A stretch of DNA of 64,000 nucleotides from Candidatus Saccharimonadota bacterium (GTDB lineage Bacteria > Patescibacteriota > Saccharimonadia > Saccharimonadales > Saccharimonadaceae), in NCBI GenBank assembly GCA_002726935.1, contig PBTC01000019.1, forward strand, positions 82,435-146,434, given 5' to 3'. This document shows positions 1 through 64,000 of this stretch, piece after piece (within the stretch, counting starts at the first letter, position 1; the number at the start of each line of letters is the position of its first letter). The position numbers and the translations under genes are program-made. The notes beneath the pieces were generated by a model. That model had not been told where the DNA came from, did no database searches, and saw nothing but the letters and a program-made list of their open reading frames with translations.

Positions 1-2055
1 GTCGCCAACCACTAAAGCACGTTTTGCGAAAGCAAATCCGGATGCCCCGACCTCAGGCGTGACCTGACCGGCCTCGTCCACTATCAGTACATCTGCGAAG
101 TTAAAAGCTATGCTGTGCTCAAAGCGGTTCTTGAAAGAAAAGTATTTAGGCAGGGTGTGAAAGGTTGAGACGAAACAAGGGGTTAACATAGCCCGTCTCG
201 AATAGATCTTCTCGAGTTCCTTTTCTGTTGAAGGGGTTCCGTAAAAGACCTTGTCGGGAATGCCGTTCCATACCGTGGAGTTCATCTCTTGAATCCACCG
301 GCCTTCCCAATAGTGGGTTGCAAGTTTAAACAGAGGTTGCCTAATCTTGCTGTCCGCGACGAAATCGAGCTTATCTATCTCAATTGTGCCGGAGTCAGGA
401 ATACCTAACTTCTCTCCCACTCCGGCGAGATCTCTCTGGGAGTCCTTAAATTTTTCAACCGCGTCTCTGTATTTAACAAGCAGTGCTGAAAAATCACTAG
501 ATGACTTCGTACATATGTCTTTGCAGATCTCAAAAGCTGACTCGGCGGATAAATAGCCGTTAGGGTCTAGTGACATTTCACTCAATTCTGAAAGGCCTAG
601 AGTCATTACAAGATCTCTGAACGATGCGGAAAGGTCACTGTGAACCTGCGGCCTTGACTGAACTGTCTCTTTCCAGATTTTTTGGGCGTTTTCAAGCAGG
701 TCGAAGCGCTCCCTTAATATGGCTATCTGATCCCTGCAGTGCTGCTCAATATCTTTTACCTGGGGAAAGGTCTTTTGAATAGTCGCGATCCTATTTGCCG
801 CTACGGCATAGGCATTGACTTTCACCTCGATGCCGTAGAGCAAGCCGTATCCTTTTTTAAGGGACGCGTGAAGAGCGGCAACGGCGTCCGAGAGAGTAAG
901 GTCTGAGTCATCCCTCTTGAACGCCCTCCTAAACTTCTCTAGAAAGAATTGATTCACTCGAGTGGATTCGAGTGATTCGATTTCGGTCATCCGGTCAATA
1001 TCAAAGAAACCTGACTCAGTACCTTCCTTAAAATAGAGTCCGTAGCTCTCAATTTCTGGAATCCAGCGGCCCTGAAGCCTGCTGTCTGGATTTTCATTGA
1101 TAGAAGAGAAAGATGCGAGAATGTTGGTTACAGCTTGGTTGTTTGTAGAGCATGCTATGACTTTGGGTGGGTAAGCATCACCTCTTATGGCGGCTCCAAC
1201 CCATACTGAAGCTACCACGCTTTGAAGAAGAGTGGTCTTACCTGTTCCTGGCGGGCCGTTAAGTGCCACCACCTCACCCAATTCTGAATCCATGAAGTTT
1301 GTCAATGCGAGACGTTGTGAGTCAGCAAGACCAAATTCAGGGCTCATATGACCGGCTCGAGCGGCCATCAACTCATTCTCAGTCAAAACTATTTTCTGGG
1401 ACCCAGCGTCCTTTGATGCGATAGTCGCGAACAGTGGTATGTCCTTCTCTTTGGCAATAGCAGCCTGAATTTCTTTGTAAACGAAATCGATCCTGCTATT
1501 TACGGTTCTCTCGGGAAAGAACAAAAAGATATCCGAAGATTTTTTGTAAATTGGATTCTTTTCAAGGAATTCAGACATGAGGCTCTGCTCAAGTTGCCCG
1601 CAATACTCCAGAAGTTCCCGAGCTGAACCTCCTCGCCAAGGGTTGGATTTTATATAGTCGAGCTGCGCAGAATGAAAGGCCACAAAGAAACGGTCAGAGC
1701 TAGTGGAGTCCTCTCCTTTAAGAAGATCCGTCTGGATTAGAGGTTGCTTTGATGTGGGAACAAGAACCCCGGCTTCGCCTATTTCGCACGTGGCTACGAC
1801 AGCACTAAATGACATCGGCTTTGATCTGTCTTTGTCGAATTCCTTTTTTGTGAAGGTCCCAATAAGGAGGGTAACTTCTGCACTCCCGGAGACGAAGTTA
1901 CTCTTAAGAAACCGCTGAGCAAGCTTCGAATCGAGCTCCCCTGCCTCGACTAGAGAACTACCGACTGAAATGCCCCCCGATCTCTTTACCTCGGATGGAG
2001 AGAGATACGGGTTTGCCGCAAGGGCTGATTTCCAGTAATCCACAATTGATTTCAT
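1..2055 (-). CDS. SF1 DNA2/NAM7-like helicase / AAA ATPase, N-terminal part, truncated by the left window edge
   Basis: Not in the ORF track. Reading the reverse strand from ATG at 2055 gives an open frame (MKSIVDYWKSALAANPYLSPSEVKRSGG...) with Walker A NGPPGTGKTTLLQSVVA around 1213-1262; I saw no stop in the part I translated and the helicase continues beyond position 1. Confidence 0.75.
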   Translation of the reverse strand, partial: MKSIVDYWKSALAANPYLSPSEVKRSGGISVGSSLVEAGELDSKLAQRFLKSNFVSGSAEVTLLIGTFTKKEFDKDRSKPMSFSAVVATCEIGEAGVLVPTSKQPLIQTDLLKGEDSTSSDRFFVAFHSAQLDYIKSNPWRGGSARELLEYCGQLEQSLMSEFLEKNPIYKKSSDIFLFFPERTVNSRIDFVYKEIQAAIAKEKDIPLFATIASKDAGSQKIVLTENELMAARAGHMSPEFGLADSQRLALTNFMDSELGEVVALNGPPGTGKTTLLQSVVASVWVGAAIRGDAYPPKVIACSTNNQAVTNILASFSSINENPDSRLQGRWIPEIESYGLYFKEGTESGFFDIDRMTEIESLESTRVNQFFLEKFRRAFKRDDSDLTLSDAVAALHASLKKGYGLLYGIEVKVNAYAVAANRIATIQKTFPQVKDIEQHCRDQIAILRERFDLLENAQKIWKETVQSRPQVHSDLSASFRDLVMTLGLSELSEMSLDPNGYLSAESAFEICKDICTKSSSDFSALLVKYRDAVEKFKDSQRDLAGVGEKLGIPDSGTIEIDKLDFVADSKIRQPLFKLATHYWEGRWIQEMNSTVWNGIPDKVFYGTPSTEKELEKIYSRRAMLTPCFVSTFHTLPKYFSFKNRFEHSIAFNFADVLIVDEAGQVTPEVGASGFAFAKRALVVGD

Positions 2056-2164
2056 TGGATCTTAAGTTTCGTAGGGGTATCGGTTTATTTTTTGCCTAGC
2101 GGTTGCAATAAGCAAGCAAAAGCAGCGGACAATCCGCACCCCTCCTATACAAAAAACTTTAGTC

Positions 2165-4180
2165 CTAGAATCTTGACGGGGAATTGGCCACCATCCGGCG
2201 CGCCTCTCTTCGTTTTGCATCAAGCTCCAAAAAACTTGAGATCGAGTCTTCGTCATCGAAGCCTTTTTCCCCAATCTCCAGTGCTTTAGATTCAAAAACA
2301 ACGGCTCGTGCTACATCTAAAGTTCTATCAAAGCTAGGGGTCTCCGGACCCTCGCTGCTATCTAGAGCTAGCGCAAGGTCTCCTACATAAAGCATGGTGT
2401 CTTTATGGTCTGTATCCTTGAAATGAGAAATTAGGCCCTCAACATTAACGTAGGGGTCTGCGCTGATGAGATCATGCAACGCGACCAGGAATTGCATTTC
2501 CTTGGCTTGCAGGTTGAATCCCTTGATTTCTTCAATTAGGCCCCTGCTTTTCTCGAGATTATCGCTATCCAGAAGCAAGAATGAGCTTAGGGTCAGAATT
2601 GGGCTCTTTGCCACTACCGTTGAGTCATTGGCGATATCTCGATGATTAATGGTAGGTGTTGCCCTCTTGAATTGAGATTCCACCTTCTCAGACAAAAACC
2701 CCTTGGCCACCGCCATCTGAACTTCCATTGACCTAGTTAAAGTTGCTCGATAGATGTCGTTTTTGAAGTTAGCAAGGACGTCAACCATCTCATCCAGCAC
2801 CTTAGCCATGAAGGTTACGTCAGTCTCTTTATTGAAATCATAGCTGGCATCGAAGTGCTCCGACCCCCTCAATTTTTGCGCTGTAATCTCGATTAAGACT
2901 TCATGCACAGGCTTTCTTTGGGCGATCGCAGCCTCGAAAACGGCCAGTTTGTTTTTTCGAATCAGATTCTTCTCGTCATTAGATAAGCGGGACTCCTCTT
3001 GGGTCAATGAGAAGAACTGGTCAGGATCCTTACCTTCCGGTGAGAACATGACCGATACTTTTTTCCTTGAATCGACCAGCGCAGCGGCCGTGAGAACGCT
3101 CTTAAAGGCCGCTGTGTAACCTGCATAATCCGCGTCGAAGCAAAAGATTATTTCATCACATAACTTGAAGACACTCTCAATCTGGCCGGATGTAACAGCC
3201 GTTCCGGAGGAGGCCAGTGTTTCCTTGATGTGATAAAAATGACACTTGGTCACATCCATTTGGCCCTCAACAAAGAGAGCTCTGTTCTTCTTTATAATGT
3301 GTGGTCTGGCCTGATACAAACCGAAAAGCTCTGTACCTTTCTTAAAAAGTTCGGTGGTCGGTGTGTTGATATACTTCTGCTTTGGATTATCCTCCAGGGC
3401 CCGACCTGAAAAACCTATTACGTCGCCATCCTTATTAAGAAAAGGGAAGACCACTCTGTTGCGGAACTGGTCATAGCGAGAGGTGCCGTCGGTGTCCGTT
3501 TTTACTAAGCCAGCGGCAAGCAAAAAAGGATTCGTATCATAGTCAGGGAATACGCTGCGAAGGCCCTCTTTTGTTGTCGTGCCAATTCTAAAATCGACTA
3601 TGCTGTCGCCTTTGACATCTCGGTTAAGCAAATACATCTTTGCTTCTGCCGTGTTCTTTGAGCTTCCTTTGACTTCGCCGCGCTTAAAGGCGTTCTCGTC
3701 TATCAGGTTGAAGAAGTAAAAGTCTGCCGCCCTCTTTAGAACATCTTTGATTTTTCCGATCCGAACCAGATCTTCCTTTTCCTCGTCGCTAAGCTCTCGC
3801 TTTTTAGGCAGAGGGACCCCCGTCATTCGTGACAATGTCTCGCAAGCTTTACTGAAGTCCAACCCCGCCACCTTTTGCAGGATATCAAAGACATCCACTG
3901 GGGGTGTTTTATCAACAGGGAAAGGAACATTGAGCGCTCTTAGTTCTAGGCGCTTGAATTCATTGCTACACTTGAAACATTGGAGCCTCCCTGGCCCGCT
4001 CTTGTTGGTCTCGTAAATGTGGGCTGTATCGGTTCCTCCACACCCTTTGTCCAAACAGTGAGTTTTGCCGTTGCTACCTGGGGTCGCTCCGTTATACGCA
4101 AAGTCCAAAACATCCTTGATTTTGGCTTTTTCCTTAATTTCGGCACGGAACCGTGCGAGATCGTTTCTTGTGTCGTTCAT
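2165..4180 (-). CDS. dnaG-like: DnaG-type DNA primase (CHC2 zinc-finger, catalytic core, Toprim)
   Basis: Zinc-binding region CLDKGCGGTD...LQCFKCSN; NRVVFPFLNKDGDVIGFSGRALEDNPKQKYINTPTTELFKKGTELFGL; Toprim VEGQMDV...IIFCFDADYAG. Confidence 0.9.
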   Translation of the reverse strand: MNDTRNDLARFRAEIKEKAKIKDVLDFAYNGATPGSNGKTHCLDKGCGGTDTAHIYETNKSGPGRLQCFKCSNEFKRLELRALNVPFPVDKTPPVDVFDILQKVAGLDFSKACETLSRMTGVPLPKKRELSDEEKEDLVRIGKIKDVLKRAADFYFFNLIDENAFKRGEVKGSSKNTAEAKMYLLNRDVKGDSIVDFRIGTTTKEGLRSVFPDYDTNPFLLAAGLVKTDTDGTSRYDQFRNRVVFPFLNKDGDVIGFSGRALEDNPKQKYINTPTTELFKKGTELFGLYQARPHIIKKNRALFVEGQMDVTKCHFYHIKETLASSGTAVTSGQIESVFKLCDEIIFCFDADYAGYTAAFKSVLTAAALVDSRKKVSVMFSPEGKDPDQFFSLTQEESRLSNDEKNLIRKNKLAVFEAAIAQRKPVHEVLIEITAQKLRGSEHFDASYDFNKETDVTFMAKVLDEMVDVLANFKNDIYRATLTRSMEVQMAVAKGFLSEKVESQFKRATPTINHRDIANDSTVVAKSPILTLSSFLLLDSDNLEKSRGLIEEIKGFNLQAKEMQFLVALHDLISADPYVNVEGLISHFKDTDHKDTMLYVGDLALALDSSEGPETPSFDRTLDVARAVVFESKALEIGEKGFDDEDSISSFLELDAKRREARRMVANSPSRF

Positions 4181-6147
4181 ATGAAGATACGTACCTTTTT
4201 CTGAGGGGCGAGCTTATTCTCGTCCCCGCCTCTCTCAATAAATGATTTTCTAGCGTCCAATCTGATGGAGTTCTCTCTGTGGTTGCAAGCGACGCTTACC
4301 AGATAGTCCAAGGGAATCGCTGGGTGTCTAATCGCAATCGACTTGAGAGCTCTTTTAGGGCTGTCCTCGACCACTTTTATTGCGGCCTGAACAGGAAAGT
4401 TCGGATTATTGATAGCCGCGGCCTGAACCGTAATATCGCCATGAGTCGAAAAGACCCTTTGTAGCTGAATCGCGTCTGCCGACTGTCCTGAAACAAAGCT
4501 TCTAATGACCTCAGTATCCGCCTCTTTTTCGATCATGCTGATAATCGACTCAGGAAGACCCGGACGACCGGCAATGTCCGCTCTAAGTGCAGGCCCCGAC
4601 TTCCCGTAAATTTTCTTAAGGAGATCATGGGGTGTATTTGGGTGGGAGGAAAATACCTTTAACACCGCGGGATTCTCCTCGTTTTCCAGTGCCTCTCTGA
4701 TCTTGCTCTCCGATGTGCCTGGGTTCGAATAGGCGGAGCAACGAACTGCTGCGATGGGGTGAGAATAAAGCCTATCAAGATGGCTCGCTGGAAGATTCTT
4801 GTGTCCACCGGCTTGGATAATAAGCGCAGGATCCTGTTGGGTGTCTATAACATGCATCAGAAGCTTCGATGGAGTGTGTGGATTGGATATCCCAGCCCGC
4901 ATAATTTTTGGTGCTTCAGTCATATAAGCCGCAATTGACGTCTTGACCCCTGCCCTGGGATGCTGTGCTGCTTGCACAAGCAAATCAGTCCATTCCCCGG
5001 CACCGCTGCTTGAAAATTTCTTAATGAATTCCTCCAGCAGCGAATCATCAACCTTATCGGATGATAGCGCAGCCTTTTTAGCCTCCATTGATTCGCTCTG
5101 GAAAAGTGCGAGACGCATAGTCTCGATGTCCGCCATAGGATGTCGAATAGCAGTGAGAGCTATTTCTTCCCGGTGGGACGAAGCAAGTCTTCTAACGGTT
5201 TCAGGAGGGACGTCTTTTATTGTGCGCAGTGCCTGCGCTAACTCTTTTGGATTATCGGAGCTTAAACTTGGATTGTTTTTGCCTTCTAGCCCAAGCCTCG
5301 CCAGTAGCGTCGAGCAATAGGTGCTAGGGATGGCTTCGAGAATAAACTGAATATCCTCGACGGGTACATTTTGGATCTGTGTTCCAGCGGGGAAGGTTTT
5401 CTTTGACTTGGTGAAGGAATCCAACGCACCCCAAACTCCAACATCGTTTTTATCCATGAACTGGGTGCTTTGTTCGTGGAGTTGATATTTGTTCCCTGAC
5501 TTGGGAAGGAATACGAACAGTTCATCCTTGCGGAAGTAGTTTGCAAACATATTGGTGTAGCCGGTACACCAAGAAGTACCGTTTGCCCAATATTGTGAGG
5601 CCTCGTAGTTCCTAAGCCCAATCACGCGTCCGTTATCTGACTCATGCACAATAAATATGCCTTCATTTTTTAGGCGTTTGAGTTCTGCTTTTTTCGACTC
5701 AACTGCGGGGGCGGCCAACAATTCCGCTAGGGCGCCTTCAAGTTGAGCGATAGTCTTATATTGGTTGATATCCTGAATAGGCAATCGGACTCGGTTCTGA
5801 ACATAGCCATCCAAAGCTTCTTTCGCCCGGATGGAATCCTCAAACCGGTATTCTTGTCTCTCGTATCGCTTACACAGCCACTCGGTGAACTGGCCGTTGT
5901 GAGAAGGATCGCACTCGCGACGTAGATACATGACAAGCTTTTCAGGGCTTTTGATTTCTGAAAATTGATCTTGCGCGATCGCCTCAATAAATTTCGGGTT
6001 GGTAGTGAACTTAGATAGCACATTGGAGACGCGAGGAGTCACATCGACGTACTTAGGCGCACCTTGGGGGATATTTGCGACTCGAGATTCGATCAACTCG
6101 ACTTCTAGTTCCGTGAGAGGTTCTTGAAGTAGGTTTTCGTCTGCCAT
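4177..6147 (-). CDS. Hypothetical protein: N-terminal 'WCTGYTN' domain plus C-terminal HEAT/LRV-like helical repeats
   Basis: Motif GTSWCTGYTNMFANYFRKDELFVFLPKSGNKYQLHEQSTQFMDKNDV followed by many approximately 24-30 aa repeats of HP/NP..P...L type. Overlaps the primase start by 4 bp (ATGA). Confidence 0.6.
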   Translation of the reverse strand: MADENLLQEPLTELEVELIESRVANIPQGAPKYVDVTPRVSNVLSKFTTNPKFIEAIAQDQFSEIKSPEKLVMYLRRECDPSHNGQFTEWLCKRYERQEYRFEDSIRAKEALDGYVQNRVRLPIQDINQYKTIAQLEGALAELLAAPAVESKKAELKRLKNEGIFIVHESDNGRVIGLRNYEASQYWANGTSWCTGYTNMFANYFRKDELFVFLPKSGNKYQLHEQSTQFMDKNDVGVWGALDSFTKSKKTFPAGTQIQNVPVEDIQFILEAIPSTYCSTLLARLGLEGKNNPSLSSDNPKELAQALRTIKDVPPETVRRLASSHREEIALTAIRHPMADIETMRLALFQSESMEAKKAALSSDKVDDSLLEEFIKKFSSSGAGEWTDLLVQAAQHPRAGVKTSIAAYMTEAPKIMRAGISNPHTPSKLLMHVIDTQQDPALIIQAGGHKNLPASHLDRLYSHPIAAVRCSAYSNPGTSESKIREALENEENPAVLKVFSSHPNTPHDLLKKIYGKSGPALRADIAGRPGLPESIISMIEKEADTEVIRSFVSGQSADAIQLQRVFSTHGDITVQAAAINNPNFPVQAAIKVVEDSPKRALKSIAIRHPAIPLDYLVSVACNHRENSIRLDARKSFIERGGDENKLAPQKKVRIFI

Positions 6148-6217
6148 GATGATTCACAGGGAATTTATGATGAATTCAATTTTGAGTGATAGTGAGCCAA
6201 TTTCCAAACAGAAACGA

Positions 6218-6460
6218 CTATGCAAAATCACCAGTGGACTCGATGCTCAGGTTCTGCTCAGTCAAAAATGGGAAGCGATGAATAAGCAACTTGGTAAGAC
6301 TCCCGGAGTTTGAGAAAAGAAGGGCATGGCCAGATTCGCTGAGAAGAGCAACCTGTCGCTTACCTCGAAAGAACTGGGTCTCCACCTCCCATCTGGCCAC
6401 CGAGCCCGCTGAGCTATAAAGCACAGCTTTATCGGATTCAATTAGAAGCTTGTACTGCAC
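6218..6460 (-). CDS. Hypothetical small protein
   Basis: 80 aa ORF in the same orientation and tightly packed with flanking minus-strand ORFs. Confidence 0.45.
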   Translation of the reverse strand: MQYKLLIESDKAVLYSSAGSVARWEVETQFFRGKRQVALLSESGHALLFSNSGSLTKLLIHRFPFLTEQNLSIESTGDFA

Positions 6461-6462
6461 GA

Positions 6463-7215
6463 TCAGGCGGAGATGGTTGAGGATGCAAATCGCATTGCGT
6501 CTCTGAATATTTGCGGTGATATTTTGGTGTACTTCGTCACCTTGGGGATAGAAGCGTCGGCGGTGAGCTTGATGCTTTCAATATCACCGGAGACCCGACC
6601 CACTTCCTCGGCAAGATCGCGCGTCCAGCCATTGAGAGGAAGGCGCCACTGTTTTGAAATCAAATAAAGAGGAACCTCACCAACGCTGATCTTTTTTAGT
6701 GCTGCATATTGGGTGAGGAATCCGTTGCGCATAAGTCTCATGGCCTCTACGCTTGTTGCCTCTGTCGTGGCGACGATTGAGAATCTTTGGCTACCGTCCT
6801 CGTGAAGCGGATTGATCAATCTGACGGTTGCTGCCATTTTCTTATTTATCAACAACAAGTTGTCTAGGATTTGTATCGGAAGGAATCCGCTGTTTACCTT
6901 TGGTGCGAGCCAGAGGATGTTGGCCCTAATCGCGTTCCAAAGATCACAGACCAGGTCCTCTTTGGTGGGGCTTTCGCAGGTCTCAATGCCAAGGCACCTA
7001 CTCCCCTTGACCAATCGTTGATCTACGAATGGCTCAATGGATCGTACGAAGTTCTCGACCTCGTAACTGATTTGAACCAAATGCTTGAACCCCGATTTTT
7101 TTGCGCAAAACGAGAGTCTCTTTAATTCAAACCACGCGAAATCGAATATCTCACTGGCTGGCTTTAGAAAAATATCAGATCTGATTCCCACTCTTGCGCC
7201 CCTAAAAGACCTCAA
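6463..7215 (-). CDS. Hypothetical protein
   Basis: 250 aa ORF, 2 bp from the next minus-strand ORF; intergenic palindrome upstream. Confidence 0.55.
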   Translation of the reverse strand: MRSFRGARVGIRSDIFLKPASEIFDFAWFELKRLSFCAKKSGFKHLVQISYEVENFVRSIEPFVDQRLVKGSRCLGIETCESPTKEDLVCDLWNAIRANILWLAPKVNSGFLPIQILDNLLLINKKMAATVRLINPLHEDGSQRFSIVATTEATSVEAMRLMRNGFLTQYAALKKISVGEVPLYLISKQWRLPLNGWTRDLAEEVGRVSGDIESIKLTADASIPKVTKYTKISPQIFRDAMRFASSTISA

Positions 7216-7243
7216 AAATTATTTGATTGATGCATAAAATGTC

Positions 7244-7261
7244 TTACAGTGTACGGAGTAA
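7244..7261. promoter_or_regulatory. Operator-like palindrome TTAC-AGT-GTAC-GGA-GTAA
   Basis: Between divergent 7215(-) and 7388(+); perfect TTACN3GTACN3GTAA. Confidence 0.65.
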
Positions 7262-7387
7262 AACATTTAATAGAAAAAAACGCAAGAAATTTCCACTGCT
7301 TTTGCTTGGACGATTTTTGTTTGAGGTCTCATTGGCTGTACTTAAGATTGTGATGAAGGCGCGAATTCAAGCGCGAAGAGGCTAGCT

Positions 7388-7954
7388 ATGGAAAGTTTCC
7401 CAACGAAAAGTTTCAGATCCCAAGGAACGCTACGATTCCTTAGAGCGTTCTCGTCTGAAGTTAACAAGAAGATTGTTGCCTTCGATCTGGAGAGGGCCGG
7501 TAAGTCTCTAGACAGCGCAATCGTCGAGTACGCGCACCTAGTAATAAACCCAGCGGACGGGAGCGTCGCAAGTGGGTGGGGGTTGATGAATCCCAAGGGG
7601 CCAATTGAGGAATCAATGAGCCTGCGCCACAAAGTCTACCCCGTGGATGTAGAGGGCAAACCAACAATTGATGCTTATGCTGAAAAGCTTGCAGAGCTCT
7701 ACCGTGGGGCGGTGGTGGTTTGCGCAGACAGCACTAGAGAGAATTGGGAGACTTTAAAAACCTCGCTGGTGAGAGCTGGAATTTTAGCGGAGACTTTGGG
7801 CTCAGTACGTTTGATTGAGTTGCAGGATATAAATATCCCCTGCTCAGGGGGGGCGTACAAAGCTCACAGCAAACTTTTGATAGGGTCATGGAGTCATGCG
7901 GGAAGCTATCTGGCCACATATTCAATAACGGGGCGAAGACACTATACGAACTGA
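7388..7954 (+). CDS. DEDD-type (RNase T/DnaQ-like) 3'-5' exonuclease, N-terminal part
   Basis: KIVAFDLERAGKSLDSAIVEYAHLVI (DxE motif) and VVVCADSTRENWETLKTSL; the frame deteriorates after a G7 run at 7847-7853 and may continue in frame with 7888..8532. Confidence 0.6.
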   Translation: MESFPTKSFRSQGTLRFLRAFSSEVNKKIVAFDLERAGKSLDSAIVEYAHLVINPADGSVASGWGLMNPKGPIEESMSLRHKVYPVDVEGKPTIDAYAEKLAELYRGAVVVCADSTRENWETLKTSLVRAGILAETLGSVRLIELQDINIPCSGGAYKAHSKLLIGSWSHAGSYLATYSITGRRHYTN

Positions 7955-8532
7955 TTAACCATCAAGAGAAAAAATATCAAGAAGAATCGAACGTCGGGGA
8001 GGGACAAGCAAATCAATTTAAGCCGTCTGCTCAGGAAAAGGGCTTAGTCACCGATTCGAAGACAGGACCCGGGGAGTCTGTTTCACCGAGCGATCGCGCA
8101 AAGGTTTGGTTAAACGCCAGGATCGAGGCTGGAGAAATCTTCCCAAGTTGGTCCCAAAGGTTTCTTATTGAAAAACTGCAGCAGAAATTCCCCATTCCAG
8201 GTGGCCCAATTGATTCCAATGCGAGTGCTTTTGGTTTTGCATTAAGTGACGCTTTGAAAAGCGGTGTGCTGCAGCCCAGCGCCCTGGTGCATCCAGGGCT
8301 CATGAAGGAAATGGTTCCAACGCTTGCGAAACTAATTGGTCGGCCTCAGTTAACGCTTACAGAAGCCCAGAAGTCCTTGAGTGAAGAGACCGCGAGGGCT
8401 TTTGACTACCCGATGATTCGGGCCGCTTTGATGATACTAGGTCATCCGTCATACGCCGCGCAAAAGAAAGCCGCGCCGACCAACAACGGCCCCCAGTCAA
8501 AACAATCCAAGCCAAAATCTATGAGTATGTGA
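7888..8532 (+). CDS. Hypothetical protein; possible C-terminal continuation of the exonuclease through a -1 frameshift
   Basis: ORF 214 aa; its frame is open upstream to the G7 run, giving ...GGVQSSQQTFDRVMESCGKLSGHIFNNGAKTLYELINHQEK. Confidence 0.5.
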   Translation: MESCGKLSGHIFNNGAKTLYELINHQEKKYQEESNVGEGQANQFKPSAQEKGLVTDSKTGPGESVSPSDRAKVWLNARIEAGEIFPSWSQRFLIEKLQQKFPIPGGPIDSNASAFGFALSDALKSGVLQPSALVHPGLMKEMVPTLAKLIGRPQLTLTEAQKSLSEETARAFDYPMIRAALMILGHPSYAAQKKAAPTNNGPQSKQSKPKSMSM

Positions 8533-9083
8533 GGACCTCAATGAACCAAGTGAAGCCTGAGAGCAAGTCGCCACCCAAGACCGAGAGCTTTGGGGCCGGG
8601 AAATTCCTGGACTACATTAAAGCCTCAACAGGACAGCCTCAAGGATCCCGAATCGAAGTGTCGGTGGGAAAGATGTCGCGCGCGGAAAACCGCGCCCTGT
8701 CGAAGGAAATAAAGTCAAAAATCGAATCGGTCACCAAGAATTCAGGTATTTGGGCGCTCTGCGCTCTGGAGGAGGTCAGAAAAATTTCTCTGTCCCTTGC
8801 AGGCAGAGAACTTCTCACCGAACAGATACGAGAAATAGCCGAGCCAAAGATTGGACCTGCACCAAATGACGGGCGAGCCTGGGGAGGAGTTATTCGGAAG
8901 GCTGTAAAGCTGGGATATCTGGTTGGCGACGGGAGGTGGTCGCCAGCGAAGACCTCCCATGGTGGTCCGAAGGTTCTTTGGACTTTATCCGGTTTGGATG
9001 AAGGAGCATTTATGACGGATGCCCAAAAAGAGCGGGCTCGTCGATTTATTAAGATGAACTTGAGTCGCGCAGACGCACGTTAA
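8529..9083 (+). CDS. Hypothetical protein, possible winged-helix C-terminus
   Basis: 184 aa, 4-bp overlap with the previous ORF; WGGVIRKAVKLGYLVGDGRWSPAKTSHGGPKVLWTL. Confidence 0.5.
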   Translation: MRTSMNQVKPESKSPPKTESFGAGKFLDYIKASTGQPQGSRIEVSVGKMSRAENRALSKEIKSKIESVTKNSGIWALCALEEVRKISLSLAGRELLTEQIREIAEPKIGPAPNDGRAWGGVIRKAVKLGYLVGDGRWSPAKTSHGGPKVLWTLSGLDEGAFMTDAQKERARRFIKMNLSRADAR

Positions 9084-9095
9084 CTGGAGGTTTAA

Positions 9096-9629
9096 ATGGA
9101 AATTATCACAAAACTTACTCTTGAAGAGTACCTGCGTTTCGTATGCTCAAGCCGTGGCGTCCGCGTAAAGAAAGACAGCGAATTTGCAGGATACTCACTA
9201 AACTCGCTTGCTGGAGAGATTGGCTACGGTTTCCCAACGAAAGAAAACGCTTTCCGCGAGTTCTGCAAAGAGGAAGATGACATTGACGTTGACTTCATTG
9301 AAAGAAATCTAGACCGCCTGACTTTGAGAGAAGGAGACGAGGTAACAGCGCCGGATGGGCAGAAAGGTGTTGTCGCAGAGATCTTTTCCAAATCCGGTCT
9401 AATTGAGTCCCCGCGCACCAAAATAAACATAGCTGACGCAAATGACAAGGTATTCAAAACAATAAACTATGAAATGCTAAAGGCACACCAGGTCAGTGCC
9501 CACTCCGAGTTTAAGGGTGCTGCTTCAATGGAAAGCAGTGTGCATGAAGTCCAAAGCAAGGACATCGACGCCGAAGTTAGCGCTTCCATAGCCCCAAAGA
9601 AGAGCGCGCAGTATTCTTTCAACTTTTAA
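9096..9629 (+). CDS. Hypothetical protein
   Basis: 177 aa ORF, SD-like ggagg upstream (9087-9091). Confidence 0.5.
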   Translation: MEIITKLTLEEYLRFVCSSRGVRVKKDSEFAGYSLNSLAGEIGYGFPTKENAFREFCKEEDDIDVDFIERNLDRLTLREGDEVTAPDGQKGVVAEIFSKSGLIESPRTKINIADANDKVFKTINYEMLKAHQVSAHSEFKGAASMESSVHEVQSKDIDAEVSASIAPKKSAQYSFNF

Positions 9630-9668
9630 CAAAAGAAAAGTGTTTCTAACCGCAATAATTAATAAGTG

Positions 9669-9686
9669 CTACACTGTACACCGTAC
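9669..9686. promoter_or_regulatory. Operator-like palindrome CTAC-ACT-GTAC-ACC-GTAC
   Basis: Upstream of the Sel1-like gene at 9720. Confidence 0.6.
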
Positions 9687-9719
9687 CATTAAATACAAAA
9701 TTTTGCGTTCAAGAGACCC

Positions 9720-10706
9720 ATGCGGTATAGCACACTGAAAAATATAGCGTTCTACTTATGCTTGGCTATGAACGGGCACTCATACGCTCAGGCTAACTCC
9801 GGCTCAGAACCCCATCTGGACTTCGCGTGCTCAAGCCTTTTGCGAGAGACAGACAATGATTCCGGCTCGGGGCCGGTCGCATCCGACGATTATTCAACGC
9901 TTGGAGACTTGGATTTAAGGAAACGAGTGTACGAAGAGCCTCTGGCCATGATCGAGGCGGCGCGTCGAGAGACTTTGGCCGAGAGGCCAGATGTGGACCT
10001 AATTTACGGTTATTTGCATCGAGCTCAGGAGAAAAACTCATCTGCCGCAGCCGGGATGTTGTCCAAGCTGTACGAAGGACGCAGCGGCTTTCCCAAGGAC
10101 GAGAAATTTAAATTTTATTGGCTTAAAAAAGCTGCAGATCTTGGGTCAATCGTCGCGTGCCAGGAGATCGGAGAGATCTTTCATCGTCGAAATAATCACT
10201 ATGATGCGGTTAGGTACTTAGGAAACGTGGAGATGCTCGGTGGCATGCACAGCGAATCATCTCTAGGTGCCCTCGCTCTCTCGCTTTATTCTCTTTATCC
10301 AGATTCGCGCTTAACTGAGGAATACCTTGAACGATCAGCAAGGAAGGGAAATAATGCGCCACTAGTAGCACTAGTGGAGTCGTTTAAGAAACAGCCCTAT
10401 TCCGGAGAAAAAAGCCGCACTCTGGTTAAATTGTTTTCACGGCAATTAGAAAAACCAGAGAAAATTAATTCTCACACCCTATCTTCACTTCTCGCTTTGT
10501 TGACCGAAAAACAGAACCTCGAAAAATACTCGACCCTAAGTTTTGGCATTTGCGTGAACTTACTTCACCCCACTCTATTGCCATGTAGGTACCTAATGGA
10601 TGAGTACAGAAATTTGTTGACCATAGAGCAAATGAGCGAAACGAAGGCCCTTTCTGCTCAGCAAACCCTTGAATTACTGAAATTGAGATTAAAAGATGAA
10701 ACTTAA
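9720..10706 (+). CDS. Sel1-repeat-like secreted/periplasmic protein
   Basis: Signal-peptide-like N-terminus; repeats such as AAGMLSKLYEGRSGFPKDEKFKFYWLKKAADLGSIVACQEIGEIF. Confidence 0.6.
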   Translation: MRYSTLKNIAFYLCLAMNGHSYAQANSGSEPHLDFACSSLLRETDNDSGSGPVASDDYSTLGDLDLRKRVYEEPLAMIEAARRETLAERPDVDLIYGYLHRAQEKNSSAAAGMLSKLYEGRSGFPKDEKFKFYWLKKAADLGSIVACQEIGEIFHRRNNHYDAVRYLGNVEMLGGMHSESSLGALALSLYSLYPDSRLTEEYLERSARKGNNAPLVALVESFKKQPYSGEKSRTLVKLFSRQLEKPEKINSHTLSSLLALLTEKQNLEKYSTLSFGICVNLLHPTLLPCRYLMDEYRNLLTIEQMSETKALSAQQTLELLKLRLKDET

Positions 10707-11478
10707 GATTACTTTACTAACGCTTGCTTTAATCTCTTCGACCTGTTTTGCCGACATGCGAAAGGGCGACTCCCTAGTAGAGCAAGGTCTGTATGGATTG
10801 GCATATCAGGAATTTATGAAGGCCGGTAAATCGGGGAACGTCGTAGGTTTCGCAAAAGCTGGTGATCTCGTGATGAACGATGTGATTGAAGGGGTAAAGC
10901 CTGAGGAGGCGGTAAGGTTGTTTAGCTATGCCGCTGAAAAAGGTGACGCCGATAGTATGATGAGAATGGCCTTCTTCTACAAAACTGGGTTCCTGGGGGT
11001 CAAAGAAAATCCAATAAAAGAACGAGATTATCTGAAACAAGCCACCGCCTCCGGGCACAAAGAGGCTCAGAGTGCTTTGGGCTGGCTTCAGCTCACATCG
11101 AACCACCCCGCGGTATCTGATGCTCCAGCGGGGAAAAAGAACCTACTAGAATCAATCCAAAAAGGTAGCCCGTACGGTTATGTTCGGCTTGGCCAGGCCT
11201 ATTGGCTCGGCGTCGATGGATTCAAAAGAAACCAGATAGTAGGATATGCCCTGTACAAGTCCGGACAGAGTCGCGGCATTCGCGGCGAGGAGCCTAAAAT
11301 TGAGCAAAAGGCAAAAGATTTGATGAGGGACAAAAAAGCGGCCGAAGATATCGCAAAGCTACGAGAAGAATTAAAGCGTGGAAAGGTGGAGGCTGTTCTG
11401 AGCTCCTATTTCAAATCGAACCCGGAGTTTTACGATTATCGTTCGGCAAGTCCGGACATGCTTTCGCAGTCCAGATGA
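10696..11478 (+). CDS. Sel1-repeat protein with signal peptide
   Basis: MKLKITLLTLALISSTCFA signal; GLAYQEFMKAGKSGNVVGFAKAGDLVMND..., PEEAVRLFSYAAEKGDADSMMRMAFFYKTG repeats. Confidence 0.7.
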   Translation: MKLKITLLTLALISSTCFADMRKGDSLVEQGLYGLAYQEFMKAGKSGNVVGFAKAGDLVMNDVIEGVKPEEAVRLFSYAAEKGDADSMMRMAFFYKTGFLGVKENPIKERDYLKQATASGHKEAQSALGWLQLTSNHPAVSDAPAGKKNLLESIQKGSPYGYVRLGQAYWLGVDGFKRNQIVGYALYKSGQSRGIRGEEPKIEQKAKDLMRDKKAAEDIAKLREELKRGKVEAVLSSYFKSNPEFYDYRSASPDMLSQSR

Positions 11479-11492
11479 AAAGCGCCGGCAAC

Positions 11493-12209
11493 TCAAAAAT
11501 CAATACCAGTCCTTTTTTCTAATTCCGATTCCGTAAGGATTTCGGGGGCTGTAGAGTCCGGTTTATTTTTCATCCAAACACCCCAGGACTTGCCCGTATT
11601 CAAATCGCGGACAAATTTATATTGAACCGAGGGGACCCATACTTGGTTCTTTCCGATTTTTTTAACCGGCGCCTCAAAGAATAGCCCTGTAACGACGTAG
11701 ACGAAGCCAGATGCGTATTCCTTCGCAAAAAGCCTAATGTCCTCCTCTACTTTGGCCCAGGGACCTCGCTGCAAAGCCGGGAGGCCGGGAAATACGTTGG
11801 TAAGAGAGTAGGTTTGTTGCGCTGACATCTCGATGAATCTATTGTCGGTGGAAGCACATTGCGCTTTGTCAAAGCCGCTACCGGCATAATCATCCAGACT
11901 GCTTCGAATCTTGTCGTTGAGTTTCTCGCCTTCTATAAAATTCGGCCTTACCCTTACCTTTCTGGCTTCATACAAGGTCTCTCTACTGATTTTTTCCATG
12001 CAAAGTATTGGAGTTTTGGTGAGGCCCGAATACACCAGTGCAAAATCACCCATGCAGCTTTCTTTTGCTTTGAGTTTTGCTGCTGCATTTGAAAATGCGA
12101 ACTTAGGGGGTTGAATATTCGTAAAGACCTCAGGGCATCGGTCAAAGGCGGAATGAGCCAAACCATGGGCGAGGCTCAGGCCAATCAAAATAAAAGGTTT
12201 TTTCAACAC
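11493..12209 (-). CDS. Hypothetical exported protein
   Basis: Signal-like MLKKPFILIGLSLAHGLAHSAF; 238 aa, convergent with the Sel1 genes. Confidence 0.5.
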   Translation of the reverse strand: MLKKPFILIGLSLAHGLAHSAFDRCPEVFTNIQPPKFAFSNAAAKLKAKESCMGDFALVYSGLTKTPILCMEKISRETLYEARKVRVRPNFIEGEKLNDKIRSSLDDYAGSGFDKAQCASTDNRFIEMSAQQTYSLTNVFPGLPALQRGPWAKVEEDIRLFAKEYASGFVYVVTGLFFEAPVKKIGKNQVWVPSVQYKFVRDLNTGKSWGVWMKNKPDSTAPEILTESELEKRTGIDF

Positions 12210-12247
12210 GTTCGTTCACCTAAAAAAATCTATTCGAGTATATTAAT

Positions 12248-12265
12248 CTCTATTGTACATAGTAA
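12248..12265. promoter_or_regulatory. Operator-like palindrome CTCT-ATT-GTAC-ATA-GTAA
   Basis: Upstream of minD and divergent 12209(-); a second partial copy (ATAA-AAT-GTAC-TGA-AAAA) 19 bp downstream. Confidence 0.6.
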
Positions 12266-12316
12266 GATAAAATGTACTGAAAAATGAATTTATAAACATT
12301 AGATAGGGGTCTTCTC

Positions 12317-13141
12317 GTGAGTAGAGTGATCGTAGTTACGTCCGGCAAGGGCGGCGTCGGTAAAACAAACACAAGCGCCAGCTTTTCAAGTGGTCTGGCA
12401 ATGCTTGGGCATAAGACAGTCGTTATCGACTTCGATGTGGGCCTCAGAAACCTAGATTTGGTCATGGGCTGCGAAAGGCGTGTGGTGTACGACCTGACAA
12501 ACGTTATTACAGGCGACGCGACTCTAAATCAGGCTCTTATCAAAGATAAGAACTGCTCGAACCTTTACATCCTGCCCGCAAGCCAAACCAAGGACAAAGA
12601 CTCCCTTACAGAGGACTCCGTTGAGGCTGTGATTGAGGAGCTTTCATCAATGGGTTTCGAGTACATTATCTGCGACTCCCCTGCGGGCATCGAAAGAGGC
12701 GCGGTGATTGCATTGACATTCGCAGATGAGGCGATTGTTGTGACAAACCCAGAGATTTCATCGATCCGCGATTCTGATCGTATCGTTGGCATCTTGCAAT
12801 CCAAATCAAAGCGCGCAAAACAAGGCGGCGTTCCTGTTAAAGAGCATCTTCTGATTACAAGGTACGATCCAGATCGAGTAGAGGCGTCAGAGATGCTCTC
12901 ATATAGTGATGTGGTTGAGCTCTTGAAGGTGCCTCTTATTGGGGTCATTCCAGAATCAAAAAATGTTCTGGCAGCATCAAACAGCGGAACCCCTGTTATT
13001 CACATCGAGGACGACCCGGCGTCTCAGGCATACAAAGACGCTGTTTCCAGGTTCCTTGGTAATGATGTGCCCTTGCGTTTCGTAAGCCCACGAAAGAAGG
13101 GTTTTTTTAAGAAATTAATAGGGCTTAATCATGGTGTTTAG
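12317..13141 (+). CDS. minD: Septum-site-determining protein MinD
   Basis: GTG start; MSRVIVVTSGKGGVGKTNTSASF deviant Walker A, VVIDFDVGLRNLDLVMGCERRVVYDL, FEYIICDSPAGIERGA, C-terminal amphipathic GFFKKLIGLNHGV. Confidence 0.95.
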   Translation: MSRVIVVTSGKGGVGKTNTSASFSSGLAMLGHKTVVIDFDVGLRNLDLVMGCERRVVYDLTNVITGDATLNQALIKDKNCSNLYILPASQTKDKDSLTEDSVEAVIEELSSMGFEYIICDSPAGIERGAVIALTFADEAIVVTNPEISSIRDSDRIVGILQSKSKRAKQGGVPVKEHLLITRYDPDRVEASEMLSYSDVVELLKVPLIGVIPESKNVLAASNSGTPVIHIEDDPASQAYKDAVSRFLGNDVPLRFVSPRKKGFFKKLIGLNHGV

Positions 13142-13427
13142 ATCCCTTTTCGCGAAAAAAGACGAGAGCTCCGCTGGTCACGCTAAAGAGCGTCTTCAAT
13201 TGATGATATCAACCCAACGGATGAATATCGGGGATGCTAGAGGCAGTCAGGCCGCCCTAGATCCAAAGCTTCTCTACAAGATTCAAGCAGAGATCATGCT
13301 GGTCTTGGAGAAGTATGTATCAATCAACCGAGACGACCTGGAAGTTGAGATTCGGAAAATTGATGAGCACACGGAGGTACTTGAGGTCTCAATTCCTATT
13401 GGGGGGGACCGACTTATCGTTGGTTAG
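13131..13427 (+). CDS. minE: Cell division topological specificity factor MinE
   Basis: AKERLQLMISTQRMN...IQAEIMLVLEKYVSINRDDLEVEIRKIDEHTEVLEVSIPI; overlaps the minD stop. Confidence 0.92.
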   Translation: MVFRSLFAKKDESSAGHAKERLQLMISTQRMNIGDARGSQAALDPKLLYKIQAEIMLVLEKYVSINRDDLEVEIRKIDEHTEVLEVSIPIGGDRLIVG

Positions 13428-13456
13428 AGCCGGACGGGTTAGATGAGAAACAAAGG

Positions 13457-13491
13457 CGCTTGGTTGATTGATAACAACCAAGCGTTTTTTT
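13457..13491 (+). terminator. Rho-independent terminator after minDE
   Basis: cgcttggttg-attgataa-caaccaagcg followed by T7. Confidence 0.9.
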
Positions 13492-13777
13492 AGCATGCAA
13501 CCAATCGGGGACGGCCTTGACTTGGTCTTTCTTCTGGGGTGATTGAAAAAACACGATCACGTGACAATTTTCGGAGGGTTCTGACCGACTTCTCACTCAA
13601 AGCTTGCGCCAGGTTTGTTGCCTGATCAAAACGAAGAAATACAAGCTCAAGCCCTTCTAAACCCTCCGGGGGTACCATCTTGAACTGGTGCTTTCCGATG
13701 ATTTCGACGGAGAACGCGAGATTTTTGTCTTTCGAGTGTGTAAAAGTAATTGCCATCATTCCCTCAATACAAGTCAA
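13490..13777 (-). CDS. Hypothetical protein (start probably 13756 or 13759)
   Basis: 95 aa ORF; GAGGGAATGATG places an SD just before the internal ATG codons. Confidence 0.45.
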   Translation of the reverse strand: MTCIEGMMAITFTHSKDKNLAFSVEIIGKHQFKMVPPEGLEGLELVFLRFDQATNLAQALSEKSVRTLRKLSRDRVFSITPEERPSQGRPRLVAC

Positions 13778-13805
13778 ACAACGCTTTATTTGCTTGTTTA
13801 TTTAC

Positions 13806-13823
13806 TCATGCTGTACAGATTAG
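13806..13823 (-). promoter_or_regulatory. Operator-like site CTAA-TCT-GTAC-AGC-ATGA
   Basis: Shares CTAATCTGTAC with the flgK site; upstream of 13777(-). Confidence 0.4.
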
Positions 13824-13961
13824 CGTATTAAACCGCAACTATTCTTAGCGGTCAAGAAAAAATGATGCACAAAAAGCAGCTTCAGAAATTTCAGAAATTA
13901 ATGAGGATTCCGTTGCCGGTACGCATGGGCCGGCAGGAGAAAGGCCGGAGCCTGAAGACAA

Positions 13962-15380
13962 TCAATCGTCGTAATTTCTGGGGCCGAAATAGTCACTGAA
14001 GCGTACGAAGCGACTGTCAAATGCGAGGCGGCACGTCCCTATGGGGCCATTTCTTTGCTTGCCAATGATTATCTCGGCAAGGCCGCGATCGAGAGTGTCT
14101 TCGTTGTATACCTCATCACGATAGATGAAGAGAATTACATCGGCATCTTGTTCGATTGCCCCGGACTCCCTTAAATCGCTCATAATCGGGCGTTTGTTGG
14201 GTCGTTTCTCTAGAGAACGGTTTAGCTGAGAGAGGGCAACCACAGGACAATTAAGCTCACGGGCAAGCTTCTTAAGATCCCTGGAGATCTCCCCGATTTC
14301 TTGCTCACGCGAGGCATAGCCTTTTCCGGTGCTCATTAATTGAATGTAATCAATAACGATAACTCCCAGGGGGCCGACTTTCCTGGACAACGCCAGCGCC
14401 CTTCTTCTTAAAGAGCTGGGAGTTAAGCTATTTGACTGATCTATGTACAGCGGCACGTCGTTAAGTGTCTGAGCTCCATGAGTTAGTCGGGGCCAGTCGC
14501 TATCAGAGAGATTGCCGCGACGAAGATCCTGTAGGTTAATTTGAGACTCTGAACCGAGCATCCTCATGGAGAGTTGATCTGCCGGCATTTCAAGGGATGC
14601 GATCAACCCCGGCAGTCTGGTGATGCCGCAAAGATTGCGGGCAAGGTTCATGCTGAATCCCGTCTTGCCCATCGAGGGCCTGCCGGCAATGATGATCAAA
14701 TCCTGTGGCTGTAGGCCTGATAACTCTTGATCTAACTCGACAAAACCGGTGGTCAGCCCAGAAGCCTCTCCCCTATTTTCACGATGGTAAAGTTCATCGA
14801 CGGTCTCTAGGTTGGAGGCCAAAGCCTGCTGGAGACTAACCAAGTCTTGCGACTTGGCATTCACACTGCCGAGCTCCCCTAGCTTGTTTTCGAGGTCAGC
14901 GCATATCGAATCGGTCGTGGTCGAAAAATCTATTGAAACCCTTGAAACCTCCCTATTGAGAAGACTAATGAGCTTCCTTCGCTGACTGTTTTCCCGAACG
15001 ATCTTTGCGTAAGGTTCGCACTCGCGTGCGCTGGAGGCTGCGCTTTGCAGCTTCGCGAGATACGCTATATCAAGCCCCTCGATCGTCTTTGCCCCCTCCC
15101 TAATGGCAGACATGACAAGAGGTATAGCGACCGACTCATGTTCCCTAAATGATTTTTGACTGGCCCTAAAAATCACTCGAGCCTGAGTGGACAAGAAATC
15201 CTCTTCTGTAAGCGACTCAATAGCATCTTCAATTGATGCATTTCGCTCCGAGGCATCTTCCAGGTACTCGCATAAAAACATAGATCCTAGGAAAGCATTT
15301 TCTGCTTCCGTAGATTTGGTAATCAGTGGTTGGGGCAATCCAAGACCAGCTTCGATTGTTTTTTGTATTTTCGTATTCAC
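13962..15380 (-). CDS. dnaB-like: Replicative DNA helicase DnaB-like
   Basis: TEAENAFLGSMF; RENRGEASGLTTGFVELDQELSGLQPQDLIIIAGRPSMGKTGFSMNLA; VIVIDYIQLM; CPVVALSQLNRSLEKRPNKRPIMSDLRESGAIEQDADVILFIYRDE. Confidence 0.97.
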   Translation of the reverse strand: MNTKIQKTIEAGLGLPQPLITKSTEAENAFLGSMFLCEYLEDASERNASIEDAIESLTEEDFLSTQARVIFRASQKSFREHESVAIPLVMSAIREGAKTIEGLDIAYLAKLQSAASSARECEPYAKIVRENSQRRKLISLLNREVSRVSIDFSTTTDSICADLENKLGELGSVNAKSQDLVSLQQALASNLETVDELYHRENRGEASGLTTGFVELDQELSGLQPQDLIIIAGRPSMGKTGFSMNLARNLCGITRLPGLIASLEMPADQLSMRMLGSESQINLQDLRRGNLSDSDWPRLTHGAQTLNDVPLYIDQSNSLTPSSLRRRALALSRKVGPLGVIVIDYIQLMSTGKGYASREQEIGEISRDLKKLARELNCPVVALSQLNRSLEKRPNKRPIMSDLRESGAIEQDADVILFIYRDEVYNEDTLDRGLAEIIIGKQRNGPIGTCRLAFDSRFVRFSDYFGPRNYDD

Positions 15381-15514
15381 TCATGACTCCGTCTTCTGTT
15401 TTTTAATAATACACTCTTTGGTAATTAATTGCAATACAGGATTGGAGTTTTCCTCTTGAGGTAGGGGTCAAAAAAGGAACCTTAAGCAGGAAATAAAAAG
15501 AGGCATTGATTATT

Positions 15515-15532
15515 TTATCGTATACTGAGTAA
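15515..15532. promoter_or_regulatory. Operator-like palindrome TTAT-CGT-ATAC-TGA-GTAA
   Basis: Upstream of 15559. Confidence 0.55.
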
Positions 15533-15558
15533 GTTAAAAAACAATCACAGAGATTTTT

Positions 15559-15879
15559 ATGTCAACGACAAGCAACGCTAGATCTGTAGGTGACTTGTTA
15601 GAAAGCGCAAGAATCAAGCGCTCAGCAATTACTCCAGAAGAGCAAAAAGAGGCGGCGCGAAGGATACTTGGGCGCATAGAGAAAGCCGCTCCTTACAGCG
15701 AAATAGCGTCGGTTGAGCCCGAAGAGCAGGTCTTCGCTCGGATACGGCCCCGAACCCTTCGTGAAAGGGGGTTATTCTGGTTAAGCCAGTTGGGTGCATT
15801 CGCTGAATCAATGCTCAAGGGACGGCACAACAAGTCCATGGCCATTAGGGCCTACGAAATGGTCCAGTCTATCTCTTAA
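15559..15879 (+). CDS. Hypothetical protein
   Basis: 106 aa ORF with operator-like palindrome 26 bp upstream; 9-bp gap to the next CDS. Confidence 0.45.
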   Translation: MSTTSNARSVGDLLESARIKRSAITPEEQKEAARRILGRIEKAAPYSEIASVEPEEQVFARIRPRTLRERGLFWLSQLGAFAESMLKGRHNKSMAIRAYEMVQSIS

Positions 15880-15888
15880 GAGAAGCCG

Positions 15889-17346
15889 ATGAGTACAATT
15901 TTAAAAACCCAGAAACATGGAATATCCGCCCCTTTGCTCGGTTGCTCTGTTTTGATCGCAGACAGAAACCCTTCTGCACAGAAGCCACTAAAAGACGAGC
16001 TGAACAGCCTTGGCGTCCGTAATATCGACGTGGCAAGCGATGTGCCCGATTTGATGCGGTCCAGCGCGCGCGGCTACGATTTCATTTTTGTAGACTCGTT
16101 GTTAAGTGACAAAAGGTCGACCAGCTCTATTTTGGAAGAATTGGCAAAAATTAAGAGGCCAAAAAAAGAAGTAGTTTTCGTGATTTCGAACGACAGAAGC
16201 TCCTCTTTTCTTCAGTCTCTTATCGAGTACGAGCCCGATGATTACATTATCAAACCTTACTCGACTGAGGACTTATCTCGAAAGATTACTAGAGCCGCCC
16301 AAAAAAGGAAGGCCTTAAGCATCGTAGAGGGTTTGATAGCCTCCAGAAAGTTTGACGAAGCAGTAGAAACCTCCGATCGAATGGCAGAAGAGTTCCCGCA
16401 GTACAAACGAGAGTTCTTCAAAAAGAAAGTCGAGAGCCTCGTTGCTGCGGACGCACTACCAAAGGCAGAGGCTCTGATCAGGAAGCAAATAACCGAGAAA
16501 TCTCACCCCTGGATGGAAGTTCTACTCGCTCAAATCTTAATCGGCAGAGATGAGTTTTCTGAGGCTGAGAGTTGGCTAAGGAAGTCCACTAGTACAATCC
16601 CGGAATATACAAAATCTGCCGACGCCCTATCGATTCTTCTGTATTCAACCGACAAGGTTGAAGAAGCCTACTTTACGTTGGATTCCCTAGGGATGCAGGC
16701 ACACTCCTCCGTTGCAAGGCTAAGGTTCATGTCAGGTTTGGCAGGGCTGCTAGGCAAGGGGCAGGAAGAGAAATCATTGCTGCAAAAGGCCATCGATCGG
16801 GCTGGCCATGGGGCCCTAGCTTGCGAATCAGACTACCACAGGATGGCATCTATCTTCGTTGACGAATCAAGGCCAGAGGATGCGATTAATTGCGTCTCAG
16901 CAATAAAGCTGTTTGCCGAAGCCGCTGATCTGGAGCACGCCGCTCCGGTTGTCCGTGTAAAAGCTGCACTTAAAGAAGGTGCCGAAGGTAAGGCTCGAGA
17001 GGCACTGTTTGGGTTGCTGAGAAAAATAGATAGCCGGGGATGGGCGCTAAGACCAGGTTCTGCATACGCAATTGCGGAGGTGTGCCTTCCCCTTGGCAAA
17101 GAAGATGCGGCAATGAAGCTCCTTGTTGCTACCGACTGCTCTTCCGCCGACTTCTGGCTTGTCGAAAAAATGGAGTCCTTAAAAGAAAAGCTGGCTTTGG
17201 CTATCAAAGAAAAGGCAGAAGCCTCTAGACTTAACGATGAGTCCGAGTCAATTACAAGCAAGCCTGTAATGCATGCTAGGGGAAGTCGAGTTGACGGCGA
17301 CCTGGCTGTGCGAGCGAAAGGAATCTTAAGTGAACCTGCCGAATAG
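15889..17346 (+). CDS. Response-regulator receiver (CheY-like) domain fused to TPR-like repeats
   Basis: LGCSVLIADRNPSAQKPLKDEL...YDFIFVDSLLSD...PDDYIIKPYSTEDLSRKI, then TPR-like helices (FDEAVETSDRMAEEFPQYKREFFKKKVESLVA). Confidence 0.75.
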   Translation: MSTILKTQKHGISAPLLGCSVLIADRNPSAQKPLKDELNSLGVRNIDVASDVPDLMRSSARGYDFIFVDSLLSDKRSTSSILEELAKIKRPKKEVVFVISNDRSSSFLQSLIEYEPDDYIIKPYSTEDLSRKITRAAQKRKALSIVEGLIASRKFDEAVETSDRMAEEFPQYKREFFKKKVESLVAADALPKAEALIRKQITEKSHPWMEVLLAQILIGRDEFSEAESWLRKSTSTIPEYTKSADALSILLYSTDKVEEAYFTLDSLGMQAHSSVARLRFMSGLAGLLGKGQEEKSLLQKAIDRAGHGALACESDYHRMASIFVDESRPEDAINCVSAIKLFAEAADLEHAAPVVRVKAALKEGAEGKAREALFGLLRKIDSRGWALRPGSAYAIAEVCLPLGKEDAAMKLLVATDCSSADFWLVEKMESLKEKLALAIKEKAEASRLNDESESITSKPVMHARGSRVDGDLAVRAKGILSEPAE

Positions 17347-17426
17347 GATCCCACAGTGGGATATGTTTACAAATGTAAATAAAGGATAAATTCGGCGGAA
17401 TTTGATTTTTTACGTGCTATAGTTGC

Positions 17427-17444
17427 TTGCAATGTACACACCAA
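17427..17444. promoter_or_regulatory. Operator-like site TTGC-AAT-GTAC-ACA-CCAA
   Basis: Upstream of 17453. Confidence 0.45.
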
Positions 17445-17452
17445 CAAAATAA

Positions 17453-19033
17453 ATGCGCCTCTCCAACTATATTCTCGCAAAGGATCCGACTCTTGCCAAT
17501 GCAATGTCGGCCCTTGCGCGCGCGAATTACGAGTTTGAAGCTAGCGCAAAGGGTGTTGCACCTGGGGAAGGTGTGCTGAAAATGGGCCAGAGCGAAGGGC
17601 GATCCTCGCAGGAAGGCGGAGACGCCTTGCAACAAAGGGAAACTAGAGGCAACGACGGTTATATCCATGGGATGCTTGGGGCATCGACCTCCAGTAGGGC
17701 CGCATCGCTAACAAAATTGCTAGCAGTCGTCTTCGGCGGAGCCGCTAAGGATGGATTTCCCAGTGCGGCAATAATAAATGCCCCGGTCAACACCCAGTAT
17801 GCGGTGTTGCCATCGAGAGCGCTGTTTTTGTCTTTAAGCTTGGCCTCCATAGTTGACTCCGCCCTGGATGCCAACAAAAGCGCAGTTGTGCTCAGCCAAT
17901 CATCTTCCCAGAAGTCCAGTGAGGACAATGAAAAGCCACCCCTCACTGCGCTACAAGAAGATATATTCAGCGCTTTTCTTGACGCTAGAGCTGCAGAGGC
18001 TTTTGTGGCTCAACTTGGTCCTTTTCAGGATTTCGATAGTGAGATGATCGACTCCATTTTGAGAGGGCTCGCTGATTTCGCTTCTGAAGTAATCCAAAAA
18101 GTGTCTCAGGCGTTAGCAAAAGGCTATGTGACATTTCTAAATCAACTCGAAGAGAACTACGAGGCTTTTGCTTCGATTATTGACTCACTTTCAGGCCCAG
18201 CCGGGTTTAAACTTTCTGCTTATTTGTTGGAGCTAGACATGCCAGAAGGACCCAGAACACCCTCCTTTAACTTACCCCTCCTTGGGGCTGGTATAGATGG
18301 AGACACAAATACATTGAGAATCTTGGACATTGAAAACCTTTCCGTTTTTGGTTCCCTAACCGAAAAAGGCGACCCTTCGGACACAAACCCCGACCAAAAT
18401 GACCTTTCCGGTCAAGTGGAGGCCAACGTAGCAGGCCTTCTTGTCGGTGCAAACTTTCAGAACGGCGTGTACGTAGGGTCTTATACACCGGAAACGGAAT
18501 CGTCTGAGGCACACCATCAATTTCAGACTGGCATGGTGGACCAATCCGGCCCCTATGCATTCGGTGATCGGCTTGAGTCACTTAATGCAGTATCCCTTAG
18601 CCCTGAAGCAGAACCGAAAAACGACAACCTTATTGTCGGGGATTTAATCCCATTTGATTTGTCCGTAGAGGGTCTCTCTGCGTTTTTGGACTCACAAGAA
18701 CGCGAGTACGTCCTGCCAAAGACTGATTTCAGAACCTACGAGGAGATCCTTGATGGGGTGATAAGCTCATCCTCTATCAAACCATCAGAGATGGGATTCG
18801 ATTTGGACCCAGCAATCACCGAATCCGCCTTGTTCGAGGAGATAGATCTGGGCTCCATTTTGGCCGTCGCATCAAAGGTTGAGATGGCGTCACCAGAAGT
18901 GGCTGAGACGTTAACCGGGCTGCAGACATCCGACTTTGATCTGTCTAGTTATCTTGGTGGATTGAAAGGGCTGAACCCAGGCGAAAATACATCCTTCGGA
19001 ACGTTGCCAATTTCAGGCGGATCAGTTCTTTAA
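17453..19033 (+). CDS. Hypothetical protein
   Basis: 526 aa ORF; downstream start (e.g. 17504) possible. Confidence 0.5.
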   Translation: MRLSNYILAKDPTLANAMSALARANYEFEASAKGVAPGEGVLKMGQSEGRSSQEGGDALQQRETRGNDGYIHGMLGASTSSRAASLTKLLAVVFGGAAKDGFPSAAIINAPVNTQYAVLPSRALFLSLSLASIVDSALDANKSAVVLSQSSSQKSSEDNEKPPLTALQEDIFSAFLDARAAEAFVAQLGPFQDFDSEMIDSILRGLADFASEVIQKVSQALAKGYVTFLNQLEENYEAFASIIDSLSGPAGFKLSAYLLELDMPEGPRTPSFNLPLLGAGIDGDTNTLRILDIENLSVFGSLTEKGDPSDTNPDQNDLSGQVEANVAGLLVGANFQNGVYVGSYTPETESSEAHHQFQTGMVDQSGPYAFGDRLESLNAVSLSPEAEPKNDNLIVGDLIPFDLSVEGLSAFLDSQEREYVLPKTDFRTYEEILDGVISSSSIKPSEMGFDLDPAITESALFEEIDLGSILAVASKVEMASPEVAETLTGLQTSDFDLSSYLGGLKGLNPGENTSFGTLPISGGSVL

Positions 19034-19052
19034 ATGCCAAGAAAGTCGGGGC

Positions 19053-19652
19053 TCAGTGCTCCGACTTAAAAACACTCAGGTGGGCGACATCTACAATTAG
19101 CGCCTCCCCTGCCTTCGAAAAACTAGCGCGATGCCTCGTTTTTTCAACCCCGGACTTTGTGGTAAATGGAATTGGCTCCAGAATCAACATTGGCTCCGCG
19201 TCTTCCTTTTTCCTGCGGGACTCAAACTTAGATAGAAGATATTCGTCGCTGGGGTGTGTTTTTGCGGTAGAAAAGTTTTCCACGAACCTTGTTGCTTGTT
19301 CTTCACTGACGCCAAGCATTTCGGCGGCCTCCTCTACAATTGTTGAGAGGCCTGTAAGGTGGCGATGTGCCAAATAAACAAACAAGCAAGCCTCGAACAA
19401 ATAGATGTTCGAGCTCTTGGCTGTTCTCATGATTGAAAAGCAAGCCATAACCTTCATAAGCACGAGGATATTCGTCTCGTCTAGGGTTTCAAGAGTTCTC
19501 TTTGTGTTCTGCGGTCTACTCTTGGTTGATGTATGCCCCTTACTTGAAACATCATCGTCAAGGTCACTTGACGACTCCGGCTCCTTCTCCTCGTGCTCAG
19601 CAAGCCATGCGTCTACTTCATCGAAGTCAAGTTTTAAAATATCTTGAGCCAC
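19053..19652 (-). CDS. Hypothetical protein
   Basis: 199 aa ORF, divergent from 19713/19746. Confidence 0.5.
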   Translation of the reverse strand: MAQDILKLDFDEVDAWLAEHEEKEPESSSDLDDDVSSKGHTSTKSRPQNTKRTLETLDETNILVLMKVMACFSIMRTAKSSNIYLFEACLFVYLAHRHLTGLSTIVEEAAEMLGVSEEQATRFVENFSTAKTHPSDEYLLSKFESRRKKEDAEPMLILEPIPFTTKSGVEKTRHRASFSKAGEALIVDVAHLSVFKSEH

Positions 19653-19688
19653 CGAAACACCTATCGTAAGAGTTTTTAATATAATATT

Positions 19689-19706
19689 CTACATTGTACA
19701 CAGTAA
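19689..19706. promoter_or_regulatory. Operator-like palindrome CTAC-ATT-GTAC-ACA-GTAA
   Basis: Between divergent 19652(-) and 19746(+). Confidence 0.65.
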
Positions 19707-19745
19707 AACAAAATGTTCTCGTTTTTCGAGTTCTTAAGGGTCCTT

Positions 19746-21677
19746 ATGTTAACCAAGAGCAAAAAAATAAACGTTGGAACGAAAGGTGATGCGCACGTGC
19801 GCTTACAAGCGGTTATTCAATCCCAACGGATAGAGATTTCGAACCAAAAACACCAGGACGAAAAAAAGACCCTGGAGATCGCCCTCGAGAATGCACAAAA
19901 CGAATTAAGAGCTCTCAAATCGGCACCCCACAGAGGCCAGGCCGTTACGGTAAACCCAGATCAAAGCTTTGCGTCTCCCGTGGAAAAAGAGGACATAGAT
20001 GGTCGTGTGCCTACGAATTGGAAGGCCCCTTCAGGATTTGATGCCGAAGAACTTCGAAAGCGCATAGCTCAAGAGGAAGAGGCTCTGGCATTGAAAGCTC
20101 CTTTAGTTCCGGGTGGCAAAAGTGAGGACTGCGAGCTTGATGGAAAAATGCCTCTTGGACCGAGAAAAGATCCGATAAATTCACTCTCGGCTGACCGGGT
20201 TTTCGCGGCCAATAGCAGATCAGACAAGTCGTCAGTCAAGACCCCTGCGCCAGCCTTCAAGGATTTCTTAAAGAACAAGGCGGGAATGACCAGCGGGACG
20301 TCAGACTCGGTCGCGAATAAGTCCGATGAGGTTAGGGCTCCGCATGACCGCAACGGGGTGGCTTCTGAAATTGAAAAATCCCTTGCTCAGCTCGAAATCA
20401 ACATAAACAAGAGCGTTTCGGATGTGGACTACGATTTAGATTTCAGTGTTGATCAGGAATTCTGTGATGGGCGGGATACTTTTGATGAAGACAGCATTCC
20501 GGTATTGACGGATAAGATTACCCGTGGATCGGGCACGGAAGCCGCCATAATAAGCCAAAGCAGTCATGTAGCTTCCAGTTTCACGATGTCTATTTCAGCG
20601 CTATTGTCGTCGTGGTTATTATCGATCTCCAGAAAGACGGCGGTAGCAGGAGCGGTTCAACGAACATACTTGATAGAGGATCCTCACGAAAACAGGGCGC
20701 TACACTTATTTGCCGATACACGAGAAACGAGTGTCTCTCGATCACATTGCTTGACACGCCTGAACGATTGGAACGACGAAATCTCTGTCCCGCAACCGGG
20801 CGTATTCCATGTTTTCCGGCCAAAGTTTGTGAGTTCAATAAGCAAGGATTCTATTCTGTTAACAAGGCCGCAAAGTAGCGCTTGTTTTTACAAGTGGGTG
20901 ACGCCGCTTCCGGGAATGGGCGAGCAAACCGTTTTACAGGCTTTCGTGGAAAAACAGTTGCCTTATTTGCACGCGACGGTCAGTAAGCAGGTCACAGATT
21001 TGTGGACGGTAGCTCGGGAGGCGTTCGTATCAGGAATTGCTTTGTCAGAATCGAGCGTGTCTGATTTGTCCGCTAAAAACAGGATTTACGAAACTACCAA
21101 AGTTCTTCTTACCCGCCCTCTTCTCACTGCGCTTTTTTCCCAGGCGCCCGGAACCTCCGAGCTTTTAATTGATTATTTGGGCAAGAAGGATTCGATAAAG
21201 CAAATCGAGTGGAGTGAACTACCATGGTTTGACTACCCACCTCAGATTATCCTTTTCCATCTGATTGGCGACATTGCTGCATCAGGTATATGCAGTCTCT
21301 CAAGCGCTAGAGTAATGGGCTTGTTAGACAAGATTCTCATGTTGTCACCAGAATCAGAACTGGACACAAACGCCCTTATGTACATTCGATTGTTGGATGA
21401 GCATTCTGCATTTCAGTCCAAGCTGGAGGATGCCTCTCTGGGAGATGTCTTTTTAAATGAAGGGACCCAGGTAATTCGATCGGAGACGATTGACTCCGAT
21501 ATATACGACAACCCGGGCCTAGAAGTCTTTACTAGAGAAGACGGATTGACCATGGTTCGAGGGCCCCTTATCTCTCGTCTGTCGGCTCAGTTTTCAGGAC
21601 TCAAAGCAAATTTGAAAGAACTGGGCCTTTTTAGACCGGAACTTGATTTGATCTGTAGAGAGATCCAAGCGAAATGA
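19746..21677 (+). CDS. Hypothetical protein
   Basis: Track ORF starts 19713, but the ATG at 19746 has a better SD-like context (cttaagggtccttATG). Confidence 0.5.
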   Translation: MLTKSKKINVGTKGDAHVRLQAVIQSQRIEISNQKHQDEKKTLEIALENAQNELRALKSAPHRGQAVTVNPDQSFASPVEKEDIDGRVPTNWKAPSGFDAEELRKRIAQEEEALALKAPLVPGGKSEDCELDGKMPLGPRKDPINSLSADRVFAANSRSDKSSVKTPAPAFKDFLKNKAGMTSGTSDSVANKSDEVRAPHDRNGVASEIEKSLAQLEININKSVSDVDYDLDFSVDQEFCDGRDTFDEDSIPVLTDKITRGSGTEAAIISQSSHVASSFTMSISALLSSWLLSISRKTAVAGAVQRTYLIEDPHENRALHLFADTRETSVSRSHCLTRLNDWNDEISVPQPGVFHVFRPKFVSSISKDSILLTRPQSSACFYKWVTPLPGMGEQTVLQAFVEKQLPYLHATVSKQVTDLWTVAREAFVSGIALSESSVSDLSAKNRIYETTKVLLTRPLLTALFSQAPGTSELLIDYLGKKDSIKQIEWSELPWFDYPPQIILFHLIGDIAASGICSLSSARVMGLLDKILMLSPESELDTNALMYIRLLDEHSAFQSKLEDASLGDVFLNEGTQVIRSETIDSDIYDNPGLEVFTREDGLTMVRGPLISRLSAQFSGLKANLKELGLFRPELDLICREIQAK

Positions 21678-22687
21678 TGCACTCAGAAAGCTTGACTCGA
21701 ATTCATTCTTACCAATCAGTATTGGAATCTTGCCTGATATCACCGGTTGGGGTTCAGCTTGGTCGCGTCCTCTCGAATAGCCTAGAAAGATCATTGGCTT
21801 CAGACGAATTGTTAGAATCGCGAAATTTCAAGCAGTTGGTGAGCTCCGTTGGGGCAAAAATAAGACCGGAGTTCTCGTTCCTGAGTGAAATGGATCTGTC
21901 ACGATTTCTCGCTCGAGGTCTTTTTTTGTACGAAGGGATGGTCTCTGATGTGTTGGGTGTTTGCCTGGCGGCAACAGAAGTAATGGAGAGTTCATACGTC
22001 GAAGAACATCAGTTGGTCTCAGAAATAAGGTATCTATCTATTTCTTTCTGTGGAACACAACACGTCGGTACCATAGATGCATTGATTCTGAAGCCATGGT
22101 CCTTTAATGATCTTAACTGGCGCAGAGCCATTAGCTGGGCGACTTTATACGACCAGTTTGATGACGTTAAAAAAACCTCATTACTGATAAAAGCAATAAA
22201 GCTTGGTTTGAACATAAACGAAGGTGATTTTATGATTCGCCCGAGGTTCAGAGGAATGAAAAGCGCGGATTTAAAAACGGTCATCTCCCGATGTGGCACC
22301 GGGATCCAGAATGGGCTGAGTGCTTTGCTTTCTCTGCTCAATGTGGTTCTTTTCGGATTAAACCGAGTCGTCGCCAAAATGGATATGGGCGTGAGAACTA
22401 GCATCTTGGATAGAAATGAGGTGTTCGCGAAGATTTACTACGCCTGCTGCCAGCTTGCAGACTCCCTTGATCAAAGGCCTGGTGGTTACGAATACCTCCT
22501 TCAACGCGCCAATGCTGATACGTGGATAACCCAAAAGCGAACCGGATCCCCGTCGTGGGCCAAGCCTTCGGAAGTAAGGTTGTCGCCGCATTGGCGTGCG
22601 GCTGAAGAAAATGGATTTGTCAGCCAAATAACGGCACATGGAAAGACCCCGGCCGAGGGATGGAGGTATGTCCGAACCTCCACATGA
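21674..22687 (+). CDS. Hypothetical protein
   Basis: 337 aa ORF, 4-bp overlap with the preceding ORF (coupled). Confidence 0.55.
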   Translation: MMHSESLTRIHSYQSVLESCLISPVGVQLGRVLSNSLERSLASDELLESRNFKQLVSSVGAKIRPEFSFLSEMDLSRFLARGLFLYEGMVSDVLGVCLAATEVMESSYVEEHQLVSEIRYLSISFCGTQHVGTIDALILKPWSFNDLNWRRAISWATLYDQFDDVKKTSLLIKAIKLGLNINEGDFMIRPRFRGMKSADLKTVISRCGTGIQNGLSALLSLLNVVLFGLNRVVAKMDMGVRTSILDRNEVFAKIYYACCQLADSLDQRPGGYEYLLQRANADTWITQKRTGSPSWAKPSEVRLSPHWRAAEENGFVSQITAHGKTPAEGWRYVRTST

Positions 22688-22697
22688 ATTCACCTTT

Positions 22698-23252
22698 CTA
22701 ACAGCGTGACGTTAATTTGAGAGCCCTTCCACTAAAGACCATTTCGAAATTCGCCAGCACATCCATTCCTAAAATTCCCGAATCAGAATGACTTTGTAAA
22801 AGCAGCATATCGACATCAAGACGTTGTCCGTTAATGGATATCGATTGCCTGGGAAAAACCTCTGCAGATGTGTGCCCCCCAGCAGTTTCAATTGGAATGT
22901 AATTGAGGGGTTCATCGGAAGAGGAAGGCTTAAGCGCGTAACTCAGATTGAAAGGAAGCGAGCTGTTCGTAGCGCCGGTGTCGATCAACATTGGAACGGA
23001 TTTCTCGTTGACGTTCACCATGATAAAAAAGAGGTCACTGGAGTCTCTCTCGTATATTGCTGCTTGGCCACACTGATACACGGATTTTGAGACAGAGGCC
23101 GTGGAAAAGTCCTCTATGTCATGGTCCACTGACAGTTCCTTTGAGACGAAGCTAACCCCTAGGACAACGCCGGCAGAAACTAGCGAAAGATACAAGAAAA
23201 CAGCAAAAAAGACATCTTTCCCGGTATGATTTTTATTGTTAATTTTCAGCAT
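22698..23252 (-). CDS. Membrane-anchored retropepsin-like aspartic protease (clan AA)
   Basis: N-terminal TM segment; VPMLIDTGATNSSLP active-site motif; SGILGMDVLANFEMVFSGRALKL second conserved block. Confidence 0.75.
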   Translation of the reverse strand: MLKINNKNHTGKDVFFAVFLYLSLVSAGVVLGVSFVSKELSVDHDIEDFSTASVSKSVYQCGQAAIYERDSSDLFFIMVNVNEKSVPMLIDTGATNSSLPFNLSYALKPSSSDEPLNYIPIETAGGHTSAEVFPRQSISINGQRLDVDMLLLQSHSDSGILGMDVLANFEMVFSGRALKLTSRC

Positions 23253-23348
23253 GGCAGCACTGCTTTTTTAGAGTGATAAAAGCTAGTACAACCTACGACG
23301 TGAGGATATTATTGGTCATGAATCACAAAAAGCAACCTAGAGGCAATA

Positions 23349-23957
23349 ATGACCTATTACAGTAAAACCTACGGCGTCGAGAGAACCAGCGGGCCCAACG
23401 GCGAAACAATCGTTCAGGTAAAAGATACAAAAAACAATGTTGCGTTCTCTACTGAGTATAGCGGAGAGGATCTCGATTCCGCGGATTTCCTAAAACAAAT
23501 TCAGGCGAAGGCAAAAGGTTACGTAGCCATGGGGTCTGAAATTGTCGGTGAAACCGACTTCAAGACCATGAAGGAGTCCGGCCCAGTTGTCATTTATTCT
23601 GAGGCAATTGAGGACTATAGTGCAGACGGGGAAAACGGTCTTCCAGCTCTAAACACCTCCGAGCAGGAAAAAGCTGTAACTTTTGCTGATTTTGCTCGAG
23701 AAATGAAATACAAAGGTCTAACGTCAGTGGTAAATGACGTAGGTGTTTTTAGTGGCCAAGACGGATCTAAGTCCAAGGGATTCTTGCTGTTGGGCCAAAA
23801 TGAAAGCATGGCTCACATCATTAAAATTCACAAGATTGACGGGGTGGAACCAAAACAGGGACAGCTACAATCAATACTGAATGCGGTGCAATCGATGTCG
23901 TTGTCAAGAGGTGTTGCCCCTGGGCGGAAAATGGCCCCTCAGGGACCAGGAATGTAA
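23349..23957 (+). CDS. Hypothetical protein
   Basis: 202 aa ORF followed by a clear terminator. Confidence 0.5.
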   Translation: MTYYSKTYGVERTSGPNGETIVQVKDTKNNVAFSTEYSGEDLDSADFLKQIQAKAKGYVAMGSEIVGETDFKTMKESGPVVIYSEAIEDYSADGENGLPALNTSEQEKAVTFADFAREMKYKGLTSVVNDVGVFSGQDGSKSKGFLLLGQNESMAHIIKIHKIDGVEPKQGQLQSILNAVQSMSLSRGVAPGRKMAPQGPGM

Positions 23958-23977
23958 CTATTTAGGTTGCTAGTAAC

Positions 23978-24000
23978 AACGGGCCTTTAAGGCCCGTTTC
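23978..24000 (+). terminator. Rho-independent terminator
   Basis: aacgggcc-tttaa-ggcccgtt followed by T-rich sequence. Confidence 0.85.
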
Positions 24001-24029
24001 TATTTTAAAGCTCTGAGATCTCCAAAACC

Positions 24030-24344
24030 TCATGAGGAAACTGCGATACGAACCGTTGGTTTTTTCTGTTTGTGCAACACACAGAAGGCAGAGAATACGG
24101 CGCCTATCACACCTATTTGGAGGAATTCTTTTTTAAACTCAGAAAACAAGTAGACAGAGGTTCGCATGTCCGCTGGAACAAGGAGGAAGGCAACTAACAA
24201 TGAGCACAAGGCTACTAGGTAGATGTCTTGGCAGGCGCTCTTCTTAAGTGCAACGTCGCCGCGAGCGTGGGCAAACAAAGCTATTGGGACCCAGCTCAAA
24301 AAGAAAGCAATTGAAAAAAAGATGGATAAATACAAAACCTGCAT
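24030..24344 (-). CDS. Small membrane protein
   Basis: 104 aa, three hydrophobic segments. Confidence 0.45.
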   Translation of the reverse strand: MQVLYLSIFFSIAFFLSWVPIALFAHARGDVALKKSACQDIYLVALCSLLVAFLLVPADMRTSVYLFSEFKKEFLQIGVIGAVFSAFCVLHKQKKPTVRIAVSS

Positions 24345-24449
24345 GATAGTACCCCCAGAGTTGTTAGGGACATACTATCGATCAGCGGATTATTCTAAGA
24401 CAGAAAAAGAAACGCAAAAATGATGCATTTAATATTAAGGCGCTAGTGA

Positions 24450-24719
24450 TCAGCGGGCCTCTAAAGCATTCGTATTCAACATAAACCGTCCAACAACACT
24501 CTTCGCTAAGTCCAGGTTGGTGTTAAGCGGTCTCTCCGCGAGAGCTGCGGTAATGGGTGCAGAGGCGGAGTCGGAAATTTTTGGGATCTCGTAAAACACG
24601 TGATCGCTAAAAACAATCAAAGCGAAGGACTCTCGGGCTTGCGACTCACCTTCGACCGCGATTGAAATTTTTGGGTTTTTTATCATGTCATCCTCTTTTG
24701 TGAAGAATGATGATGCCAA
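24450..24719 (-). CDS. Hypothetical protein
   Basis: 89 aa ORF. Confidence 0.35.
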   Translation of the reverse strand: MASSFFTKEDDMIKNPKISIAVEGESQARESFALIVFSDHVFYEIPKISDSASAPITAALAERPLNTNLDLAKSVVGRFMLNTNALEAR

Positions 24720-25134
24720 AAAGTTCCACTGAAAGAAAGGACTTTCTACCCGGAAAAAGCGGTGAGCCGCAAATAATGTAAGATATGCGATATATCAGAA
24801 TTTTACAATCTGTAACAAATGCGTAACCATCTGATTTTAAACATGTATTTTGTGCACTAGAAAAGCACGTATGCTGTCACCTTTTTAGGTGTCAACCAAT
24901 TTGGGTCCCCATCTCGGCTGGAAAAATGGGCCCTGTAATACTAGGGAACTATCATTTCTTAACAAGAGAAATCGGTTGAAATTTGAAATGTAGGAAAAAA
25001 AGAGACGCGATGTAAGAAATTGGATAATGTCGCCAGATTGGAAGCCGTAAAAGGTCACATGTAGTACAGCGAAGCAAAAAACGCGACGACTGCAAACAGT
25101 TACCAAACACGGTATTCCAAACAAGGAGCTAAAA

Positions 25135-26376
25135 ATGGCACTAGGCATTAACACAAACGTACAATCACTGATCGCTCAACGTAACCTGACACGCAGCGGT
25201 TCCTCACTATCAACTTCTATCGAGCGTCTGTCCTCTGGTTTGCGCATCAACAGTGCACGTGACGATGCTGCCGGTCTGGCCATCTCCGAGCGTATGAGCT
25301 CACAATTGCGCGGTATGGAAGTTGCAAAGCGCAACGCAAACGATGGTATCTCCGCACTGCAGGTAGCTGATGGCTCCCTGTCTTCCTTGGGCGACAGCCT
25401 GCAGCGCATGCGCGAACTGGCTGTACAAGCTTCCAACGGCACCTTGTCTGCCGCCGACCGCGAAAACCTGAACCTGGAATTCATGCAATTGTCTGACGAG
25501 CTGTCACGTGTAGCCGGCGGCGCAGAGTTCAACGGTGTGAAGTTGCTTGAAGGTGATGGTGTTACTCCCGGATCCCAACTGATGTTCGAGCTGCAGATTG
25601 GCTTTGCTTCTGATGCGCAACTGAATATCGCTTTTGACGATGTCGCAAGCGAAATAGACAATTTCTACACTGCTCGCAGCGTAGCGCCAGCAACGTTTAC
25701 CGCCACCAATGCAAGCACGACCGACGTCACATTGACCGAGTTGGCAGTAGGTAATGCTGCAACAGCACTGGCAACTACGGCAAACACAGAGACCATGATC
25801 GATGTAGACGGCGACGGCCTGAATGACTTCGTGGCTGTTGGTAATGGCGCCACAGCGGACGTCTTTGAACTGACCCCAAATGGCGAGCGTGGCAGACAAA
25901 CTGCAACCGGCGTAACAGGTACCGTTGGTGCTCTGACTCTGGCCAACCTTGGCGTAACAAACCAGACCGCAGCAAACACCACTGCTGGTGAAGAGTTGAC
26001 CCTGGAGTTGGGCAATGCCACATTGAAGCTGGAATCTGATGGTACAAACTTCACAGAGGCCCGCTTCACCGAGCGTCTGAGTGGTTCAAATGGATCTCAA
26101 GCACAACAAATTTTGGACAAGATCGATAGCTTGCTGGACACAGTGAACAACCAGCGCGCCACACTGGGTGCAGGTATCAACCGCCTGGACGCAGTGATCA
26201 ACAACCTGGAAACCTCCATTGTTAACCTGGGTGCTGCCCGTGGCCGTATCGTGGATGCAGACTTCGCTCGCGAAACTGCAAACTTGACCCGCACGCAGAT
26301 CCTGCAGCAGGCTGGTACAGCCATGTTGGCCCAGGCAAACCAGTTGCCCGCTAACGTTCTGAGCCTGTTGGGCTAA
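25135..26376 (+). CDS. fliC: Flagellin
   Basis: MALGINTNVQSLIAQRNLTRSGSSLSTSIERLSSGLRINSARDDAAGLAISERM and C-terminal RGRIVDADFARETANLTRTQILQQAGTAMLAQANQLPANVLSLLG; SD aaggag. Confidence 0.98.
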   Translation: MALGINTNVQSLIAQRNLTRSGSSLSTSIERLSSGLRINSARDDAAGLAISERMSSQLRGMEVAKRNANDGISALQVADGSLSSLGDSLQRMRELAVQASNGTLSAADRENLNLEFMQLSDELSRVAGGAEFNGVKLLEGDGVTPGSQLMFELQIGFASDAQLNIAFDDVASEIDNFYTARSVAPATFTATNASTTDVTLTELAVGNAATALATTANTETMIDVDGDGLNDFVAVGNGATADVFELTPNGERGRQTATGVTGTVGALTLANLGVTNQTAANTTAGEELTLELGNATLKLESDGTNFTEARFTERLSGSNGSQAQQILDKIDSLLDTVNNQRATLGAGINRLDAVINNLETSIVNLGAARGRIVDADFARETANLTRTQILQQAGTAMLAQANQLPANVLSLLG

Positions 26377-26462
26377 TCATAGAGGGCTCGAAGCCCTTTA
26401 TGGCTCCCTTGGAGCTTATCTCCTTGTGATCAAGAGGAGTTCAGAGACCCAAGTGAAGACAT

Positions 26463-26488
26463 AAGGGCGGCTACAATGCCGCCCTTTT
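26463..26488 (+). terminator. Rho-independent terminator after fliC
   Basis: aagggcggc-tacaat-gccgccctt followed by T's. Confidence 0.92.
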
Positions 26489-26584
26489 GTCTTGCAGTAG
26501 CAGCATTAGAAAAGAACCCTGCTCAAGAAGCTGTGTTGTTCTTGGTGTTAGAAATTATAGGCCCACGGGCTATCGAGGCTAAAT

Positions 26585-29149
26585 ATGTCTTCTGTGAATT
26601 CCAACTTACAGAGTTTGATTTCTCAAAGTTTCCTCAACAAGAGGGAGAGCGCACTGCAGACCTCAATTGAAAGATTGAGCAGTGGCTTTAGAATTAATTC
26701 AGCCAGAGACGACGCATCTGGTTTAGCGATTTCTACGCGGCTGGACGCACAGGCTCGAGCATTCGACGTTATTCAGCGCAATGCAAATGATGCGGCTTCA
26801 TACATGCAGGTCGCTGACGGCGCCCTTTCGAATATCAGCGAGAATCTTCTCAGAATGGATGAGCTGCGCGCTCAAGCCAACAACGCATTTTTAAGCGCCT
26901 CTGACCGTCGCTTGCTCGACGTTGAGTACCAACAACTCATCGAGGAAAACGATCGCGTTATTGCGACAACCCAATACAACGGCAGGCGAATTTTCGCAGC
27001 CGGAAATGAGGTACTAAGCACAATCTTTGGTGCAAACAATATCGACTTTGACCTATCGGCCACTTTGTCTCTCGATGGACGTGGAACCAAAGGTGCGCTG
27101 CAGTCAATCTTTAACACGGCTGGAATTGGCTCAACGGAGGAGGTTTTGAACCAAACTAACACTGCCGTTGCATCTTTTATCTCAGGGCAAACCGGGGTCT
27201 ACAATATTAACGTCACTCAAGTCGCAAGGGCATTCCAGTATCGGGACACGGTTGGAGCCGGCCCCTTCGGGATTGCTGCAAGCGTCATGAACTCAAACCC
27301 CGCGGTGGCTCAATATCTATCAGGTGCTCCTGGAACATACAACGTCAACGTCGCGACATTGGCCAACAATTTTGTGTATCAGGACAACGTTGGCACGGGA
27401 AACCCAACTCAGGGAATTGCAGCGGCCGGATTCGCAGCCAGTAACACCAACCCGGCAGTGGCAACGATTACGGCCGCTGACGACTCTAACACGCAGTACA
27501 ACTTGTCAGTAACTCAAGTGGCGCGCGGTCAGAGGTCCGTTATCAATATCGGAACTGGAACCAGAAACCTTGGGGGGATTAACACAGCTACTGTAAATAT
27601 TTCCTATGGTGGCGGGCCCGATAACAACTTCAATATTAACGACAACACTTTGACTGGGGCCGAATACGCAGCGGCGATTAATGCCAACTCAGGCGGTAGG
27701 CTGATGGCGACCTTTAACGGCGCAACCGGAGACTTGACAATTGACTCGGTTGGTACCGGCACTGACAATTCGTTCGCCATTAACGTGTCGAGCTTGAATA
27801 ACGGTACAGCAAACCAATTGGACGTAAACGGTGGTGATACCGTACTTGCAGCTCGAAACGCACAGGGCAACCTGAATGGTCAAGCGTTCAACAGCCAGAC
27901 GAATACGGGCATTACGGTAAACGCCGCGGGTGATGCTGGGCGCACCGCGACATTCAACGTGCTGTCGGCTGGCACGACTACATTCAATCAACGTCAGGCA
28001 ACTCAAAACCGTTTCAACATCGCATTTGGCGACGGTACCCCTGGCTTTCAGTTAAACTTGGGATCAGGACCCTTTACAGCGGCTCAGTTTGTAACAGCGT
28101 TCAACAGCTCGGCCGCCGGTGCAAAATTCACCGCCGCCTATGATGCGGGAACCGGTCTGATTACATACACAGGGCTGGAAAACGGTTCGATCGAGACCCT
28201 GTCAATTACGAATGCAAGCACCCAGGTGGATGATGGGGCCACGCTTGCATACGCCCCATCTGATGTGTACAACCTGGGCGCCGGTCAGGTAACGCAAGCG
28301 GGGACGAATTTCACCGGTACGGTCAATGGCACAGCTTTCAATGATCTCGACGGTGCAAATATCACAGCAGCCGGTTTGACTTTCAATGCGAGCGCGCTGG
28401 GTTCAACGACTATCGACGTGATCCAAGCTTCTGTGAATCAGTTCGATGTTGATTTCGGTGACGGAACTGGCTTTACGCTCAACTTAGGGACCGGTACGTT
28501 CAGTGCGGCCGACTTTGTAACTCAATTTAACGCACAAGCAGCGGGTCGATATGTCGCAAACTACGACGGCGCAAATATCACTTACACTTCGCTTCAAACA
28601 GGTGTAGTGAACAGTTTGTCAATTGCGAACATCGGATCGCCCTCAAATAATGCTTTCTCCACAGGGAACGCTACAACTTTGCAGGCCGGTCTAAATGCCA
28701 CTGGGGATGTAAACGGTGCGGCCTTCAACCAGGCGACAAATAACTTCACCAGCCCTGCCGTAAATTTCGCAATCTTGTCGATTGGTAGTACGCAGATTGA
28801 TTATACGGCCGAGACGTTGGGTGAAGTGGATTTCAGGTTCCGAAATATTAAGACCTTAGCCGCAGCACGCGATGAGCAAGATAATCTACGAGTTGCTCTT
28901 GACTCAATTAACCGACTCCGTGGAAAGATTGGAGGAAACCTATCGAGGCTGGATTCGATCATGGAAGAATCTAGAATCAGGGGGCTTAACTACAACATCG
29001 CCATGGGACGAATAATTGATGCCGACTTTGCCTTAGAGACGGCTAAGTTCACAAGGAATCAGATCTTACAACAAGGCACGCAATCCATCCTGGCGTTCTC
29101 CAATGCTGACAATTCGAGAATTCTTGATTTAATAGCTACGGGTCTTTAA
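26585..29149 (+). CDS. Second, large flagellin-like protein with a repetitive central insertion
   Basis: Flagellin N- (LQTSIERLSSGFRINSARDDASGLAISTRLDAQ) and C-terminal (GRIIDADFALETAKFTRNQILQQGTQSILAFSN) domains; 854 aa with repeated modules. Confidence 0.92.
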   Translation: MSSVNSNLQSLISQSFLNKRESALQTSIERLSSGFRINSARDDASGLAISTRLDAQARAFDVIQRNANDAASYMQVADGALSNISENLLRMDELRAQANNAFLSASDRRLLDVEYQQLIEENDRVIATTQYNGRRIFAAGNEVLSTIFGANNIDFDLSATLSLDGRGTKGALQSIFNTAGIGSTEEVLNQTNTAVASFISGQTGVYNINVTQVARAFQYRDTVGAGPFGIAASVMNSNPAVAQYLSGAPGTYNVNVATLANNFVYQDNVGTGNPTQGIAAAGFAASNTNPAVATITAADDSNTQYNLSVTQVARGQRSVINIGTGTRNLGGINTATVNISYGGGPDNNFNINDNTLTGAEYAAAINANSGGRLMATFNGATGDLTIDSVGTGTDNSFAINVSSLNNGTANQLDVNGGDTVLAARNAQGNLNGQAFNSQTNTGITVNAAGDAGRTATFNVLSAGTTTFNQRQATQNRFNIAFGDGTPGFQLNLGSGPFTAAQFVTAFNSSAAGAKFTAAYDAGTGLITYTGLENGSIETLSITNASTQVDDGATLAYAPSDVYNLGAGQVTQAGTNFTGTVNGTAFNDLDGANITAAGLTFNASALGSTTIDVIQASVNQFDVDFGDGTGFTLNLGTGTFSAADFVTQFNAQAAGRYVANYDGANITYTSLQTGVVNSLSIANIGSPSNNAFSTGNATTLQAGLNATGDVNGAAFNQATNNFTSPAVNFAILSIGSTQIDYTAETLGEVDFRFRNIKTLAAARDEQDNLRVALDSINRLRGKIGGNLSRLDSIMEESRIRGLNYNIAMGRIIDADFALETAKFTRNQILQQGTQSILAFSNADNSRILDLIATGL
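27622..28800 (+). repeat. Three diverged tandem modules (about 110-130 aa each) inside the large flagellin
   Basis: NFNINDNTLTGAEYAAAINANSGGRLMATFNGATGDLTI / FNIAFGDGTPGFQLNLGSGPFTAAQFVTAFNSSAAGAKFTAAYDAGTGLITYT / FDVDFGDGTGFTLNLGTGTFSAADFVTQFNAQAAGRYVANYDGANITYT. Confidence 0.75.
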
Positions 29150-29189
29150 CCACTGACGTTCTGCCTCGCATAAATAAAGCGAAATCAAG

Positions 29190-30125
29190 ATGGACCTAAG
29201 CAGATTAGATTTCTCACTTTTTAAGAAATCGGAGGGTGCTCCTAAGGCGCCCTCTGAGGTTTCTTCGCAGGTGGGAAAATCTGCCAGGTCTGTTATTCGC
29301 ACGAATGAGTCAACCTCAAGTAGTCTTGCAAAAAACAATCCGAGAGAGAAAAGAAAACCCCTATCTGCTCGTCTAGCTTCATCTGGTCTCAGTTCTCTTG
29401 CCCTCGATCTGGGAAACCTCTCAGCACAGCTTATAGACCTCAGGGACGCTATTTCGCAATCCAATTTGGATGACGTCGCAATAAATGCCACTAGAGGGGC
29501 CGTCTTGTTGACAAAAAGTGTTGAGTCGTTAATCGACACTCGAAGCATGACTAGACAAGAAAAACTACAGATGCGAATCAAGTTAAGTGAGGTCTCAAAG
29601 TCGCTCGATGTGGTAAGGGACAACTTAAAGTCAAAAAATGATCTCTTTTTTGAAAAGCAAGGCGAAGACGAGAGTTCGGCTGGTCAACTGATAGAACGCT
29701 CTCGATTGGACGTAGACCTCCTAAAAAGAGACATCACGAACAAGATTGGGCTAATTAAAGAAGCACTGGAAAGTCCTGGGCACACAGGTCCACAATCTGA
29801 ACCAGGTGGGGCCGCTTTATCTCCCCTGCTGAAGCCTAAGGTAGCTGCCGAGGAAACAAAGTTAATTGCGGAGTTTATTGTCAATGAGGGGCCTAAAGTA
29901 ATTTCGACTCAGCTTATGCCTGATGCGGAGAAACTGATAAGTATCTTGCTACAAATAGAAATGGGCGTCCAAGCAGATGTAGAGACATACCAATCCAAAA
30001 CAGAAAGCAGTTTTTCTAGCGTTGATGGCAAAAGCAGCGTGGCTACCGCAGAACGGGGTGCCCAAGGTCTGTCCTCGGACGACAAGGGCTCGACCAACAC
30101 GAATCCATTCGTTGTAAATGGCTAA
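29190..30125 (+). CDS. Hypothetical protein between flagellin and fliD
   Basis: 311 aa ORF, colinear with flagellar genes. Confidence 0.5.
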   Translation: MDLSRLDFSLFKKSEGAPKAPSEVSSQVGKSARSVIRTNESTSSSLAKNNPREKRKPLSARLASSGLSSLALDLGNLSAQLIDLRDAISQSNLDDVAINATRGAVLLTKSVESLIDTRSMTRQEKLQMRIKLSEVSKSLDVVRDNLKSKNDLFFEKQGEDESSAGQLIERSRLDVDLLKRDITNKIGLIKEALESPGHTGPQSEPGGAALSPLLKPKVAAEETKLIAEFIVNEGPKVISTQLMPDAEKLISILLQIEMGVQADVETYQSKTESSFSSVDGKSSVATAERGAQGLSSDDKGSTNTNPFVVNG

Positions 30126-30161
30126 GTGCAATAAAAAACACCAATATCAGCACAAACTTTT

Positions 30162-30179
30162 ATACAATGTACTGACTAA
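30162..30179. promoter_or_regulatory. Operator-like palindrome ATAC-AAT-GTAC-TGA-CTAA
   Basis: Upstream of fliD. Confidence 0.6.
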
Positions 30180-30242
30180 CACATTTTGTAATCACTTGAA
30201 TTAAGCAGTCATTCAGGGTTCTTGAGCTAAAAGGAATAAATC

Positions 30243-31829
30243 ATGTCGTCAATCGGGTCGGGCCTAGATATAAACGGAATCGTTGCCAGTCTGGTGTCAA
30301 TCGAACGGAAGTCAAGAATTACGCCGCTTCAAGTGAAACAGGTCAACCTCAATGCGAAGCTGTCGCTTTATGGCCAGATGAAATCAGCCTTTTCGAAGTT
30401 TGAGGACAGCAGCAAAAAGGTGCTGAGCGCGTTCACAAAATACCAGGCGGCATATGCTGCAGCAGAGAAGAAAACCATTACAAACAATGGCGACGGAACT
30501 GTGACTATTTTTACTCCAGGCAATGGAGAGGCCCAGTTCCTTAACACAAAGACCACAAGCAACTCAGATCCGGCTGTGGTGAATCTCAATTCGAACCCTA
30601 CCTATGGAACGTACCAGATCAATGTGATTAATCGCAATGAGGCCCAAGAATACCGGGTCTCGACCGGCACGTCTGATCCAAACGCCCTATTTGGCGGTGG
30701 AACTTTAGATATCAGCTTTGCCAATGGCAGGAATGAGTCGGTAAGCTTTGGTCAGCAGTTGACGAGAAATGACGTCGATAACGATTCGACCACTCAACAG
30801 ATCATCGATAAAATCAATTCCTCTAACGTTGGAATTACGGCCTCTTTCGATTCGGCGACAGGAGAGCTGGTTTTAACCGGAACGAACGCTGGGGCGGCGA
30901 ATGCTTTTACTTTAAATGCCAGAAATGAGGTCGATCAAAGAGCCCAAGGCTTCAACCCCGAGTTCGGTCCGAATGATGGAAACGACAACAACAACACGGG
31001 GTTTTCGAGAATTGCCAGAGGAACGGTGACGAATACCGCTAAGGACACAACCGTATCGATTAACGATGGATCGGGTGCACAAACATTTAGCTCTTTCTCT
31101 GGGACGTTTGTCCAGAGCGGACTTGATTTCACTGTCACTGGCCTAGGCTTCACCGAAATTCGCACATTTGATCGTCAAGACCCAAACCCAGACTATGTTG
31201 GGCCAACGAGTGAAACCCGGGCTTTTCAGGCTGGAGATCCTCAGCCCGGTGAAACACGAGTTCTTACTGCTCCGAGTTCAGCAGAGCTGACAAAAGAATT
31301 GGATGCGTTCATCGCCGACTACAACGCCCTAATTTCCAGGCTAAAGAAGTCACAGGAGAAAGGCGACGATCTCGATCGAGACACGACTCCGTTTAGGCTC
31401 GAAGCAAAAATCCGCGACATATTTAATCAGGTCGTCGGCGGTACGGAAACCAAGCTGGATCTTGGGTTTTCGATAAGCAAAGAAGGCGTGCTGTCGCTGA
31501 ACAAAGATAAACTTGCTGCGAAGTTGGTTAACGACCCAGACGCTTTCAAGAGGATTTTTGCAGACGCTATTGGAAAAGATTTTGTTGCCTATTCTAAGCA
31601 AGTCAACGAGAACGGCGGCGCCCTGAAGGCAAAATCAGACTCGCTTACCAGAACAGTGGATAGCGTTAAAGCAAAGTCGCTCTCAGAAGAGTTCAGGATA
31701 GGCAGGCTGGAGAAGATATACCGCGCACAATTCGTAGCCCTGGATAAAGTGCTTACAGATCTTCAAGTATCACAAGGGTTCTTGTCTCAGGGTCTGGCGA
31801 ACCTACAAGGTTTTAGTCAACAAAACTAA
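30243..31829 (+). CDS. fliD: Flagellar hook-associated protein 2 (filament cap)
   Basis: SSIGSGLDINGIVASLVSIERKSRITPLQVKQVNLNAKLSLYGQMKSAFSKFEDS; C-terminal LDKVLTDLQVSQGFLSQGLANL. Confidence 0.95.
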   Translation: MSSIGSGLDINGIVASLVSIERKSRITPLQVKQVNLNAKLSLYGQMKSAFSKFEDSSKKVLSAFTKYQAAYAAAEKKTITNNGDGTVTIFTPGNGEAQFLNTKTTSNSDPAVVNLNSNPTYGTYQINVINRNEAQEYRVSTGTSDPNALFGGGTLDISFANGRNESVSFGQQLTRNDVDNDSTTQQIIDKINSSNVGITASFDSATGELVLTGTNAGAANAFTLNARNEVDQRAQGFNPEFGPNDGNDNNNTGFSRIARGTVTNTAKDTTVSINDGSGAQTFSSFSGTFVQSGLDFTVTGLGFTEIRTFDRQDPNPDYVGPTSETRAFQAGDPQPGETRVLTAPSSAELTKELDAFIADYNALISRLKKSQEKGDDLDRDTTPFRLEAKIRDIFNQVVGGTETKLDLGFSISKEGVLSLNKDKLAAKLVNDPDAFKRIFADAIGKDFVAYSKQVNENGGALKAKSDSLTRTVDSVKAKSLSEEFRIGRLEKIYRAQFVALDKVLTDLQVSQGFLSQGLANLQGFSQQN

Positions 31830-32128
31830 GCCCCATCGATCTCTTGATAAAGACGAAGTGCATTTTGCTCAATTGAGTAAATGAACTTCGTCTTTTTTAA
31901 TTTCTTCGCCAAAATTGTATTGAATACCGATATCTCGGACGCGACCGTAGTGGCAGAGGGAATGGTTCTCTCGTTCGCCAATAAAGACATCAAGTTGCCA
32001 GTGCTCAAGATTTTTCCATGAGCACTAGCGCAAGCAATAAGCAAATACCTCGTCTTTTCTCGAGTGGTAAAACCTGTGGTCGAAAGCTTTCGAGAAAACT
32101 CTACGATGTCTTCTGGCACTTTTCGCAT
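31826..32128 (-). CDS. Hypothetical protein, possible winged-helix DNA-binding domain
   Basis: 100 aa; LSTGNLMSLLANE...TVASEISVFNTILAKKLKKTKFIYSIEQNALRLY resembles an OmpR/PhoB-type C-terminal winged helix. Confidence 0.45.
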   Translation of the reverse strand: MRKVPEDIVEFSRKLSTTGFTTREKTRYLLIACASAHGKILSTGNLMSLLANERTIPSATTVASEISVFNTILAKKLKKTKFIYSIEQNALRLYQEIDGA

Positions 32129-32131
32129 GTA

Positions 32132-32602
32132 TTAGACCTTGCTGTTCATTGCACTGTTGATCGTTTGCATGACCGTTTCTATGTCATTAAAAATCTCGCC
32201 GGCTGTAAAACGAAGGACTCTCCAGTGATTCTCAACCAAAAGATTTTGCTTCTTTCGATCGGCGATGAAGCCTTTTTTGAATTTGCCGTGATATTGCCAG
32301 CCGTCGACTTCAATGGCAAGCCGATGTGCTGGGAAAGCGATATCCAATCTAAACCTGCGACCAGGGACAGCGTCTTGTAGCTCAAGGACAGGCTCTATAT
32401 CCCCGTAACGCTGAACCACAGAGTCCCAAAGCAACTGGTGAGGGGGGCTAAGGGTCCTGTTCTTTGGCTTGTTATCGATCTGAGCGACGTTTGCCGAAAG
32501 ATCGTTGCCGACGGGCGTTCTCCTTAACGCGCCATCCTCTTTGAAAGAAATATCTCCGAGATGCCTTCTGGCCTCGGAGATACTTTTAAAACGAAGCGCC
32601 AT
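32132..32602 (-). CDS. DUF559/Vsr-like endonuclease-fold protein
   Basis: RRFRLDIAFPAHRLAIEVDGWQYHGKFKKGFIADRKKQNLLVENHWRVLRFTAGEIFND. Confidence 0.75.
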   Translation of the reverse strand: MALRFKSISEARRHLGDISFKEDGALRRTPVGNDLSANVAQIDNKPKNRTLSPPHQLLWDSVVQRYGDIEPVLELQDAVPGRRFRLDIAFPAHRLAIEVDGWQYHGKFKKGFIADRKKQNLLVENHWRVLRFTAGEIFNDIETVMQTINSAMNSKV

Positions 32603-32605
32603 GAC

Positions 32606-33484
32606 TTAAAAATTAGGGCGTGGTTTTGTGGGTTTTGCGGTCGCAGTAAACCCGCGTGCGGCTGGGGCCACGGTTTTTACTGGCTGCACAAGTGGTTTTG
32701 CTGCTGTTGACTTGGCTGGGGCACTGGCACTCAAGGGTGTTGATGCCTTTTTGCCAAAAGACGCTGGTGGGTTCGCCCTCCCCGCTCCAGGTTTTGGTGG
32801 GTTAAACCCCGGTTTTTGTGAGGAAAAGTTTGGTTTACTGGTTGAGGCAACTTGTGGCGCTACCAGGTCGTCAGTATGTCCGGCCTCGGCCGCTTCTTCC
32901 CAATTAGGTGGATCGCCAGCAAATCCCTCATTGTCCAGTCCTTTGGGATGGTCTTGAGTAGATACCTCTTCGTCTTTAATAACGACTCTAGGATCATCGC
33001 TGACGGGGGTAGACAGATCTTGAGAAAGCCTATTCTGAATGGAGGCGGCAACTCTCGATCCCGTGGGGCTGCTGGCTTTCTCTGGTTTGTTTGCTGCGGC
33101 GCTTTTACCGAAAGATGGGGCAGGCCTGCGATTTCCTGCGATGCTGCTGGGTGACTTAGCATCATCGGCCTGGTTGAGCTTACTGCCTGCGGCGGACACC
33201 GCTCTAATCCTATCTGCAGCACTAGGCTGCGCCTTAATCAAGAATTCAAGCGCTTTGATTTTATAGGTGCCAAATTCTTCGGTTCTGACAAGCTCGAAGG
33301 GAACTGTGACGATCTGGCCACTGATGGTTTCTTTGCTTAGCGGTGTATCACCACAGTCGTAGAGGATCGCGTAGCTACCCTCGCTGTTTTCCAGAATTAT
33401 TTCCTGATGCGATCCGGAATCGGCAAGCTCTTTTGGGCTCACATCAGCAACGACGCCGCTGATCACTAAAGCATTGTATTTCAT
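32606..33484 (-). CDS. Hypothetical protein, N-terminal OB-fold-like region plus Pro/Ala/Lys-rich tail
   Basis: 292 aa; beta-rich N-terminus MKYNALVISGVVADVSPKELADSG... then low-complexity basic tail. Confidence 0.45.
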   Translation of the reverse strand: MKYNALVISGVVADVSPKELADSGSHQEIILENSEGSYAILYDCGDTPLSKETISGQIVTVPFELVRTEEFGTYKIKALEFLIKAQPSAADRIRAVSAAGSKLNQADDAKSPSSIAGNRRPAPSFGKSAAANKPEKASSPTGSRVAASIQNRLSQDLSTPVSDDPRVVIKDEEVSTQDHPKGLDNEGFAGDPPNWEEAAEAGHTDDLVAPQVASTSKPNFSSQKPGFNPPKPGAGRANPPASFGKKASTPLSASAPAKSTAAKPLVQPVKTVAPAARGFTATAKPTKPRPNF

Positions 33485-33543
33485 GGTTTTTCCTTGTCTT
33501 CGGACTTGGTTTTATTATCATTAATTATACACCATTAATTATT

Positions 33544-33561
33544 TTAGTCAATACACTGTAT
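33544..33561. promoter_or_regulatory. Operator-like palindrome TTAG-TCA-ATAC-ACT-GTAT (reverse ATAC-AGT-GTAT-TGA-CTAA)
   Basis: Between divergent 33484(-) and 33592(+). Confidence 0.55.
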
Positions 33562-33591
33562 AATAAATTACAAACCCTGTCCGAGAATTTT

Positions 33592-34233
33592 ATGAAGCGC
33601 AGATACTCAAACAAAGTCGACTCACTGGAAAACTTCCTGAGACAGGGAGAGTCCGTATCCTGTAAAAGTGTCGCTGTTCTCAATGAAAAGACCTGTGGGC
33701 CTACATTCTTGCCGGGCCCTGCTGGTGACGTGGAGTGCCTGGCTTATCTTTGCGCCTTAGACGATGTTGCGAATGAGATCAAAGGATGGGCCCACGAAAC
33801 TTGCAGAAAGCTGATTAATGATTTCCAAAAATCGAGGAGCATGGGAGGCTTAAGTTCAACGCCTTTTCCACTCGAGGCTGTTCGAGATATCAGCAGAAAA
33901 GGGGAATTCGCCAGCTTAATGCTTGATCGTGTACACAAAAAATTTGGCCATGGGGGTAACCAAGTTGCATTCGTTGAAAGCAAATCACGACAGAACGAAT
34001 ATGATGCCCTGGATAGGGGTTTTTTGGAGACAAGAAAAATGATCAACCTATTGGAGCAGGAGAACATGCTCATCGCCTTGAGAAAAAGCCCTTCAAATCG
34101 GGAGTTGTTGATGAGCTATGGTGCCTCTCTGGGGGCAAGTGTTTCGGTTGATCAAACTGTGTTCGAAAGCAATATTCTGGAATCTTCGTGCATCGAGGTC
34201 AGCGCGACCAGCAAGGCAAGCCCCAAAGTGTAA
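33592..34233 (+). CDS. Hypothetical protein
   Basis: 213 aa ORF with operator-like palindrome upstream. Confidence 0.5.
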   Translation: MKRRYSNKVDSLENFLRQGESVSCKSVAVLNEKTCGPTFLPGPAGDVECLAYLCALDDVANEIKGWAHETCRKLINDFQKSRSMGGLSSTPFPLEAVRDISRKGEFASLMLDRVHKKFGHGGNQVAFVESKSRQNEYDALDRGFLETRKMINLLEQENMLIALRKSPSNRELLMSYGASLGASVSVDQTVFESNILESSCIEVSATSKASPKV

Positions 34234-34239
34234 ATCAAC

Positions 34240-34419
34240 TCACGTTTTCTTATTAAGGAGTGGATAGCGACTGGCCAACTTGCTAAGCAACTCCGCCTCT
34301 CTTCCGAGATCACCGGATCCATTTCTTAACGTCTTACTCAAACATACAAAATACGCGGTCCTTGCAGCTACGCTTGTGGCTTCAACTTGAGTATTGCTGG
34401 GTTTTTGTTCCTGTCCCAT
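34240..34419 (-). CDS. Hypothetical small protein
   Basis: Track ORF begins at 34521, but the internal ATG at 34419 avoids the 98-bp overlap with the helicase CDS. Confidence 0.4.
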   Translation of the reverse strand: MGQEQKPSNTQVEATSVAARTAYFVCLSKTLRNGSGDLGREAELLSKLASRYPLLNKKT

Positions 34420-34423
34420 TTTT

Positions 34424-36073
34424 CTACATGTTAATGGCGTTAGATGTCTTGTGTATGCCGGACTGTCGATTTGAGGCTCGTGCAATGTAGTCCAAGTGGC
34501 GGTAAAGCCCTGTTGTGTCAAGTCTCGATGCGCTTGAAGAACATGGAGATTGGCTCTGAGGGTCGACTATCGTTCCGAACCCTTGCTGAATTTCGTTTGC
34601 TATGGATGGCCTCATTCCGCGCATCAGCATCTTCATTTCGTCGGCCACCGCGCTAAGATCCAGAGCGCCCGTAGCTCGGGTGAGCCCGACGTAAAGAAGC
34701 ATGATCTCCTCTTTGTTGGTCATCAGGCTTATTCCTGATGGATCTTTTTGATGGCTGATAAACTCGCATAACTTTACCCTCGGAGCCTCCATCCCTTTGA
34801 ATTTGTGGATGGTCGTCACGAAATTCTGACATCTATCCATTGGTGACGCTGACGCGATTATCTTGCCTAGATTCTCAATGCCATAGTCATCAATAAGCTT
34901 CACAAAGGTTCTGTACTCTGAGCCATAGGGTGATTCTGTGTAATCCCTAAAATCTTTCCAAGAAACGAACATCCCGAGTACAGGGTGCTTTGCTCGACCA
35001 CCGCCGATAAGTGTTTTCGCGTGGGCGGCAAAATTCGAGAACTCCCACAGACTCTGAGAATCGATAGATGTTTTTTCCCCGCGTGAGAGAGCCTGGGCTA
35101 GAACATCCATGGCCTGGGCATTAGTGCGGCATAAATAAACATCAGGGGCTATATCATTGTCGTTGTAAACGACCTTTGTTTCTTTTGTTTCCAAGCCTCT
35201 GACTGGCACTTGATTGTTCAGGCATTTCAGAAGACTCGTCGCTAAGTCACCAACGTTTTGCCCGAAGCGAAAGCTCTGGGTGAGGTGATATGTAGGCAAA
35301 TCAAGGTAGTCCAGTGCATTAATCGCCCCTCGCCAAGGGTAAATTTGTTGGAAGTCGTCTCCAACCCAAATTACCTGCGACTCCTGACTTCGAAGGATGT
35401 CAAGCATCACGGGGTCGGCGTCTTGAGCCTCGTCAAAGACTATAGTGCAGTCAATCTTATGGTTGGCCTGATGAAAGAGTTTGACGTAAACGCCATGAAT
35501 AATCCCCCTGGTGCAATTGGGGTCAGTTTGTTCGTGCCAATACCTTTCTACGTGCGGGAACAACTTCTCTCTCAAATAGGAGGCCCTCTTCTCATCACAA
35601 CCCTCTGGAGTCTCAACATGGGCCAGGGAGAGTTCCTTTTCTGCTGATCTGCAAAAGTTCTCGATCGACTTTTGGACGAGCCGCCCCATATACGAGGAGC
35701 TTAGCGTGATCAACTGATTAGTGTGAGATACAAACGAACTCGACTTTAAGCCATATCTGCTTGCCAAGCTAAAAGACGGCTCCTTGGCCATGTGCAGCTT
35801 GTCTTGAATCCTCGGGTCCACCATGTTCTTTGCTACGGAGTTGAAAGTGGAAACAACTACGTTTGGCGTGAACGTTTTAGCTGCCTCGGCTGCCCCAGCA
35901 TTTGTGAATACGATGTAAAGCATATCGGGCTGCGATGAGTGCTCAAATAAGCGCCCTATCTCTCTGCAAATAAATGTCTTGCCGCAACCGGCGCGTGCGA
36001 TTTGCTTGAAGCTTCCGCCCTCCATTGCTGCCTGAAGGCTTTGCTCCTGCTCGCCTGTGTACTTAAGCCTCAT
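34424..36073 (-). CDS. UvrD/PcrA-like SF1 helicase
   Basis: GGSFKQIARAGCGKTFICREI; TIVFDEAQDADPVMLDIL; VIWVGDDFQQIYPWRGAINAL; YHLTQSFRFG; FVTTIHKFKGMEAPRVKL; LLYVGLTRA. Start set at internal MRLKYTGEQEQSLQ (track start 36154). Confidence 0.9.
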   Translation of the reverse strand: MRLKYTGEQEQSLQAAMEGGSFKQIARAGCGKTFICREIGRLFEHSSQPDMLYIVFTNAGAAEAAKTFTPNVVVSTFNSVAKNMVDPRIQDKLHMAKEPSFSLASRYGLKSSSFVSHTNQLITLSSSYMGRLVQKSIENFCRSAEKELSLAHVETPEGCDEKRASYLREKLFPHVERYWHEQTDPNCTRGIIHGVYVKLFHQANHKIDCTIVFDEAQDADPVMLDILRSQESQVIWVGDDFQQIYPWRGAINALDYLDLPTYHLTQSFRFGQNVGDLATSLLKCLNNQVPVRGLETKETKVVYNDNDIAPDVYLCRTNAQAMDVLAQALSRGEKTSIDSQSLWEFSNFAAHAKTLIGGGRAKHPVLGMFVSWKDFRDYTESPYGSEYRTFVKLIDDYGIENLGKIIASASPMDRCQNFVTTIHKFKGMEAPRVKLCEFISHQKDPSGISLMTNKEEIMLLYVGLTRATGALDLSAVADEMKMLMRGMRPSIANEIQQGFGTIVDPQSQSPCSSSASRLDTTGLYRHLDYIARASNRQSGIHKTSNAINM

Positions 36074-36338
36074 TGATGAGGACTCTGTGGAACATGCTGA
36101 TCGTACGAACAGCTTGATTATCCGACTCCGTTCTTTCTGGAAGCGGGGCACCATGGTTCATTATTTTAGAAAGGGCGAGCTGCTCAATATCCTTCCGTAT
36201 TTCTTCCGAGAGGAGATCGAAAATATCCTTCTGATCAAACATGTGCTCGATCTTTTTAAAGGCATCCGGGAACGACCTCTTGTAGAGGAACACCAATCTA
36301 GATGCTTGTTCCGTGAGTTCGAGTGCTGGAATTTCCAT
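36063..36338 (-). CDS. Hypothetical protein
   Basis: 91 aa ORF in the same operon direction. Confidence 0.4.
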   Translation of the reverse strand: MEIPALELTEQASRLVFLYKRSFPDAFKKIEHMFDQKDIFDLLSEEIRKDIEQLALSKIMNHGAPLPERTESDNQAVRTISMFHRVLINEA

Positions 36339-36363
36339 TTTTACTTTTTCCTAAGATAAACAG

Positions 36364-38649
36364 TTAAGGTCTCATCCCCGATTGTTTATACCGCTGATCA
36401 GTCTTATCAAGCGCTCTGGCGGGTTTGTTCGTATTATGAACAGATGTGAAATCTTGCTTGACTTGATTTGCAAAGGCCAGATTAAAGACGTCTGACCTTG
36501 GAGTCATCGCTATTTCAGACTGGATGTCATTTAGCGCGCGAGATGCTCTAGCCGGACAGTCAAAAAAATCAGCTTCAAAATTTTTGACGACACCAAGTTG
36601 AAATTTGATTTCATCTGGGAGTCCCAATGAGTAATCATGATCATAGGATTTTGGCATAAGCGCCGCGGCAGACTTGCTATCTAAGTCCCTCGTATTGTTT
36701 AAAAACTCCGAAAGCACCTCATAGGATGAACCCGCGCAACCCTTGTCAATATCGATATAGAGCATATCGTTGAAGTCAATGGGCTTACCCGAGGCATCAA
36801 TTGCACCGATTTGACGAAGAAAATCTTCGCTTGGTTTCTTTGTGCCCGATTCTTTTATTAGGATGCTCACTTTGTTTTTATGGTGCTCCACCAATAATGG
36901 CAGGAGTGGATGCACTAACTTCTTCCCAGGAGGTGGGGAATACTTGGATAGATTTATTCCGTGAAACTTGCTGTTCGCATCGAATATATATGGACAAGTG
37001 TTCTTAAGCCCAAGGCTAGCGGAAACGGGGGTGTACTTTGGGTCCTCCATCATGGCGCTTTTGATAACGCCTGCACTCTGCAGCATGTGCAAAATCTTGG
37101 GGTTTTCCAGAGCGGATTTCACAGGACTAAGGGGCGAAAACTTAGTGGCCGGGATTGAAGTGTTTAATGTGTTTATGTAAGACTCGATCCGTTCAATAGG
37201 ATCAACGACATCTGGCATTCGCTCATCGATATACAGAAAGTGAGGGATTTTCCGTTGAATCCTCTCTCCAATGGCTGACCTAGGGTCATCTGGACCAATC
37301 TTACCGTCGGCGTCACCGAATTTGTCTGGGTAGGCATCTCTAAAAAGCGCCCATAGAAGAGGAATCTCTGGATGTGCAAATTTGTGCCCAGGAGGCGGCT
37401 GTATACCAACGTCAGTTTTCGCCATTTCTATAAAGCGGGCGTCCTTCTTCACGTAGTAATCCATACCCAAGAGACTAACCTTATAAAGATCGTCGACGGT
37501 CTTAGGTGCAGTTTCTGCTAATTCTATCGTCGTTTCGGGTAGCAGAGCCTCGGGGACGTTCAGATCGTCTTCCGCAACCAGGAGGGTATCGCTCGCCAGT
37601 GTAGGCTTTTGGCCCTCAGGGCGGCTCGCCGCGTCAATCATCTTTTCTACAAGACTTCCGTACTGAACAAAGCTTTTGGCAAAGTTCTTCCAACTCGATG
37701 TTTTATTTTTAATAAGAGCTGGGGTCATTAAATTCTTTTCATCAATGACAGCATCAAGCGAACGCGTGTCGATACCTGCCGATATCTGCTGAGCTCGGAA
37801 CGTGGCCATACATTGAGCTGCCGAAGCATACTTTTCGTAGGCCCGTCTCACATCATCGGCTTTCCCTAACAAATAAATTGCTGACATAAATCCACTGGAG
37901 GAGTCCGCGGCAGATTTATAGGTTTCCGAGGTCAGTCGAAGTGTTTCAATAGACTCCTCGATGGTCTTAAGAACTGCATTAGCCTCTTCCGACTGTTCTT
38001 GAGTGGGCTGGAATACGCCACCATTATTTGCGGGGTAGAGATTTACCCCCGATAGGCCAATAGTTCCGTCTTTCGGAGTAAAGTGTATGCCCTCTATCAA
38101 AGCGAATTTTGCTGGCGCACTCGTTAAAGGAGTCCCATTTTTAACAAGACCGCTAAGCATCTCTTCTTTTGTGAGTTCCTTTTTTAACCTAGGGCCGTCC
38201 TTAAGGAAGCGAATCAACCTCTGAAATTTGTTCATTTGGTTTTCAAGCCGGACTTTCGACACAAGTCTTGGGTCTACAAGTTGACCGTGCTTTCCTTCCT
38301 GGAACTCAAATGCGATCCGCGCGATATTATAACTAGCCAGACGCTCGGCAGCCTCAACGATTTCACTCTTGATTTCTTCTGCATCCTGCATCGAGGCCGG
38401 CAAAGTCTCCACGAACTGATCTGGGATAGGCTCCAAAAAATACTCTGGAGGAGCGCTGTCACTTATGTCGCCATTTCTAGACGAGTCAGTCAATGTGTCC
38501 GTTAAGTAATCCTCCAGGGACGGAAAATTAGCGGCAACATCGATCTCATCATCTTGCTGGATGATGAAGTCAGGAGTACTCACAACCCTTAGTTCCGGCC
38601 TTCCGCTTGCGGGTGCACCCGATTTCCCGATGTCTCTTTCATCAGCCAT
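36364..38649 (-). CDS. Hypothetical protein with a duplicated PPPGxKxxHPxxPLL module
   Basis: 761 aa; GIQPPPGHKFAHPEIPLLWAL and SPPPGKKLVHPLLPLLVEH. Confidence 0.55.
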   Translation of the reverse strand: MADERDIGKSGAPASGRPELRVVSTPDFIIQQDDEIDVAANFPSLEDYLTDTLTDSSRNGDISDSAPPEYFLEPIPDQFVETLPASMQDAEEIKSEIVEAAERLASYNIARIAFEFQEGKHGQLVDPRLVSKVRLENQMNKFQRLIRFLKDGPRLKKELTKEEMLSGLVKNGTPLTSAPAKFALIEGIHFTPKDGTIGLSGVNLYPANNGGVFQPTQEQSEEANAVLKTIEESIETLRLTSETYKSAADSSSGFMSAIYLLGKADDVRRAYEKYASAAQCMATFRAQQISAGIDTRSLDAVIDEKNLMTPALIKNKTSSWKNFAKSFVQYGSLVEKMIDAASRPEGQKPTLASDTLLVAEDDLNVPEALLPETTIELAETAPKTVDDLYKVSLLGMDYYVKKDARFIEMAKTDVGIQPPPGHKFAHPEIPLLWALFRDAYPDKFGDADGKIGPDDPRSAIGERIQRKIPHFLYIDERMPDVVDPIERIESYINTLNTSIPATKFSPLSPVKSALENPKILHMLQSAGVIKSAMMEDPKYTPVSASLGLKNTCPYIFDANSKFHGINLSKYSPPPGKKLVHPLLPLLVEHHKNKVSILIKESGTKKPSEDFLRQIGAIDASGKPIDFNDMLYIDIDKGCAGSSYEVLSEFLNNTRDLDSKSAAALMPKSYDHDYSLGLPDEIKFQLGVVKNFEADFFDCPARASRALNDIQSEIAMTPRSDVFNLAFANQVKQDFTSVHNTNKPARALDKTDQRYKQSGMRP

Positions 38650-38671
38650 TGCAGATCCTTTGCTAATTTAT

Positions 38672-38689
38672 CTATACCGTACAAGGTAC
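38672..38689. promoter_or_regulatory. Operator-like site CTAT-ACC-GTAC-AAG-GTAC
   Basis: Between divergent 38649(-) and 38753(+). Confidence 0.5.
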
Positions 38690-38752
38690 TAACATACACA
38701 ATAAAAAGGGCAAGTGTTATTCTTTTCAGGTTCCTATAAGCACTAAATTCAC

Positions 38753-40465
38753 ATGATCAACTCCGATATCTATAACATTCGGCTCTCCAAGCTTGGCGAG
38801 GCCCTAACGATACTTCCTGTTAAGGAGATGGGGAGCCAGTACGCATTGGATTTTGCCGCCTGCCCTCTTCCAGAGTCAGTTTGCAAACAAAAGATCAGTG
38901 AGCAGTTTTCCTCTGCATATTTGGCGGGTGGATATGAAGCCAAGGGGGTGACTAAGTCGAAATATATGGACCTTGGCATAGCTCACATTCTAAAGAGCCC
39001 CTTTTTCGGCGATGCGAATAAGGTCCTTCTTGAGGGGGATCGAGTGATCCTAGTCTATAAGACAAATTCTATCTTCACTCTTGAGCAGCTTTTGAGGGAG
39101 CTACATGCAACGGAAATCAAGAAGGCCGTAGAGGCAGGCAAGACCGTCGACTGGGATGCGATTGATGAAGACCACCCAGGAGCTTTCAACAAGAACGAGT
39201 CTCCGGAAGATCCCATGCAGGGCTTTAACTCGAATTTTGAGGACATGTTGTACGGACAAGAGGAGAGTTCAAGAAATAATTTGTTTTCCTCAGATTCTAG
39301 AATTATCAATAGGCTTCAGGCTTCGAGAGAAAGCGGCGCCGACGACAATCTTTCTCCACTCGACTTCTTCTCGACAGGCCCTGTCCCAACCCCCCAAAGC
39401 AGGTCCACAATCGAGGATAATGAGCGAGCTGAAGCACGATTCTCAATGATGGAGAGGCGAGCGAGAGGTTCTTTCTCCGAGTTACTGAACAACGAGGAGA
39501 AGCCAAAGGCTGAGGCTTCGGTTATGGATGTCGGAAGCCTCGCAAGAAAGCAGGAAGGGGAAGACTATCTAAAGGATATATTCGTTTTCAATGAGAATCT
39601 AAGCTCACAGGCCCCACAGGTCGCCCCGTCCAATGGGACAACGACCGCGGTGGAGAGTGCATATTTCGATCCCATGGAAGAAAGTGATAACCCGGTTGAA
39701 AGAGATGTATACACCCAACCTTTCGACTTTGGATCAGAAAGCGTGGAAACCTCACAGACGCCTAAGAGCGATACTTTAGAGGGGTCAGAAGGAGAAAGGG
39801 TCTCTGGCGAAGACGGAATCCTAGCTGGCACGGAGCCGATGATTTTTAGTAGCGAGGGCGGATTAAAATCTGACCCGGGGTTCAACTTCGCAGCTCAAGA
39901 CAATCATCCTAAGGTCCCAAGTGTCGAAACGCCGGCACCAACTGAGCGGAGCGATCATAGTGTCGTCGATAAGACTGAGGAGTTCGGATCCGCAGGGGAA
40001 ATGTTTAGTTTTGGGCCGTCGGCGGGGTCCCCGGGCGATTCTCCGGCAGGCTTTGGATTCGAGCAAGCGCACGTAGACGAGACAACTGCCTTTGAATTCC
40101 CTCAAGAGCCGAATCAGGCCATCTCACCCTCCTCTGCCAACAATTTTGATTTCGAAAGTCCGGTGGCAACGTTCAATTCGGATGTAGCAAATGAATCAGA
40201 GCAAGCCTTGGCTTCCAGTCCTGTGCTTACTCAAAATGAAAGCCTCGAAAATCCGAATGAAAAATCAGAAGAATGCACTCGGTTTAATTTCGATATGGGA
40301 GATACAAAGGAGAACTCAGGGGAATCCCTAGGCTCCCGGCTAATCGAAGAGAACGGGTGGGTTGATAACGAATCCTTTGGTGGCGCCGATCAGCCGGCGC
40401 CCTGGGAGTCAACCTTAAACACCTTTGCCAAAAAGAAAGATCAATCTGAGCGTAGGGGCAATTAG
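38753..40465 (+). CDS. Hypothetical protein with long acidic, low-complexity C-terminal region
   Basis: 570 aa; folded-looking N-terminus followed by Ser/Glu/Pro/Phe-rich sequence. Confidence 0.5.
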   Translation: MINSDIYNIRLSKLGEALTILPVKEMGSQYALDFAACPLPESVCKQKISEQFSSAYLAGGYEAKGVTKSKYMDLGIAHILKSPFFGDANKVLLEGDRVILVYKTNSIFTLEQLLRELHATEIKKAVEAGKTVDWDAIDEDHPGAFNKNESPEDPMQGFNSNFEDMLYGQEESSRNNLFSSDSRIINRLQASRESGADDNLSPLDFFSTGPVPTPQSRSTIEDNERAEARFSMMERRARGSFSELLNNEEKPKAEASVMDVGSLARKQEGEDYLKDIFVFNENLSSQAPQVAPSNGTTTAVESAYFDPMEESDNPVERDVYTQPFDFGSESVETSQTPKSDTLEGSEGERVSGEDGILAGTEPMIFSSEGGLKSDPGFNFAAQDNHPKVPSVETPAPTERSDHSVVDKTEEFGSAGEMFSFGPSAGSPGDSPAGFGFEQAHVDETTAFEFPQEPNQAISPSSANNFDFESPVATFNSDVANESEQALASSPVLTQNESLENPNEKSEECTRFNFDMGDTKENSGESLGSRLIEENGWVDNESFGGADQPAPWESTLNTFAKKKDQSERRGN

Positions 40466-40499
40466 ATTAAAAAAGTAAGATAAAGCCTTACAATTTTTG

Positions 40500-40517
40500 C
40501 CATAGTGTATAAAGTAG
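40500..40517. promoter_or_regulatory. Operator-like site CCAT-AGT-GTAT-AAA-GTAG
   Basis: Upstream of flgB. Confidence 0.5.
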
Positions 40518-40548
40518 AATAGAATATACTGAAATGGAGGGCTTTATC

Positions 40549-41016
40549 TTGTTAGATAAAATCAAAAATTCAATGCAGTTCTCGGGCCAGGCGCTGGAAA
40601 TGCGCGCCAAGCGCCAAAACGTTGTGGCCTCAAATATTGCGAACGTAGACACGCCAGGCTACAAGGCCGTAGACGTTGACTTTTCTGCGGCGCTTAGCGA
40701 GGCCACAGGCGCGAAAAAGCCTTTTGCCAGCAGCGCCAGCGAAAACAACGTCCCACGGCTGGCAATGACGGTGTCTAGTGAGGGAATGGTTAAAACTCAC
40801 GACCGGCATATTCAGGGCCGCGTTCCCGACAACACAGAGTTCGCAAGAAACACTAAATACCGCAGAGGAGATACAGCCTCGCTTGATGGCAACAGTGTGA
40901 ACATCGAAAGGGAGCGAGCCCTGTTCGCAGAAAACAGCGTTAAGTTCGAGGCATCCCTAAGATCGCTAGACGGTCGCATTCGAACTCTGAAATCCGCCAT
41001 GAAAACAAGCTTCTAG
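40549..41016 (+). CDS. flgB: Flagellar basal-body rod protein FlgB
   Basis: LDKIKNSMQFSGQALEMRAKRQNVVASNIANVDTPGYKAVDVDF; TTG start at 40549 preferred to the track start 40534. Confidence 0.95.
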   Translation: MLDKIKNSMQFSGQALEMRAKRQNVVASNIANVDTPGYKAVDVDFSAALSEATGAKKPFASSASENNVPRLAMTVSSEGMVKTHDRHIQGRVPDNTEFARNTKYRRGDTASLDGNSVNIERERALFAENSVKFEASLRSLDGRIRTLKSAMKTSF

Positions 41017-41036
41017 AAACCCACCGAGGATCTTCA

Positions 41037-41462
41037 ATGTCTCTCCTAAGCTCTTTTAAAGTCGCAGGCACTGGCCTGCTAGCTCAGTCGACCCGGTTGA
41101 ACACTGTGGCCTCCAATATGGCGAACGCCGAGACCGCCTCCAATAGTGAGGACACTGTTTACCAGGCAAGGAAGGTGGTTTTCGAAGCCGAGCTAAATAG
41201 TGCAAGCACGGGACGGGCAAAGTCTGCCGTGTCGGTAAACAGTAAAGAAGTGGTTCTTTCAGACGCCCCCGCCAAGCGCGTGTATAACCCCGCCCACCCC
41301 CTGGCGGATAAAGAAGGTTACGTCTTCATGCCAAACGTGGATATTGGCGAAGAAATGGTTGAAATGATCTCGTCCTCTCGTTCTTACCAGATGAATGCTG
41401 AGGTCATGAACACCTCTAAGCAATTGCTGATGAAAACGCTGAGCATTGGTGAAGGCTCTTAA
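41037..41462 (+). CDS. flgC: Flagellar basal-body rod protein FlgC
   Basis: SSFKVAGTGLLAQSTRLNTVASNMANAET...GYVFMPNVDIGEEMVEMISSSRSYQMNAEVMNTSKQLLMKTLSIG. Confidence 0.96.
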   Translation: MSLLSSFKVAGTGLLAQSTRLNTVASNMANAETASNSEDTVYQARKVVFEAELNSASTGRAKSAVSVNSKEVVLSDAPAKRVYNPAHPLADKEGYVFMPNVDIGEEMVEMISSSRSYQMNAEVMNTSKQLLMKTLSIGEGS

Positions 41463-41481
41463 TTAAAAAAAGGAATATCGA

Positions 41482-42144
41482 ATGTCATTCGTACAGCAAG
41501 CGAGTTCGGGGTCGGCTGCGGCAGCCCAAGGGGCGTTAGGTAACGACGCCAAGGATATCGAAGATAGATTCCTGAAGCTTTTAGTCGCCCAGTTAAAAAA
41601 CCAAGACCCCTTGGAGCCGATGGATAACGCTCAGGTCACAAGCCAAATGGCGCAATTAAACACAGTGACGGGCGTGCAAAACTTGAACAAAAGTATGCAA
41701 GAGTTATTAGGCTCCTTTGAGTCGTCGGAGCTTTTGCGTGCAACGAGTTTGATTGGTGGCACGGTTGTTGTTGATGGTAATCGAGTCGGTGTGGTTGAGG
41801 GACAAAGTACTTTTGCAGGATTTCAAGTTGAAAGCCCTGTGAATAATGCTCGGTTTGAGGTTGTTGACGCTCTTGGTAAGACTGTCTATGAGCAAGAGCT
41901 CGGAGGAAGGTCACGTGGAAACCATGAAGTCTCCTGGGACGGTCGAGACTCATCGGGCGATCAAGTGGCTCCCGGGGTTTATCAATTTCGTGTAACCACA
42001 GAGAACGGCGGTGCTCGCACCCCTCTTCGTACATTTGAGACTCGCCAAGTGTTTGGCGTTAACACCGAAGGGGATGGTATTACATTGAACATCGGTGGTG
42101 GCGAAAGCGTTGACATCTCCGAAGTGGTCGAGTTTGGAGCGTAA
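41482..42144 (+). CDS. flgD: Flagellar hook assembly (scaffolding) protein FlgD
   Basis: FLKLLVAQLKNQDPLEPMDNAQVTSQMAQLNTVTGVQNLN; DGRDSSGDQVAPGVYQFRV. Confidence 0.95.
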   Translation: MSFVQQASSGSAAAAQGALGNDAKDIEDRFLKLLVAQLKNQDPLEPMDNAQVTSQMAQLNTVTGVQNLNKSMQELLGSFESSELLRATSLIGGTVVVDGNRVGVVEGQSTFAGFQVESPVNNARFEVVDALGKTVYEQELGGRSRGNHEVSWDGRDSSGDQVAPGVYQFRVTTENGGARTPLRTFETRQVFGVNTEGDGITLNIGGGESVDISEVVEFGA

Positions 42145-42888
42145 ATGGATAAGTTGGTCTACATTGCCGCGGTAGCTGCTAAATCTGCAATGCAGAGACA
42201 AGAGCAGGTTTCAAACAATATCGCAAACATTTCCACGCCAGGGTTCAAGTCGCAACTTATGGCGTTTCAAGCCGCACCGATCAAATCGGACGAAGGGCTG
42301 CCCACCAGGGCGTACTCTGTTGAAACCACCGTTGGTTTTGATGACACAGAGGGGTCGTTGCAAAGTACTGGGCGTGATCTGGATATGGCAATAACTGGGA
42401 AGGGGTGGTTTAGCGTCCAGGGGGCCAATAACCAGGAGATGTACACGCGTGCTGGCTCATTCGGCGTTTCTGAACAAGGGATACTGGTGAACCAATCCGG
42501 TCTGCCTATCGTTGGTGAGGGCGGTGAGATCAACATCCCCCAGACGTTCAGGATTGAGGTCTCGTCAACTGGCGCTATTAATGGATTCGACACGGAAAAC
42601 CCGCAGGCTGCACCGGTAGTGCTCGGGCAACTTAAGCTCGTAAACCCAGATCGAGCCGGAATGGAACGACGTGATGACGGGTACTTTCAGATCAAGGGCG
42701 GTGGAATTGCCGAGGCCGATGAGTCCGTACGGGTGGCAAATGGCTATCTGGAAAATTCGAACGTTAATCCGGCTGGCGCCATGGTCGACATGATTACAAC
42801 GCAGCGCGAATTTGAAGCCCATTTGAAAATGATTCAAATGGCAGAAGAAAACTCTAAGAGCAGCAATAGCTTGCTTGGCTTAAATTAA
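42145..42888 (+). CDS. flgF: Flagellar basal-body rod protein FlgF
   Basis: MDKLVYIAAVAAKSAMQRQEQVSNNIANISTPGFKSQ...LDMAITGKGWFSVQ...YTRAGSFGVSEQGILVNQSGLPIVGEGG. Confidence 0.9.
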   Translation: MDKLVYIAAVAAKSAMQRQEQVSNNIANISTPGFKSQLMAFQAAPIKSDEGLPTRAYSVETTVGFDDTEGSLQSTGRDLDMAITGKGWFSVQGANNQEMYTRAGSFGVSEQGILVNQSGLPIVGEGGEINIPQTFRIEVSSTGAINGFDTENPQAAPVVLGQLKLVNPDRAGMERRDDGYFQIKGGGIAEADESVRVANGYLENSNVNPAGAMVDMITTQREFEAHLKMIQMAEENSKSSNSLLGLN

Positions 42889-42900
42889 GGAGCACCAATC

Positions 42901-43683
42901 ATGATGAGATCTCTTTGGATAGCAAAGACGGGCCTTGATGCCCAACAAACCCAGTTAGATGTGGTGTCAAATAACCTTGCCAACGTTTCAACGGCAGGCT
43001 TTAAGCGCTCAAGGGCAGTGTTCGAAGATCTGATGTATCAGACATTGCGCCAGCCAGGCTCGGATGCGGCTGAAAATACTCCTGTTCCCTCCGGTCTTCA
43101 GATCGGTACTGGCGTCAAGCCCGTGTCAACCGTAAGAAACTTTTCTCAAGGAAACTTGACTCCGACAGAGAATCTCTTTGATGTCGCCATCAATGGCAAG
43201 GGCTTTTTCCCAATCACCATGCCAGACGGCACCACAAACTACACCAGAGATGGAAGTTTTCAGCTTAACGCTGAGGGCGAAATTGTTACAAGCAATGGAT
43301 ATCGCTTGCAGGGGCCTATAGTTGTGCCTGAAGAGGCTGTCAATGTTGTTATTTCCCAAGACGGCCTAGTCAGTGCGATATTCAACAACGACCCCAACCC
43401 CCAGCAGATCGGGCAGATCGCACTGGTGGATTTCATTAACCCCGCAGGACTTCTGGCAAAAGGACAAAATCTGTACCAAGAAACAGCCGCGTCCGGTGCG
43501 CCCCAGGAAAACCAGCCAGGTGAGGCTGGACTCGGCTTGCTTAATCAGAACTACATTGAGACAAGCAACGTCAACGTCGTGGAAGAGCTCGTAAACATGA
43601 TCCAGACCCAGCGCGCCTATGAAATCAACTCAAAGGCTATCACCACAAGCGACCAGATGCTAGGCAGACTGACTCAGCTATGA
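42901..43683 (+). CDS. flgG: Flagellar distal rod protein FlgG
   Basis: [53 protein letters not shown]...[36 protein letters not shown]. Confidence 0.98.
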
Positions 43684-44432
43684 AAAAAACTAACCTCCTC
43701 TTTCTAACGCTTCTTTGTACAGCCGCTGTTGGTTGTTCAACGCTTGCGCCATCAGTCGACTTTCCCGATGAGCAAAAAACCTCCTCGACCGAACGTAAAC
43801 GATTGGAGGCAATTCAGGCTGATCGGGCCGAGCTTAGGTCCAGAGACGCAGAGGACGCGCAATACGCGCGCGAGGAGGCGATTCGAGCCAGCGGAACCTC
43901 TGATGGATCGATATTTAACACGGCCAGTTACTCCGGATTGTTTGAGGATCGTAGGGCACGAGCTGTTGGTGATCTCTTAACAATTGACATCCAAGAGAAC
44001 ATTGACTCGGAGCAACAGAACGAAACTTCAGTAAGCCGCGATGACGACCTGAGTATTACCACGCCCGAGATCCGAGGTTTCTTCAACCTTCGCCCGATAG
44101 GCGGTGCTGTCAACTCGAGCAAGGATTTCAATGGCCAAGGTGCCACTAGAGCAAACAACAGGGTACGAGGACGCGTCTCTGTTGTGGTCACGGAGGTTCT
44201 TCCGTCAGGAAATTTGCGTGTAAAAGGTGAGCGCCAGATCGGGACGAATCGAGAAGTTGAGAGTATCAAATTCTACGGAATCGTAAATCCAGAAACGATT
44301 AGGTCCGGGAACCGGGTCTCGAGTTCAGAGGTGGCAGAAGCACGCATCGAATATCGAGGCAAGGGCGCGATCGACTCAGCTCAGGCGATGGGGTGGATGT
44401 CTCGGGTTTTCTTGAGCATCATGCCGTTCTGA
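43680..44432 (+). CDS. flgH: Flagellar L-ring protein FlgH
   Basis: Lipobox [46 protein letters not shown]...[15 protein letters not shown]-like C-terminus. Confidence 0.95.
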
Positions 44433-44451
44433 TAAAAGTTTAGGACATAAA

Positions 44452-45549
44452 ATGAAAAAATTGATCTTGGCCCTCATGGTTGCATCAACAAGTTTTGTTG
44501 AGCCGGCGGTGGCCGCTCGCATAAAGGATATCACTACGATCCAGGGTGTTAGAGAGAACCCCTTATACGGATATGGATTGGTAATTGGTCTTGATGGAAC
44601 TGGGGATCAATCCAGTCAAACGAGGTTTACGGCGCAATCAATTGAATCGATGCTTACAAAAATGGGTGTAAACCTACCGCCTGGCATAAATATCCAAGCA
44701 AAAAATGTGGCGAGTGTCATGGTGACGGCCAGCTTACCCGCATTCTCAAAGCCAGGTCAGGCGATTGATATTACGGTCTCAAGTATTGGCAATGCCAAAA
44801 GCTTAAAAGGCGGAACATTGTTAATGACTCCGCTCAAAGGTGCGGACGGTAATATTTACGCTGTCGCCCAAGGCAGTGTAATTGTCGGCGGGGCTGGAGC
44901 TGAGGCCGGCGGGTCTAGCAAGAAAATCAACCATCTCTCCGCGGGTAGAGTGCCTGAGGGCGCTGTAGTTGAAAGATCGGTTCCTTCAAAGGTCTTGACG
45001 GCAGACACAATTAAACTTGAGCTAAGTGAACATGATTTCGGCAACATCGAGCGAATTGTAAACGCCATTAATGATCGATTTTCTGGTGCGGCACAGGCGA
45101 TTGACGCACGTACCGTGGAAATTCAGGTTCCCAAAGAAATGAATCAGAAGATCGCATTTATGTCTACCGTGCAAGCACTTGAAATAAACGAGGTGGACGC
45201 CGTTGCAAAAGTAATAGTGAACTCGAGAACTGGATCGATTGCGATCAACCAACGTGTAGCATTAAAGCCATCGGCCGTATCACACGGAAACCTCTCGGTT
45301 AACATTCAATCCACGCCTATTGTTAGCCAGCCGAATCCTTTTGCAACGGGTGAAACGGTTACAACTTCTTTCGATGAAATCACGATCAAAGAAAGCGGCG
45401 GAGAGCTAATCAAAATCAGTGGAACAAATAGCCTTAACGACGTGGTCAGAGGATTGAATCAACTGGGGGCTACCCCCTCCGATCTCATCTCAATCTTGCA
45501 AGCTTTGAAGCAGGCTGGAAGCCTTCAGGCGTCCCTAGAGGTGATCTAA
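44452..45549 (+). CDS. flgI: Flagellar P-ring protein FlgI
   Basis: ARIKDITTIQGVRENPLYGYGLVIGLDGTGDQSSQTRFTAQSIESMLTKMGVNLPPG. Confidence 0.98.
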   Translation: MKKLILALMVASTSFVEPAVAARIKDITTIQGVRENPLYGYGLVIGLDGTGDQSSQTRFTAQSIESMLTKMGVNLPPGINIQAKNVASVMVTASLPAFSKPGQAIDITVSSIGNAKSLKGGTLLMTPLKGADGNIYAVAQGSVIVGGAGAEAGGSSKKINHLSAGRVPEGAVVERSVPSKVLTADTIKLELSEHDFGNIERIVNAINDRFSGAAQAIDARTVEIQVPKEMNQKIAFMSTVQALEINEVDAVAKVIVNSRTGSIAINQRVALKPSAVSHGNLSVNIQSTPIVSQPNPFATGETVTTSFDEITIKESGGELIKISGTNSLNDVVRGLNQLGATPSDLISILQALKQAGSLQASLEVI

Positions 45550-46263
45550 ATGGACGCCCTGCCTCCAAGTACCACCCATTACATTAGCCAGATGCCTCTC
45601 CCAGCGAGAGCGCAGGCGCAGCTAAGTGCGATGGATCCTAGGGCCTTGGGTGCCTTAAAGTCAGAGTCAGCAAGCAGCGATGCCGACAAGAGCGCTGCGG
45701 CATCTAAATCCGCGGCCAAACAAGTCGAGTCTATGTTCATCCAGAACATGCTAAAACAATTTAGGCAGAGTTCCAAGCCGTTTGAGAGCGGGGTATTAAA
45801 CTCGAGCGCAACTGAGTCGTACCGTCAAATGTATGATCAGCAACTCAGTCAAGACCTAGCGAATCCAGGGCTTGGGATGTCTGCATATTTCGAACAGGCA
45901 ATTAACCCAAAGAAACATCTGCCACTTGCCGGATCTCTGCCTGGTGTCGATTCGCCTTCAGCCGTAGAAAAGGATGTTGCGGCTAAGCATATGCCAATAA
46001 GAAAGATTGGGGCATCAAGCAGACCTGTAAAGACTTCTAGACCTTCTGAAATAACCTTGGTGTTGAAAGCATTGAGAGAGCGTCCGGGCCAAGAGGTTGA
46101 GGCAGTGAAGATAGCAAAGGTTAAATCTCTTGCGGCCACACCTGCGTCAATCGCGGATCCTTTTTTGCCTAGCAAACAGCAAGAAGAAGATCTAGGATTC
46201 TATGAGCCGCTGAATGATGTGATCACATCAATCAGCATGAAAAATAAAGCCCCACAGAATTGA
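45550..46263 (+). CDS. flgJ: FlgJ-like rod-binding protein lacking an obvious glucosaminidase domain
   Basis: AAKQVESMFIQNMLKQFRQSSKPFESGVLNSSATESYRQMYDQQLSQDLANPGLGMSAYFEQ; only 237 aa. Confidence 0.85.
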   Translation: MDALPPSTTHYISQMPLPARAQAQLSAMDPRALGALKSESASSDADKSAAASKSAAKQVESMFIQNMLKQFRQSSKPFESGVLNSSATESYRQMYDQQLSQDLANPGLGMSAYFEQAINPKKHLPLAGSLPGVDSPSAVEKDVAAKHMPIRKIGASSRPVKTSRPSEITLVLKALRERPGQEVEAVKIAKVKSLAATPASIADPFLPSKQQEEDLGFYEPLNDVITSISMKNKAPQN

Positions 46264-46306
46264 GAAAAGCGTGCGCAAACAGATAGCACGTGTAAACTAT
46301 TTTTAT

Positions 46307-46324
46307 CTAATCTGTACTAACTAG
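46307..46324. promoter_or_regulatory. Operator-like palindrome CTAA-TCT-GTAC-TAA-CTAG
   Basis: 10 bp upstream of the flgK start. Confidence 0.5.
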
Positions 46325-46334
46325 AAGAGTATCT

Positions 46335-48020
46335 ATGTCGATTTTAACTAATGCTTTGTCTGGCCTTCTTGCCTCTCGTTCATCTCTTGTAACGACGACA
46401 AACAACATCAGCAACGCGAACACAGAAGGCTACTCTAGACAGCGCGCAGAATTGAGTGACCGCGGTTCGCAGTTCCTTTCGGGCGTTAGACTTGGCAATG
46501 GTGTTGGGGTCAATGGAATCAGTCGTGCATATACTGATCTGATCAATGCCGAGATAAATCGCAACACATCTCTTCAGTCGTCATTGACATCATCACAACA
46601 GCAGCTTTCGAGGATCGACTCAATCATTAGCGCGGACGGAGCTGGTATCAACGATGCTTTTCTGGCTTTCTATGAATCGGGCCAAGATCTCTCAGTGCGT
46701 CCGACAGACATCGTTGCAAGGAACTCATTCCTGTCGAAAACTGAAGCTTTGGTTGCACGGTTCAACGACTTAGATCGTTTGATCACAGACACTAAAAATG
46801 AAGGAACAAAGCAAATCAGTGAAAGCGTTGGTTTTGTCAACCAGCTCAGCTCCGAAATTGCGAATTTGAACAAACTGATCTTGCAAAGCACTTCTTCTGA
46901 TGGCCAACGTCCAAATGAACTTCTTGATGCAAGGGATCTAGCTGTAGAGCGTCTTGCTGGTGAAATCGAGATTGAGCGAGTTATCCAGGACAATGGTTCC
47001 TTCTCTATATTCTTGAAAAACGGTCAGCCACTGGTCGCGGACTCAACTTCCTATCAAATTGCGGCGAGACAGAATCCTGTCGATCCTCAAGAGGTTCAAA
47101 TTGGCGTGCAAGCGCCAATAGCAGGTTCAGTAGAATTTATCTCTTTCGGTCCAGACAGGCTTGGAAACGGCAAGATCGGCGGCCTGCTAACCGCACAGAA
47201 AAAGCTCGATGAATACCAAAACACTCTGGGCTTGGTGAGCGTTCGATTTGCAGAAGAGGTGAACTCAGCGTTTGAGGGGGGGGTTGATCTGGATGGAAAC
47301 CCCGGAGAGCCCCTACTCTCTTTTGCTGGACAAGTCGGGTTTAACAATGGGTTCTCTCAGGTAACGGCCAATGAGTTCAATGCGAATCAATCTGTCACGT
47401 TTTCAAGTATTAGCTTTGATTCTTCGGTAATTTTGCCAAAGCAATTTGAGGTTTACCAAAAAGCTGGACAGCTATACGTCAGAGAGAAAGGAAGCAATGT
47501 AGAAGGGGCTATCGTAACCAATGACGGCGCCGGAAACTACGACGCTGGCAGCTTCGCATTTACGTTATCTGGGCCGGTGTCTGACGGCGACTCTTTTGTT
47601 GTATCGCCCGTGAAGTTGGGGGCGAAGAATTTGTCTGTCTCCATCAAAGACCCATATTCTCTTGCTACTTCAAAGAATCCGGCCCTCGTCGGTGACAACG
47701 GCGTAATGCTTGACATCGTTGGCCTACAAAGTGCGATTAAGGTCTATACAAGCTCTGGAGCGAAAGGCTCAACCATACTTAACGCTTTTACTGACCTGGT
47801 TAACCGGGTGGGTAATGATAAAAAAACTATCGACAGCAGCTTGATGGCTCAAGCGTCGGTCCTGTTCCAGTCAAAGAGCGAAAAGGACTCGGCGGTCGGG
47901 GTTAACCTGGATGAGGAAGCTGCAAACTTAATTAAGTTCCAGCAAAGCTACCAGGCCGCAAGCCAAGTTATCTCTGTCGAGAGAAGCTTGTTTGAAGGCC
48001 TATTGAACACTTTGCGATAA
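46335..48020 (+). CDS. flgK: Flagellar hook-associated protein 1
   Basis: ILTNALSGLLASRSSLVTTTNNISNANTEGYSRQRAEL...EEAANLIKFQQSYQAASQVISVERSLFEGLLNTLR. Confidence 0.97.
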   Translation: MSILTNALSGLLASRSSLVTTTNNISNANTEGYSRQRAELSDRGSQFLSGVRLGNGVGVNGISRAYTDLINAEINRNTSLQSSLTSSQQQLSRIDSIISADGAGINDAFLAFYESGQDLSVRPTDIVARNSFLSKTEALVARFNDLDRLITDTKNEGTKQISESVGFVNQLSSEIANLNKLILQSTSSDGQRPNELLDARDLAVERLAGEIEIERVIQDNGSFSIFLKNGQPLVADSTSYQIAARQNPVDPQEVQIGVQAPIAGSVEFISFGPDRLGNGKIGGLLTAQKKLDEYQNTLGLVSVRFAEEVNSAFEGGVDLDGNPGEPLLSFAGQVGFNNGFSQVTANEFNANQSVTFSSISFDSSVILPKQFEVYQKAGQLYVREKGSNVEGAIVTNDGAGNYDAGSFAFTLSGPVSDGDSFVVSPVKLGAKNLSVSIKDPYSLATSKNPALVGDNGVMLDIVGLQSAIKVYTSSGAKGSTILNAFTDLVNRVGNDKKTIDSSLMAQASVLFQSKSEKDSAVGVNLDEEAANLIKFQQSYQAASQVISVERSLFEGLLNTLR

Positions 48021-48105
48021 ATTCACGATCACCTCAGAAAGGGAGAAGTGGCTACGGCATTCTAGAAGCCAATATATGGCTACATGTTAAAGCTGCGAAC
48101 ACAAT

Positions 48106-49023
48106 ATGACAGTAAGAATTAGCACCTCAGCGTTCTACGCTCAAAACACAGAGCGATTGCTCGAACAACAGGCCCAGATCGCGCGTAAGCAGGATCAAAT
48201 CAGTTCTGGTGTTAGGGTTGAGAAATCCTCAGAGGATCCTCTGGCCTTCGCTGCCGCACAGCGTGCTGAGAACTCATTAATGCGTATTAATCAGTATGAG
48301 AGAAATATCACTTTTGGAGAAACCTTCCTAAGTGAAATGGAAGTGGTAATGGAGGCTTCTGGTGAAACCATGAAGCAGATCAAAGAAAAATTGATTCAAG
48401 CTAACGGTGGAATTTTGTCAATAGAGGATCGCAAGATCATTGCAAATGATCTCCGCGGAAAGCTCAATGAAATGATCAGCCAGGCAAATCAAAAGGACAC
48501 CTCGGGAAACTACATTTTCAGCGGAACATCTGCGACCACTCCTGCATTCTCTGCAACAACCCCCTTCGGATATCAGGGCACCCCTTCGCCTGCAAGCGGA
48601 ATTACTTTCCAAGTGGCCGATGGACGAACCATGGATCTTTCGATTAATGGAAGTGATGCGTACACAGACTATGCTGCCACAGGTGAAACGTACTTCGAAA
48701 TGGTCGAACAGGCTATATCAGTACTTGAAGACCCCTCAGCAAACTTGGCATCAAGCTTCTCTGCTATCGGTTCAAAAATGGACCGGGTATTTGACAACCT
48801 ACAAATTGCGCGCGGCCGGGTAGGAAACAAGCTGGAAGAAATGGCAGCCCTTAAAACAGGTTTCAATATCGTGAAGACGGAGCTGCAGAAGGTCATCAAT
48901 CGGGAGGTCGCAACAGACCTAACCCAGACCATTAGCGATCTCGCTCAGGCAGACATCCTGTTACAGGCTTCGCAGAAGTCTTTCGCAAATGTGAGCAAAG
49001 TATCCTTATTTGACTACCTGTGA
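48106..49023 (+). CDS. flgL: Flagellar hook-associated protein 3
   Basis: RISTSAFYAQNTERLLEQQAQIARKQDQISSGVRVEKSSEDPLAFAAAQRAE...ISQANQKDTSGNYIFSGT. Confidence 0.95.
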   Translation: MTVRISTSAFYAQNTERLLEQQAQIARKQDQISSGVRVEKSSEDPLAFAAAQRAENSLMRINQYERNITFGETFLSEMEVVMEASGETMKQIKEKLIQANGGILSIEDRKIIANDLRGKLNEMISQANQKDTSGNYIFSGTSATTPAFSATTPFGYQGTPSPASGITFQVADGRTMDLSINGSDAYTDYAATGETYFEMVEQAISVLEDPSANLASSFSAIGSKMDRVFDNLQIARGRVGNKLEEMAALKTGFNIVKTELQKVINREVATDLTQTISDLAQADILLQASQKSFANVSKVSLFDYL

Positions 49024-50006
49024 GAGCCAAAACTACAACAGCCATCATCTATTCTCAGGGCCTAAACGAGGCTTTGGAGAGGAATATCTCAAGACTCCAG
49101 GGGTGGGTCAGTGAGATTTTGGTGATGTACCTAGGAGATGAAGGCTCTTTCATTGACAAGATTCGCTCACTAGAAAATGTGAGGGTTCACCGATCACTGT
49201 GGAGAGGCTCACTTTGCGATCTCCGAAATGAAGCCAGGGGTATATCCCGGGGTGAATTTCACATTCATTTTTTTGAAAATGAATCAATCGCAGACTCTGC
49301 TTTATGGCCTTATCTTCACAAGTCGGTGGCAGTGATGACCCCTACTTGCACAGGTAGACTGGCGGTAAAGACCGCTGGATCGAGATATATGGTTTGGCAG
49401 TCCAGAGTGTTTCATCGATCGTACGAGTTCGAGGGTGAGTGGAGAACAAATCCGTCTCTCAACAGCCCAAAAAACCGACATGACATACTTTTCTGTATAA
49501 ATGCGGGCAAGGCCGCTGGCACATTTTTGCCTCATGGCGAGCCTATAACTCTTCTGAACAAGGATGCTGAAAACCCATGGTCACTATATGAATATGCGGA
49601 GAGCAGACTTATTGAGCAGGCCTACGAAGAAGCCAATCTATTGCTTAATACTGTTTGCCAGACAACCCTTGGGAAGGATGTAGATTTGAACCACGCTGCG
49701 ATGATGGCGCTGATAGAGTGCAAGCTCGCACATGGCATTGCTCATGGTGCCCTGCCTGGACCGCACTTGACTTCAGAACGCACCCGAGAATCCCCGTCTT
49801 ACTTTCATATGATGGGAGATCTATATGCAGCCCGATACGCATCGACTGACGACAGTGACGATTACGAAATGTCGATGGAGTTCTATGTAGGTGCTTTAGG
49901 CGCCCGAAAGGTCAATAAGTTAAGCCGACACCTTATTGGTGCTGGTTCTTTACTAACAAAAAACAAAATTCAACGGCTATTTGATTTATCGAGGGGTTTC
50001 GCATGA
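49020..50006 (+). CDS. Divergent GT2-like glycosyltransferase candidate
   Basis: LEVEL of resemblance only: EALERNISRLQGWVSEILVMYLGDEGSFIDKI...VRVHRSLWRGSLCDLRNEARGISRGEFHIHFFENESI follows the GT2 layout (RN-A---A-GE-----D-DE). Confidence 0.45.
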   Translation: MRAKTTTAIIYSQGLNEALERNISRLQGWVSEILVMYLGDEGSFIDKIRSLENVRVHRSLWRGSLCDLRNEARGISRGEFHIHFFENESIADSALWPYLHKSVAVMTPTCTGRLAVKTAGSRYMVWQSRVFHRSYEFEGEWRTNPSLNSPKNRHDILFCINAGKAAGTFLPHGEPITLLNKDAENPWSLYEYAESRLIEQAYEEANLLLNTVCQTTLGKDVDLNHAAMMALIECKLAHGIAHGALPGPHLTSERTRESPSYFHMMGDLYAARYASTDDSDDYEMSMEFYVGALGARKVNKLSRHLIGAGSLLTKNKIQRLFDLSRGFA

Positions 50007-50383
50007 GTGTAGAAGCATACAAAAAAGTTGAAATTGAAACGAAGGTTTTTGGGTCTTCAAAATACGAATTGATCCTGCTGATGTACGAGCGCACGATCCA
50101 GCAGATAGAGTTGATCAAAGAAAAGATTCTTGCGAAGGATCACGCGGCCAAAGCTTTCCACGTTGAGAAAGCGATGATGATCATTTCCGATGGGCTGCGC
50201 GCCTCGCTTGACGAAGAAAAAGGTGGACAGCTTTCGAGCAACCTTTTCAATTTGTACACGTTCATCAACAGTGAACTGGTTTCAGCATCCGTGCAAAACG
50301 ACGCGAAGAAGATTGATGGGTGCCTGGAGATCATGAAGGAAATTCAGGCAGCATGGGTACAAATCGGAGCCGCTGCGAAATGA
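50003..50383 (+). CDS. fliS: Flagellar export chaperone FliS
   Basis: AYKKVEIETKVFGSSKYELILLMYERTIQQIELIKEKI...GQLSSNLFNLYTFINSELVSASVQNDAKKIDGCLEIMKEIQAAW. Confidence 0.92.
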   Translation: MSVEAYKKVEIETKVFGSSKYELILLMYERTIQQIELIKEKILAKDHAAKAFHVEKAMMIISDGLRASLDEEKGGQLSSNLFNLYTFINSELVSASVQNDAKKIDGCLEIMKEIQAAWVQIGAAAK

Positions 50384-50709
50384 ATTTTCAAGAATTAATA
50401 GATACGATCGGTGCGGCAAATACAGCGATGCTTGAGGCCGCTGGAGAGGACCGTTGGGATGACTTCCTTCTAATTGCGGGAGCGAGAGAGTCTATGGTCG
50501 GGATGTTTAAATCCGCTCTAGAGGAAGGTCGGACTGTAAGCGGAGACGCTCGGTTAAAGGCCACGGAGTCTCTCGAGCGGATTGTGTCTGAGTATGCGGA
50601 CATAGAGGCAGTGATAAAGGCTCGAATGGGTGCGTTGGCGCAGGCAGCAACTACTCTCGGCAACACGGAAAAGATCGAGAAATACTACGAATTCAATCGA
50701 ACTGCCTAA
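50380..50709 (+). CDS. FliT-like flagellar chaperone
   Basis: Small helical protein directly after fliS; start at 50380 (4-bp overlap) preferred to the track start 50320. Confidence 0.6.
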   Translation: MNFQELIDTIGAANTAMLEAAGEDRWDDFLLIAGARESMVGMFKSALEEGRTVSGDARLKATESLERIVSEYADIEAVIKARMGALAQAATTLGNTEKIEKYYEFNRTA

Positions 50710-51792
50710 ATGTCTATTGCCTATCAAAATCTTCCCGGGGTCAAACCTGGAGAAAGCTCTCTTCGTGGGGGATCCTCCTCTGGTTCGGCAAGGGCCACTA
50801 TCGTTGGCGGCTTATCGCTTTCCGATAGAAGAGCGATAGAGGGCTCAGTACAAACCGCCACGTTCCTGAAGTCCACTGGTAAAGACACCATTCTCGTTAA
50901 ATTAGGTCAATATACGGCCGAGCTCTTGATGGAGCAGCCAAGCAATCTTGAGCAAGGCGAGGAGTTCTCAGTGAGGATCGGTAAGTCTTCAGGTGGACTA
51001 GAGAACCCGCTATCTTTAAGGCGTATTGATGGGGGGAGGTCTTTCCAAAGCGAGGGTTTTCGTATCGAGCTCACCAAAGCAGGTTCACTGTTTGGGGATC
51101 TAGTGGTTCTTTCAAAGGGAGAACCAGCGCTAATTAGCGCAAAGTCTGATGCAATGAAAAGTGTTAGGGATCTAATCTTGAGGTCCATGGACACAAACGG
51201 AGGGCAGCTTGATGCCCGAGGTGTGCTTGCAAAGTCTCTCGCAGAATTTATATTTTCGGTCGTTGACAAAAGCGGGCTTTTTTATGAGGCACACCTTAAG
51301 CAATGGGCAATGGGAAAGCGGAGTACTCAGTCAATAAAAGCTGAAATGCAGAACATGTCATCGGGTTTTGTGGAGTCATATGACGACAACACCCCGTCTA
51401 TCGCAAAGCATTTCGAAGCTTTTGGAACCGCGGACAAGAACCCACAGTTCGCCGCATCGCAAATGGGTTTACTTGAGTCGGGCAAGTTCGGCTTATTGAT
51501 CCATGGTCTATTTAGTGCGCCTATTGAGATTGAATTCGAGCGTGATCAGAACGAAAAAAATTCCGATGACTCAGGGACTCAGGAGCGCGCCGCTTGGTCC
51601 ATCTCTATAACGACCACCACCCCGTCTCTGGGACTGGTGTCAGGAGTAATCCGGCAACAAGAGGGTCTTATGGATATCCACATCTCCGGATCGAAAGAGG
51701 CTATTTCAAAATTGAAGGCTAAGCGCCAGAGTTTCATCTCGACCCTAAATAATGGGGGCGTCAGCGTGAGGAGCATAACCTTTGACAACTGA
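50710..51792 (+). CDS. fliK: FliK-like hook-length control protein
   Basis: C-terminus SISITTTTPSLGLVSGVIRQQEGLMDIHISGSKEAISKLKAKRQSFISTLNNGGVSVRSITF resembles the Flg_hook domain; directly upstream of the FlhB-C-like gene. Confidence 0.65.
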   Translation: MSIAYQNLPGVKPGESSLRGGSSSGSARATIVGGLSLSDRRAIEGSVQTATFLKSTGKDTILVKLGQYTAELLMEQPSNLEQGEEFSVRIGKSSGGLENPLSLRRIDGGRSFQSEGFRIELTKAGSLFGDLVVLSKGEPALISAKSDAMKSVRDLILRSMDTNGGQLDARGVLAKSLAEFIFSVVDKSGLFYEAHLKQWAMGKRSTQSIKAEMQNMSSGFVESYDDNTPSIAKHFEAFGTADKNPQFAASQMGLLESGKFGLLIHGLFSAPIEIEFERDQNEKNSDDSGTQERAAWSISITTTTPSLGLVSGVIRQQEGLMDIHISGSKEAISKLKAKRQSFISTLNNGGVSVRSITFDN

Positions 51793-52174
51793 CAAAAAGC
51801 AGCCATCCATACTGCCGGTGGGAATGGTAGCGCATCCAGGAAAACCATCAGAGCATCTCGTCTGCGTTGACCCGATTGGTACGCGCCTTAGCAAACGGGA
51901 TGCGATAGCGCTTTCATACCTTACCCGTTCAGGTAACCCCAGGGTGGTTGCAAAAGGCTCTGGGATCTTGGCTGAAGAAATCATTCGCAAAGCCAAGGCC
52001 AATGGGATTTTTGTTTACGAGTCTAGAGAGTTGCTTCTGGCTCTAAGTGGAATCGACATAGACCAAGAAATCAACAAAGACATATACCACGCTATTTCTA
52101 GTCTTCTGATTTGGATAGATGACGCTGAAATGGACGCCTCTGTCTCAGAGAAGCTTATAGCTACGGATAGCTAA
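51782..52174 (+). CDS. FlhB C-terminal-domain-like protein (FhlB/YlqH family)
   Basis: KRDAIALSYLTRSGNPRVVAKGSGILAEEIIRKAKANGIFVYESRELLLALSGIDIDQEINKDIYHAISSLLIWI. Confidence 0.85.
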   Translation: MTTDKKQPSILPVGMVAHPGKPSEHLVCVDPIGTRLSKRDAIALSYLTRSGNPRVVAKGSGILAEEIIRKAKANGIFVYESRELLLALSGIDIDQEINKDIYHAISSLLIWIDDAEMDASVSEKLIATDS

Positions 52175-52263
52175 AGCCCCCTCTTCTTAGCTACCGGGCA
52201 TTAAATCTAATATTTTTGGGTAAATAAGCGCTCCATTTTCAAGTGGTGGTGATATACTTTTTG

Positions 52264-52281
52264 CTACTATATATCGAGTAG
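52264..52281. promoter_or_regulatory. Operator-like palindrome CTAC-TAT-ATAT-CGA-GTAG
   Basis: Upstream of fliF; outer arms CTAC/GTAG are a perfect dyad. Confidence 0.5.
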
Positions 52282-52334
52282 CAATATTTAGATTGCTCGA
52301 CAAGAACAAACCAACAGATTCCAGGGAATCAGAC

Positions 52335-54143
52335 ATGCAAGGTACAGCAGCAATCCAAACCGTGGCTACTCAAGTAGGCGATGCTCGCCAAGGCGAGGCA
52401 CCTAAGGCCGCTGAGATAGGCTCAAATGCCCCCTTCGACCAGCTCAAAAGACGTATTAATGATCTGCCCGCAAAATCAAGGTTAGGCTTACTTGCGGGGG
52501 CTACTCTGGCTGTCGCTGTTGTCGTTGCCTCTCTTATTTGGCTGTCAACCCCGAATTACAAGGTTCTCTTTAGCAACATCAACGACAAAGACGGTGGCGA
52601 GATCACTCAGTTGCTCACTAAGATGGGAGTTCCTTACAAGTTCTCTGCTGGAGGTACCTCTATCCTGGTTCCTGAGGAGAAGGTACATGACACTAGATTG
52701 GCGTTGGCCAGCGAGGGGTTACCCAAGGAAAGTGTTACCGGTTTCGAGACTATGGACAGTCAGCCTCTTGGGGTTACTCAATTTCAAGAGCAGGTCAATT
52801 ATCAAAGAGGCCTAGAAGGCGAGCTCGCAAGAAGCATCCAGTCAATCCAAGCCGTTGAGAGCGCCAGGGTTCATTTGGCGATGCCAAAGCCCAGCATCTT
52901 CGTTCGAGATGAAGAAAAGCCCTCAGCCTCTGTGGTCGTAACGCTCCGAAGAGGAAAGTCCCTCAGTCAATCTCAAATTGACGGCATTGTCCACCTGGTG
53001 TCATCAAGTTTGCCGAATCTAAATCCGAAAGCAGTGTCCATAGTTGATCAAACAGGATCGCTATTAACAAAGAACGAAGAGGGTTCATTGACGGGCCTGA
53101 CGACAACGCAATTAGGCCTACAGAAGCAGCGGGAGCGCTCATATGAAGAAGCCATCCTGAGCATCCTAAGCCCTCTGTTCGGAAAAGAAAACGTAAAGGC
53201 CACCGTCTCTGCGGATATGGATTTTTCGGCGGTAGAGCGAAAGCTGGAGGTATATAAACCCAACTCTGAAGGTACCGCAGCAATCCGAAGTTCACAAAAA
53301 AGCATGGTTAAAGACGGCTCCACTGACAATCCGAGTGGGATCCCAGGGCTGCTGGCAAATACACCGCCTGATGGCGCTGAAGCTCTAATAGGAGGCAATC
53401 CAAGGGATCTGGCGCAAAATGGATCATCCGCTAGCTCCGGTGAAGAGAAACGTAGCGACGAGGTAACTAATTATGAGGTTGACAAAGAAACCGTCTTCCG
53501 CAAGGAACAGGTGGGTGTTGTCGGTCGGGTTAATGCCGGCGTCGTAATTAACTACAAAACCCTTATTGCCGACGGCGAGGCCAGAGAAGTTCCGTTGACC
53601 CCTGCTGAGATGGAAGAAGTTAACAAGCTTGTGAAGCAGGCAATTGGGTTCAACGCTGAGCGTGGAGACGAGCTTAATGTGGTGAACCAATTGTTCAATA
53701 AAGAGGTTGCTCCAGAGGAAGGGTTCTGGGCTCAGCAGAGTACTGTGGATTTGCTTAAGTCTGTGGGGACTCCTCTTGGAGTTGCACTTATTGTTGGCGT
53801 TTTAGTGTTAGGTCTGATCAGACCTCTACTTAAGCCTCTAATGGGTCAAGATCCAAAGGATGGCCCAGAATTGCTGCCGAATACGTCTGTGGGCTCTCCC
53901 CTTCTTTCTTCTAGCATTGGTGGTGACGAAGATGATGAGTCTTTCTACGAAAGCCCGGTTGATCGGGAAGCAAGAAGGCTTGAGAAGGACAGAGAAGAGC
54001 GACTCGAAATGGTTCGTCGTCTCGCAGCAGAAAACCCTGAGGTTGTCGCCTCAGTGGTTAAGAGTTGGATTGCCGGTCAGACCCTGCTTGCACCCACTGC
54101 TGGTGCGCCCGTAAATTCTCAACAACCTAAGCTACAAGGATAA
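52335..54143 (+). CDS. fliF: Flagellar M-ring protein FliF
   Basis: NYKVLFSNINDKDGGEITQLLTKMGVPYKFS...LPKESVTGFETMDSQPLGVTQFQEQVNYQRGLEGELARSIQSI; ATG 52335 with SD-like agggaa (track start TTG 52293). Confidence 0.97.
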   Translation: MQGTAAIQTVATQVGDARQGEAPKAAEIGSNAPFDQLKRRINDLPAKSRLGLLAGATLAVAVVVASLIWLSTPNYKVLFSNINDKDGGEITQLLTKMGVPYKFSAGGTSILVPEEKVHDTRLALASEGLPKESVTGFETMDSQPLGVTQFQEQVNYQRGLEGELARSIQSIQAVESARVHLAMPKPSIFVRDEEKPSASVVVTLRRGKSLSQSQIDGIVHLVSSSLPNLNPKAVSIVDQTGSLLTKNEEGSLTGLTTTQLGLQKQRERSYEEAILSILSPLFGKENVKATVSADMDFSAVERKLEVYKPNSEGTAAIRSSQKSMVKDGSTDNPSGIPGLLANTPPDGAEALIGGNPRDLAQNGSSASSGEEKRSDEVTNYEVDKETVFRKEQVGVVGRVNAGVVINYKTLIADGEAREVPLTPAEMEEVNKLVKQAIGFNAERGDELNVVNQLFNKEVAPEEGFWAQQSTVDLLKSVGTPLGVALIVGVLVLGLIRPLLKPLMGQDPKDGPELLPNTSVGSPLLSSSIGGDEDDESFYESPVDREARRLEKDREERLEMVRRLAAENPEVVASVVKSWIAGQTLLAPTAGAPVNSQQPKLQG

Positions 54144-54148
54144 AAATA

Positions 54149-55159
54149 ATGCTGTCTCAACGCGCAGAAGAAGGCCTAGAAAAAAGTGCGATCCTGATGT
54201 TGGCCATTGGGGAGGAAGGCGCCTCAGATGTGATGAAGCACTTGTCCCCAAAAGAGCTCCAGCGCCTAGGTCTAAAAATGAGCAAGACTCAAAACGTCTC
54301 AGTTGACACCGTCGATTCGGTAATGAAAGACGTGCTTGAGGTTACCAATACGCAGAGCTCGCTGGGAATAAATTCTAGCTCCTACATCAAGAATGTTTTG
54401 AACAAAGCACTTGGCGAAGAAAAGGCAAGCTACCTTCTGGACACTATCCTGGCCAACAGTGACACTTCTGGCATTGAGGGGCTTAAATGGATGGATCCTC
54501 AAGCCGTCTCGGAGTTAATCAAAGACGAGCACCCGCAAATTATCGCCACAATTATGGTTCACCTTGAGAAGGACCACTGTGCCGCAATCCTGAACTATTT
54601 TGGAGAGCGCCTACGTTCCGATGTTGTCCTGAGAATTGCGACGCTTGAGGGTGTCCAACCCAATGCTATAAAAGAGTTGAACGAAGTTCTGTCCAAGTTG
54701 CTTTCGGGGGGAGGAGACAAAGTGTCCAAGAAGGCCTTGGGTGGTACAAGAACTGCGGCTGAAATTCTGAACTATGTAGGAAGCAGCTCTGAAAAGCTTA
54801 TCCTTGATTCAATCGCCGAGGTCGAGCCAGAACTAAGCGCGAAAATTCAAGAAGAAATGTTCACGTTCGAAAACTTGTTGGATATCTCGAACAGAGACAT
54901 GCAAATGCTGCTTCGAGAGTTGGAAATTGACAAGCTGGCGGTGGCTATGAAAGGCGCGCCGGAAGAGATTAAAAATAAATTCTTCTCGAATATGTCGGTG
55001 CGAGCGGCAGACGCGTTGCGCGACGAAATTCAAATTAAAGGCGCGGTAAGGGTTTCAGATGTGGAAGCAGCTCAGAAAGAAATCCTGAAAGCTGTACGCG
55101 AAAAGGCGGACTTGGGCCAGATCCAAATTATTAAGGGTGGTGAAGGTGCAGTCGTCTAA
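54149..55159 (+). CDS. fliG: Flagellar motor switch protein FliG
   Basis: EKSAILMLAIGEEGASDVMKHLSPKELQRLGLKMS...DEHPQIIATIMVHLEKDHCAAIL...NRDMQMLLRELEIDKLAVAMKGA. Confidence 0.98.
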   Translation: MLSQRAEEGLEKSAILMLAIGEEGASDVMKHLSPKELQRLGLKMSKTQNVSVDTVDSVMKDVLEVTNTQSSLGINSSSYIKNVLNKALGEEKASYLLDTILANSDTSGIEGLKWMDPQAVSELIKDEHPQIIATIMVHLEKDHCAAILNYFGERLRSDVVLRIATLEGVQPNAIKELNEVLSKLLSGGGDKVSKKALGGTRTAAEILNYVGSSSEKLILDSIAEVEPELSAKIQEEMFTFENLLDISNRDMQMLLRELEIDKLAVAMKGAPEEIKNKFFSNMSVRAADALRDEIQIKGAVRVSDVEAAQKEILKAVREKADLGQIQIIKGGEGAVV

Positions 55160-55952
55160 AATCATCAGAGCCAGGGACCTCAAAATTGCGGATGTGCAGG
55201 GCTTTTCCATGCTCTGCGCAAAGAAGGTGACGTCCGAGCAGCGTTCTGCTGAGGTGGCTAGCGAGGTCTTGGAAGCGGTCCAGTCCAATGTAAGGGAGAC
55301 CCTTTTCGCGGAGACCGCATCAATCAACATGCTAGAGTCCGAGCGTTTGAGGGCCTGGGAGCAGCGTTTGATTGAGAAAGAAAAAGACCTTTTGAGCAAG
55401 GAACAAACCATTTTGATGGTCGCAGAAGAAGCTGGCCTGAAAGCCGGTTACAGGGAAGGATGGGAATGTTCGCAACAAGAAAGAGTTTTACTGAAAAAAT
55501 GCGCGGAATCTTTCGAAGCCAAGTTTAATGAAATTGAGAGCAAGCTTGCCCCTCTCGTAGTGGAGTTGGCTGTGCACGCTGCGCGACATATCGTGCACGA
55601 GTCTTGTTCTATTAACCTTGAGAAAACACCCGAAAATATCAAGTCAGTTATCGCGCAATTTAAGCTTAATTCCAAAGAAATAGAAATCGTCGCAAACTCT
55701 CGTACGATTGCCGCGATTCGGAATCATGACGTAAAAGATACGATCTTTTCGAGATTCACCTTTACACCAGATGAAAGCCTAGAAGACATGGGTTTTATCC
55801 TGAGGCATGATGATGGGGCGTATGACTCCACTATCGAGACCCGCTGGGTTAGGGCAATTGGACAACTTTCTGAAACTGAAAACTATCGATCGAATAAAGA
55901 GATTCCAAGCTACCCTGAGTATGTTAAATCGATCGTCGAGGACAAGTCTTGA
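55137..55952 (+). CDS. fliH: Flagellar assembly protein FliH
   Basis: Position between fliG and fli[19 protein letters not shown]...[21 protein letters not shown]. Confidence 0.85.
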
Positions 55953-57373
55953 GCGCGCTCCTTGATCATGTTAAGAAAGCAAAATTTTTGGTTCAGCAAA
56001 ATCTCTCAGACAGAGCAGAAGGCAAAATAACGCGCATATCCGGCCTGGTACTAGAAGCCACCGGCTTGACTGCCCCGGTGGGCAGCGTTTGCAAAGTGGC
56101 TCAGGCGGATTTAACCGAAATCGATGCTGAGGTCGTCGGCTTTAAGGGCAATCTTTTGGTTTTAATGCCACTTGAGCAGATTGGCGGGATCCTTCCGGGC
56201 GCTCGAGTGATGATTGAAGAGCCCCCACGTTCTTCTCCGGTCTTCGGGAAAATCGAAGTTGACAAGTCAGTGAACTATGATGGGCTACGATTCCTTCCGG
56301 GAGGCAATGGTCTTCTTGGTAGGGTTGTTGATGCATCTGGCAGGCCACTTGATGGGAAAGGTCCGATCTATGGCGCTGACTATAAATCGATCAAGCCAAA
56401 ACCAATCAATCCCTTAATGAGGGAGCCCGTGGTTGACTCTCTTGACGTGGGAGTCAGAGCAATAAACTCAATACTTACGGTGGGTAAAGGTCAGCGCTTA
56501 GGCCTATTCGCTGGCTCCGGGGTTGGAAAATCAGTGCTAATCGGAATGATGTGTAAGTACACGAAGGCCTCCAGGGTTGTTGTAGGCTTGATTGGTGAGC
56601 GTGGGAGAGAAGTACGCGAGTTCATTGAGCACAACCTGGCAGAAGACGGCCTGACCAAATCCGTAGTTGTAGCTGCGCCGGCGGATTGCTCGCCTTTGCT
56701 TAGGATGCAGGGCGCAAACTACGCCACATCTATCGCGGAAAGGTTTCGCGACGAAGGGCATGACGTGCTCTTAATCATGGATTCTCTGACTAGATATGCC
56801 ATGGCACAACGTGAGCTTGCGCTGGCTATGGGGGAGCCTCCCGCGACCAAGGGGTATCCTCCCTCAGTGTTTGCCAAGCTGCCCGCCTTGGTAGAAAGAG
56901 CCGGTAATGGGGACTGTGGAAAGGGGACTTTAACGGCATTCTATACCGTGTTGACAGAGGGCGACGACCAGCAGGACCCCATAGCCGATTCTGCAAGGGC
57001 AATCTTAGATGGCCACATAGTCTTATCCAGAGAGCTGGCCGATTCCGGCCATTACCCCGCGATTGACATAGAGAAATCCATCTCAAGAGTAATGCAAAAC
57101 ATCTGCTCGGAAAGCCAGATTAAGACTGCCAGGGATGTAAAGGCCATGTTTTCGAAAGTCTCACAAAACAAGGATTTAATCAAAATCGGGGCGTACAGCA
57201 AAGGTAGCGACCCAGGCCTGGATCGAGCGATCGAACACTTCGACCGGATTGAAGCTCATTTGAAGCAGGGAATCAATGAGAAAAGCGACTTCAAGTCAAG
57301 CTTGGCGAGTCTCCACGCTGTCATTGAATCCGAGGGGGCGTCCGGCCAGCGTACCTTGAGACGAAAGAAATAG
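55949..57373 (+). CDS. fliI: Flagellum-specific ATP synthase FliI
   Basis: [53 protein letters not shown]...[28 protein letters not shown]. Confidence 0.98.
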
Positions 57374-57384
57374 GAGGCTAGCGA

Positions 57385-57822
57385 ATGGATGCCTACTCTC
57401 TGCTCTTAGATATGAGGAAAAAAGATGTTGAGCAAGCCGCTCAAGAGGTGTCTACAGTTAAATCTCAGATCGAGAAAGCTAAGGCTCAGATCTCCACAAT
57501 GGAGAACTATCTTCTGGAAATTAAGAAGAAGGCAACCAGCAGTGCGGTTGGGGGTACTTTCGGCGATAAGGTAGTTGGGTACTCGAACTACATTGAAAAG
57601 ATTCGAGGAGGTGTTTCTCAACAAAAACATCGTCTGGATATTCTTTTAAAACAAGCTGAGTTTGCACATCAAAGATGGATTGGGAAAATCATGGAGATGA
57701 AAAAGGTTGAGAAGCTGATTGCTACTCGAAGCCGAAAACAAAATGAAGCCCAAGCAAGGAGCGAACAAAAAGCGTTTGATGAACTAAGTGTTCGATTTGC
57801 CCTTTCAAAAGAAGACGACTAA
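57385..57822 (+). CDS. fliJ: Flagellar export protein FliJ
   Basis: Coiled-coil 145 aa protein immediately downstream of fliI. Confidence 0.8.
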   Translation: MDAYSLLLDMRKKDVEQAAQEVSTVKSQIEKAKAQISTMENYLLEIKKKATSSAVGGTFGDKVVGYSNYIEKIRGGVSQQKHRLDILLKQAEFAHQRWIGKIMEMKKVEKLIATRSRKQNEAQARSEQKAFDELSVRFALSKEDD

Positions 57823-57834
57823 CCAGGATAATCT

Positions 57835-58308
57835 ATGTCAACCACAATGAACGAAAACAGCGGCAGTAAAAAAATGATGTTGATCGCGGGTCTATTGCTT
57901 GCAACTATAGCTCTGGCAGGTGGAGCTTTTTTTATGCTGTCGGGCGGTGCTGGTGGGAACCTTTTGTCCACAGGCGGCTTTAAAGCACCGGCATACGTGC
58001 CCATGGATTCTCTAATCGTCAACCTGGCTGACAAAGACAGAGAACGTTACGTACAGGTGGTCTTAGTATTAGAAGCCGGAGATGAATCGGCTCGAGAGGC
58101 ACTTACCCAAATGGCCCCAGTGCTCCGAAGCAGAGCGATGATGGTCTTGTCCAGAAAATATGCTGAACCGTTGAAGACTTCAGAAGGGAAGCAAGCCCTG
58201 ACCGCTGAACTGATGGATCTAGTTCGAGTATCCCTCGAGGATGCTAACTATCCGAATCCAGCAGAAGGCATCAAGCAGATTCATTACAGCACCCTGGTAA
58301 TACAATAG
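57835..58308 (+). CDS. fliL: Flagellar basal-body-associated protein FliL
   Basis: Single TM N-terminus; PMDSLIVNLADKDRERYVQVVLVLEAGDESAREALTQMAPVLRSRAMMVLSRK. Confidence 0.88.
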   Translation: MSTTMNENSGSKKMMLIAGLLLATIALAGGAFFMLSGGAGGNLLSTGGFKAPAYVPMDSLIVNLADKDRERYVQVVLVLEAGDESAREALTQMAPVLRSRAMMVLSRKYAEPLKTSEGKQALTAELMDLVRVSLEDANYPNPAEGIKQIHYSTLVIQ

Positions 58309-58320
58309 ACGCCCAATTTC

Positions 58321-58350
58321 ATGGCTTACCCGGCATTGCCTGTAAGCCAT
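58321..58350. terminator. Hairpin between convergent fliL and 58354..58956
   Basis: atggcttac-N12-gtaagccat. Confidence 0.5.
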
Positions 58351-58353
58351 ATT

Positions 58354-58956
58354 CTAGCTAGATAAATTGGGGAACTTGAGCTCAAGTCCAAGTTGAATTT
58401 TTCTGGTGAGCTTAATTGACCTCTCAATTGATTCCATATCTCTGAAAACAGAAGCATTCGACCGAAACAACAATCCCTTTACCTCGATTGTCTCGTATCG
58501 ATTTAATTGCTTGTTCAAAAGTTTCTCAACGGAGTCCTGCAGGCTGGAAGATAGCTCCCTATCCCACATAGAGGCTTCAATTTTCGCTGGGTCAGATTGA
58601 TACACGTCCCTATCAAGTGGCTCTGCGGTGGTTTCCATCTCAAAAACTTCGATATTCCGATCAGGATTGCTTATTCTTTGGAAAAGTACCCTGGTTCTAG
58701 ATGGGTTTATTAAGTCAAAAATAAATACAGAAGAAAAATGGGAAATTGAATGGTCCTCTTTGATTGCCCATGAAAGAAGCCTCCTGAGTTCAACAGAACA
58801 TACCAGACCGTTTTCGTCTACGGTAATTCGACTTGATCGACCCTCTGGATTCTCATCCTGAATCCTTAAGGCTTCCCTGACAAGAGGTGAGTCTCTGTGG
58901 TTCACGCGTAACTCTGTGCCGTCGATGAAATCTATGGCACTGGGGTCGAGTGTCAT
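58354..58956 (-). CDS. Hypothetical protein
   Basis: 200 aa ORF, 4-bp overlap with the upstream gene. Confidence 0.5.
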   Translation of the reverse strand: MTLDPSAIDFIDGTELRVNHRDSPLVREALRIQDENPEGRSSRITVDENGLVCSVELRRLLSWAIKEDHSISHFSSVFIFDLINPSRTRVLFQRISNPDRNIEVFEMETTAEPLDRDVYQSDPAKIEASMWDRELSSSLQDSVEKLLNKQLNRYETIEVKGLLFRSNASVFRDMESIERSIKLTRKIQLGLELKFPNLSS

Positions 58957-59930
58957 TTCTCGGGACAGTAGGCGAGAAAGTCACCATTTATGGTGTTCGC
59001 CTGTTGATTGGAGAGAAGCAATTCGCGACAGCTTATGCCGCGACTTTCGTAATAGGACGCATAGTCAAATTCATCCTTTGACCCCGCGGGTTGAAAATGA
59101 AGAACGTGTGTGGCCGCCCAAGCATTAAGATACGCGAACAGGTCGTGGCCTGAGTTTTCATAGCCCTCTCGATCAAAGGTGATTCGATAGAAATCAACAT
59201 CGACGTCTTTCATTAGTTTTGCGCAGGCAACGGGTATCCTAATGTCTCCCCGAGAGGACCCACCGCCATAGAGGCCGAAATGAAAAAGGGTGATTTCTGT
59301 AAATCCTTCATCACGTAGGTAGGCAATTTCCTCTTCAATCTCCTCGTAGACGAAAGAGTTGTTCACTCCCAGAGCTGTACCACTGATTACTAGCCGAGCT
59401 GATTTTTTTAAGCCTAGTTGTTTTTCTCGAATATTTTGCCACTCACCGCTGAGAATAAGGTTGCTTGGTGCCGACTTGAGGTTGAAGATAACCTCATCTT
59501 TCTTGATTTCAAACCCTTTGGGGAAGCCCAATTCGGACATCGCAAACTTCAGCGTTGGGTACATGAGCGCATACTGATAGGCTTTTGTAAGAGCCAAGGT
59601 TATGGTTTCAAGTGTGTCATGCTCAGCACTATTCTCAGAACCAATCTGGTCCTCAAGGATGTGAACAGCAAGGCTCTGAGAAACCACCCCTGACCTACAG
59701 TCTCGGTCTGCACCTCTGTACTTTAAGGCAAATAATGATTCTTCGGTTTCCACCCAATGAGACTTCGCATTCTGGTAGATGAAGATAAGATCTTCGTCGC
59801 GTATTGTTTGCTCCACCCTGCGGCCGGACCGAGACACCGGAACGTCTTTGGGCTTTGACGACGCGGCCCTCAGGATAACTTCCTTCTTTTGGGCGGCAGT
59901 TTCGCTTACAAACGATAGGCTAGATTTCAT
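58953..59930 (-). CDS. Hypothetical protein
   Basis: 325 aa ORF. Confidence 0.55.
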   Translation of the reverse strand: MKSSLSFVSETAAQKKEVILRAASSKPKDVPVSRSGRRVEQTIRDEDLIFIYQNAKSHWVETEESLFALKYRGADRDCRSGVVSQSLAVHILEDQIGSENSAEHDTLETITLALTKAYQYALMYPTLKFAMSELGFPKGFEIKKDEVIFNLKSAPSNLILSGEWQNIREKQLGLKKSARLVISGTALGVNNSFVYEEIEEEIAYLRDEGFTEITLFHFGLYGGGSSRGDIRIPVACAKLMKDVDVDFYRITFDREGYENSGHDLFAYLNAWAATHVLHFQPAGSKDEFDYASYYESRGISCRELLLSNQQANTINGDFLAYCPEK

Positions 59931-59951
59931 TTTTTCGCTTAATAAAATTTG

Positions 59952-59969
59952 CTTTGAAATACATCATAG
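59952..59969 (-). promoter_or_regulatory. Weak operator-like site CTAT-GAT-GTAT-TTC-AAAG
   Basis: Upstream of 59930(-). Confidence 0.3.
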
Positions 59970-60072
59970 CAAAATAAGCATCTTTAGAAGGGTGTTTTTC
60001 TAATCTGAATCTATTTTTTTGTTGGGGATACTCAAACAGGGCGACCCTCAGTAAAGTTGCCCTCGTACCAGT

Positions 60073-60654
60073 TCAGTCAACAGAACGATCAATAGATGTC
60101 AGGGGGTCTGAACTCAATATCGCGTGCAGGTCGAGACGGCTGGTTCTAAAGACGGTGTTCCCGAGACGCTCAGTAAGGCTTTGCTCAGGCAAGATCGCTA
60201 GATCTCTATACGACTTCCATCGTTCGCTGGGGTCGATAGCTGTGTTGGTCAAAGGGAAACGGCTGATAATGGCCATCGCGTCAGAGGTGGCATGATCTAT
60301 GTGCCCAAGGGTTTCGTCTTGTGGAATCTTAAGAGTATGGGCCTCTAGATTCCTCTGAAAAATATACTTAGCCTTAGCAAACAAGTACAGGCCGGAGTAC
60401 TGCCCGGTGGACATGTAAATTTCGCCAACTCCGGATGCAACTGGGGTTCTTTTTAGCTGCGACAAGGGATCTAGGATCTTGGCAAGCTGGTCTGTGTCGA
60501 CTCTTACAGGTTGATTCTGAACTCGAGCGGGGACCTCACGAATGATGGTCTCTGTACTATGTGTGTGCACTGGAGTGGGTTGTGCAGTCCTTAATAGCTG
60601 AGGCAACGCTCCGGAATTGTACAAACTTTGGAAATAATTGACGTCGTAGCTCAT
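60073..60654 (-). CDS. Hypothetical protein
   Basis: 193 aa ORF downstream of the DotA/TraY-like gene. Confidence 0.5.
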   Translation of the reverse strand: MSYDVNYFQSLYNSGALPQLLRTAQPTPVHTHSTETIIREVPARVQNQPVRVDTDQLAKILDPLSQLKRTPVASGVGEIYMSTGQYSGLYLFAKAKYIFQRNLEAHTLKIPQDETLGHIDHATSDAMAIISRFPLTNTAIDPSERWKSYRDLAILPEQSLTERLGNTVFRTSRLDLHAILSSDPLTSIDRSVD

Positions 60655-60748
60655 AAGATTAGACCTTAAAATTACCTAATCATAGGTTAAACGTTTTCTA
60701 ACAAAAGACAAAGCATTGCTGTATATCAAGCAGCAACGTAAAGCAATC

Positions 60749-60765
60749 GGGCGGACAAGCCGCCC
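60749..60765 (-). terminator. Hairpin downstream of the DotA/TraY-like gene
   Basis: gggcgg-acaag-ccgccc; T-tract weak. Confidence 0.45.
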
Positions 60766-60780
60766 TCGAGATGGTTGCTA

Positions 60781-63700
60781 TTATCTTTTATTTAAAATTT
60801 GATTAATCCTAGATTTAATTTGCGCGGCTTTCTGAGCGGATCCTCCGGCTGCGTTCACAGCGCTTTCCGCAGAGAGCCCGAGTTGAGAAAGTGATTGGCG
60901 CATCTGGTCTCGGCCTCTCCCTGAAACGGCGGGATTCGAAAAAGCCTTTTCAATTTTGCCCATCCCGGACTTCTGTAGCTGTTCGCCTTGCGCCATGCGA
61001 TCTCGTGCGTCGTCCATCCTTTTCATTGCATCTGAACGGGAGCTTGATCTAGCGCTCTCTGAGGCTCCAGTTGGGTTCTCGTAATCGGATCGAGCGCTCT
61101 CAAAGTCTTTAGCAGCTTTGGCTGACATATCGGCGCCCGCTTTTTGTTCTGCCACGCCCTGAGCTGCGAGATTACCCGCATTTTGGTCAGTTTTTTGTTG
61201 GGCTCCACCAGCCAACCCAGCGCCGGCTGAGGTAGCGGCCGAACCAATGTTTGACGAAGCTTGCCCTCCGGCCTGTGTGGCATTTGATGCCCCGCCGGCA
61301 ATTCCCTCAGCCATTCCCCCACTAACGTTCGATCCGAAGTTACCTCCGATCCAAGAGAATACTTTATCTGGGACTACAGAGAGAACCGAATAAGCTTTTG
61401 TCAGCATGTTTTCAAAAATCACAGTCATCAATGAGAGTGCACCTAGCAGATAGAAGCACTTCATCAAGAACGTTGACTCAGGATTGTTTACGAGCGAATT
61501 AAACATACCTCCAAGTGCTCCATTGGCAAATCCGAGAATAACGGATAGTACGGTGGTCACGAGGGCGAAGGTTATTACTAAAATTGCCGGTCTAAACAAT
61601 AGATTCAAAATGAAGATGTAGCCGTGAGCTGTATTTCTACCCAAGCCCTCGCCGTCGCCATCAAGGTGAGCCATGGCCCAATATGGGCTAGCAATCATTG
61701 CCTCAATAACAACGACCATCCAGTCCAAAATCACACCGATCCAAATAAGTACAGGGATCATGGGAATAATCATGGCTAGCTTGATTGCGAAAAATCCGGC
61801 TGGAAGTATAAACAAGGTCAAAACTGCTCCGGTTAAAACAAATACCGTCTGTACCATTCCAAAAATTCCGCCGGCGAATACACCAAGACCCGTAAGGGTT
61901 ACGCCTGTAACAATACCTGCGTAGACACCCATTAGAAGTAAGAATGCTTTGAATAGGTTGTCAAGCGTGTTCAAGACAGCAACTCCGGTTTGTGCAATGT
62001 CGCTCACCGATGAAAAGCCTATTTGTACGTTTGAAATCTTCGATCTCAACTTATCGTCAATTAAGTTTACGGGGTTCATCCAAGAGGCAACGCCATCAAG
62101 TGCTCCGCCTATTGCGTTAACTCCGTTACGAAGGAAGTTCAGCAGTTCAAAGCTACCCCCAGAGGTGCTCTCAGCGGATTTAGCGAGATGTTTCTTAGCC
62201 AGATCGTTGTTTGAGTCACAAGGAACCTCACAAACCTGCAAGGCTTTGGTTTCAGCGTTTGCGACTTGAACTTGCCTGGCTGCACTTGCAGATGGAGGTT
62301 TCGAGGTGACCTCTGATGAAGAGGCTACGCTCGTCGCTTTTCCCTTGGCGACAATATTGTGCACGTTATAAAAGCCCAGCCCAATCCAGCCATATGAATT
62401 AGGGCCTTCTTCGACGTGAGTCTTTGTTGAGCAAGCAATTGCGGACGCTTGTTGGGCAGATTCTTTCGCGACAATAAGATCAAACATTCCACTCGCAATA
62501 TTTTGCAAATAAATAAATGCGCCATAATCGAGCCTGAACTGGGTAAAGTCGACAGCCATAAACGCTTCAGGATCCTCCGGTAGCGTTATTGGACCGCGAC
62601 CAGACCGAACCATCGCCTCTGTCCAGTGAACTCTAGAGTTCTTAACTGCCTCCATGGGAGAGCCTGCGGGAACATCAAGGAATAAGTAAGTGGAGTTCGC
62701 GAGGTCATTCATAACCTTTGCATAGAGAACAAAAGCCTCGATTTGCTTATTTCCCAGGGCGAGCATGGCATCATGAACAACTTCTTTATTGTGATCGGAT
62801 AACACTGGGAAAATAGGTCTGTTGTCCTCCCCAAGATCGGAGATCTGCGGGGGCTTGAATGTCAACGTCCCGCATTGGTCTGCGGTAAACCCGTGTTGGG
62901 CAAAGTTCGGAACCGAATTGGGAGTCATTGCTCCGTAATCTATTCGAACAGAATCTGCGCCGGGGACTATGGTTAGTCCCATGTCGACGTTAGCTGCTTC
63001 AGCATCTGTTGCCAGTAAGCTCTCGCTCTGAGATGATGGATCTCGATAGAGCCCCCTCTTTTTCATTTGATCGACGTTAGTTTGAGCAACGCACATTGAG
63101 TTCAACATGAGCGGCGACATGAAATCCATGGCTGTAACGCCACGAATATAAGTAGCTGGCTCAGGGGTTGCATCCACCAGGACGCCCACGGCATAACCAG
63201 CGGTGGCGTTGGCAATCCCAATCCCTGTTGTTGTCGCGAGCAGTGTTAGCAATTGAGCTGCAGAGTAACCTATCAGTGGCAATGGAATGATTAAAATCCC
63301 ACCAAGAAACGAACGAATAGGTAGCCAAAAGCTATGGTAACGTTTTCCTAAAAATTCACCGTCGTGAGCCCCTTGAAGACCGGCTGATAACATTGTGAAG
63401 GTAAACCAGAGCGCAGCCATGGCAGCCACGGCCGTGTTAAACATGAGGAACATGCGTGACATCTTGGCTTCGTTTGGAGAGGTGGCGTCACCCTCGACGT
63501 TAATCAATCCCATTCCGCCCGGGTCCCCGAACATACGCCAAAGAATCTTTACCGAGCCATCTGCATCACTGGGCCTGTATTGAGGTAGGGGGCCAGCAAA
63601 TACAGAAGAGTTCCCAGGACTCAAGGCGTTAACGGCGGCAGGCGATGTGGGCAAAGCTCCGGAGGTGGAAGTTGTTGATCCCGTGCTGTTTGGCAGTCCT

Positions 63701-64000
63701 GTACAGGTTGCTGATAAGTTTGCCCCATAGGCAGCAGGTCGACTGGACAAAGCGGTGTTGACTGCGCCCTGAACCGTATAGCCAGGTGTGCTGACACGAT
63801 CCATATTGAAAGTAGAAGCAGGGTTGGTCGATCCGTTAACACTGTCACCCAACTGAGCATTCTTAAGCTCTGCCTGGGCCATCCTCTCGAGGTGTCCACC
63901 GATGTTTCCTGCGATGTTACTTAAGCTAAAATCACTTAGTTGGCCACCTACCCCTTTAATTTCTCCAAGAAGGGACTTGCCATCCGCGATGATAGATCCC
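60781..64000 (-). CDS. DotA/TraY-family type IVB secretion/conjugal transfer membrane protein, 5' end beyond the window
   Basis: Multiple TM segments; LPIRSFLGGILIIPLPLIGYSAAQLL; IPMIPVLIWIGVILDWMVVVIEAMIASPYWAMAHLDGDGEGLG...GYIFILNLLFRPAILVI. The frame stays open from the track start 63882 to 64000 (GSIIADGKSLLGEIKGVGGQLSDFSLSNIAGNIGGHLER-M). Confidence 0.8.
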   Translation of the reverse strand, partial: GSIIADGKSLLGEIKGVGGQLSDFSLSNIAGNIGGHLERMAQAELKNAQLGDSVNGSTNPASTFNMDRVSTPGYTVQGAVNTALSSRPAAYGANLSATCTGLPNSTGSTTSTSGALPTSPAAVNALSPGNSSVFAGPLPQYRPSDADGSVKILWRMFGDPGGMGLINVEGDATSPNEAKMSRMFLMFNTAVAAMAALWFTFTMLSAGLQGAHDGEFLGKRYHSFWLPIRSFLGGILIIPLPLIGYSAAQLLTLLATTTGIGIANATAGYAVGVLVDATPEPATYIRGVTAMDFMSPLMLNSMCVAQTNVDQMKKRGLYRDPSSQSESLLATDAEAANVDMGLTIVPGADSVRIDYGAMTPNSVPNFAQHGFTADQCGTLTFKPPQISDLGEDNRPIFPVLSDHNKEVVHDAMLALGNKQIEAFVLYAKVMNDLANSTYLFLDVPAGSPMEAVKNSRVHWTEAMVRSGRGPITLPEDPEAFMAVDFTQFRLDYGAFIYLQNIASGMFDLIVAKESAQQASAIACSTKTHVEEGPNSYGWIGLGFYNVHNIVAKGKATSVASSSEVTSKPPSASAARQVQVANAETKALQVCEVPCDSNNDLAKKHLAKSAESTSGGSFELLNFLRNGVNAIGGALDGVASWMNPVNLIDDKLRSKISNVQIGFSSVSDIAQTGVAVLNTLDNLFKAFLLLMGVYAGIVTGVTLTGLGVFAGGIFGMVQTVFVLTGAVLTLFILPAGFFAIKLAMIIPMIPVLIWIGVILDWMVVVIEAMIASPYWAMAHLDGDGEGLGRNTAHGYIFILNLLFRPAILVITFALVTTVLSVILGFANGALGGMFNSLVNNPESTFLMKCFYLLGALSLMTVIFENMLTKAYSVLSVVPDKVFSWIGGNFGSNVSGGMAEGIAGGASNATQAGGQASSNIGSAATSAGAGLAGGAQQKTDQNAGNLAAQGVAEQKAGADMSAKAAKDFESARSDYENPTGASESARSSSRSDAMKRMDDARDRMAQGEQLQKSGMGKIEKAFSNPAVSGRGRDQMRQSLSQLGLSAESAVNAAGGSAQKAAQIKSRINQILNKR

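Follow-up and report, generated by a model that had tools for sequence, protein, structure and literature searches.

One long inverted repeat appears, as read from the sequence, to front about 45 (40-50) transcription units of a proteobacterial megaplasmid of some 0.53 Mb, and we think it likely that this dyad is the operator of a dimeric, megaplasmid-encoded protein, probably a repressor, by which the backbone promoters would be controlled. Within the window (the whole stretch of 64,000 nucleotides analysed here) all 14 of the dyads, 12 strong and 2 weak, that an earlier note had claimed are present. They are listed here in window coordinates with their neighbouring genes and their scores in a 42-bp position weight matrix (PWM); ‘sister’ refers to a related megaplasmid described below.

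7244..7261, unstranded: dyad, score 29.4, upstream of the primase operon and of 7388(+); sister site at the orthologous promoter, at similar start distance (39 vs 37 bp)
6463-7215(-)/4177-6147(-)/2165-4180(-), minus strand: primase operon downstream of the 7244 dyad
9669..9686, plus strand: dyad, score 29.5, upstream of 9720-10706(+)
11493-12209, minus strand: non-specific endonuclease gene (Pfam)
12248..12265, unstranded: dyad, score 30.3, between 11493-12209(-) and the minD-like/minE operon 12317(+); sister site
13806..13823, minus strand: dyad, score 23.8, upstream of 13490-13777(-); sister site, start distances 36 vs 37 bp
15515..15532, unstranded: dyad, score 28.7, between dnaB-like 13962-15380(-) and 15559-15879(+); no clear counterpart found in the sister plasmid
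17427..17444, plus strand: dyad, score 23.5, upstream of 17453-19033(+)
19053..19652, minus strand: lead candidate regulator, 199 aa, HTH-like pattern, divergent to the strong site
19689..19706, unstranded: dyad, the window's strongest, score 37.0, between 19053-19652(-) and 19713-21677(+); sister site in the corresponding divergent gap
30162..30179, plus strand: dyad, score 27.9, upstream of fliD 30243-31829(+); no counterpart found at the sister fliD promoter
33544..33561, unstranded: dyad, score 30.3, between 32606-33484(-) and 33592-34233(+)
38672..38689, unstranded: dyad, score 21.3, between 36364-38649(-) and 38753-40465(+)
40500..40517, plus strand: dyad, score 31.0, upstream of the flgB-containing operon 40534(+) (rod protein); centre-masked sister score 14.5
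46307..46324, plus strand: dyad, score 25.0, upstream of flgK 46335(+), its centre 19 bp from the ATG
52264..52281, plus strand: dyad, score 30.7, upstream of fliF 52293(+) (FliF equivalog); sister site
59952..59969, minus strand: dyad, score 25.1, upstream of 58953-59930(-); sister site, start distances 30 vs 30 bp

The motif is a real element, and larger than first described. Searched with up to 3 mismatches, the original IUPAC string has 9 matches in the window vs 0.9 expected, a count reached by 0 of 100 shuffles. Two matrices were trained on the 12 strong sites, a symmetric 18-bp PWM (threshold 13) and the 42-bp PWM (threshold 20). On the 146-kb contig that contains the window (C19; other contigs of assembly GCA_002726935.1 are likewise C-numbered), the 18-bp matrix found 6 matches outside the window, each of them in non-coding DNA or at a gene start, against 0 in the 67 kb of coding sequence there; in the seven other megaplasmid contigs it found 10 non-coding matches vs 2 in 314 kb of coding sequence. 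With the 42-bp matrix the respective counts were 7 non-coding or start matches vs 0 coding, and 9 non-coding vs 3 coding. Over the whole of C19 there were 0 PWM matches in 123 kb of coding sequence, and the best 19 matches of the symmetric matrix all fell in intergenic DNA or on a called start; the single top match inside an ORF lay 4 nt into an over-extended start of fliP. Markov-1 simulated intergenic sequence gave 0 matches over 100 runs. The earlier note had let the idea of the dyad depend on its density in coding or shuffled sequence; that density proved unequal, and the idea survives.

The ‘18-bp palindrome’ first described holds as a symmetric core, but the real element spans 36-42 bp, with symmetric A+T arms. 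Aligned sites with their flanks give the consensus TATAWTTTK-YTAC-NN-TGTACA-NN-GTAR-MAAAWTATA, in which the A+T-rich arm TATAWTTTK occupies positions -9 to -1 and is mirrored on the right side; the sites at 52264, 17427, 33544 and 59952 have weak 18-bp cores and become clear once the arms are included. A likeness of the left arm (TACANT) to a sigma70 -10 element had also been proposed. A -10-like box is there, but likelier in the left A+T arm upstream of TAC, where a -10-like hexamer is enriched (z = 4.4), with its commonest start 9 bp before the dyad. The enrichment of -35 elements at dyad promoters was not significant (z = 1.6).

Sites occur at 0.80 per kb in divergent gaps of the megaplasmid, 0.74 in co-directional and 0.08 in convergent ones (1.25, 0.93 and 0 in the sister), and lie mostly 15-75 bp from the start codon in both plasmids. 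This avoidance of convergent gaps, together with the spacing, suggests that the dyad overlaps the transcription start. Between the two roles offered earlier, operator or dedicated promoter, a position over the predicted transcription start favours the operator, although it does not prove the choice. The replicon-wide distribution once claimed for at least 12 transcription units extends beyond the window to ~48 copies over 528 kb. Among genes that come first in a transcription unit, 25 of the 81 in the backbone (those with an orthologue in the sister) have a site, against 19 of 222 accessory ones (p = 5e-6). Dyads precede the flagellar and motor genes flgB, flgE, flgK, fliD, fliF, fliP, flhB and motA, and also non-flagellar units, among them the primase and minD-like operons and T4SS-associated genes; one dyad lies in the gap that separates dnaB from 15559. 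The proposal of a single regulon linking backbone, min and flagellar genes is supported by dyads that precede all three kinds, are specific to the plasmid and are conserved in its sister.

We propose that a dimeric plasmid protein binds the dyad at about 45 promoters, most of which belong to backbone operons, and covers the transcription start there. With a sigma70-type -10 box placed in the left A+T arm, RNA synthesis would begin within the dyad; the bound protein would then block RNA polymerase, so that replication, partition-linked, Min-like, transfer and flagellar operons would be repressed together, one site controlling both genes of a divergent pair. Inactivation of the protein, or its absence (for example when the plasmid enters a new cell), would allow expression of the whole backbone. 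That the protein is a repressor rather than an activator we infer. At flgK the short distance between dyad and ATG means that transcription starts within or upstream of the dyad and leaves no room for a downstream start, which excludes an upstream activator position at this gene; and in the R388 and RK2 networks the global regulators are repressors (PMC3937220, PMC11790492).

Since -35 elements are not significantly enriched, the promoters might depend on an additional factor, as would fit an activator or a special sigma factor. The dyad might then be a dedicated promoter or activator site, through which a plasmid sigma-like or RNA-polymerase-recruiting factor switches the backbone on. We consider this unlikely, even though the symmetric arms are -10-like and the plasmid encodes FliA and a 513-aa protein with a putative sigma-region-4-like HTH: at many genes only 15-30 bp separate the dyad centre from the start codon, which leaves an activator too little room, and two-fold symmetry is unusual for sigma recognition. 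FliA-type promoters, which we rejected as the basis of flagellar control, were not found at the flagellins. The 513-aa protein (C19:79281-80822), with its sigma70-region-4-like HTH and no obvious region 2, is 46% identical in the sister.

Profile matches in the assembly fall on contigs C19, C14, C26, C36, C37, C41, C42 and C43 (~528 kb); elsewhere in it there was one weak match, on C30, among the best 150 of 228 first-look candidates. Twenty relatives of the assembly gave weak scattered matches only. Genomes of its relatives are mostly of 0.5-1.1 Mb, while the flagellar, T4SS and replication genes on the dyad contigs are proteobacterial. From the small genomes of the relatives, the proteobacterial gene content and the motif distribution, the bin appears to be chimeric, joining a small-genome bacterium (probably one of the Patescibacteria) to the ~0.53 Mb proteobacterial megaplasmid. 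By scan or sequence reading, the replication genes of the megaplasmid include those for a family A DNA polymerase, DnaB, a DnaG-like primase and an NAD-dependent ligase; it also carries ParA/ParB, MinD/MinE, flagellar and motor genes and FliA (PF04542/PF04545). A TraU/IcmB ATPase of MPF_I type, by which an MPF_I conjugative plasmid is recognised, is present and is 34-36% identical to Cupriavidus, Bordetella and Pseudomonas plasmid proteins, and a T4SS_TraI-type Pfam match was seen on the megaplasmid's incomplete contigs. No relatives were found among viral contigs via TraU, a 761-aa window protein, the tandem-HTH protein (below) or ParA, and a partial literature search found no description of the motif or the plasmid family. 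The presumably conjugative plasmid carries a large flagellar gene set (window 25135-58308 and C19:55700-79121). The MinD-like and MinE genes (window 12317-13427) share 82% and 58% identity with those of the sister; beside the pair, no MinC gene was seen. Type IV-A CRISPR-Cas genes (csf4/DinG, cas6, csf1, csf2 and csf3) lie at C14:109721-116237.

The many dispersed copies and the ParA/ParB and MinD/MinE genes would also agree with a role of the dyad in chromosome organisation or partition (as a parS, Noc or SlmA-like site), its intergenic position being fortuitous, and KorB of RK2 does combine partition with repression (PMC11790492). We judge this improbable, as pure segregation needs neither the depletion from convergent gaps nor the conserved start-codon distances.

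The operator reading gains further from a sister megaplasmid. A scan with a TraU alignment gave one close relative (65% identity), from a pond Burkholderiales MAG, JAIXTE01, whose contigs are syntenic with the megaplasmid (168 reciprocal best hits, median identity 46%). Where the gene here has a site, 16 of 29 sister promoters reach a centre-masked score of at least 15, whereas 1 of 131 control ortholog pairs without a site here reaches 15 (p ~ 1e-13). Start-codon distances at orthologous sites are mostly similar between the plasmids; about a quarter of the megaplasmid sites are without a recognisable sister counterpart. The sister dyad keeps the outer arms and YTAY, and its centre has shifted from TGTACA to an ATATAT-like sequence (GTAC towards TATA), a change to be expected if the operator evolves together with a protein that the plasmid encodes. 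Two further JAIXTE01 contigs, C11 and C33, were matched by a profile built from the sister sites, and both proved to be megaplasmid contigs. A host chromosomal regulator as the binding protein is very unlikely: hosts do encode many regulators, but the sister sites are nearly confined to megaplasmid contigs, the sister host's chromosomal flagellar contig C133, with a second flagellar cluster, has no match to the dyad profile, and the two plasmids have different motif centres. A hairpin in the 5′ UTR, acting at the RNA level, is scarcely credible in spite of the dyad's position near the 5′ UTR, since complementarity at mirror positions within sites is no higher than column composition predicts, so that arms without covariation indicate a DNA dyad, the predicted transcription start falls inside the dyad and the window has no Rfam match.

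Because the sites are plasmid-specific and their centre differs between the sisters, the regulator of the proposed operator should be plasmid-encoded. Our lead candidate, a tentative one, is the protein of window 19053-19652(-), which is divergent to a strong dyad in both megaplasmids and is 31% identical between them. It has no Pfam, NCBIfam or PHROG family above cut-off, and in a search of 399 genomes of the sister's order the sister alone matched. Its low-confidence model (pLDDT 44) runs H-H-H-H-H-E-E-H, with a strand pair followed by the C-terminal helix. MarR-type operators are dyads of ~16-20 bp that lie at transcription starts and commonly separate divergent genes, a placement that the dyads here share; the candidate, however, is not alignable to MarR by hhalign (probability 0.15% vs three MarR-family sequences), and its membership of that family is not supported. 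The second candidate, C19:58586-59419, is a more doubtful choice: 277 aa with two HTH-like segments in tandem, 63% identical in the sister. Only a few genes separate it from the par genes, and weaker dyads precede its own gene. Structure models of both candidates were poor and Foldseek was uninformative (for 19053-19652 it returned nothing), and a PLSDB search with the candidate regulators gave nothing meaningful.

Many copies, confined to one replicon and placed at promoters, are what is found here, as for the operator of a global plasmid repressor. The KorA operator OA is of the TTTAGCTAAA-type, which the TGTACA-centred 36-42 bp consensus does not match, in agreement with the earlier statement that the dyad is unlike KorA/KorB; no KorA/TrfB homologue occurs among the Pfam families listed (for one set, the first 25) for two 70-protein sets of the megaplasmid. 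In RK2 (IncP-1), OA is a short palindrome, of 12 bp (PMC11790492), that lies over the -10 region of many backbone promoters and is bound by a plasmid repressor (PMC11790492, PMC4889941). The dyad resembles OA as a plasmid-wide palindromic operator, here mostly 15-75 bp before starts and with a -10 box enriched in its left arm, but it is longer, has another sequence, recurs ~48 times over ~0.5 Mb and also precedes flagellar and Min genes. R388 uses a few repressors, ArdK, StbA and KorA, with negative feedback on maintenance and transfer promoters (PMC3937220); whereas it splits maintenance (ArdK) from conjugation (KorA), one motif here spans replication, transfer, Min and motility. FlhDC and FliA likewise control flagellar operons, but the dyad also precedes non-flagellar genes, and no FlhD or FlhC was found among the megaplasmid proteins examined. 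The best explanation is that the dyad works like KorA/ArdK but is unrelated to their operators in sequence. A global plasmid operator is a known kind of element; new are the operator length, the site number, the replicon size and the flagellar genes.

Global backbone control has been described for small plasmids, which have only a few operators each. In the present case a single type of operator extends over a ~0.5 Mb plasmid and couples motility and division-type genes with replication and conjugation, so that one protein could give experimental access to the regulation of an entire giant element. As a marker of plasmid contigs, the operator also pointed to the chimeric nature of the reference bin and picked out further sister contigs. 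It is quite conceivable, if somewhat short of probable, that this ~0.5 Mb lineage keeps its whole backbone and a private flagellum under one regulator of an undescribed family, and that operator and regulator have co-diverged, insulating the sisters' switches from each other. Two plasmids with diverged operators offer a natural test of such regulator-operator co-evolution.

A GTAC methylation switch, set by a plasmid methyltransferase, was considered and rejected: GTAC is neither depleted nor enriched. C36:38868-40055, which lies upstream of a dyad (40091), is predicted to encode a cytosine-N4 DNA methyltransferase (TSPPY) whose N-terminal segment is winged-helix-like; the sister contigs examined yielded no homologue. 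Small proteins with the signature NPNFRRWFGxSKVVD...VYHGT, perhaps ADP-ribosyltransferase-like, are encoded both in tandem and dispersed, at C19:231-3139, 20599-21195 and 23610-24395 and also on C14, C37, C41 and C43. At C19:24634-25568, adjoining proteins of 161 aa and 149 aa resemble an Xre/RES toxin-antitoxin pair, the family matches coming from a pooled scan and their assignment to these two ORFs from sequence reading.
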